Assembly (NCBI GenBank): GCA_025463135.1
Contig: JAOAPY010000027.1
Location: 1 to 35,379, forward strand
DNA from: Acidobacteriota bacterium
GTDB lineage: Bacteria; Acidobacteriota; Blastocatellia; Pyrinomonadales; Pyrinomonadaceae
DNA: 35,379 nucleotides
Direction: 5' to 3'
The notes under the pieces: model-generated
Databases searched by the model: none
Told to the model about the DNA's origin: nothing
Seen by the model: only the letters and a program-made list of their open reading frames with translations
In this document: one piece after another, positions 1 through 35,379 of the stretch
Layout of the letters: each line of letters starts with the position of its first letter
Position numbering within the stretch: position 1 is the first letter of the stretch
Position numbers and translations under genes: made by a program

Positions 1-58
1 CATGATGATGAACACCGAGCATTAATAACCGCACTCCGCGCCGCCATCGCGGAAGACC

Positions 59-127
59 GTTCATCTTCGCGTGAAATGAGTGTTCACCTTCACGTGAAAT
101 CACCGTTCATCTTCCGTGAAATACGCA
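59..127. repeat. Three 23-bp tandem direct repeats (IS21-type end or iterons)
   Basis: Three copies start at 59, 82 and 105, exactly 23 bp apart. Each begins GTTCAYCTTC and continues into CGTGAAAT; the middle copy contains the perfect palindrome TTCACGTGAA and the third lacks one base. An inverted partial copy (GATGAACAC) lies at about 8-16. On the minus strand the block starts with TG at 127, as the TG...CA termini of IS21-family elements do, and IS21 ends carry several internal repeats. The alternative is plasmid iterons. It lies 28 bp beyond the stop of the last CHAT gene. The repeats are directly visible; their identity is inferred. Confidence 0.6.
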
Positions 128-155
128 GCTGAGCGCCGATCCTTCCAGGTGAGAA

Positions 156-3100
156 CTATTTCCAATTGCCAATGAGAATAAACGGTGCCCAATAATATGG
201 GTGGCTGTATTTCGCGTTAGGGTTTGGAGTGAAAGTCTTCGGCGCGTTCTCGGCGTCGAGTCTGATCGAGGACCGTACTGTGTTTGCTCGCTGAGCGTTT
301 CTAGTGCCGCCTCTCAGCAGCGCCAGTTGCGCTTGTCGCAACGCCTGAGCCTTGTTAATGCTGCCCGGCGAGTCATACAAGCCATAAAACTTGACCATGA
401 AATCACGAGTGCTCGAATCAGCCACTTCCCACAAAGTTGCGATAACTGACTTTGCGCCTTCTTTCTGCGCCATCGCCCCGAAGCCTTCGACTTCAAGGCC
501 GTTTGACCGCTCAGTTCCGACCGCTGTATTGCAGGCTGATAGAGTCAGAATCTCGACGCCGCTGAATAGGCTCTGGTTAATTTCGCTGACCATCAGCTTA
601 CGGTCTTTTTCCGTAGCCCCGCCGCCCAGAAGCAGGAACGATCTATAAGCGTCGCCCGGCTGCAAACTGAAATGGCTGGCTACATGAACCACTGCGTAAC
701 GGCCAAGTGCATTCTTAAAACTCTCTTTCGTGAATCTATCGTCGAGAAGCTTCGTGCCGTTAATGACGCCCCTTTGACACTGGGGATGTAAGCTTACGGT
801 TTTACTCACCGGGTCGGTGATGATGCAATCCAGTTCATCGGGCACGGCTTTCAGCCCTGGAAAACCTTCAAAGTCTTTGGAGACTCCAACTCCGAGAGCC
901 CTCCATTTACTCTTGTCTGAAATCGACTGTTCGAGATACTTCTGGCTTGCCAGCGTGATGAGTACGTTTGCATAGCGCTCTGCCAAATAGTGCTGACCAT
1001 CCCAAAGTGCTGCCATTGGTGCGTAACGCAGTGTGCCATCCAGCGACCAAACGATTGTGTCAGTATTGATGCCTACGAGATCTTTTTCGATTGGCGCGAT
1101 AACAATATCGTAGAGTTTCTTGCCCGCATCGCGTGGGTCAATCTTCGGATTCATTACCGCCGCGCGAAAATCCGATACTAGCTTGTTCACCTCAACAGCT
1201 TTGATATCGACTGCGTGGGCTCGTTGACTGTCGGCTGTTGTAATGAAGATGGTCAACCGATCATCATCGACAAGAGTTGAAACGATAACGGTACGTCGGG
1301 CGTTCATGTCTTTAAGCAGGGATTGAAACCCTGACTTGATTTCCGCCACGCGCGCATCTTTCTGTTTGAATTTCTGATCCAGATCATCGAGGAACCTCCG
1401 TGACACCACCCGCGCGTCGTCAAGCATTTTATCTAACTCGTCCAACCGGGCTTGCTTCGGAAATGGCCTGCGTTCGTATTCGGGCCGGTTCCTTTCTTCT
1501 TTCAATTCGCCGTACTCCCTACCGATAGCAGTTAGTTTGTTCGCGAATTGATCATAACGCCCAGCGGCTGAGGCTTCATCGGGCTCGAGACTGACGGTAA
1601 AGAGCAGGTCCTTCGCGACCTGGTAATCTCGACGCAGGTATTGGAAGTACTCGTCCTCCTTGAGCATTCGCATCACTTGTTCAGCTTCAGGTATCCGGCC
1701 CTCAGTAGTCAGCCACTCCGCGAGCCGGCGGTAGGGCATTTCATTTTTCTTGGCGTATCCTCGCTGTGTTGCAACATCGAGGTTCTTAAGCTGCTGACGT
1801 TCGCGCTGAATGGCATTGACGGCTTGCTTCTCATAGAAGATTGCCAATCTTCGATTACCAAGTTCATCTTGAATACGCGCGATCAAATTCAGCGTCGAAG
1901 CATACCCTACGAGCATGGTCTTCTGATCAGCACCGAGCGATTGGTAGAGCACTAGCGATTCAGTTGCATTGTGAAGCGCTTCCGGCCAATTCTTCAGTTG
2001 AATCTGGACAAAAGCTAAGCCCGATAGATCACTTGCGAGATCCGTTTTTTGCGGAAGCTGCCGACCGATCTCCAAGGCTTGCCTGTAATACTCGTCCGCT
2101 TCACTCCAACGGGTTTGGTTTGAATACGTGAGGCCAATCGCATTCAAAGTTGTGTGAATCGGACCCACTGATTTTGTTGCACGGGCCGCAGTCAAGGCCT
2201 TCGCAAAATATTCACGGGCCTTATCGGGCTCTTCCAGCATGTTATAGATATATCCAACATTGATTGATCTTTGCCATTCGAAGTTGTCGCGATAAAAAGC
2301 AGACAAATTGGCAGGATCAACCTTGTAATCCGGCGGGAGAATTATCGTAGGATTCGCTTTGAGTAATAACTCAATATAATCGTCGGACAACAGTATGGAC
2401 AGTTCACGATTGAAGAATTCCCGAGCCTTTGATTGGTCGTTCAAAACGAAGTAGCTCAATCCCATTAGCCCCAGGACTGTCGCTTGACCGGGTTTGTTTC
2501 CGAGCGATTCATAGATCTTCAAGGCTTCATCTAGCGCTCCGCGCGCATGCTGGTAATCCAGTTCGCGAGAAGAATAATCGGCTATTTGAAGCAGGCATTC
2601 AGCCTCCATGCTTTGTTGACCATCAAGTTTGCGAAATAGCGCAAGCGCCTTTTCAAAACTCTCGATCGCTTTGCGGCGATCGTCGAGAGCGAAATAACTC
2701 TGCGCTACATTCTGCAAAGCCAGGGCCTGCTGTTGCCGGGCCATTATCCGAAACTTCTGGTATTCGCGTTCAACCTCTTCCCATTCGGCGACTGCTTGAG
2801 CGCTGTATTTCAGCCCTTGATCGGGCTTGTCCAATTTCGCTGTAAGAGTCGAACCAATTGAGTTGAGCAAGCTTGCCTCGCTCGCTTTTATCGGAATGCC
2901 ATTTTGCGAAGCTAGGGTGGCGCTGATTTCAGGGTTTCTTCGGATCTCTTGAATTACCGCCAGAGCCTGTTGATTGTAGGAGACACTCTCTTGCCAGTCT
3001 TTGAGTAATTCATATGTATTGGCAATTCCACCAAATGCCTGCACATCGTTATGGATGGTCGACGCCTTCCAATCCGCTTTCACCTCTTTGCTCAGCACAT

Positions 3101-3884
3101 CGCTCAGGTCCTCTTCATCGAGTCTCTTCATGAATCGGTGCCCAGCTTCAACGGCTTCAAGAAACTTTGCCCGCGCAGCCAAGACTGATTCGACAGTGCC
3201 TTGATTTCGGATCTTCTGCGCCTGATTTACAAGCATCACCGGAGCTAGAAATTGCGCGATCAGCCTTCCGACTCGCAATCTTCGCTCGGTCAGCGTGCCC
3301 ATCTCAGTGTCAGCCAATTCGTGCCAGCCCTTGTTCGCCTCTTCAAGTTTCGCCAGCCCGACTTCGGTCTCATCTGAGCCCGGCGCGGCCTTAGTGACGA
3401 CCGTCATGCCCTCCACGAAAAGTTGTTCGACATCAACTCGCCGTCTATCGGTCTTGGTCGCTGCATGCGAGGCTTCCCGACGGATTGAATAGTTACCCTT
3501 TGCTGATTTGGCATCAACTCCTGTTACCTCCAGTATGAAGCGTCCGGGCTTTTCCGCGACAAACGAAAGCGTCTCCGGCCCGCTCTTTCCGTTCGGACTG
3601 TCCATCGTCGCCACAAACTTGCCACCTGAATCAGTCAGCTTGAGAGCAACATCGACGCCTTTCTGCTCGACGCGGACCTGAAAGAACTCATCCTTCTGTA
3701 AGTCGACTTGGTAGCGATGCGTTTCGGCACCCGTAATTGTGCGTTCGAGAGGCTGGCCCGCCGGCAGTGTCTGAATTTGATTTTGAGGCGCGGTTTGACC
3801 AAGGGCGGACGCGTAGAGTCTAATTATTAACGCGAAGGCGAGTACGTATGCTCCACGCCGCAAAAAAGAGTAGATCGCTAGCAT
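156..3884 (-). CDS. Exported TPR-CHAT protease, last gene of the cluster
   Basis: Predicted exported caspase-like (CHAT, clan CD) cysteine protease of 1242 residues. The order is a hydrophobic signal segment ending near ALGQ, a PPC-like beta-sandwich (about residues 30-140) shared with two neighbours, a long helical TPR region, a charged coiled-coil linker, and a C-terminal CHAT domain. The catalytic motifs are present: VHVASH with His at about 1067/1071 and LSACNT with Cys near 1118. The protein ends in the HPYYW...LIGNW tail seen in all four paralogues. An in-frame TTG lies at 3902, but ATG at 3884 is preferred because AGGGGAAGAA sits just before it. That ribosome site overlaps the stop of the upstream gene (3893-3895), so translation is probably coupled. 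TPRs normally bind peptides or partner proteins. Substrate is unknown. Confidence 0.9.
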   Translation of the reverse strand: MLAIYSFLRRGAYVLAFALIIRLYASALGQTAPQNQIQTLPAGQPLERTITGAETHRYQVDLQKDEFFQVRVEQKGVDVALKLTDSGGKFVATMDSPNGKSGPETLSFVAEKPGRFILEVTGVDAKSAKGNYSIRREASHAATKTDRRRVDVEQLFVEGMTVVTKAAPGSDETEVGLAKLEEANKGWHELADTEMGTLTERRLRVGRLIAQFLAPVMLVNQAQKIRNQGTVESVLAARAKFLEAVEAGHRFMKRLDEEDLSDVLSKEVKADWKASTIHNDVQAFGGIANTYELLKDWQESVSYNQQALAVIQEIRRNPEISATLASQNGIPIKASEASLLNSIGSTLTAKLDKPDQGLKYSAQAVAEWEEVEREYQKFRIMARQQQALALQNVAQSYFALDDRRKAIESFEKALALFRKLDGQQSMEAECLLQIADYSSRELDYQHARGALDEALKIYESLGNKPGQATVLGLMGLSYFVLNDQSKAREFFNRELSILLSDDYIELLLKANPTIILPPDYKVDPANLSAFYRDNFEWQRSINVGYIYNMLEEPDKAREYFAKALTAARATKSVGPIHTTLNAIGLTYSNQTRWSEADEYYRQALEIGRQLPQKTDLASDLSGLAFVQIQLKNWPEALHNATESLVLYQSLGADQKTMLVGYASTLNLIARIQDELGNRRLAIFYEKQAVNAIQRERQQLKNLDVATQRGYAKKNEMPYRRLAEWLTTEGRIPEAEQVMRMLKEDEYFQYLRRDYQVAKDLLFTVSLEPDEASAAGRYDQFANKLTAIGREYGELKEERNRPEYERRPFPKQARLDELDKMLDDARVVSRRFLDDLDQKFKQKDARVAEIKSGFQSLLKDMNARRTVIVSTLVDDDRLTIFITTADSQRAHAVDIKAVEVNKLVSDFRAAVMNPKIDPRDAGKKLYDIVIAPIEKDLVGINTDTIVWSLDGTLRYAPMAALWDGQHYLAERYANVLITLASQKYLEQSISDKSKWRALGVGVSKDFEGFPGLKAVPDELDCIITDPVSKTVSLHPQCQRGVINGTKLLDDRFTKESFKNALGRYAVVHVASHFSLQPGDAYRSFLLLGGGATEKDRKLMVSEINQSLFSGVEILTLSACNTAVGTERSNGLEVEGFGAMAQKEGAKSVIATLWEVADSSTRDFMVKFYGLYDSPGSINKAQALRQAQLALLRGGTRNAQRANTVRSSIRLDAENAPKTFTPNPNAKYSHPYYWAPFILIGNWK

Positions 3885-3892
3885 TTCTTCCC

Positions 3893-6800
3893 CTATCTCC
3901 AATTTCCAATCAGCACGAACGGCGACCAGTAATAGGGGTGGGCGTAAGGCTTCTTTGGATCGTATGCAAAAGTCTGGCTACTGGAACCTGCGTTGACCCG
4001 CTGGGTGTTGCGTTCCTGATTTGTCGTCGAAGCTCGTTGAAGTTTGCCTTCGATCATTTCCTTCTGGGCCAACTGTAGCGCCTCAGCTTTGGTCATTTGC
4101 GGATTTACTTTTCTAAGACGATAAAACTCGCTCATCAAAAGCGAAGTGCTTACATCGGCGACTGGCCACAGGGTTGCGATGATTGCCTTCGCGCCTCTTG
4201 CTTGCGCCACATAAGCAAAGCCATCAACTTCCTTGCCCGAACTATCGCGCTCTCCAACCGCCGTGTCGCAGGCAGAGAGCGTCAGCAGTTCGACGCCGGC
4301 CAGAGTCAGCGATGGATTATTCTTGAGGTCGTTGACAGTTAAGATCGAGCCGTCCCCCAAAAGTAGAAAGGACCTACTCGCGTCTCCCGCATTTAGGCTG
4401 AAATGCGACGCAATGTGAATGACCTTGTAGCCCTTCGCAAGCTGCACCTCCATAGCTTTCTCCGTGAATCCAGCATTCAGCAAACTCTCACCCGGTAAGA
4501 CTCCTTTCGGCGATTGCTTGCTTCGTACGATTGAAGCCAATTCGAAAGGTACGGACGGCAAGGAACTAAAGAGCAGATTTCGCTCACCGAGAGTATCGCG
4601 CGCAGTTTGAGCTTCAGAGACACCCAACCCGAGCACATTCGGGGTCTGGGAAACCTCTCTGCCGATGCGTGTACGGCTAGCCAGGGTGATAACCACATTC
4701 TGATACTTTTGTCCGAAATACTGTTGGCCGTCCCAAAGCGCCGCCAGTGGCAACAACCTCAAATTCCCGTCCAAAGACCAAAGCAGGGTCTTCGCTTTCG
4801 CACCCTCCAACTCCTTCTCGATCGGTTTGATCAGAATGTCGTAAAGCTCTTTGCCTAAAGGACGAGGGTCAACCTTGGGATTCTTAACTTGCTCTCGAAA
4901 CTCAAAAATCTTCCGATCCAGATCGACAGCTTTGATTTCTCTCTCGCCGGCAACTCTTGCTTTCGGCGTGATGAGGATCGTGCGATAGCGGCCTTCACCG
5001 ACCAGGGTGTAGATAAAGACAAGGTCGCCGCCCCATTCCTGCATATCCGATTGCAAACCTGTGTCCTCGCTTACTTCCCCCACGGGATTCTTGATCTGCT
5101 TGAATTCCTCTGCCAGTTGATCCAGGAATTTCTCAAAGTTCGCGTTCGACTCCGAGAGTTTGGTTTCGAGTTCGTCGTAACGCTGTTCCTGCTCGCGTGT
5201 GAACTGCGTGCCGCGCTTCTTCAACTCTTCGAGCTTTCCCATCTCTACTGCCAGAGATGAGATGGTCCGCGACTTTTCCTCATAACTCTTGAGCGCTTTT
5301 GTTTCTGCGACAGTGAAATCAACCCGCAAGGACAGCTTGTCCGCGACCGATTTGTCGCGTCGCAGATAATCCGAAACCTCCTCTCCCTTGAGCATCCGCA
5401 ATACCTGTTCGGCTTCGATAATGCGCCCTTCAGCAATTAACCAATCGGCCAGACGGCGGTAGTGCTTCTCTTTTCTTTCTAAGAATCCCTTCTGAGAAAG
5501 TGGATCGAGATTGCTCAGGCGTTGACGTTCACTCTGCGTTGCATTCACGGCTCTCTTGGCATAGAAGATCGCGAGACGATTGTTGCCAAGATCATGGTAG
5601 GAGCGGCTTATCTCGTTCAACAGATCGCTGAAGCTAACTGAAAACGCTCGGCTTTCATCCACTGAAACCGATAGATAGATTGAGAGTGCTTCGTTTTGAT
5701 AGTTCAGGGCTTCGCTTGGCTTTCCTGTTTCAAGCAGAGCCCAACCAACATCCTTCAGATCGTCTGCGATGTCTTCTTTGACACCCTGTTTACGGCTTAT
5801 TTCAAGCGCGCGTTTGTAAGACGCAACGGCGTTGTCCCATTTTTCTAACTTGGCGAATGCTCTCGCTACCGCATCGGTGCTTAGCCGGGTGTTGCGAGCA
5901 TCCTTAAGGGACGGCGCAACCGCCAAAGCCCTTTCGTAGTACTCAAGAGACTTCTGGTAGTCCTCAAGCAGGCGGTAGACAAATGCAATACTGTCGAGCT
6001 TGGTATGTTCTATCAAAGCATCATAAAGTTCGTTATAGATGCCAAAACTATTGCCTGGAACTTTCTTCTTCCAACTGGCGGCAAAGTCCGAGGACTGTAG
6101 GATCTCCAATGCCTGGTTCCCGAATTCAGAAATTTTGGTCTTATCGTTCAACACCGAATACATCAAACCAAGCTGGCGCAGGACATCTACTTGGCCGCTC
6201 TTATCATCAAGTTCACGGTAAATTGCTAAGGCGTTCTCCCAGTTTTGCGATGCATGTTTGAAGTCATAATTCAACAAGTGTTGGATGCCTAGACTGTTCA
6301 GAGTGCTGGCGACGCTTCTACGCTCATCTGGCAGAGATTCATAAACAGTTAGTCCATTGGTTAAAAACTCGATCGCTTTTTCGTTCGTTTTCGATTCTCT
6401 GGCATAAATGAATCCTATTTGGCTTAGCGCCGTCGCTTCGAGGACCCTGAATTGGGTGTCCCCTGTTTCTTGAAACAAGGAGTGATAACCGTCAGCAGCT
6501 TGAGTCAAATACGCAATACCCTGTTCTGATTCTCCAAGAAATTGGTCGAGGTCGTGACCGATACTAGCTAGACTCGCGGCATGGAATGATTTCCATGTGG
6601 GAATAGTCTTCTTCACGTCGATGCCCGTGATACTCAGGAGGGTCGGATCCGCGAAGAGCTCCTTATAGACCTCAGCCGCCTCCTTTGTTGCATCAATTGC
6701 TTGTTGCCTCTCGCCAAGGTTAGTGTGCGTCTGGGAGATACCACTCAGTGAAATTGCTTCGCCAATTCTTGATTGAAATTCCAAGATCTTTAGAGTGTTT

Positions 6801-7648
6801 AGTGACTGGCTTGCGCTTTCTCCTGATCGGCTAATTGTATCCAGGGTGTTTTTGTCTCGTGCGCTTCTATTGACGCTCCGAAAGTCAGTCAGCGCCCGAA
6901 CTAGTTTTTCTCTTGCCGGAAGTGAATCCGCGCTCGATTTCGCCGATAGCTTTTGACCTTCACCTAGAAGGTTCATTGCCTCCTGGTGTTCTTTCTTTAT
7001 GCTGTCAATGATGACGCTAATTTCCGGCGGGACCGGGGCAAGCTGTTTAAGTTGTTGGTCGGTTAGCTGACTCAGATAGGAGTCTTCTAATTCATTCCAT
7101 CCTGTCAGGGCTTTCCTTAGCTTGTTGGCGGCAAGTTCCTTTTGGCCTTCGGTGTTCCGCGCCGCTAAGCCTTCGACAAACGCTTGTTCAACTTCCACTC
7201 GTCGCCGATCGTTGCCAGTAGCTGATCGCGAAATCGAACGTTTGATCGCGTAGCCGCCCTTCGCCGCCTTCGCATCAAGTCCGCTTACCTCTAACAAGAA
7301 GTTGCCTGGCTTCTCTGCGACAAACGAGAGAGTTTCCGGCCCCTCTTTTCCGTTCGGACTATCCATCGTCGCCAGGAGTTTGCCCCTTGCGTCCGTCAGC
7401 TTAAGCACGACATCGACATCCTTTTGCTCGACGCGCACCTGGAAGAATTCGTTCGCTTGTAGATCAAATTTGTAGTGATGCGTCTCCGCGCTCGTCATCT
7501 CGCGCTCGACAGTCTGACCGGGCACCAACTCGCGGATCTCAACTGGCGACTGGCCTAAGGTTGCGCGCGCCACAACCAAGACCGTTATGGCAAGCAGAGA
7601 AGGGAAACGTTTGCAAATACACTTCACGTTCGTGGATAGGTGGGACAA
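3893..7648 (-). CDS. Exported TPR-CHAT protease
   Basis: Second of three close paralogues of about 1250 residues. A cytoplasmic leader of about 14 residues precedes a hydrophobic signal core ending near ATLGQ. A PPC-like N-terminal domain follows (about 35-145), then TPR/helical repeats, a coiled-coil linker and a CHAT domain with VIHIASH (His about 1078/1082) and LSACDT (Cys about 1127). The likely start is TTG at 7648: an in-frame TGA lies seven codons upstream, no nearby in-frame ATG exists, and AGAGGT precedes it. A GTG at codon 8 is the alternative. It lies 70 bp downstream of the long CHAT gene and 8 bp upstream of the next one. The domain assignment is secure; export and protease activity are inferred from signal and motifs. 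Confidence 0.9.
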   Translation of the reverse strand: MSHLSTNVKCICKRFPSLLAITVLVVARATLGQSPVEIRELVPGQTVEREMTSAETHHYKFDLQANEFFQVRVEQKDVDVVLKLTDARGKLLATMDSPNGKEGPETLSFVAEKPGNFLLEVSGLDAKAAKGGYAIKRSISRSATGNDRRRVEVEQAFVEGLAARNTEGQKELAANKLRKALTGWNELEDSYLSQLTDQQLKQLAPVPPEISVIIDSIKKEHQEAMNLLGEGQKLSAKSSADSLPAREKLVRALTDFRSVNRSARDKNTLDTISRSGESASQSLNTLKILEFQSRIGEAISLSGISQTHTNLGERQQAIDATKEAAEVYKELFADPTLLSITGIDVKKTIPTWKSFHAASLASIGHDLDQFLGESEQGIAYLTQAADGYHSLFQETGDTQFRVLEATALSQIGFIYARESKTNEKAIEFLTNGLTVYESLPDERRSVASTLNSLGIQHLLNYDFKHASQNWENALAIYRELDDKSGQVDVLRQLGLMYSVLNDKTKISEFGNQALEILQSSDFAASWKKKVPGNSFGIYNELYDALIEHTKLDSIAFVYRLLEDYQKSLEYYERALAVAPSLKDARNTRLSTDAVARAFAKLEKWDNAVASYKRALEISRKQGVKEDIADDLKDVGWALLETGKPSEALNYQNEALSIYLSVSVDESRAFSVSFSDLLNEISRSYHDLGNNRLAIFYAKRAVNATQSERQRLSNLDPLSQKGFLERKEKHYRRLADWLIAEGRIIEAEQVLRMLKGEEVSDYLRRDKSVADKLSLRVDFTVAETKALKSYEEKSRTISSLAVEMGKLEELKKRGTQFTREQEQRYDELETKLSESNANFEKFLDQLAEEFKQIKNPVGEVSEDTGLQSDMQEWGGDLVFIYTLVGEGRYRTILITPKARVAGEREIKAVDLDRKIFEFREQVKNPKVDPRPLGKELYDILIKPIEKELEGAKAKTLLWSLDGNLRLLPLAALWDGQQYFGQKYQNVVITLASRTRIGREVSQTPNVLGLGVSEAQTARDTLGERNLLFSSLPSVPFELASIVRSKQSPKGVLPGESLLNAGFTEKAMEVQLAKGYKVIHIASHFSLNAGDASRSFLLLGDGSILTVNDLKNNPSLTLAGVELLTLSACDTAVGERDSSGKEVDGFAYVAQARGAKAIIATLWPVADVSTSLLMSEFYRLRKVNPQMTKAEALQLAQKEMIEGKLQRASTTNQERNTQRVNAGSSSQTFAYDPKKPYAHPYYWSPFVLIGNWR
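3901..3961. repeat. Near-identical 3'-end segment shared with 13998-14058
   Basis: This 61-bp stretch, the 3' end of the second CHAT gene, matches 13998-14058 at most positions, silent sites included, whereas the middles of the two genes have diverged strongly. It reflects recent duplication or gene conversion among the CHAT paralogues. Confidence 0.7.
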
Positions 7649-7718
7649 AATGTTGACCTCTTGTCAGATGCCTTGGACCGAATCCGGCGAAGTCGTTTTA
7701 CTTATTGCGCCCATTCAA

Positions 7719-10700
7719 TCAGCGCCAGTTCCCAATCAGAACAAATGAAGCCCAGTAGTGTGGGTGAGCAAAAGGCCGTTGCGGATCTCTTAGAAATAGT
7801 GGCAATTCCAACTTCGGCGCCGCGCCGTCAGACACTCGCACTGAGCTTCGCACTCCTGTACCGCGCGAGAGGCTAAGGGGCCTCGCCCCGAGCAGAGAGA
7901 GTTGCGCCTTACGAAACGCTTCACCTTTCGACGTCGAAGTGTTCTCAGAGTGCAGTCTGTAAAAGCGAATCATCAATTCGGGCGTGCCCTGATCGGAGAC
8001 CTGCCAGAGGCTGGCGATTACCGATTTCGCACCCAACTCCTGCGCTTTGTACGAGAACCCCTCAGCTTCCTTCCCGTTGTCAGTGATACCGGTGTCGCAA
8101 GCCGAAAGCGTGAGCAGATCGACTGTGCCGAAGAGGTTTTCATTCTTTTCCATTTCACCGAAGGTCAGACGTCCGTCGCCGGCAAGCAAGAACGAATCTT
8201 TCTGCTGGCCCGGTTTGAATGAATAATGCGAGGCGACGTGAACCACTGGATATTCCCCACTGGCGACCGTATTGAAGAACACTGTCTTCTTAAAGTTGTC
8301 GTTCAGTCTTATCGTGCCATTTAGTATGCCCTTGGCTGTATTCTCGCTTCTGACGATGGTTTCAAGTTCCGTCTTCACGCCCGGCAGAGCAGCGAAACCG
8401 TCTCGGCTCTCAGAAACTCCGACGCCCAGTATTTCCCAGTCCTGCCTATTTTCAGCCAGAAGAAATTTTTCGCTTTTCTCCGTGAACAGGACGTTGAGAT
8501 ATTTTTGAATTAGATACACCTTGTCGTCGTGAAGCGCCGCCATCGGGATGTAGCGAAGGACTCCATCTAGAGACCACATCAGCGTCTTGCTTCGATAGGG
8601 CGCGAGATACTCCTCAATGTCCTGTTCAAGCGTTCGCTTTTGTCGGGATGATCTTTGACGAAATAAGGCGTTATATAGTTTTTCTGCCAGCGGTCGAGGA
8701 TCGTACTTGTCTGTAGTGAGTGCTTCACGAAATCGAAACACAGTCTGATTAAAATCAGTCACGTCGATCGGATAGGCCTTATGCCCCTTTTCGGTCACCA
8801 TTATAATCCAGCCGAATTTTGTCTTCTCCGCTCTTGGGTCCTTCTTCTCGCCCGTTTCTTCCCCAGTACCAACGAGTGTGTAGAGAGCGACAACTCCTGA
8901 ATTCGTTCGCTGCCTCAATTCAGTCAGCGCGCCCTTCAGATTCTTGTTCCGGAAAAACTCTTCTACCCTGAGCCCCGCGGACTTTTCATTGCCGGCCAGT
9001 GCAGTCAGCGCACTATCAAGCTTTGCATTGGCGTCGTTAATCTTCTCAGTTAGGTCATTGGCCATTGCTTCCTGTTCGGGCGTCCGATTTTTGATCTTCA
9101 GGATGTCGTCGCGTCGACGTTCAAGAGAAATGAGATTTTCGATCCTAGCCATCGAATCGGTTTCGACTGCCGCATATGGAACGGTATCGCCGTTTTCACC
9201 GCTACGCGCAAGCTGCGAATATTCTTCGTCTTTAAGCAACCCAAGAACCGCTTGGGCTTCGATGAATCGGTCCTGTGAAATCAATATGTCGGCCAGGGTT
9301 CGATATGCCTCCTCCTTATCCTTGAGATAGCTGTGTTGCGACTCCTTGTCGAAATTCTTGATATTGCCGCGAATCGCCTGATAGGCGTTTACGGCCAGCT
9401 TGCCATAAAGAATTGCAAGCTGCGGTTTTCTTACTCCGTTTTCAAGATCCATCAGATCCTGCAGCACTGACCCTTCGAGTTTCTTGCTTTGTACCTCTTT
9501 GGCAATGGCTAGCGACCGGCGATAGTAATCTTCCGCCGACTTGTACCTTTTCAGTTTGAACGAAATCTCTCCCAGCCCGCGCAGGGCAGACCCTTCATTC
9601 CCTCTGTCTTTTACTTCTTGGGCCAATGCGAGACCCTGATCAAAAAAACTTTGTGCTTTACCTAACTCATCCTTCTTTTGGAATACGATGCCAAGATTTA
9701 CTAGCGGAAAGACTTCACTTTGCTTGTTTTTGAGTTCTCTCGCGACCGCCAATGACTGCTCGTAATAGCTAAGAGCTTTGTCGTACTGTTTTAAATTCAG
9801 ATATGTATTCCCCAATACATTCAGTACATTTCCTTCGTTGGTTCGATCGAAGGACTCCTTCATTAACGCTAACGATTGTTCGTAATTGCCTTGGGCTGTC
9901 TGGTTTTGACTTAAATCTGTATTAACTGTGCCAATTCCTTCAGAAGCAAATCCCATCAGCCACCTGCTTTTAGTCTCCCGCGCAATCGTTTCTACCTCCT
10001 TAAACTTGTCGAGCGCTTTTTCGTATTGGTTCAAACTGAGGTACAGGTGCCCAAGAGCGAGTTGAGCAATCGCTTGGCTAGTTCGATCTTTGGATTCTCG
10101 CGCTTTTTCTGCGGCTTGTTCGAAGGAGCTTTGCGCTTTCTCAAATTGACCAAGTTTTGAGAAAGTATTTCCCAGTGAAACAAGCAGCGACCTCTGCCAA
10201 TTCAGATTTCTGTTTGCTTTAGCTTGCTCGTACGCTTGGTCAAAGGTTTTGATTGCAACCTCAAATTGACTCTGCTGGACATACAGATTTCCAATGCTGC
10301 TGAGTATATAGATTGTCCGATCTGCAAAGCCGAGATCCTGGGCGATTCTTAACGCTCTCTCAAAAAACTCCAGAGCTCTATCAAACTGACGTTTCCTGGC
10401 ATACAACAATCCTAGAGAGTGGAGGTTGCTGCTCTCGTGGTCCTTATCCTTTGCGTCGCTGCTGCTCTTTAAGGCTTCCTCATATTTCTTCTGCGCTTGG
10501 TCGTATTGATTCGACCACAAATAATAATTTCCAAGACTACTCAGCGTAGTCTGGATGAGACCCTGGTTCCTCAGTTCCCTAGCAATAGTCAGGGCCTGCT
10601 CGCCCATTCCTGTCGCTTTCTCGTAGTTCTGTACTCCAGCATAATCCTGCGCTAAGACACTTAAACACTGGACTTCTTGAAATCCCAGGTTTTTCTTGCG

Positions 10701-12221
10701 AGCGATTTCAAGTGCTTGCTCATGCTCCTGAAAGCCCTTGTCCACCTGACCGGCATTGAAGTATCCGATTCCCAAGGAACTTAGCGTCGAGACTTGGCCA
10801 ACATAGTCATTCAAAGATTTCTTGATTTCGAAGCCTCGTGCGGAGTACTCAATAACCTTGTCGTTGTCACCCAAGCACATTGAAGCCGTGGCTAACAAAT
10901 CCAGAACATTACCCTGGCCTTCCTTGTCCGCAGCCTCTTCCAGATTGTGAAAAGCCTGAAGAAGTGTTTTCCTCGCCCCGTCACAGTCATGCCTGCGTAA
11001 TAGAGACCGCGAGCCAATCTCCTTCAGTACGTTGCCTTGCGATTTCAGGTCTTTCGCTGTCACCGCCAATGCAAGAGCATCATCAAGCGCCTTTTGCTCC
11101 AAGCCATCCTTATCGAGTTTGTCGTAGATACGGGCCAGTGCTGTCAGTCTATTGACTTGGCCCGGTGTGTCCTTTAGCTCTGTGTCTATTTCCAAAGCTT
11201 GCTCCATATACGTCTGAGCCTTTGAGAAGTCTCCTTTCAAATAGAGCAAGCTCCCTAGGCGAAAACGTGTCTCCCGCTCGTCATCCCGTCGTTTCAACTG
11301 AATGCTGATCTCCAGCATTCGATTAAGGCTTTCAAAGACCAAATCGGTTTGATTTAGGTTGTAATAGACTCCAACCAAAGCATTGAGCCGGTTGTATTCG
11401 CTCTTTGGTCGCTTCAATGCACGAATAATTGTCAGCGATTTTTCGAGTTTATCTCTGGCTGCCTCATGATTGTTCCCTGACATGTAAATGATTCCGATAC
11501 CGGCCAAGGCGGCAGCCTCGCCAACGCGAGCATTGAGACTCTGAAATGCCAAAAGAGCCTGAGTATGAAGCTTTATTGCATCGTTATCGCGGTTCGAAAA
11601 ATGATAAGCCCACGCGAGGTTCCACTCGCTTACAGCCTCCCAATACTGATCGCCGTATTCTCGCCACAGTCTCGCTGCTGCTTCAAAGACTTCGGCCGAG
11701 TCCTTTGCCTTATCTTCTTTGCCTAGTTTGATAGCGCGAATAAGTGCACGCTCAGCCTCCATCCGTTTGTAATCGGCCGGTTGCGGTTTTCGCCGCTCGA
11801 CGACTTTAACGACAAAGCTGCCTGTAAACTCCTTTGGACCGACTCCCCTGATTTGCACTTTGTAGTTCCCGTCTTTTTCGGCAATGGAGGAAATAGATTC
11901 ACGCCAGAGGAAATTTGAGTCGCCGTCCATCTCAACAATGGCCTTGGCGTCCTCATCGGTTACGGTCAGCACAATGTCGATGTTTGTCGGCTCGGATTCA
12001 ATGCGAATGAACTGACCGTGCTTGACCTTGACCTCAAACTCCGCAATCTCGCCGCCTTTGAGCAAGCGCTCGATTGGCTTGCCGGGTTCTAGAGTTGTTA
12101 GTGAAGGTGTTTGCGCAAGGGCGCTGGGATAGACAATCACCAATAGAACCAATGAGGAAAGCGAGAGCACTGCTAATCTAGTTCTCATGACGACGGTCGC
12201 GGTAAGGGAAACAATAGTCAT
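7719..12221 (-). CDS. Long exported TPR-CHAT protease (about 17-18 TPRs)
   Basis: A 1500-residue protein and the most divergent of the four CHAT paralogues. A signal peptide ends near SALAQ, and a PPC-like domain follows (about 40-145). From about 200 to 905 there are some 17-18 tandem TPRs of regular 40-residue period with the W-LG-Y-A-F-A pattern typical of MalT/Kinesin-light-chain-type TPRs. A charged coiled coil follows, then a CHAT domain with VHVASH (His about 1328/1332) and LSACDT (Cys about 1375). ATG at 12221 has ACGGAG at good spacing; ATG at codon 12 would give a more ordinary signal peptide. It lies 74 bp after the anti-sigma-like gene. The TPR solenoid is suited to binding a peptide or protein trigger. 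Whether it is the sensor of the set is inference. Confidence 0.92.
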   Translation of the reverse strand: MTIVSLTATVVMRTRLAVLSLSSLVLLVIVYPSALAQTPSLTTLEPGKPIERLLKGGEIAEFEVKVKHGQFIRIESEPTNIDIVLTVTDEDAKAIVEMDGDSNFLWRESISSIAEKDGNYKVQIRGVGPKEFTGSFVVKVVERRKPQPADYKRMEAERALIRAIKLGKEDKAKDSAEVFEAAARLWREYGDQYWEAVSEWNLAWAYHFSNRDNDAIKLHTQALLAFQSLNARVGEAAALAGIGIIYMSGNNHEAARDKLEKSLTIIRALKRPKSEYNRLNALVGVYYNLNQTDLVFESLNRMLEISIQLKRRDDERETRFRLGSLLYLKGDFSKAQTYMEQALEIDTELKDTPGQVNRLTALARIYDKLDKDGLEQKALDDALALAVTAKDLKSQGNVLKEIGSRSLLRRHDCDGARKTLLQAFHNLEEAADKEGQGNVLDLLATASMCLGDNDKVIEYSARGFEIKKSLNDYVGQVSTLSSLGIGYFNAGQVDKGFQEHEQALEIARKKNLGFQEVQCLSVLAQDYAGVQNYEKATGMGEQALTIARELRNQGLIQTTLSSLGNYYLWSNQYDQAQKKYEEALKSSSDAKDKDHESSNLHSLGLLYARKRQFDRALEFFERALRIAQDLGFADRTIYILSSIGNLYVQQSQFEVAIKTFDQAYEQAKANRNLNWQRSLLVSLGNTFSKLGQFEKAQSSFEQAAEKARESKDRTSQAIAQLALGHLYLSLNQYEKALDKFKEVETIARETKSRWLMGFASEGIGTVNTDLSQNQTAQGNYEQSLALMKESFDRTNEGNVLNVLGNTYLNLKQYDKALSYYEQSLAVARELKNKQSEVFPLVNLGIVFQKKDELGKAQSFFDQGLALAQEVKDRGNEGSALRGLGEISFKLKRYKSAEDYYRRSLAIAKEVQSKKLEGSVLQDLMDLENGVRKPQLAILYGKLAVNAYQAIRGNIKNFDKESQHSYLKDKEEAYRTLADILISQDRFIEAQAVLGLLKDEEYSQLARSGENGDTVPYAAVETDSMARIENLISLERRRDDILKIKNRTPEQEAMANDLTEKINDANAKLDSALTALAGNEKSAGLRVEEFFRNKNLKGALTELRQRTNSGVVALYTLVGTGEETGEKKDPRAEKTKFGWIIMVTEKGHKAYPIDVTDFNQTVFRFREALTTDKYDPRPLAEKLYNALFRQRSSRQKRTLEQDIEEYLAPYRSKTLMWSLDGVLRYIPMAALHDDKVYLIQKYLNVLFTEKSEKFLLAENRQDWEILGVGVSESRDGFAALPGVKTELETIVRSENTAKGILNGTIRLNDNFKKTVFFNTVASGEYPVVHVASHYSFKPGQQKDSFLLAGDGRLTFGEMEKNENLFGTVDLLTLSACDTGITDNGKEAEGFSYKAQELGAKSVIASLWQVSDQGTPELMIRFYRLHSENTSTSKGEAFRKAQLSLLGARPLSLSRGTGVRSSVRVSDGAAPKLELPLFLRDPQRPFAHPHYWASFVLIGNWR

Positions 12222-12295
12222 GGCCGATCTCCGTTAAGTCATACTTCCTAATCAAGACTCGCGGGCAACAACTCTCGCTACCGGTTCACGTCGCG

Positions 12296-13312
12296 TTAGC
12301 GCCGGACGACATGCAAGTAATAGCGACCGACTCCTTCGGTTTGCCCGGCGGGTGTGACGCCACTGATGATCACTTCGTAATCTCCGGTCGGCAGGCTCTT
12401 CCCTGACACGGCGAATGTCACCGTCTGTTTTTCACCGGAAGACCTGGCCTTCAAGCCAACGTGAGGCGAACCCACGGGACTTCGATCCGCGGCTCTCAAT
12501 AGCGCTTGGAATTTCGAGAAATCACTCTTGGGGAAGTTCAGAGATAACTGAACTTGCTGCGCGTTGGACGGTAACACCAAAGTCTTAACTCTTTTTTCAC
12601 CCTCGCCTTTGGAGCCAGTCACCGCATAGTAGGCATCGATCACTATGTTGACAACGGGCTTATTAATCTCTTCTGGAAGCCGTTCCAACAGCGATCTCTT
12701 TTCTTCCTCCACTTTCGCCACTTGAGCTTCCGCTTCGACAGCTTTCTTGTTGGCTTCGTCTTTCTCTTTCAATGAAGATTCTGCATTCCTTTTCAGCTGC
12801 TCTTCAGTTGCACCTTGAGCGATCAGTTGACGATGCAATTCGCGGTTGCTGAACCACAGCGCGCCAGCTGTCACGGCAAACACTACTGAAGCGGCCATAG
12901 CTGTCCACTGAAACCAGGAAGGCATCGGACCTTGCGTCTTAAAACGCAGAATCTTGCCTGAAGTTGTCTCATCTGCGTTGGTAGTAGCGGCAGAGCCGAT
13001 AATCGTGGGCGCGCTCTGTTTGGCTTCGCGCTCTTGTTTCCACGCAATGGCTCGCACTGTCATAGCGCGCGCGAGTTCAAGTTTCTCTCTGCGTTCTGAC
13101 GAATCGAGAAAGTACTTCTCGAAGAGAGCACGCTGCTCGGCGGTCAACGCGCCGCTGGCGTAATCGTCAATCAACTCGTCCTCGATTTCCTGCAATTTGG
13201 CAAACAGAGATTCATCCTCCAGATAGCGTTCCTCAAAGCGACTCGCCTCTTCCTCCGGCAGCGCGCCGAGCAGATAGTCTGTTATCAGATCGTCGTGTTC
13301 GGGCTGGTTCAT
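12296..13312 (-). CDS. Membrane anti-sigma-like protein
   Basis: A 338-residue single-pass membrane protein, predicted to hold the adjacent sigma factor in the cytoplasm. Residues 1-85 are acidic and helical and look internally duplicated: DDLITDYLLGAL... at about 7 and DELIDDYASGAL... at about 45 align. There is no HxxxCxxC zinc motif, so it is not a ZAS-type anti-sigma factor. A linker leads to one transmembrane helix (about 133-154), then a coiled coil (about 158-211) and a C-terminal beta-rich domain (about 218-338) predicted to lie in the periplasm. The ATG overlaps the sigma stop by one base (TAATG), with GAGGAAA just upstream, which indicates translational coupling. Position and topology support the role; sequence similarity alone would not prove it. 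Confidence 0.72.
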   Translation of the reverse strand: MNQPEHDDLITDYLLGALPEEEASRFEERYLEDESLFAKLQEIEDELIDDYASGALTAEQRALFEKYFLDSSERREKLELARAMTVRAIAWKQEREAKQSAPTIIGSAATTNADETTSGKILRFKTQGPMPSWFQWTAMAASVVFAVTAGALWFSNRELHRQLIAQGATEEQLKRNAESSLKEKDEANKKAVEAEAQVAKVEEEKRSLLERLPEEINKPVVNIVIDAYYAVTGSKGEGEKRVKTLVLPSNAQQVQLSLNFPKSDFSKFQALLRAADRSPVGSPHVGLKARSSGEKQTVTFAVSGKSLPTGDYEVIISGVTPAGQTEGVGRYYLHVVRR

Positions 13313-13929
13313 TACATTTCCTCTTGGCCGGCAGCGAACTCGACACTAGAAAGGCGCTCAGCGATACACTCTCGGAGATTGTTTCGCAGCTTCCAGATTC
13401 GGTTGCGCAAAACACCACTGGCAACTCCGAGTCGCTTCGCCATCCTATCTCTAGTGTCGATTTTCAGCGTTTTGTCTTCCGAATAGTATTCGAGCAGCAT
13501 GGCTCGCGATTCCGGCTGCAGACGTTCAAGACATTCGTCGAGACAAAAATGGAGCCGCTCCTTTTTCCAGGCCTCTTCAATCTCATCAGGGTTAGCCCGA
13601 TCATCAGGAGGTTCCGGTTTATCATCTGCCAGTTGAGTGCCGAGTCTATTTTTCCTGCGGTACTCCTGGAGCACGTAAAACGCCACTCGGTTCAAATAGC
13701 CTTCATGGTTTTGCGCGGGCACGCTCTTGCCTTCGAGAAGCAGCTTGCCGGCGCGGTCAAACGTTTGATCGGCTAGTTCTTCAGGATCAGCACAATGATT
13801 TCTTAGAAAATATCTCGTCAGCCGTCCATGCAAGAGCACACGGGTTTCTGCAGCGCGATCCCTGTCTGGATCGAGCCACGCGAGCACCGCTTCAAAACGC
13901 GGACTCAGTAGATCGGGCTTATCCTCCAA
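13312..13929 (-). CDS. ECF-like RNA polymerase sigma factor
   Basis: A 205-residue sigma-70 family protein of ECF size. Residues about 10-100 fit region 2, with a helical DPEELADQTFDRA segment and a conserved-looking YLNRVAFYVLQEYRRK helix in the region 2.3-2.4 position. Residues about 130-192 fit region 4, with LERLQPESRAMLLEYY followed by a helix-turn-helix (MAKRLGVASGVLRNRIWKLR). The start is probably TTG at 13929; a better ribosome site and ATG-ATG lie upstream in frame but are cut off by a TAG at 13942-13944. The gene overlaps the anti-sigma-like gene by one base and sits 60 bp after a CHAT protease gene. Its regulon is unknown; autoregulation of this cluster is a reasonable guess. Confidence 0.82.
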   Translation of the reverse strand: MEDKPDLLSPRFEAVLAWLDPDRDRAAETRVLLHGRLTRYFLRNHCADPEELADQTFDRAGKLLLEGKSVPAQNHEGYLNRVAFYVLQEYRRKNRLGTQLADDKPEPPDDRANPDEIEEAWKKERLHFCLDECLERLQPESRAMLLEYYSEDKTLKIDTRDRMAKRLGVASGVLRNRIWKLRNNLRECIAERLSSVEFAAGQEEM

Positions 13930-13941
13930 TGTCTTCGTCGA

Positions 13942-13961
13942 CTAACTCATCATTGTTTCCT
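13942..13961 (-). promoter_or_regulatory. Ribosome site and ATG-ATG-AGT-TAG leader before the sigma gene
   Basis: On the minus strand AGGAAAC (13961-13955) is followed at correct spacing by ATG (13953), ATG (13950), AGT and TAG (13944-13942). These codons are in frame with the sigma gene, whose first usable start is a TTG five codons beyond the TAG. This could be a nonsense mutation at the native start, a tiny leader cistron for coupled re-initiation, or a sequencing error. Confidence 0.6.
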
Positions 13962-13989
13962 GCGAAGAAAAGCGGTTTCTCTCGCAACC

Positions 13990-16900
13990 TCATCTCCAAT
14001 TCCCAATCAGCACGAACGGCGACCAGTAATAAGGATGGGAATAAGGCTTGTTTGGATCAAAGGGAAAAGCTGGCGCGTTCGCATCTGAAGCATCCGCTCT
14101 CTTCGTGGTACGCTCTTCGTTGCTTGAGGCCGACGGTTTGAGTTTGCCGGAAAGCATCTCTTGCTGGGCTAACTGCAATGCCTCGGATTTCGTCCAGCGC
14201 GGGTTCTGCTTATGAAGACGATAGAACTCGCTCATCAATAGCTGCGTGCTTTCATCCGCCACACCCCACAACGTTGCCAGCACCGCCTTCGCGCCCCTTT
14301 GCTGCGCCACATATCCAAATCCTTCAATCTCTCGTCCGCTGTTATCTTTCCCCACCACTGCCGTCTGGCACGCCGACAACGTCAGCAACTCGACGCCTTC
14401 GAGTTTCAAACCCGGCTTGTTTCGCAACTCGGAAACGGTGAGCACACTGCCGTCACCGAGCAGCAGGAACGATCGGGTTGCATCTTTCGGATCGAGATTG
14501 AGATGTGACGCAATGTGCACGATCCGATAGCCGCGCAATAGCTGACTTTCCAAAGATGCTTCGTTGAACTCCCCATCAATCAAAGCCTGCCCTGGCAGCA
14601 CGCCTTTGGGAGACTGGCTGCTCTTGACGATCGAGCGAACTTCGGTGAGTGTAAAAGGCAGGGCTGAGAAGGGAACTTCGCGTGTAGTCCCGAGTTCATT
14701 AAGCTGGACTTTTCTGGCTTGCGACACTGCCGCCGCCAGCACCTGCCAATTCCGATTAGTCGGGTCGCTCAAGTTGTTCTGACTCGCCAGCGTGATCGTG
14801 ACGTTCTGATATTTCTGCCCGAAATACCGCTGCCCGTCCCAAAGTGCGGCAAGCGGCAATAGACGTAGGCTCCCATCGAGCGACCACAACAAGGTCTTTG
14901 CGCCCGCGCCTTCGAGTTGCTTCTCAATTGGCTTGATCAGAATGTTATAGAGTTCTTTGCCCGACGGTCTCGGATCCAGGCGGGGATTTTCTACCGCCTG
15001 CCGAAACTTTTGGATCTTGGCGTCAAGCTCGGTTGCTCTGATTTCATATTTGGCATCAACCTGTGCGTCGGGCGTCACTAGGATGACCCGATAACGATCG
15101 TCACCGGCCAGGGTGTAAAGAAAGACCACTCCCTTGCCCCAGGATCGCAGCTTCGAGCGCAACGCCAGAGTTTCGTTGAGGTCTTCCCTCGTCTTGGAGC
15201 GTTGGGCGAACTCGTCGGCCAACTGTTTGAGAAAGACCTGAAAGCCATTGCTCGCGACTTCAATCTGTCCCGAAAGTTCTTTATACGTGTTCTCCTGTTC
15301 AGGCGTGAGCTTGACGCCGCTGCTCCTGAGCGTCTGCAGTTTGCCGAACTGAGCGCCGAGTATGGTGAGCTTATCCGCCAGCGCGTTGTAACGAACCAGC
15401 GCCGTCCGTTCTTCATCATCAAATGTGGTGCTTTGTCTGGGCTCTTCAGTCGGCGCTCCATCTCCTTCGAGATAAGAGATGACCTCAACCTCCTTGAGCA
15501 TCGCCAGCACCTGTTGGGCCTCAGAGATGCGGCCTTCGGCAATCAACCAATCGGCCAGTTGGCGGTAATCCTTTTCGATCTTCCTGAGAAAGCCCTTTTG
15601 GTCTTCGATATTGAAAGTTCTCCGCAGTCGCGTTCGCTCGCCTTGTCGACCATTGACGCCTTGCTTTCCAAAGAAAATCGCCAGACGTCGATTGCCGAGC
15701 GTGTCCTGAGTGCGCGCCAGTTCATTGAGAAGGCGAACGTAACTCAAAGAGAAAACCTTTCCCGCGCCAATGCCGACCGACTGATACAGAGACAATGCTT
15801 CATCTTGATATGTTAGGGCTTCTTTTGTCTTGCCCAACTCCAACAATGCCAAGCCAACATCAGCCGCATCGTCGGCAACTGCTTCTTGACTGGTTCTGCT
15901 TCGGCTGATTTCAAGAGCGTCCTTGCTGTATTCAAGTGCCTTGTCCCACTTTTTCATCCTGGCGTAGTTATTACTAATGGACCTTAACTCGCTTCGTACG
16001 CCACCTGAATCCTTTCGACCGCGATGCACCATCAAAGCTTTATCGTAATATTCAATTGCCGTGTCGTAGTCACCCAACTCTTGATAAGCAAGTCCCAATT
16101 GGTCCAACCGACCGAATTCACTTGTGTTATTCATAGCCTCGTCACAAACACCGCAGTCGCCGGGATTCCAGGGAACAGACTTCTTGAAGACTTCTCCGTA
16201 CTCTTGCGACGTAAGGATAGGCAAGAGTTGGGTGAAGATTTCTCGAACTTTAGCTTTGTCATCTAAGATGTAATACATCGTCTCCTTTCCCATCAATATG
16301 CCTGCTTGTCCCATCATATCGTTCAACTCGCGATAAATCGCCAGAGCCTCGTCCCAATTCTTTAGTGCGGCATCATACTCAAAATCGAGCTGATATTGTC
16401 CGCCAATGAGGTCTAAGCCTCTCGCTATCATGGCCTTTCGATTGGGCAGCGTACGAAACACTTCAATCGCTCGCGAATAAAAATCAATAGCCGTTTTTCT
16501 ATTTCTCGCCTCGCTGGAATAAGCCAGCCCCATTTGGAACAGGGTCGTTGCTTCTTTGGTTTTTAACTGAAGTGTAAACTGCGAGTCTTGAGGTTCCTGA
16601 TATAAGGCGCGTATTTGCTCAAGAGCTTGTTTCAGATAAGTGAGCGCCTCTTCAGGTCTCCCAAGCGTATCGAGTGCCGCGCCAATATTTCCCAGAACCC
16701 CGGCCTCATTGTCCTTTAGACTGAGTAAGTATTGTTTTTGATTTCGATTTAGAGCGGGGCTGTTTGATTCGTGAAGGAGTTTGATTGCGTCCTCATAAGC
16801 AACTAGGGAGAGCTTCAGGTAATCAACCCACTCCTGCCGCTCGCTGGCGTTGAAATAAGTTTGCCCGATTGCATTTAGGGAAAGCCCTTCATTCAGCTTT

Positions 16901-17739
16901 GAAAGAAATCGTAAATCGTTCAGAGAGTTTAATATCTGTTGGGACATCGCGCCCAACCGACTTGCTTTCTCTACTAAAGCACTATCGTTTAGCTTTGCAT
17001 TGAGGGAAAGAGATGCTTTCAACGCCTCATTCAGCTTCGCCCGCGCAGTGAGGGAATCTGCTTTCGAGTTAGACGACAATCTTTGTCCTTGACGCAAAAG
17101 ACTACCAGCAGTTTGCAAGTCTTTGTTTAATTCATTAACAATGATCTGTAGCGCCGTTTGTGCCGTCAACTTCTCCATGTAGTCATCGGCCAAGTCTTTC
17201 CATCCCGCTTCTGCCTCAGACAGCTCTTTGAGGGCAGTTTCCTCTTCGCCTTTAATCATTACTTCTGCGATCCCTTGAGCGAACAATCGCTCAACCTCGA
17301 CTCGTCGCCTGTCTTTCGCCGTTGCTGCGTGCGGCGCTTCTCGTCCGATTGAGTAGCTGCCCTTGCCCGCTTTAGAATCGGTGGCGCTCACCTCCAATAC
17401 GAACCAGCCAGCCTTCTCCGCAACGAAAGAGAGCGTCTCCGGCCCCTGCTTGTCGTTTGGGCTGTCCATCGTCGCCAACACATTGCCGCTCGCATCCGTG
17501 AGCTTCAGCGTGACATCAACGCCTTTCTGCTCGACGCGGACCTGAAAGAATTCATTTGCTTGCAAATCGAATTTGTAATGATGAGTTCCTGCGCCGGCCA
17601 TCTCGCGATCCAGCGTCTGACCCGATGGCAACTCACGCGAGTCTTCTGACTGTTGCGTTTGGGACGCAATTGTTTTCGCTGATAATGCCAGCACCAAACA
17701 AACAATTATTATCAAGGGCGAGGTGTTGCGGAACTTCAT
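13990..17739 (-). CDS. Exported TPR-CHAT protease upstream of the sigma factor
   Basis: A 1249-residue paralogue of the two CHAT proteins at the left end. A classic signal peptide (MKFRN then a hydrophobic run ending near TIASQ) precedes a PPC-like domain (about 30-140), TPR/helical repeats, a coiled-coil linker and a CHAT domain with VHIASH (His about 1075/1079) and LSACQT (Cys about 1124). ATG at 17739 has GAAGGAAAG upstream. It starts 47 bp after the caspase gene and ends 60 bp before the sigma gene, so it is probably cotranscribed with both. Two residues differ around the active site from its paralogues (LSACQT, VVGKDNSG), but the catalytic pair is intact. Confidence 0.9.
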   Translation of the reverse strand: MKFRNTSPLIIIVCLVLALSAKTIASQTQQSEDSRELPSGQTLDREMAGAGTHHYKFDLQANEFFQVRVEQKGVDVTLKLTDASGNVLATMDSPNDKQGPETLSFVAEKAGWFVLEVSATDSKAGKGSYSIGREAPHAATAKDRRRVEVERLFAQGIAEVMIKGEEETALKELSEAEAGWKDLADDYMEKLTAQTALQIIVNELNKDLQTAGSLLRQGQRLSSNSKADSLTARAKLNEALKASLSLNAKLNDSALVEKASRLGAMSQQILNSLNDLRFLSKLNEGLSLNAIGQTYFNASERQEWVDYLKLSLVAYEDAIKLLHESNSPALNRNQKQYLLSLKDNEAGVLGNIGAALDTLGRPEEALTYLKQALEQIRALYQEPQDSQFTLQLKTKEATTLFQMGLAYSSEARNRKTAIDFYSRAIEVFRTLPNRKAMIARGLDLIGGQYQLDFEYDAALKNWDEALAIYRELNDMMGQAGILMGKETMYYILDDKAKVREIFTQLLPILTSQEYGEVFKKSVPWNPGDCGVCDEAMNNTSEFGRLDQLGLAYQELGDYDTAIEYYDKALMVHRGRKDSGGVRSELRSISNNYARMKKWDKALEYSKDALEISRSRTSQEAVADDAADVGLALLELGKTKEALTYQDEALSLYQSVGIGAGKVFSLSYVRLLNELARTQDTLGNRRLAIFFGKQGVNGRQGERTRLRRTFNIEDQKGFLRKIEKDYRQLADWLIAEGRISEAQQVLAMLKEVEVISYLEGDGAPTEEPRQSTTFDDEERTALVRYNALADKLTILGAQFGKLQTLRSSGVKLTPEQENTYKELSGQIEVASNGFQVFLKQLADEFAQRSKTREDLNETLALRSKLRSWGKGVVFLYTLAGDDRYRVILVTPDAQVDAKYEIRATELDAKIQKFRQAVENPRLDPRPSGKELYNILIKPIEKQLEGAGAKTLLWSLDGSLRLLPLAALWDGQRYFGQKYQNVTITLASQNNLSDPTNRNWQVLAAAVSQARKVQLNELGTTREVPFSALPFTLTEVRSIVKSSQSPKGVLPGQALIDGEFNEASLESQLLRGYRIVHIASHLNLDPKDATRSFLLLGDGSVLTVSELRNKPGLKLEGVELLTLSACQTAVVGKDNSGREIEGFGYVAQQRGAKAVLATLWGVADESTQLLMSEFYRLHKQNPRWTKSEALQLAQQEMLSGKLKPSASSNEERTTKRADASDANAPAFPFDPNKPYSHPYYWSPFVLIGNWR

Positions 17740-17786
17740 CTCATCTTTCCTTCAACGGGCCAAGACCGAGCACGCTATTTAATTTC

Positions 17787-20363
17787 TCATGGCTTCTTCG
17801 GCACACTCTGAAAGAACACCTGTTCGACAGACCAGTTAACCGGAGCGACTGGTCGGTTGCCGCGCGACGTTGATCCGATACTGGTGAGTAGATCCTGGAG
17901 CGGTGAGCTTGCTCTCGCTCCCCTCGCTCCAGCTTCGGACGTAGTCCTCACGCCCGTGCTTTGTAACACCGTAGGGTCCGGCAGAGGCTCGTCCTTTGGA
18001 GTAGTCAACATGACGTAGGTTTCAGGTCCCAACGGACTTGGGCTTTGGCACGGACACCGCGAGTCACCGGCGCAACTCGTTGTCAGATCTGGTCCGCAAA
18101 TCTTTATTTTAGTGACTTCTACTACATGCGTCGGCCGCTGATCGTTGGAGCTTGAAATGTACGGAAATGGCGTGTCTCCGTTATTGGCAATATCGGGATA
18201 CAACAATGTCGCGGTTCCACTACCGTCGATATCAAAGACATAAACGTGGCGTTGCTGCGGGGATGCTTGGAGGCGACTCTCGTCCGCGACCAGTGCCATG
18301 GTCAATATCTCGCCATCTTCAAGGGTCGCATTAGCGGGCGACAGCACTTCACCTTTACCGTTTTTCAAAACCAAGTGATACGCAAACCCACCGCTGTCAC
18401 CCTGGGGCGATTGCAACTTGATCCAGCCTCTAATACGGCCGAGACGTAGCGCGAGGTCTTCTAGGTCGATTGATTTCGTCTTCCAATCCGTTATGGGAGG
18501 AAGCGGACTGACTCCGGTATTCGCAGCTTTGATGTTCGTAGCATTCGTCTCACCGGCCTTAGCTACTCCGACTGTAGCGTCTGGCAGGAGCCAACAGTAT
18601 TCGAGCGTTGAGTCTGATAGCGCACGGCCAACGAGCCAGTAATGTGCTTCTCCGGGTGACTTGGCCAAAGCGATCACGCTGTTATTCGTGCCATCGCCGA
18701 GTTTGATTTGCCCGGCTAACTCACCAGAAGGAGGTAGGCTGTAGAAGAGTTTCGCTTTCGCACCTGAGTCCGGTAGTTTGTCGAGTACTGCTCTTGCGGT
18801 CAGCACCGCGCCTATAGTGACGATTTGATTGTCAGGCAGTTTGAGCAGCCAGTTCGCACCGTCGTGAAATAAGAAATGAGTAACGAGTTCTGTGGTCGGA
18901 TCAGCGACGATTTGCACTCTGTCGGATTGGCTCAGTCTTTCTATCTCTTGGACCGCCGCCAGCAGTTGCGCTGTACTCAACTTCGCAGGCGGAATCCAAA
19001 CAACCAGGTTGGGTTCGTCAGGAGCTGCCCACTTGTCAAGAACAAACACATCATTCACTTTTATCGTCTTGGCGATCCTCATTTTTGCGGTCGTGCCTTC
19101 TGCGACGACTTCGGCGATGCTTTTGACGTAATCAGGTTTCTGGCTGATGCGGATGCGTAACGTCGTGATCTTGCCTTCGTCGCTTCTCTTAATGAACTCG
19201 CAGCCTTCATTCAGACCCATCGCGAGGCCGCCTTGCAATGCAACGATGCCCTTTGAATAGTCAACGCTTACGACATTAACTTCGGGACGCTTCAATGGAT
19301 CGACTGATTCCCCAAATAACGACAACCCTCGCCGCGCAGCCGACCCGACCACCACCGGTTCATGCGACACATTGTGACTCTTCATCTGGACTACAAGCCG
19401 ATCGAAGATGCGGGCGGCGGAAAGATTGCCAGCATTCGGAGATTGAAGTACTTCAACGAGGGAATAGGTGAAGTTGCCACGCGGTATTGCCAGTTCGCCG
19501 TAATCATTCTCTCGGGCTTCCTGGTCGTCTCGCGCCGCTGTGATCACCAGCGCGCCGGTTCTTTCCAGATATTGCTGATCACTCTCTCCTTTTTGGTCCT
19601 GATCGGGAGGGGGTTCGGCCAAGTCGAATTTCAATTCAGGCGGTCCGGTTTTCGCTCTCCCTCCAGTCGTCACACCACCGCGAGAAATTCCTCCGCTGTG
19701 GCAACTATCAAACAGGGCGGTCAAAGTAACTTTCTTCGAGGCCTCGCGAAAAAGCTTAAAGATCTCTTTGTCGCGTATCTCTTTAACATCTTCGCGTTTG
19801 GCGATCGGGCGCTTCCAGTCGATGGGCACAAGCGTCTCGTCCAACTGGTCGGCCTCGCCTCCACGGGTATTTCGAATCTGTGAGCCGTGGCCAGAATAGA
19901 AAAAGAGACAGATATCGCCGGGTTGGGCTTCATCGATTATATAGCGCTTGAAGGCCGTGAGGATTCCGTCATGGGTCGCATCTTTGTCGGCGAGCACATG
20001 AACATTTGCCGCTTCAAAATTGAATCTACCGATCAAGAGTTCGCGAATCGCGCATACATCATTCATTGTGCCGAAGAGACTGGCGAAGCCTTCCGCCGAC
20101 CCTCTTCGACGGGCAATCTGCTTGGGCGCGGGCTTGCGAGTCGCTTCCTCACATCTGCCCGGCTGAAACTGCGGATCGTGTTCGTAGTTCTCGATTCCGA
20201 TTAATAGGGCGCGGCGAGTGGGTTTGCTTGTCTGCACGGTGGTGGTTCCAGAGTCGGTTCGGGTCGACGAGGCAAGACCAATTGCCTGCCCGGATTGAAG
20301 TCCTGAGGAGCCACACAAGAGGGAACCAATTAATCCGAGTACGAATGAATAGCGAGATAGCAT
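17787..20363 (-). CDS. Exported caspase-family (peptidase C14) protease with DUF4384-like tail
   Basis: An 858-residue metacaspase-like protein. A signal segment (about 1-30) precedes the p20-type fold from about residue 48 (RRALLIGIENY). The catalytic His is in YSGHGS (His159) and the Cys in DSCHSG (Cys221); DQLDETLVP (about 172-180) is the usual loop after the His. A linker region (about 350-640) leads to a DUF4384-like domain at about 642-745, recognisable by VYVFDIDGSG...LLYP, and a Pro/Ser-rich tail with a CxxxxxxCxC cluster. The start ATG has GAGGAAG at 8-nt spacing. There is a Cys at residue 17, but the preceding residues (SLL) do not fit a lipobox. Family members cleave after Arg/Lys or Asp; the specificity here is unknown. 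It probably heads the protease part of the transcript. Confidence 0.9.
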   Translation of the reverse strand: MLSRYSFVLGLIGSLLCGSSGLQSGQAIGLASSTRTDSGTTTVQTSKPTRRALLIGIENYEHDPQFQPGRCEEATRKPAPKQIARRRGSAEGFASLFGTMNDVCAIRELLIGRFNFEAANVHVLADKDATHDGILTAFKRYIIDEAQPGDICLFFYSGHGSQIRNTRGGEADQLDETLVPIDWKRPIAKREDVKEIRDKEIFKLFREASKKVTLTALFDSCHSGGISRGGVTTGGRAKTGPPELKFDLAEPPPDQDQKGESDQQYLERTGALVITAARDDQEARENDYGELAIPRGNFTYSLVEVLQSPNAGNLSAARIFDRLVVQMKSHNVSHEPVVVGSAARRGLSLFGESVDPLKRPEVNVVSVDYSKGIVALQGGLAMGLNEGCEFIKRSDEGKITTLRIRISQKPDYVKSIAEVVAEGTTAKMRIAKTIKVNDVFVLDKWAAPDEPNLVVWIPPAKLSTAQLLAAVQEIERLSQSDRVQIVADPTTELVTHFLFHDGANWLLKLPDNQIVTIGAVLTARAVLDKLPDSGAKAKLFYSLPPSGELAGQIKLGDGTNNSVIALAKSPGEAHYWLVGRALSDSTLEYCWLLPDATVGVAKAGETNATNIKAANTGVSPLPPITDWKTKSIDLEDLALRLGRIRGWIKLQSPQGDSGGFAYHLVLKNGKGEVLSPANATLEDGEILTMALVADESRLQASPQQRHVYVFDIDGSGTATLLYPDIANNGDTPFPYISSSNDQRPTHVVEVTKIKICGPDLTTSCAGDSRCPCQSPSPLGPETYVMLTTPKDEPLPDPTVLQSTGVRTTSEAGARGARASSPLQDLLTSIGSTSRGNRPVAPVNWSVEQVFFQSVPKKP

Positions 20364-20514
20364 GGTGAGACTTCCTCAACCTCACAGGCGAACTGAGATA
20401 ACTCGATCAATGCTGCATCTTATTATCAAAATCACTTCATTCGATTCGCCACGCGCCGGCACAATAGATCAGAATTAACTGTCGCACCGGCGCAACCGCG
20501 AAACTTTAACGACC

Positions 20515-21012
20515 TCAGGGGTCAAGCCTCCAACTGTAACGCCAGCCGCTATAGTAAACGGTTTGCCACGGTCCCCAATTCAAGGCCGATCCGTCGACAA
20601 AGTCAGCTCGTGCGTAAAGGGTTGTCGCCCCGTTCCCAGTGGCGAAAGTCATCGCACCCCAAGGGGCTACCGTTCCGCGATATAGTCCATCGACAAAACA
20701 GTTCACGACCCACGGAGTGAAATTGTTGAAGGTGACCTCGACATATCCCGGCCCAAGGCCTTTCCCCTTTTGGCCTCCCTTGTTTGGTGGCGCGGGAGTC
20801 TGTTCGCCGGTCTTGTCATTAGTCGCATCGGCCTTCTTTATGTTTGGATCGGCCGTAGCAGCCGGCGCAGAGTGGGACTTGGTTATCTGCGTCTTCACTT
20901 TCGCATTGCCAGAACTCACAGCACCTTTCTTCTGAGCGTTGGCCACCGAGATCGGCATTGCGACCAGAATCAAACTGAGCGACAGAAGCAAAGTAATCGT
21001 CTTGAATCTCAT
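20515..21012 (-). CDS. Small secreted protein, paralogue of 21204-21623
   Basis: A 165-residue protein with a clear signal peptide ending at VANAQ, a low-complexity Lys/Ala/Pro linker (about 28-90), and a C-terminal domain of about 75 residues rich in aromatics and glycine. The domain motif (VTFNNFTPW, C-FVDG, YAR-DFVDG, Y-SGWRYSW) matches the neighbouring 139-residue protein position by position. ATG has GAGGAG at good spacing. No family is recognised. It is directly upstream of the caspase gene (152-bp gap), so it may be a partner, an envelope component or a substrate of the proteases. Function unknown. Confidence 0.75.
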   Translation of the reverse strand: MRFKTITLLLSLSLILVAMPISVANAQKKGAVSSGNAKVKTQITKSHSAPAATADPNIKKADATNDKTGEQTPAPPNKGGQKGKGLGPGYVEVTFNNFTPWVVNCFVDGLYRGTVAPWGAMTFATGNGATTLYARADFVDGSALNWGPWQTVYYSGWRYSWRLDP

Positions 21013-21069
21013 TCTCTTCTTCTCCTCAAGTATTAGAAATTAATGTCGAAGATTCGGACTGGCTTGCGT

Positions 21070-21123
21070 GAGGGGCCGGATGGCTAATGAATTACCATCA
21101 TTCCAAGCTTCCTTCGGCCCCTC
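21070..21123 (-). terminator. Nested inverted repeat between the two secreted-protein genes
   Basis: A perfect outer 9-bp inverted repeat (GAGGGGCCG at 21070-21078, CGGCCCCTC at 21115-21123) encloses a second hairpin (GATGG-c-TAAT / ATTA-CCATC, 21079-21099). It lies about 80 bp downstream of the 139-residue protein gene. No strong T-run follows, so it could also be a structured RNA, processing site or REP-like element. Confidence 0.5.
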
Positions 21124-21203
21124 GCTCTAAACCAACGCCACGAAATAACGCCTGCCTGATGGTGGGTGAGATTTAATCACAGTCCCGTCTCGCCTCACAA
21201 CTT

Positions 21204-21623
21204 TTATGCAGACATCGGAAAGACGTAGCTCCCGCCGGGCAAATAGAGCACTGGCCCGAGATCCCAGCTTAAAGGAGGTCGGTCTACGAATAGTGCCTGT
21301 GCATAAGGCCTGGTCCAACCGCTACCAGCATAAGCGGACAGGGTTCGCCCCGGATAAACGACGCCGACGAAATTGCCGTCCACATAGCACGTTACCTTCC
21401 ACGGCGTGTAGTTTTGGAAGGTCACAACCGATAGGCCAGAACTGGAAGTTCCCAGGATGCCCGAACTCGTAGCTGAAAACTGCGGACCCTGTGTGACCGT
21501 GCCGTTGATCAGCGCTCTGTTGATCGGCTGATTGTTCTTGGCGCTCGCTTGCCCAGCGAACAAAGTTGTTACGGAAATAATACTGATAGCCATTACTAAG
21601 GCGATGGTTTTGCGTCTAATCAT
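21204..21623 (-). CDS. Small secreted protein, paralogue of 20515-21012
   Basis: A 139-residue protein with a signal peptide ending near GQASA, a Ser/Thr-rich stretch (about 45-65) and a C-terminal domain with VTFQNYTPW, C-YVDG, a GVVYPG turn, YAQALFVD and a final GGSY. These positions are shared with the 165-residue neighbour, including the lone Cys, so the two arose by duplication. GGAGGAG precedes the ATG closely. It is the first clearly supported gene of the minus-strand cluster. Family and function are not recognised; the short beta-rich domain could bind a ligand at the cell surface, but that is a guess. Confidence 0.72.
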   Translation of the reverse strand: MIRRKTIALVMAISIISVTTLFAGQASAKNNQPINRALINGTVTQGPQFSATSSGILGTSSSGLSVVTFQNYTPWKVTCYVDGNFVGVVYPGRTLSAYAGSGWTRPYAQALFVDRPPLSWDLGPVLYLPGGSYVFPMSA

Positions 21624-21739
21624 CTTCTCCTCCTCTAGTCAAGTTTGTTCTTGGTACGTCCTTCCGGTAAAAGCAACTCCTTTTCTACCGGCGTCCATAG
21701 GTAGTGTTCTTTTTCGGCGAAACGTCTCCGCGTATTCCA

Positions 21740-22003
21740 CTAGGCGACTGCCATTAGCGAAGAATTCAGTTCTTTACCACTCGCGATGTCCCAAAGACGG
21801 ATAGTTCCGCTCTCATAACCGCTGGCGAGAGTTTTACCGTCTGGGCTGAACGCAACCGACGAGACAACTTCAAAGAATTGCGTTGAGAGAGTCTTTAACT
21901 CTTTCCGCGCGCGCAAGTCCCAAAGCTTAATGGTGCTGCCGGGACCGCCACTTGCGAGAATCTGTCCATTTGGACTGAAAGCCACCGAGACTGTTCTTTT
22001 CAT
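21740..22003 (-). CDS. Two-blade WD40 mini-protein
   Basis: 87 residues covering two WD40 repeats: VAFSPNGQILASG...IKLWD and VAFSPDGKTLASG...IRLWD. A complete beta-propeller needs six to eight, so this is a fragment or a domain that must oligomerise. The start is probably ATG at 22003; a TTG at 22009 is also in frame. AAAGGAGG lies 10 nt upstream of the ATG, an unusually strong ribosome site for a supposed remnant. WD40 repeats often accompany caspase-family and TPR signalling proteins. It may be the surviving 3' end of a deleted gene, or a functional mini-gene feeding into the cluster downstream. Confidence 0.6.
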   Translation of the reverse strand: MKRTVSVAFSPNGQILASGGPGSTIKLWDLRARKELKTLSTQFFEVVSSVAFSPDGKTLASGYESGTIRLWDIASGKELNSSLMAVA

Positions 22004-22019
22004 CTCCAAAATTCCTCCT

Positions 22020-22244
22020 TTAACGGGCGAGAATGAAGCCGTCGGTTTCTCGCCGGGCGACTCTGTTTTGCTCCAATGATATTGGCAAGAGAAGGCAAAA
22101 CGTCTCTGACGGTGTTGCGATTCTTAACCGAAGCGCGAGACCCTCGAAAACGAATTGAAAGTCTTCATAATTCGAAGCTGAATTAGCCAATAGACCGGTA
22201 GGGTGAGCTTCATCGTTTACGAACAGCTTCCTGTTCGCGGCCAT
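22020..22244 (-). CDS. Doubtful small ORF upstream of the WD40 mini-gene
   Basis: 74 codons ending 16 bp before the WD40 start. No family is recognised; the protein has no signal peptide or membrane segment. There is no convincing ribosome site, with only AGAG just before the ATG. The tight spacing to the next gene is the main argument in its favour. It could equally be chance or debris. Confidence 0.25.
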   Translation of the reverse strand: MAANRKLFVNDEAHPTGLLANSASNYEDFQFVFEGLALRLRIATPSETFCLLLPISLEQNRVARRETDGFILAR

Positions 22245-22684
22245 CTCTAGAAATGAAACAGAAAGGAGGATTGTAAAAAGGCCTTCCTAAGTAAGATCTC
22301 GGCTTGCATTTCAATCTATTTCATTCCAGCCGACGAGATTGTGAGATTCAGAAGTAGATGCGAATGAGAGGGGCTAAAACGGCGTTTTTTCCCAGAGCAA
22401 ACCACGCAACCAGTGCCTCACTAGCCTGAACTGAGGACTCGGCTTCATTCCTCTGCGTTCCATTCCAGCCGAGGAATTTCTTTTTTCGTATCCCCCTCGC
22501 GCTACATTGTCCTCCGACAGCCCGCCCGCACAACTCTACGCTGCGCTTCGAGTGCTCCTCTGCGTTACGCCCTTCGGTGTGCGTTCAAGCACCCAGTCGT
22601 TTTCCATCTTTCGCTTACGAGGGGGAAGCACTTGTTTTTAAGGCCAAGACCCCGAACCACTAAACCACAAAGGAGCGAAAGACA
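22245..22684. other. Non-coding gap between minus- and plus-strand blocks
   Basis: I see no convincing gene in these 440 bp. The stretch separates the minus-strand cluster from the plus-strand antirestriction genes and so should hold divergent promoters, but no clear -35/-10 pair stands out. It has a 12-bp direct repeat CATTCCAGCCGA (22322-22333 and 22461-22472) and an A/T-rich inverted repeat AAAACG-g-CGTTTT (22376-22388) followed by T residues. Confidence 0.5.
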
Positions 22685-23527
22685 ATGGAGCGCAACACAC
22701 AATCAACCGACATTCCGAAATGGGCAGCGTTATTAGTTGAAGCGGTGAACAAGCCAGGCTTGATCTTGGAAGCCTATTCCGCTTTCCACAACTACAGTCT
22801 CGGCAATCAACTTCTCGCGCTAGTTCAGTGCTACCTGCGAGGCATCCAACCCGGCCCGATTAACACCTTTCCCAAATGGCAAGAACTTGGCCGATACGTC
22901 AAACGCGGCGAGCGAGCATTAACACTGTGCATGCCGATCACTCGCAAACGCCGAGACGAGGAAGCAAACAGCAACGGCGAAGTAGACGGAGAACACACCT
23001 TTACGTCCTTTGTTCATCGTGCGCGCTGGTTTGTCGTCAGCCAAACGGAAGGCCAGGAACTTAAGGCAACGCCAATTCCGCAATGGAACGCAGAGCAAGC
23101 GCTGGCAACTCTCAATATTGAGCGGATCGACTTTGACAGCACGGACGGCAACTGTCAGGGGTTCGCTCGAAAAAGACAAATCGCGATCAATCCGGTTGCG
23201 CAACTGCCACACAAGACGCTCTTTCACGAAGCCGGCCACGTGATGTTGGGCCACACGGCAGAAGGCGATTTCGCCGACGGCGAAACAACACCGCGAAGCT
23301 TGCGCGAAGTAGAAGCCGAAGCGGTTGCGCTTCTCTGCTGTGAGTCGCTGGGCTTGGAAGGAGCCGCGTATTGCAGGGGTTACATACAAAACTGGCTCAC
23401 TCAGGGAACAGGTTCTAACAGCGACGCAATTCCAGAGAAAAGCGCCCAGAAGATTTTCCGCGCCGCCGATCAAATCATACGCGCCGGACGGACAGAGCCC
23501 GAGCAATCGACGGAAACCGAGCAGTAA
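22685..23527 (+). CDS. ArdC-like antirestriction metallopeptidase
   Basis: A 280-residue protein with the two-domain ArdC layout. An N-terminal ssDNA-binding-like domain (about 10-85) carries YSxxNQLLAL and the FPKWQELGRYVKRGERAL segment. A zincin-like metallopeptidase domain has HEAGH at 181-185 and downstream acidic residues in REVEAEAV (about 207-214) as the likely third zinc ligand. Known ArdC proteins bind single-stranded DNA and protect incoming conjugative DNA from restriction. AAAGGAG precedes the ATG. The gene lies 89 bp upstream of a methyltransferase-helicase gene on the same strand, with a hairpin between. The pairing is typical of plasmids and integrative conjugative elements. 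Confidence 0.85.
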   Translation: MERNTQSTDIPKWAALLVEAVNKPGLILEAYSAFHNYSLGNQLLALVQCYLRGIQPGPINTFPKWQELGRYVKRGERALTLCMPITRKRRDEEANSNGEVDGEHTFTSFVHRARWFVVSQTEGQELKATPIPQWNAEQALATLNIERIDFDSTDGNCQGFARKRQIAINPVAQLPHKTLFHEAGHVMLGHTAEGDFADGETTPRSLREVEAEAVALLCCESLGLEGAAYCRGYIQNWLTQGTGSNSDAIPEKSAQKIFRAADQIIRAGRTEPEQSTETEQ

Positions 23528-23545
23528 GACAGCCGAAAACGAAAC

Positions 23546-23579
23546 GGGTCAGGAAAGCGCGTCAACGCTCGCCTGACCC
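23546..23579 (+). promoter_or_regulatory. Hairpin between the ArdC and methyltransferase-helicase genes
   Basis: A perfect 8-bp outer stem (GGGTCAGG / CCTGACCC) encloses a 4-bp inner stem (AGCG / CGCT, 23556-23569). No T-run follows. It lies in the short gap of an apparent two-gene operon and could be a partial terminator, attenuator or mRNA-processing site setting the ratio of the two products. Confidence 0.55.
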
Positions 23580-23616
23580 ACACACCAACACTTAATCCCG
23601 GTCAGGAGAAAGATTG

Positions 23617-26600
23617 ATGCTAAGCCAGAACTTTATACCCACGCGCACACGACAGGCAACTGAGCTTGTCTCGGGCACTCATGAGCTTATCGCCGAATTA
23701 CACGAACGCTTGCGCGCCGGAGAGTCTTTTGACAATCCGAAATTAACGGAGATCGCCGATAAGAGTTTCGGCGGCACACGCGCACAAGGTAAGTACACAT
23801 CACGCGACGCCTACGACGCTTTAGAAATAGCGGTCAACAAATATCTCGACAGCCAGGCGCTAACGCTAATGCAGATGGACGCAGCGGATGCGCTTGCATC
23901 CGTATTGCGGCCGTTAACGAAGCGACTAGCGCGACAGTGCGACCGCACGTTAGAGCAAACCGAGCTGCAACAGTTCTCGACTCCGCCACCGCTCGCATAT
24001 CTCGCGGCCCGAATTCTAAACCCACAGAGTAACGACATAGTTTTAGAGCCATCAGCCGGAACGGGAAGCCTAGCGATTTGGCCGCGTTCTATCGGTGCAC
24101 AAATTATCTGCAATGAGATTAACCCGCGCCGCCGCGCATTACTCACGCAAGAGCTTAGTTTTGCAACCCACCAGCTTGACGCCGAGATCGTTGACGACCT
24201 CTTACCCGCCCAGATTCAGCCCACGGCGATCCTGATGAATCCGCCATTCAGCGCGACAGGCGGGAGAGTCGCGAAGCATTCAGCGCACTACGGAGCGCGA
24301 CACATCGAGAGTGCGCTTAGACGATTGAAGCAAGGCGGGCGCTTAGTCGCGATTGCGGGCGAAGGGATGAGCTTTCATCGCGCCGCCTTTAGTGAATGGT
24401 GGCAGCGCATCGCAAGCGCTTACAACGTCCGGGCAAACCTCCACTTGAGCGGAAAGGAATATGGAAAGTACGGAACCACGTTTGACCTGCAAATTCTGGT
24501 CATTGATAAGACCGGACAAACGACCGGCAACGACTGGCAAGAGCAGCTTAACAGCATCGTTTGGAGAGACGCCGAAACAATCGAGGATGCCTGGACCGCG
24601 TTGAGTGGTATTGCCGACCGACCCGACGCCCCAACCGATCAGAACGGCGACAGTGAGACAACCGAAGAAGCAAGTCAGACTTTATTTGTCTCTTACGCGC
24701 CAGCCAAGTTAAAAGGCGGCAGACCGCATCCGGCTATCATCGTTGAATCATCATCAATGGCCGCAGTCGTTTCGCCAGACATTACCTATAGACCGCACCT
24801 TGCCGCTGAGATTGTCAGCGAAGGACGGCTATCCGACATTCAAATAGAGCGCGTTATCTATGCGGGACAACGACACGAGCAGCAACTACCGGACAGCTCA
24901 CGAGCGGGCTTCTTTGTCGGAGACGGAACAGGAGTCGGTAAGGGACGCATTCTTGCGGGCATAATCGCCGACAACTTCAACCAAGGCCGAGAGCGCGCGT
25001 TGTGGTTGTCAGTCAATAACGATCTAATAGAAGCAACGCGCCGCGATCTCACTGACTTAGGACTTGAGAGCATCCCGCTCGCGCGGATCAATGACTATCC
25101 AGCCGCAGGAGAAATCACTCTACCGCGCGGCGTGATCTTTAGCTCTTATTCTTCCCTTATCGCCGCAGCCAAAACCGGCGAGCGCCGAATTGATCAGATT
25201 CAGAAATGGTTAGGCACCGACGCCGTAGTCATCTTTGACGAGGCGCACAAGGCGAAGAACGCCCTTGCGGGTGGACGAGGCGAACCGACGTTGACCGGCC
25301 AAGCTGTGATCGACCTACAAGACCCGGAGCGGAATCCCGATTACCGCGTGGTCTATTCATCCGCGACAGGAGCAACCGACGTTCGCAACATGGCCTATAT
25401 GACAAGGCTTGGCCTTTGGGGAGTAGGAACGAGTTTCCCCGGAGGCTTTCAAGAGTTTATGCAGGAAATCGAATCAGGTGGAGTAGGCGCAATGGAAATG
25501 GTCAGCCGCGACATGAAAGCGCTTGGCATGTATCTGTCAGGTTCGATCTCGTTCGGCCTTTGTCCCGAGAGCGGAAAATCCGTTGAGTATCGAGAACGGA
25601 TTCACCGCTTAACACCACAGCAACGAGAGATGTACAACCAGGCAGCCGCAGCTTGGCAGGCAGTGTTACGTGATATTGACGCAGCATTAGTGGTCACGAA
25701 CGGTGGATCACGCGCCCGCGCAATCGCACTAAATAAATTCTGGGGAGATCATCAGAGATTCTTTCGTCAAGTAATCTGCGCGTTCAAAGTGCCGAGCGTA
25801 ATTGCCGAAACCGAAGGCGCGTTGAGCGACGGAAAATCAATAGTGATCTCGCTAGTGGGAACGGGAGAAGCCAGGACGCGCGAGCAGGTAGCAAGAGCCA
25901 CCGCCGCAGGCGGCACGCTTGAGGACTTGGATTTTTCGCCCCGCGAAGTCATTGCCGCGATGGTTGATCGCGCCTTTCCAACGACGCTCTATCAGGACGC
26001 AACCGATCCCGCTACTGGCAAAACGATACAAGTGCCGGTAAAGGATCATCAGGGCAATATTGTGCAGAGCAAGCAAGCGCTACAAATGAAACAGGATTTG
26101 ATCGATGGATTGTCCGCTTTAGAGCTTCCCCAGAATCCGCTTGACCAACTCGTCAACCACTTCGGAGAGCGGAACGTTGCCGAACTCACTGGCAGAACCC
26201 GCCGACTTATCCGCGACGTGCGCAGCGGACAAGTGCAATACAAGAAACGTGCGCCCGAAGGCGTCGCAATGGACCGAACCAACGTTTATGAAATGGAACA
26301 GTTTCAGTCTGGCAAGAAGCGCATTGCGATCATTAGCGATGCAGCCTCTACGGGAATTTCGCTTCACGCTTCAAACCGCGACGAGAACCGGCAGCGCCGC
26401 GTACACATCACGCTTGAGCTTGGTTGGAGTGCCGACAAGCAAATGCAGACCTTTGGCCGAACGCATCGATCAGATCAGGCAGTACCGCCCGAATACGTCT
26501 TGCTGTCAACCGAGCTTGGCGGAGAGAAGCGATTTAGTTCAACCATCGCTAGGCGACTTGGCAGTTTGGGAGCGTTGACCAAAGGCGACCGAGGCGCAGC

Positions 26601-28092
26601 CGACAACGGCGACCTCGGCAAGTACAACTTCGAAACGGAAGAAGGCAAAGCCGCGTTGAGCTTGGTACTACGCCGGATCATGAAAGGCGAGGACGTGCCC
26701 GGACTGGACAACCCAAGACAGACCTTGCGCGATATTGGCCTACTGGTCAGGAACCGAGACGGTGCAGAGGATATACGCAAAGAGGATGAGTACAACGTTC
26801 CTCGATTCCTTAATCGCGTGCTGGCGCTTGACGTGCAACAGCAAAACGCACTCTTTGATCATTTCGCTGACTTGTTCGATCAGACACTCCGCTACGCAAA
26901 GGCTAACGGAACGTTTGATGAGGGAGTGACCGACATCAAGGGCCTTGCCGTGAGACTGGCAAAGCCGCCGCGAACGATCCATACGGATCAGATCACTGGA
27001 GCGCAAACTACTCACTACACCCTGGAGATTGACTTACCATCGAAGGCCGTTAGCTTTGAGGAAGCCGAGCGGACGCGGCAGCGCAAAGGCGGAGCATTCT
27101 TGCGCCACCGAAAAAACGGCCATTTCATCTTAGCTATTGAATCGGGACGCCACACCGACCCGGCAAGCGGAAGCAGCTATCGCACCTTTGCGATATGGAG
27201 ACCAGAGGCAGCGCGCTCGACTTACACTCGCGACAGCGAACTAAGCGAGAAGTATAAAGCGGTGACGCCGGAGAAAGCGCGTGTATGGTGGACAGAAAAG
27301 CACGCCACTGTGCCGGCAATTGAAACCATCGAAACTCACATAATAGGCGGAGCCATTATCCCCCTTTGGCAGAGGCTAAAGACTCACGAGGACACCCGCT
27401 TGAGAGTCGTAAGAGTATCCACGGACGACGCGCAGCGAATCGTAGGAATTCAGATCCCGCAGGACAGAGTAGGAGTCGTACTGCGCACAATCGGATCGGA
27501 GCGCGACTTGCGCGAGCCCGACGAGATACTTAACCGCATTCTGGACGAAGGCGAAGAAATTACACTCGTGTCGAATCTCACACTCCGCAGAGGATTGATT
27601 CACAGAGAGCCAGCCGTTGAGTTGTGCGGCGCCGACCCTTACAAGTTTGCGGAACTCCGCGAACTCGGATTGATCAATGAGCAAATAAGCTGGAAGCAAC
27701 GCTTCTTCATTCCCACGGATGAGACAACGGGCACCGAAATACTCTCAGCTTTGCTTGATCGCTATCCGGTAGTTGTTGCCGAAGAAGAAGCAAACGAGAT
27801 TGAGGCAAACTTGGCTGAGATAGGGACACAGCGGCAGATGACCCCGACGAACGTGGTTGACCTTGACCAATGGATCATAGCGGCTGGCGAATCCAACGCC
27901 AGAACGGTCAATGAGGTTGACCCGCAAATTGAAGGAGGGTTACTTGCGCTTGAAACAGCCGCAGCGCCAGAAGAAGTGCCCCCGCACGAGTTGGAACAGG
28001 CAACGATTTCCAGTCTAACTCAGCAGAGCGCCGCCATGCCTTGGCTTGGTCAAGCTACCAGCACAACTCAGTTAGCTTTTGAATTCGCGTAA
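23617..28092 (+). CDS. DarB-like N6-methyltransferase and Strawberry-notch helicase
   Basis: A 1491-residue fusion. The N-terminal part is a class I SAM-dependent N6-adenine methyltransferase with motif I EPSAGTG (about 144-150) and catalytic NPPF (about 208-211). A Strawberry-notch-type SF2 helicase follows, with Walker A GDGTGVGKGR (about 435-444), DEAH (about 541-544) and the arginine-finger motif QTFGRTHRSDQ (about 944-954) leading into the conserved ELGGEKRFSS segment. The C-terminal 400 residues are of unknown function. P1 DarB has the same pair of activities and protects DNA from type I restriction. ATG at 23617 has AGGAGAAAG upstream; a TTG one codon earlier is less likely. It probably protects a transferred element together with ArdC. 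Confidence 0.9.
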   Translation: MLSQNFIPTRTRQATELVSGTHELIAELHERLRAGESFDNPKLTEIADKSFGGTRAQGKYTSRDAYDALEIAVNKYLDSQALTLMQMDAADALASVLRPLTKRLARQCDRTLEQTELQQFSTPPPLAYLAARILNPQSNDIVLEPSAGTGSLAIWPRSIGAQIICNEINPRRRALLTQELSFATHQLDAEIVDDLLPAQIQPTAILMNPPFSATGGRVAKHSAHYGARHIESALRRLKQGGRLVAIAGEGMSFHRAAFSEWWQRIASAYNVRANLHLSGKEYGKYGTTFDLQILVIDKTGQTTGNDWQEQLNSIVWRDAETIEDAWTALSGIADRPDAPTDQNGDSETTEEASQTLFVSYAPAKLKGGRPHPAIIVESSSMAAVVSPDITYRPHLAAEIVSEGRLSDIQIERVIYAGQRHEQQLPDSSRAGFFVGDGTGVGKGRILAGIIADNFNQGRERALWLSVNNDLIEATRRDLTDLGLESIPLARINDYPAAGEITLPRGVIFSSYSSLIAAAKTGERRIDQIQKWLGTDAVVIFDEAHKAKNALAGGRGEPTLTGQAVIDLQDPERNPDYRVVYSSATGATDVRNMAYMTRLGLWGVGTSFPGGFQEFMQEIESGGVGAMEMVSRDMKALGMYLSGSISFGLCPESGKSVEYRERIHRLTPQQREMYNQAAAAWQAVLRDIDAALVVTNGGSRARAIALNKFWGDHQRFFRQVICAFKVPSVIAETEGALSDGKSIVISLVGTGEARTREQVARATAAGGTLEDLDFSPREVIAAMVDRAFPTTLYQDATDPATGKTIQVPVKDHQGNIVQSKQALQMKQDLIDGLSALELPQNPLDQLVNHFGERNVAELTGRTRRLIRDVRSGQVQYKKRAPEGVAMDRTNVYEMEQFQSGKKRIAIISDAASTGISLHASNRDENRQRRVHITLELGWSADKQMQTFGRTHRSDQAVPPEYVLLSTELGGEKRFSSTIARRLGSLGALTKGDRGAADNGDLGKYNFETEEGKAALSLVLRRIMKGEDVPGLDNPRQTLRDIGLLVRNRDGAEDIRKEDEYNVPRFLNRVLALDVQQQNALFDHFADLFDQTLRYAKANGTFDEGVTDIKGLAVRLAKPPRTIHTDQITGAQTTHYTLEIDLPSKAVSFEEAERTRQRKGGAFLRHRKNGHFILAIESGRHTDPASGSSYRTFAIWRPEAARSTYTRDSELSEKYKAVTPEKARVWWTEKHATVPAIETIETHIIGGAIIPLWQRLKTHEDTRLRVVRVSTDDAQRIVGIQIPQDRVGVVLRTIGSERDLREPDEILNRILDEGEEITLVSNLTLRRGLIHREPAVELCGADPYKFAELRELGLINEQISWKQRFFIPTDETTGTEILSALLDRYPVVVAEEEANEIEANLAEIGTQRQMTPTNVVDLDQWIIAAGESNARTVNEVDPQIEGGLLALETAAAPEEVPPHELEQATISSLTQQSAAMPWLGQATSTTQLAFEFA

Positions 28093-28129
28093 TCTGGATT
28101 TCTAAGCGGACCTAAAGGCTGGAAAATTT

Positions 28130-28160
28130 CCAAATTCCGTTCTTCGAGAACGGAATTTGG
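28130..28160 (+). terminator. Intrinsic terminator after the helicase gene
   Basis: A perfect 14-bp stem (arms 28130-28143 and 28147-28160) with the three-base loop TCG, then ATTCTTATG. The stem is strong but the T-tract is weak. It lies 38 bp past the stop and closes the antirestriction operon. Confidence 0.85.
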
Positions 28161-28365
28161 ATTCTTATGAGAATCTCAAAGCGTTAGTGCCGTCAGTGAT
28201 TACATCTTCCTTCTTCGGGCACTCCCACGATGGTCCTGTACGACTCGGTTTAGTGGTCCATCGCACCGTCGCCTTTGGCTGCAGTGGACGCCTTGAATTA
28301 CTAGACACGGGTTTTGATCGGGACTAAAATCCTATTACCATTGCGTTTTCTGTGGAGGGTCTAAT

Positions 28366-28800
28366 ATGTCGCACAACATGCATTTCTTGCCCGAACTGGA
28401 AGGCACCGAAAGATGCTTCATTGACGATCTCATCGGAGGAATGTCGGCGGAGCAGGCTCAATTGTTCGCTAGTGCATATCGGGGAAAAAGGAAAGACCCG
28501 CACACAGTTTTGCTCACCACGATTGTCGGATTAGTTGCCATCCCCGGATTCCAGCGGTTTTGGCTCGGCCAGATCGGAATGGGTTTTCTCTACTTGTTCA
28601 CATTGGGGCTCTTCGTGGTTGGCACAATCGTGGATTTGGTCAATTACAAAAAGCTAGCCCTCACTCACAACCAAAGCATCGCCCAGCAGATAGCGGCTAA
28701 TATAGTGGCGGCGGAAGCCTCTGAAGGTTCGAGGACCGGAACCTCTTCTGACGAGTATCGCAGAGGCACCTCTCGCCTTAATCCACAGACGTCGATGTAG
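28366..28800 (+). CDS. TM2-domain membrane protein
   Basis: 144 residues. The N-terminal 40 are soluble (an HFLPELEG-type segment). A TM2 domain covers about 45-95, with two hydrophobic helices around a turn that carries QRFWLGQIGMGFLYL, the F/Y-x-LG pattern of this family, and a closing IVDLVNY. A polar Ser/Thr-rich tail follows. GGAGG lies 6 nt before the ATG. TM2 proteins are small inner-membrane proteins of unclear role, often next to stress or secretion genes. It is the first of five plus-strand genes of unrelated type. Confidence 0.85.
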   Translation: MSHNMHFLPELEGTERCFIDDLIGGMSAEQAQLFASAYRGKRKDPHTVLLTTIVGLVAIPGFQRFWLGQIGMGFLYLFTLGLFVVGTIVDLVNYKKLALTHNQSIAQQIAANIVAAEASEGSRTGTSSDEYRRGTSRLNPQTSM

Positions 28801-28868
28801 GACCAGCTCTAACAACCTTAGATCTTCGCGAGTTTTGACCGCGCGCATCAGGCCGCAGATGCTGGTCC
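28800..28868. repeat. 8-bp inverted repeat downstream of the TM2 gene
   Basis: GGACCAGC (28800-28807) and GCTGGTCC (28861-28868) are perfect complements flanking 53 bp. The site starts at the TM2 stop codon. It could be a large terminator-like fold or the trace of an insertion. Confidence 0.35.
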
Positions 28869-29141
28869 TCAGAAGTTGACGGTAATAAAGAGTAGAACAC
28901 TCGGGGCTCAGTTTTGAGTTGAAACTGTGACGCGAATCGCTAATCCGGTTCCTATATCCTTCTTCAGTACAGGACTCAAGTGGGACGAGCGTTTTTTCGA
29001 ACTGGTTCGGCTCGATCTGCAAGCATGGTGAAATAATGCCGCTCCACGCGGCATGATCAATCGCTCTTGACAGATAAACAGAATGTTCGGCGGCTTCATA
29101 ACAGCGAATCTAGACGAGCCGCAAAGCTAACGGAGTGTGCC
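28801..29141. other. Non-coding gap with hairpins
   Basis: I see no gene in these 341 bp. Besides the inverted repeat at its left edge there is a compact hairpin ATGCCGC-tccac-GCGGCAT at 29036-29054. The promoter for the next gene presumably lies here, but no clear boxes can be picked. No core site of the GTTRRRY type is present, unlike the gaps further right. Confidence 0.5.
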
Positions 29142-30122
29142 ATGATATCTGAAGAGTCAAAGCGTCCCAGCGAAGATGACGAAGCTACTTTGCGAACTCG
29201 ACGCGCATGGATTTCCTTTCCGTTTAGTTGGATGGCTCTACTGACTTCGATTCTGATAGCACCTCGACTTCATTCTGGCTTTGAGGTCCTACTCGGGTTT
29301 TTCGGAGTTCCATCTGGGTACGCGCTTATTATCTTTTCGGTGCCGGTCTTAATACTGCTCCAAATTCCCTTGCGCAGATTTTGGGTAATCTACAGCATCC
29401 GTAACGGGAGGGCTGAAATTCATAGATTTCCTGGCGTCCCCGAGTCTATGCCGCTTCTAGACACAACTCTGAAACGGAGGAACTCGCTCAAAGCATTTTT
29501 AAACTTTGGCACAATCGAGATTACAAGTATGAACGGTTTGAGTGTTCAGCAATGGCTGAACGTGACTAGAGTGGATAGCGTTTATGAGGCTCTGTTGCGA
29601 GCCTCTAAAGGTCAAAGCCCTGATGGCAGTTTGACTCAGACCGCAACCTATTTTGACGGTGAGGGGAACCCGATAAAGCCGGGTACATTTAATTACCTCA
29701 TCGCAAGATTTGGAAACATTATTCAGAATATCCCGGGACCTGCAAGATCCGCAGAAACAGTGATTGACAAGCCAATTAGTGTTGTTTGGGATTTTCTCGC
29801 CAATACCAGTAACTTTGGGAATATCATTCAAGGAATGTGGTATTGGGGAGAGCTTGATCGTAAGACTGCAAAGGCCGGTACTACCTTCCAAAAGGGATAC
29901 AACCTCAATTACTACATCGTCAATTGGGAACAGCCGCACAGGTTTAGTATGGGGCCTACTCTTAAATCCTGGGAATATGATTTTCGCCTCAGGGCAGTTG
30001 GATCTGGGACACACGTCCTGTTCACTCGCCGATTTAATATATTTGGCTGGTTACCTATATTTCACAGCACGGTTAACTACACAATCGACGCATTGGAACA
30101 AGAGGTGCGCAAATCACACTGA
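29142..30122 (+). CDS. Membrane PH-like protein with C-terminal SRPBCC domain
   Basis: 326 residues from ATG 29142, chosen because ACGGAG precedes it; the open frame extends 25 codons further up without support. A basic RTRRAW stretch leads into two hydrophobic helices (about 28-43 and 55-77), then a bacterial PH-like (bPH2) segment, about 80-160, with LRRFWVIYSIRNGRAEIHRF. After a short linker the C-terminal 140 residues look like an SRPBCC/polyketide-cyclase fold (SAETVIDKPISVVWDFLANT...), a hydrophobic-ligand cage. The first 155 residues are closely duplicated in the next gene, whose C-terminus is unrelated. Ligand unknown. Confidence 0.7.
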   Translation: MISEESKRPSEDDEATLRTRRAWISFPFSWMALLTSILIAPRLHSGFEVLLGFFGVPSGYALIIFSVPVLILLQIPLRRFWVIYSIRNGRAEIHRFPGVPESMPLLDTTLKRRNSLKAFLNFGTIEITSMNGLSVQQWLNVTRVDSVYEALLRASKGQSPDGSLTQTATYFDGEGNPIKPGTFNYLIARFGNIIQNIPGPARSAETVIDKPISVVWDFLANTSNFGNIIQGMWYWGELDRKTAKAGTTFQKGYNLNYYIVNWEQPHRFSMGPTLKSWEYDFRLRAVGSGTHVLFTRRFNIFGWLPIFHSTVNYTIDALEQEVRKSH

Positions 30123-30172
30123 CCATAGGCCGCTTACCATATCCTACTCATGGAAACGGCGGCGCATAGCGC

Positions 30173-30247
30173 GTTGGACCGGGGCGCGGCACTGCGCGCT
30201 CCTTTGAGCGCAAGAAGAGCGCTTGTCCAGTTGGCCACCGGTCCAAT
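30173..30247. repeat. Imperfect attC-like hairpin after the first PH-like gene
   Basis: GTTGGACCGG (30173-30182) pairs at 9 of 10 positions with CCGGTCCAAT (30238-30247); the loop holds its own hairpin GCGCTC-cttt-GAGCGC. The left arm has the same GTTGGACCGG as the site at 31212. The outer core sites expected of an intact integron attC are not recognisable, so it may be degenerate. Confidence 0.35.
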
Positions 30248-30312
30248 CAATTCCCGCATTCGACGGGTTCGTAACGCGAATCCACACAACCCTAAAGCGA
30301 AAGGAGCACGGA

Positions 30313-31248
30313 ATGATACCTGAACAGTCGAAGCGCCCCATCGAAGATAGAGGCGCTACCCTACGAACTCGACGCGCATGGATGTCCTTTCCATTCAGTT
30401 GGCTGGCCCTAATGATCTCGATTCTGATCGCTCCTTATCTTCACTCTGGCCTGGAGTACTTAGGAGTTTCATCCACGTTCGCGCTCATTAGCTTTTTGCC
30501 GTCAGTGTTAATACTGATCCAAATTCCCTTGCGCAGATTTTGGGTAACCTACAGCATCCGCGACGGAAGGGCTGAAATCCATAAGTTTCCTGGAGTCCCC
30601 GAGTCTATGCCGCTGCTTGACACGAATCTAAAACGCAAGAACCCGCTCAAAGCACTTTTTAACTTTGGCACAATCGAAATTACAAGTATGAATGGTTTGA
30701 GTGTTCAGAAATGGACTAACGTGACTAAGGTGAAAAGTGTTTATGAGGCTCTATTGCGTGCCTCTAAAGGCCTACCGACTGAAGACACGGGAGAGCTTTA
30801 CCAGAAAAAGGGCTGGCAGATATTTCCGTTTCTGCAAGCGAGCTTAGCCACCTTGGGGGTAATATCCCAAGATCAGCCCACGGAATTTGGTGCGCCCTTC
30901 GGTGTTTATCTAGAAACACAGCTGAGAAAAATGAAAAAGTTGTCTTCCAATTCAGAGCGAATACAGTACATTCAAAGACACATTATCAAAATGCACTGCG
31001 AAGACGACGATAGAATGCAGATCCGACACAGGATGATACGGTACCTGTGTCAAGAACTGTCTGAGCGCCCTCATTTCGAACTGACTAAGGAGCAGCATGA
31101 GCAAGTCGAAAAGGCAGAAGAGGAGGCACAAGAGAAGTATCTGAACCTGATTTTGCAAAAACGTTTACTCGCAACGCAAACAGAGAAACAACCCGGTGGC
31201 CCGAACACTTCGTTGGACCGGAGGGGCGGTAGTCTGTCTTTTGAATAG
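30313..31248 (+). CDS. Membrane PH-like paralogue with a different C-terminus
   Basis: 311 residues from ATG 30313, with AAGGAG upstream. Residues 1-155 match the preceding gene closely (RTRRAWMSFPFSW, two hydrophobic helices, LRRFWVTYSIRDGRAEIHKF, FGTIEITSMNGLSVQKW). Similarity stops abruptly after LLRASKG. The remaining 155 residues are hydrophilic and helical, including a QEHVEKAEEEAQEK-like charged coiled coil (about 250-285), instead of an SRPBCC fold. The final 17 residues (GGPNTSLDRRGG...) are encoded inside the attC-like repeat that begins near 31199, as often happens with cassette ORFs. Function unknown; perhaps a membrane anchor with an exchangeable effector or sensor half. Confidence 0.68.
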   Translation: MIPEQSKRPIEDRGATLRTRRAWMSFPFSWLALMISILIAPYLHSGLEYLGVSSTFALISFLPSVLILIQIPLRRFWVTYSIRDGRAEIHKFPGVPESMPLLDTNLKRKNPLKALFNFGTIEITSMNGLSVQKWTNVTKVKSVYEALLRASKGLPTEDTGELYQKKGWQIFPFLQASLATLGVISQDQPTEFGAPFGVYLETQLRKMKKLSSNSERIQYIQRHIIKMHCEDDDRMQIRHRMIRYLCQELSERPHFELTKEQHEQVEKAEEEAQEKYLNLILQKRLLATQTEKQPGGPNTSLDRRGGSLSFE

Positions 31249-31306
31249 CGTGGTGCCTTCAAAAGCTTTTCTGATCGCGCCGCCCGGCCAACTCGAATCG
31301 TTGGGT
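31199..31306 (+). repeat. Candidate integron attC site
   Basis: The order fits an attC: a R''-like CCCGAAC, spacer ACTTC, L'' arm from 31212 (GTTGG-A-CCGG...GCGG), a variable loop, L' arm CCGCCCGGCCAAC (about 31280-31292), spacer TCGAATC and a R' core GTTGGGT (31300-31306) matching GTTRRRY. The arms pair as GTTGG/CCAAC, CCGG/CCGG and GCGG/CCGC with an unpaired A and a further bulge on one strand, the asymmetry typical of attC. No integrase gene is in the window. Confidence 0.45.
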
Positions 31307-31331
31307 CGCTTTGCCTTTGGTTTCGACAATG
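31299..31331 (+). repeat. 33-bp direct repeat, left copy
   Basis: Identical at 31 of 33 positions to 32442-32474. It begins with CGTTGGGTCGC and ends GACAATG. The two copies bracket the FRG gene, 1143 bp apart. Confidence 0.85.
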
Positions 31332-31452
31332 TCAGTTGCTTGACGTGCACCGACGCTCCGACCCTGACCCGACGATGAATGTCTGCGCACGTTGCGTCGC
31401 GACGCTTGCGTGGTTCCTCACTGAGGCAGAAAATCACGTTGTGTGGTGCCAC

Positions 31453-31480
31453 CAAAGCTCGACCCAACACTTCGTTGGGT
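31453..31480 (+). repeat. Second attC-like half site with perfect stem
   Basis: ACCCAAC (31462-31468) fits RYYYAAC and pairs perfectly with GTTGGGT (31474-31480, fitting GTTRRRY) around the spacer ACTTC. The stretch CAAAGCTCGACCCAAC (31453-31468) can also pair with GTTGGGTCGCTTTG at 31300-31313, leaving two unpaired bases. It ends 29 bp before the FRG start codon. A 12-bp palindrome GCGTCGCGACGC (31394-31405) lies in the loop. Confidence 0.4.
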
Positions 31481-31509
31481 GGGCAAGGCAAGGAGCTTGC
31501 ACTTAGCCT

Positions 31510-32394
31510 ATGGTTACTCTGCACCAATATCTAGAAAACAATAAAGCTGTAATAGAGTTAACCAGCTTCGAGGAGTGCTTCGAAATATTTAATCACTCAG
31601 GGAAGCTAAGTAGCGCGCACTATTATTTTAGGGGCCAGACAAACTCTGCCTATAAGTTGCAAAGCTCACTTGACCGGGTCGGAGCCAAATCCAAGCTTTG
31701 GAATGAAGCCAGGTTTATATCCTCATTCAAAAAAGCAGCCATAAATTATCTTCCACCCGGATTAACGCCAACCACAACTTTTGAATGGCTGTGTTTAATG
31801 CAGCACTTCGGAGTTCCAACAAGATTATTAGATTTTACAAAGTCGCCGTATGTCGGCTTGTATTTCGCGACATGTGATTTTCACGAAGAGTGCGATGCAT
31901 CAATTTGGGCTATAAATCCAGGTTTGCTGCATGAGGGAGCGTCACTTTTCCTGAAAGAAAAAGACTTCCCTTTGCCCATTGAACAGCCCCACTTCCACAA
32001 CTTCTCAAGTTTCATCCAAGAGCCGTACTTTGCTGAGGCATTTTTAAATGACAAATACAGATTTTGTGCTGTGCTTGAGCCCGCAATTGCTGAGAAAAGA
32101 CTGCTAAATCAGCAAGGCGCTTTTTTAGTTGCCGGCGGCAGCGGAGATACTGAAGAAACCCTAAGTGAAGTATTACTCAGGTTTATCTATTCCCGACCTG
32201 AAAAATACGTTGGGGGTGAAGACAAAGGTTTCTGGGATTGGAACCTTGTTAAGGTAATAATTCCAAGCCGCCTAAAAAAGAAAATATTCAGCCAGTTGCA
32301 ATCGATGAACATCAATGCGCTAACTCTTTTTCCAGATCTATTTGGAGTTGCAAGGTATGCAAAAGAGAGTGTCCTGTCGTTTCGGGCAATTTAG
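31510..32394 (+). CDS. FRG-domain protein
   Basis: 294 residues. The family signature is clear: YYFRGQTN (FRGQ at 40-43) and QHFGVPTRLLDFTKSPYVGLYFA (about 98-120). FRG-domain proteins are widespread in phages, mobile elements and genomic islands; their biochemical activity is not settled. The gene is visibly A+T-richer than its neighbours. An AAGGAG lies 14 nt before the ATG, rather far, so translation may be weak or the start imprecise. It sits alone between two copies of a 33-bp direct repeat next to attC-like sites, which points to recent arrival as a single-gene unit. A role in defence or genome conflict is plausible from the company it keeps but unproven. Confidence 0.82.
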   Translation: MVTLHQYLENNKAVIELTSFEECFEIFNHSGKLSSAHYYFRGQTNSAYKLQSSLDRVGAKSKLWNEARFISSFKKAAINYLPPGLTPTTTFEWLCLMQHFGVPTRLLDFTKSPYVGLYFATCDFHEECDASIWAINPGLLHEGASLFLKEKDFPLPIEQPHFHNFSSFIQEPYFAEAFLNDKYRFCAVLEPAIAEKRLLNQQGAFLVAGGSGDTEETLSEVLLRFIYSRPEKYVGGEDKGFWDWNLVKVIIPSRLKKKIFSQLQSMNINALTLFPDLFGVARYAKESVLSFRAI

Positions 32395-32441
32395 CAATAC
32401 AACAAATATGGCTGGGCTAATGGCGTTGCCCTCCAACAAGA

Positions 32442-32474
32442 CGTTGGGTCGCTTTGCTTTTGGTTTTGACAATG
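32442..32474 (+). repeat. 33-bp direct repeat, right copy
   Basis: Right partner of 31299-31331, preceded by CCAAC (32433-32437) five bases before GTTGGGT, so it repeats the whole core-site arrangement and not only the tail. It lies between the FRG and phosphoesterase genes. Confidence 0.85.
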
Positions 32475-32491
32475 CAGGGGGGCAATAGATC

Positions 32492-33997
32492 ATGACAGCA
32501 GATCCTGAACGCCTAGCGACCCTTCAAAGACGAAGGGCGAAGCGCGAAATCGAACTGCGGTTCAATGCCCTGGTACTGCAGGGGTTGCTGCGCGGGCACG
32601 TCGACTCCCTGGAATCGTGGCAGCGGCGCGAGAAGGATCTTCAGGAAAACCCCCTCTCGGTTAGCGCTCTTGGTTTCAGACTCATCATGAGGGGGAAACC
32701 TCTCGATGAACTTAAGACTCTTGAAGACCTCATCACGGACACCAGCTCGCTTGGTATTGATCGCGTGCGCGACATTGCGCCCATCCTTAAAAGTGCTGTG
32801 TCGACCTTAGGTGCCAAGATCGAGCAGAAGGGCAACCCAGAAGAAGTCCGTGATCTCCTCCGCAATCTGAGCGAGGAGTGTGAAGCTCTCCTGCGTGAGT
32901 TCGCTAGTGGCGGCAAAACCTTCATATGTTCGGATGTGCATCTTGGCCACGCAGATTCCGAAAGAGAGACTTTCATGGACTTTTTGGGTATCTCCAAAAG
33001 TGGAGATACCCTGATACTTCTGGGCGACATTTTGGACTTTTGGATTGACGCGGGTAGCGACGCCCAGATGCACGAGATAATAGTCGCGGAGTGGAAGGAT
33101 TTGCACAATCGCCTTCTCGGTGCCCGAGAGGAGGGTGTTAACGTAATTTATGTCCCAGGCAATCACGACAGTTTTGTGTTCACCCTTGAGACCGAGAAGC
33201 ATTTCGACTGGAGCGGCACGGTGTTGCGGCACTCGACCACGCTAAGAGGAATCAAAGATGCCGTGTCCGACTACCCTCTCGTCTCAACTGCAGACATTAT
33301 TTATCCTTTCTTGAAGCTGAAGTACGGCACGAACGAGCTGCTTTTGACACATGGGCACGCACACGAGTGGCTGTGGCACTTGACCGATGGCTCGCCCGAA
33401 CTTCAGGATTTGGAGAAACACTTCTTGTTGACCATTTCGAGCGTTCTGGCGCACCGGTACGGCAGACAACTCAGGCATGTTTTCAACATTGAGGATACAG
33501 TCTTCGCCTGGGTAAGACGGGTGCAGGATGTTGCGATCGAGATTACCAATCAACATCTCCAAGCATTCAAGATTGCAGAACTGAGAACATTGCATGGCAA
33601 AAGGATCTTTGCCGATGAACTTGCGGAGGTGTTCCGCGACCTGTGCGAGAGTACCGCTGCAGACAACGCACAGAAACTCGTCCACCAGCGAGCTCTCAAC
33701 AAGCTGAAACAATACCGGGAAGTCTCGGACTTGAAAGAAGTCCGACAGGCAATCCAAACGTTACTTAGCACGAGTGTGAATGCTTCCAATTATTGTTTTA
33801 AGGATAGCGCCGGCCTTGTCAGCCTAGTCCCGAGTCCGTTCAGCGAACTGGCCGTTTTCAAAGATTTTGCTTGCGGACATTTCCACGCGCCCCGAGATGA
33901 ACCACCCAACTACGACAGCGGATGTTTCTTCTACCAGACGAGAAGCTGCCTGCAAGTGAATGAGGACGGTGCGATAGTTCGACCGACCATTTATTAA
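32492..33997 (+). CDS. Calcineurin-like metallophosphoesterase
   Basis: A 501-residue protein with all binuclear-metal motifs: SDVHLGH (147-153), GDILD (178-182), GNHD (223-226), THGHAH (286-291) and GHFH (about 462-465). About 140 helical residues precede the catalytic core, and a long helical insertion (about 300-450) separates the last two motifs, so it is much larger than the usual 250-residue enzyme. No signal peptide is seen, so it is probably cytoplasmic. An AGGGGGG stretch lies about 11 nt before the ATG. Substrate (nucleic acid, nucleotide or phosphoprotein) cannot be told from sequence. It follows the FRG gene by 97 bp that include the 33-bp repeat. A perfect inverted repeat lies in the coding sequence at 32986-33011. 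Confidence 0.85.
   Translation: MTADPERLATLQRRRAKREIELRFNALVLQGLLRGHVDSLESWQRREKDLQENPLSVSALGFRLIMRGKPLDELKTLEDLITDTSSLGIDRVRDIAPILKSAVSTLGAKIEQKGNPEEVRDLLRNLSEECEALLREFASGGKTFICSDVHLGHADSERETFMDFLGISKSGDTLILLGDILDFWIDAGSDAQMHEIIVAEWKDLHNRLLGAREEGVNVIYVPGNHDSFVFTLETEKHFDWSGTVLRHSTTLRGIKDAVSDYPLVSTADIIYPFLKLKYGTNELLLTHGHAHEWLWHLTDGSPELQDLEKHFLLTISSVLAHRYGRQLRHVFNIEDTVFAWVRRVQDVAIEITNQHLQAFKIAELRTLHGKRIFADELAEVFRDLCESTAADNAQKLVHQRALNKLKQYREVSDLKEVRQAIQTLLSTSVNASNYCFKDSAGLVSLVPSPFSELAVFKDFACGHFHAPRDEPPNYDSGCFFYQTRSCLQVNEDGAIVRPTIY
32986..33011. repeat. Perfect 10-bp inverted repeat inside the phosphoesterase gene
   Basis: GGGTATCTCC and GGAGATACCC flank a 6-base loop. It encodes LGISKSGDT just before the GDILD metal motif. 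It is unusually perfect for coding sequence and may form an mRNA hairpin. Confidence 0.6.
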
Positions 33998-34189
33998 ATA
34001 GCTGAGCGGGGCCTGATACTACCAACGCAAGCAGGCACACGATGTCATTCTTCGTTAGGTGTCTCGGAGTTAATCTACGCAGCTTCCCGTGTGCTCCAAA
34101 CTAGCGAAATAGGCTGGTACAAATACACCCTTTAACGACCGTATCGGCTGCAGCTGCTACGGATTTGCGTGTATCCACTGCCCACCGAC
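33998..34189. other. Convergent intergenic gap
   Basis: A 192-bp gap between convergent genes. It has one GTTAGGT (34054-34060) fitting an integron core site and CCAAC 25 bases before it, but no good pairing arms. A short palindrome-like block CGTA-GCTGCAGC-TACG lies around 34140-34160. No clear terminator is visible. Confidence 0.35.
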
Positions 34190-35379
34190 TCAGTAGCGCA
34201 TCTCCATGCCCTTCTCAATGTCCTGGGCGAGTTTGGCTCCCATGCGACTAACGATCATCGAGATGGCTTGCAGCTTGGCAGAATCCACGGCAGCTGTGTG
34301 ACTGATCTCGGCACCGCTCATCCGTCCGGTGAATTCAACCTGGGTAGCCTGATTATTGATTCCTAATGCCGTCCTATGTCCGGCGATGGAGGTTCCAGCG
34401 GCAGCGTACGCAGCTCCAGCCGATTCCTTGCCTTGTTGCATGGAGATAGCGGCCATCCGGTCACCAGTTTCGCGGTCAACTCTTTGCGCCTCAGTAAAGT
34501 TTTGCGTGGCGTTGGCGTTCATACCAGCCGTCGAATCTATCCGCGCGGCGTCGTAACCTCGTTGATGTAGAGTAAGCGGCAATGCGCCGTACTTACCGCC
34601 CGATGCTGTAGACACGGTTCCAGCGACGCCTTCGCGAATGAGATCGATAGGTCCGCCAAGTAACGGGATATCACCCAAGCCTCTTGACCACTCTTGTTTA
34701 CGCCCAACTTGCGAATCTGTGTTAGCTTCTCGCGCTTGGCGCGTGCTGACTGTGTTGTTATCTCTGATGGAACGATCGGTGCCTACCCGCGACATCTGCT
34801 CGTTGTAGCCAACAATGCCACGGCTGGCACTCCCAAATGTGGTGTAGGCCTGACTCGCGCCGGCACGACCCGCAGCCATGGCCGCGCCGGCGGTCGCTTG
34901 TGCCGTGGAGAGCGCCGAAGCTCTGCCCGCAACAAACCCAGCCTGATTTCGCAGCATCCCAGATTCTCTATTGGCCCTAGCCTCTGTGGTCTGCGCATCG
35001 TATTGGCCTTGCGCCTGCGTGTTCTGCGCGGTCTGATTTATCGAGGCCGCCGCCGTGGTGCTATAGGCTTCGACACCGGTTCCAATAATCATCGCCGCGA
35101 ATTGCGACATCGCCGCCGAGACGCCTTCATAGATTTGGCCCATTGAGAAGCGATAGGCCAAGTATGGCGAGATCCATAAGCAGCCACCGGCAATCGTCAT
35201 CATGAAAGCGGCAATCGCTACTGTGTACACCGGCGAGGCGAAGTTGCTCTTAATGGCGTACATCGAAGCGTAGTCCCAGTTGTAGAGCGGTTCCGAATCG
35301 CCCAGGGCCATAGCCATGTTGCCGAAGAGATAAGCGAGCGCGCGAATGAAATAACTCACTGCGGGCCATATCAAAGTCA
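34190..35379 (-). CDS. Membrane protein, possibly of a conjugation system (5' end missing)
   Basis: The reading frame stays open to the right edge of the window, so the true start lies outside; at least 394 residues are present. The visible N-terminal part has two hydrophobic stretches (about 1-25 and 45-75, VYTVAIAAFMMTIAGGCLWISPYL). The remaining 300 residues are hydrophilic, rich in Ala, Gln, Thr and Gly, with few hydrophobic runs, and probably form an extended helical domain. This layout resembles large inner-membrane proteins of type IV secretion or conjugative systems (TraG-N/VirB6/TrbL-like), but no signature motif is decisive. Its presence near ArdC and a DarB-like protein fits a conjugative element. 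The family assignment is tentative. Confidence 0.5.
   Translation of the reverse strand, partial: TLIWPAVSYFIRALAYLFGNMAMALGDSEPLYNWDYASMYAIKSNFASPVYTVAIAAFMMTIAGGCLWISPYLAYRFSMGQIYEGVSAAMSQFAAMIIGTGVEAYSTTAAASINQTAQNTQAQGQYDAQTTEARANRESGMLRNQAGFVAGRASALSTAQATAGAAMAAGRAGASQAYTTFGSASRGIVGYNEQMSRVGTDRSIRDNNTVSTRQAREANTDSQVGRKQEWSRGLGDIPLLGGPIDLIREGVAGTVSTASGGKYGALPLTLHQRGYDAARIDSTAGMNANATQNFTEAQRVDRETGDRMAAISMQQGKESAGAAYAAAGTSIAGHRTALGINNQATQVEFTGRMSGAEISHTAAVDSAKLQAISMIVSRMGAKLAQDIEKGMEMRY

Follow-up and report, generated by a model that had tools for sequence, protein, structure and literature searches.

TPR-CHAT peptidases encoded beside ECF-type sigma factors and membrane anti-sigma proteins in Acidobacteriota: a possible protease-gated sigma switch

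Genes encoding a divergent family of ECF-type sigma factors were found in Acidobacteriota to be linked, more often than expected by chance, to genes encoding TPR-CHAT peptidases, together in most loci with a membrane anti-sigma protein which is sometimes fused to the CHAT part. The presence of exported CHATs adjoining or fused to a membrane anti-sigma protein suggests an unstudied route of gene switching via an extracytoplasmic protease. The reading we prefer, to which we give slightly less than an even chance (about 0.48), is that of an ECF sigma switch gated by a protease acting outside the cytoplasm, in which the extracytoplasmic CHAT cuts the anti-sigma factor.

The seven-gene run and its products

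The window, i.e., the whole stretch of DNA analyzed (35,379 nucleotides), corresponds to contig C55 of a genome of 6.48 Mb. Its positions 156-20363 carry seven minus-strand genes in the order caspase, CHAT4, sigma, anti-sigma-like, CHAT3, CHAT2, CHAT1 (Table 1). Since neighboring genes either overlap by at most 10 bp or are separated by gaps of at most 74 bp, the run is operon-like. A sequence-only reading had described consecutive minus-strand genes for a caspase, four TPR-CHAT proteins, and an ECF-like sigma factor coupled to an anti-sigma-like membrane protein, and this content was borne out by the open reading frames and by the Pfam and NCBIfam matches. The start of CHAT1 is ambiguous: an ATG located six codons inside the TTG may be the true one. 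The two small proteins encoded upstream of the caspase gene match no Pfam family; toward the C-terminus they share 39% identity across 76 residues (E 3e-15). Further along the window are found an apparent remnant of a WD40 protein and, on the other strand, an ArdC-like gene followed by a helicase gene, a pair that may belong to a mobile element.

Table 1. Features of the window, with their positions, strands and supporting evidence
Feature	Description	Position	Strand	Evidence
CHAT1	PPC-TPR-CHAT, export-type N-terminus, 1248 aa from TTG	156-3902	minus	PF12770, E 7.3e-56
CHAT2	PPC-TPR-CHAT, export-type N-terminus, 1251 aa, TTG start	3893-7648	minus	PF12770, E 4.7e-60
CHAT3	TPR-CHAT, long TPR region, export-type N-terminus, 1500 aa	7719-12221	minus	PF12770, E 3.5e-44
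Anti-sigma-like	membrane anti-sigma-like protein, 338 aa	12296-13312	minus	zf-HC2, NCBIfam antisigma, paralog alignment
Anti-sigma-like, beta domain	C-terminal, approximately residues 220-338	12299-12655	minus	profile
Anti-sigma-like, transmembrane helix	residues 137-155	12848-12904	minus	hydropathy 1.60
Anti-sigma-like, putative sigma-binding domain	residues 1-90, without HxxxCxxC	13043-13312	minus	
Sigma	ECF-type sigma factor, 205 aa, TTG start	13312-13929	minus	NCBIfam, PDB, family profile
Sigma, region-4 stretch	C129 to C188	13366-13545	minus	Cys counts per alignment column
CHAT4	PPC-TPR-CHAT, export-type N-terminus, 1249 aa	13990-17739	minus	PF12770, E 2.1e-59
Caspase	C14 caspase-fold peptidase, 858 aa	17787-20363	minus	PF00656, E 1.6e-18 (Pfam)
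Small protein	upstream of caspase	20515-21012	minus	
Small protein	upstream of caspase	21204-21623	minus	
89-aa ORF	resembles a WD40-protein remnant	21740-22009	minus	by eye
ArdC-like and helicase genes	ArdC-like anti-restriction domain protein, then 1492-aa Strawberry-notch-type helicase	22685-28092	plus	

The four window CHATs match the Pfam CHAT family PF12770 at E values of 3.5e-44 to 4.7e-60 and also carry TPRs. PPC matches were obtained in three of them (E 0.0012 to 1.6e-5), only that of CHAT4 being above the cut-off, and the N-terminal part of CHAT3 is PPC-like by our own profile only. The His/Cys motifs of all five peptidases, previously described as intact, were confirmed by a motif check: HxASH and LSAC are present in 4/4 CHATs, and the caspase shows its His in YSGHG (from residue 156) and its Cys in DSCHSG (from residue 219). 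Export signals had been attributed to all five proteins. Judging by hydropathy, this holds for the CHATs, the N-termini of which are export-type (clearly so in CHAT3 and CHAT4, fairly so in CHAT1 and CHAT2), and is least well founded for the caspase, which has the weakest N-terminus of the five. On the CHAT tree, the four window CHATs form one clade, as after a tandem duplication, and the number of proteases would then be a local matter. A nine-sequence CHAT profile (A8) matched solved TPR-CHAT chains (8d9f, E 2e-12; Csx29 7y9x, E 4e-5); the C-terminal 550 aa of CHAT4 as lone query gave no PDB chain at E <=0.01. The genome of the window carries 19 CHAT domains above the Pfam cut-off.

No Pfam family was matched by the window sigma factor at E <=0.01. 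Its matches with NCBIfam ECF-type models (E 8e-10 to 5e-7) are all below the cut-offs, and in the PDB it matched a SigE chain (E 1.4e-5); among 50 members of the family at E <=0.01, 23 match Sigma70_r4_2 and 9 match Sigma70_r2. Judging from these matches, it is a divergent member of the ECF sigma factors. Region 4 carries a CX3C...CX3C pattern, the four cysteines of which are present in 119, 125, 122, and 113 of 127 sequences; the window protein has C129, C133, and C188, and shows an Arg in the column of residue 192, where most relatives have a Cys. That these cysteines might serve as a metal or redox site is a guess. Used as query, the window sigma retrieved four paralogs from its own genome (E <=0.001, 28-36% identity); searched alone against the contigs of the genomes across the set it gave no match, and a 34-row profile was what found the relatives. 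Profile A1 has matches in 92/147 genomes of the class, a single genome having as many as nine family sigmas, and at a stricter threshold profile A4 has matches in 47/396 genomes of the phylum, 21 of them outside the class. One family locus (L169, QHBM01000069.1) is filed under Chthoniobacterales, owing to either transfer or mis-binning.

The anti-sigma-like protein of the window matches zf-HC2 (Pfam, E 3e-5), as do 16/37 anti-sigma members including itself, and an NCBIfam antisigma model below the cut-off (E 1.1e-7). The HxxxCxxC motif is absent from all the anti-sigma proteins (0/122); in passages of PMC7406223, this motif is described as common in class I anti-sigmas, and zinc-less class I domains as common too. 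The window protein has a single transmembrane helix, N-terminal of which lies the putative sigma-binding domain; the predicted beta domain sits beyond the helix, hence apparently opposite the sigma-binding domain. The earlier proposal that a coiled coil and a beta domain lie on one side of the membrane agrees with the hydropathy and the domain order, the coiled coil being judged by eye and by weak coiled-coil Pfam matches in a few relatives. The anti-sigma profile A2 weakly resembles CopC chains (PDB, E 0.016).

Linkage, gene order and fusions across genomes

Conserved linkage in related genomes, the lack of which the sequence-only reading had named as refuting its proposal, was found to recur over paralogs, genera, and classes, natural anti-sigma::TPR-CHAT fusions included. 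In the genome of the window, 5/5 of the family sigmas found adjoin a CHAT and an anti-sigma protein or domain. Besides the window, the arrangements are: clostripain-like peptidase, TPR-CHAT, sigma, anti-sigma (C42); sigma, anti-sigma, PPC-TPR-CHAT (C7); sigma, anti-sigma, clostripain-like, TPR-CHAT (C21); and sigma followed by a 1170-aa protein composed of an anti-sigma domain, a transmembrane helix, TPR, and CHAT (C32, L012).

In a first sample, consisting of the first 80 listed sigma matches outside this genome with a start above base 8000, a CHAT was present in the fetched stretch in 65/80 loci and within 1.5 kb in 61/80. The named sample of 80 loci gave 74 sigma ORFs (six loci were dropped), with a CHAT within 3 kb in 55/74, or 45/56 where both flanks were at least 3 kb long. 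When the loci were pooled and deduplicated by sigma sequence (127 loci, the five from the genome of the window included), a CHAT was detected within 3 kb in 99 and was absent in 19, nine loci with short flanks being set aside (99/118); these samples overlap in genomes, include many MAGs and are not independent. To counter the bias toward high scores, a further 40 loci were fetched, 24 of them outside the class and 16 lower-scoring ones within it, and two were dropped for lack of a sigma ORF: a CHAT occurs within 3 kb in 16/23 loci outside the class, a sample overlapping the named one (the contigs of L278/L181 and L282/L206 recur), and in 9/15 low-scoring loci in the class.

The CHAT-sigma linkage exceeds chance. 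When four genomes were examined for a CHAT domain at a distance of up to 5 kb, one was present for 15/16 family sigmas vs. 9/138 other ECF-model matches (Fisher p 8e-14), the 16 being the family sigmas among the matches listed, out of 21 in these genomes. Since unlisted family sigmas may sit among the 138, the control is conservative. At the genome level, a family sigma is present in 91/137 genomes carrying a CHAT vs. 1/10 of those without (p 6e-4, kinship ignored). In the genome of locus L315 (G022:C36), which has no CHAT match at E <=1e-10, the sigma/anti-sigma pair adjoins an oppositely oriented C11-like ORF.

The 99 CHAT-linked loci contain 101 CHAT domains within 3 kb of the sigma gene, and the CHAT is located upstream in 38 loci, downstream in 32, fused in 21, and on the other strand in 8. 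The catalytic residues are kept in almost all these domains (His in 99/101, Cys in 100/101). Among the separate CHATs, 58/79 have an N-terminal hydrophobic segment and 19/79 a C-terminal transmembrane segment, often with a basic tail; in the 21/79 lacking the N-terminal segment as called, some of the starts may be wrong. One TPR-CHAT (L013:9230-12091) shows an export-type N-terminus and a C-terminal transmembrane segment followed by RRRRR. A same-strand gene of at least 200 aa lies close upstream of the CHAT in 19/38 upstream-type loci: ten of these neighbors match Peptidase_C11 and one, that of the window, C14. Such a peptidase is a recurring partner, which in the window takes the form of a C14 caspase; the C11 clostripain-type was commoner among the 19 neighbors scanned.

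As regards the anti-sigma side, a transmembrane helix was detected by hydropathy in 21/21 fusions and 70/76 separate proteins. The beta domain is present in 65/76 separate anti-sigmas near a CHAT and in 0/21 fusions, and three of the 11 separate proteins near a CHAT that lack it are split fusions (L058, L063, L065), which hints that beta domain and CHAT replace each other. The beta domain is still present in 11/18 anti-sigmas from loci without CHAT and therefore does not serve only a neighboring CHAT.

Gene order varies. On the tree of 118 sigmas, the five arrangement labels (upstream, downstream, fused, opposite strand, none; four split fusions scored as fused) need 28 changes vs. 66.5 in shuffles; the exact number of changes is unsure, the trees being quick ones with long branches, and with support modest (21/115 inner branches starred) the starred branches alone force 2-5 changes per label. 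In the 21 fused loci, a single polypeptide comprises the anti-sigma domain, the transmembrane helix, the TPR region, and the CHAT. An AU test rejects a single clade for the sigmas of the fused and split-fused loci (p 1.3e-4), but on the CHAT tree just 3 changes account for the fused CHATs. Fusion may thus have happened in one event or a small number of events; many independent fusions are not claimed here, since with so few changes on the CHAT tree a swap of sigma partners, or fission, would explain the pattern equally well. A scan of 18 genes downstream of the 21 fusions for a known effector gave one marginal Pfam match.

In the C32-type fusion gene, a T9/T10 tract is conserved in six genomes (L012:7378-7387 in the genome of the window; L063, L058, L065, L087, and L217 elsewhere). 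The gene is in frame across the tract in the genome of the window (T10) and in G147 (T9), and in G120, G002, G143, and G094 a T9 tract marks the shift of the CHAT part to the -1 frame. In G094, where both parts of the fusion have 70% GC, there are 53 TTC vs. 4 TTT codons, two of the latter being inside the tract; in G143 and G002, the tract stands out less, TTT being frequent in other places as well. The tract is a candidate for programmed slippage or phase variation; slippage, phase variation, and decay at a fragile site are all compatible with the pattern, and an assembly error at the same place in four genomes is unlikely.

A possible switch and the competing explanations

The observed basis of the proposed switch consists of the genes and their domains, the intact dyads, the linkage, the fusions, the topology by hydropathy, and the M50 protease genes, of which there are six matches in the genome of the window, two of them apparently in one ORF. 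As to contact, cleavage, order of events, signal, and regulon, we propose the following scheme. The sigma factor would be held by the N-terminal domain of the membrane anti-sigma protein, and the TPR-CHAT would sit on the outside of this membrane, either free with a PPC part as in the window, held by a C-terminal transmembrane segment, or fused to the transmembrane helix of the anti-sigma. Either the TPR/PPC part would sense an envelope signal or a neighboring caspase or clostripain-type peptidase would activate the CHAT, which would then cut the extracytoplasmic part of the anti-sigma: its beta domain or stalk if the proteins are separate, its own tether if they are fused. An M50 protease and cytosolic proteases would complete the degradation and free the sigma factor. 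The extracytoplasmic CHAT would thus be the input inactivating the anti-sigma, in the manner of DegS and with a caspase fold. Cutting is favored here on indirect grounds: the dyad is near-invariant and, by analogy, the same logic has been documented in Csx29/Csx30 and CalpL/CalpT.

This near-invariance bears on another explanation, in which the TPR-CHAT would bind a ligand and shift the conformation of the anti-sigma without cutting it, the peptidase having other targets. TPR and PPC are commonly binding modules, the fused and separate forms both permit contact, and binding without cutting would be consistent with the observed gene arrangements too. A pure receptor would nevertheless tolerate loss of the dyad, and we regard this explanation as improbable.

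The fusions matter for the two others. The CHAT and caspase genes might be output, i.e., a co-regulated regulon of a sigma factor freed by some other signal acting via the beta domain. ECF sigma factors often control adjacent genes, the seven window genes are arranged like a single operon, and the beta domain also occurs in loci without CHAT, as noted above. Motifs of CASP-sigma also sit in its own locus, according to parts of PMC10028731. A covalent anti-sigma::CHAT fusion is hard to explain by co-regulation alone, however, and no convincing shared motif was found upstream of 116 first genes by gapped-dyad searches and 6- to 8-mer enrichment; the best word, GTGTTTGT, occurred in 5/97 vs. 0/768 among many words and groups tried. 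The sequence-only reading had alternatively suggested that the sigma factor drives the protease genes: these motif searches, crude as they are, lent this no support, and we regard the output explanation as unlikely. It is very improbable that the CHAT, caspase, and clostripain-type peptidases are extracytoplasmic effectors of killing, predation, or defense, with the sigma/anti-sigma pair providing only the timing. Several peptidases per cluster and a C11 or C14 gene upstream of the CHAT (11/19 neighbors scanned) speak for it; the fusion, which binds one CHAT to one anti-sigma, speaks against it, as does the PADLOC result, which apart from TPR and caspase models comprised just marginal matches with C3a156 and PD-T7-3 (E 0.002-0.008).

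If the protease-gated switch is real, caspase-fold proteases, which in bacteria are known mostly from death and CRISPR contexts, also transduce envelope signals, and the abundant CHAT family, carried by 137/147 genomes of the class, acquires a role. The cis fusions mean that one protein suffices to ask whether a CHAT cuts an anti-sigma.

A cytosolic module and the comparison with known systems

Contig C53 of the same genome carries (L021:4582-8684) a canonical ECF sigma, a short anti-sigma without a transmembrane helix (best 19-residue hydropathy 1.1; beta domain judged by eye), and a TPR-CHAT that lacks an export segment and whose CHAT matches solved TPR-CHAT/Csx29 chains (7zoq, E 1.6e-4; 7y9x, E 3.2e-4). 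Its anti-sigma has matches in 55/147 genomes, and in the 30 best loci of this type (L246-L275) the sigma is adjacent in 28 and a TPR-CHAT relative in 29, the fetched loci being too short to display the CHAT domain itself. Based on these sequence features, the module looks cytosolic, with a conserved gene order, and nearer to Craspase than the window switch is. A wider scheme, in which the caspase-fold CHATs of Acidobacteriota are general extracytoplasmic gatekeepers of membrane anti-sigmas in trans or in cis, the cytosolic module is a parallel, Craspase is its CRISPR-coupled cousin, and poly-T slippage sets the ratio of bare to fused protein in one lineage, is tentative and, taken as a whole, rather doubtful. 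If it holds, Craspase gains an evolutionary setting, CHAT-linked sigma/anti-sigma pairs being widespread without CRISPR.

Among the known systems, those of the RseA/DegS/RseP type resemble the window in their membrane anti-sigma with the sigma-binding domain first, the cut outside, which in the window is proposed, and the M50 protease encoded. DegS is a serine PDZ protease, whereas the partner protease in the window has a caspase fold and is sometimes, in the family, fused to the anti-sigma. SAVED-CHAT works with a caspase partner. As described in parts of PMC11229360, it shares with the window a CHAT protease in a proteolytic cascade. The window differs from it by its export-type N-termini and the lack of a RAMP gene and of any SAVED match, none being found by Pfam in CHAT1, CHAT2, and CHAT4 or among the best 25 of 26 matches of CHAT3. 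CalpL/CalpT/CalpS also differs, since its protease is of the SAVED-Lon kind, responds to cA4, and operates within type III CRISPR (PMC11417357, in part).

That CHATs beside ECF sigmas outside CRISPR are absent from the literature would be wrong: passages of PMC8999054 describe the ECF54 group, in which CHAT, subtilase, and carboxypeptidase genes form a conserved context without an anti-sigma, and proteolytic control has been proposed. ECF54 shares the CHAT in a sigma context, whereas the window family, unlike ECF54 as described, has a membrane anti-sigma in most loci, sometimes fused to the CHAT. In the excerpts of open-licence literature searched, no membrane anti-sigma with an exported CHAT was found, and those of PMC8103513 hold nothing on CHAT.

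The comparison with Craspase had been put forward from the start, as its logic possibly recurring without CRISPR. Membership in that system is rejected: PF03787 (RAMP, Cas7-11) has 0 matches in the genome and none in 17 window proteins, and at the sequence level no Csx30 chain occurs among the PDB matches of profile A2 up to E 1. The logic itself is the same. Craspase (Csx29, Csx30, CASP-sigma), as described in parts of PMC10028731, shares with the window a TPR-CHAT, an anti-sigma protein, and an ECF sigma in one locus, and the window is unlike it in that its anti-sigma has a transmembrane helix and its CHATs are export-type.
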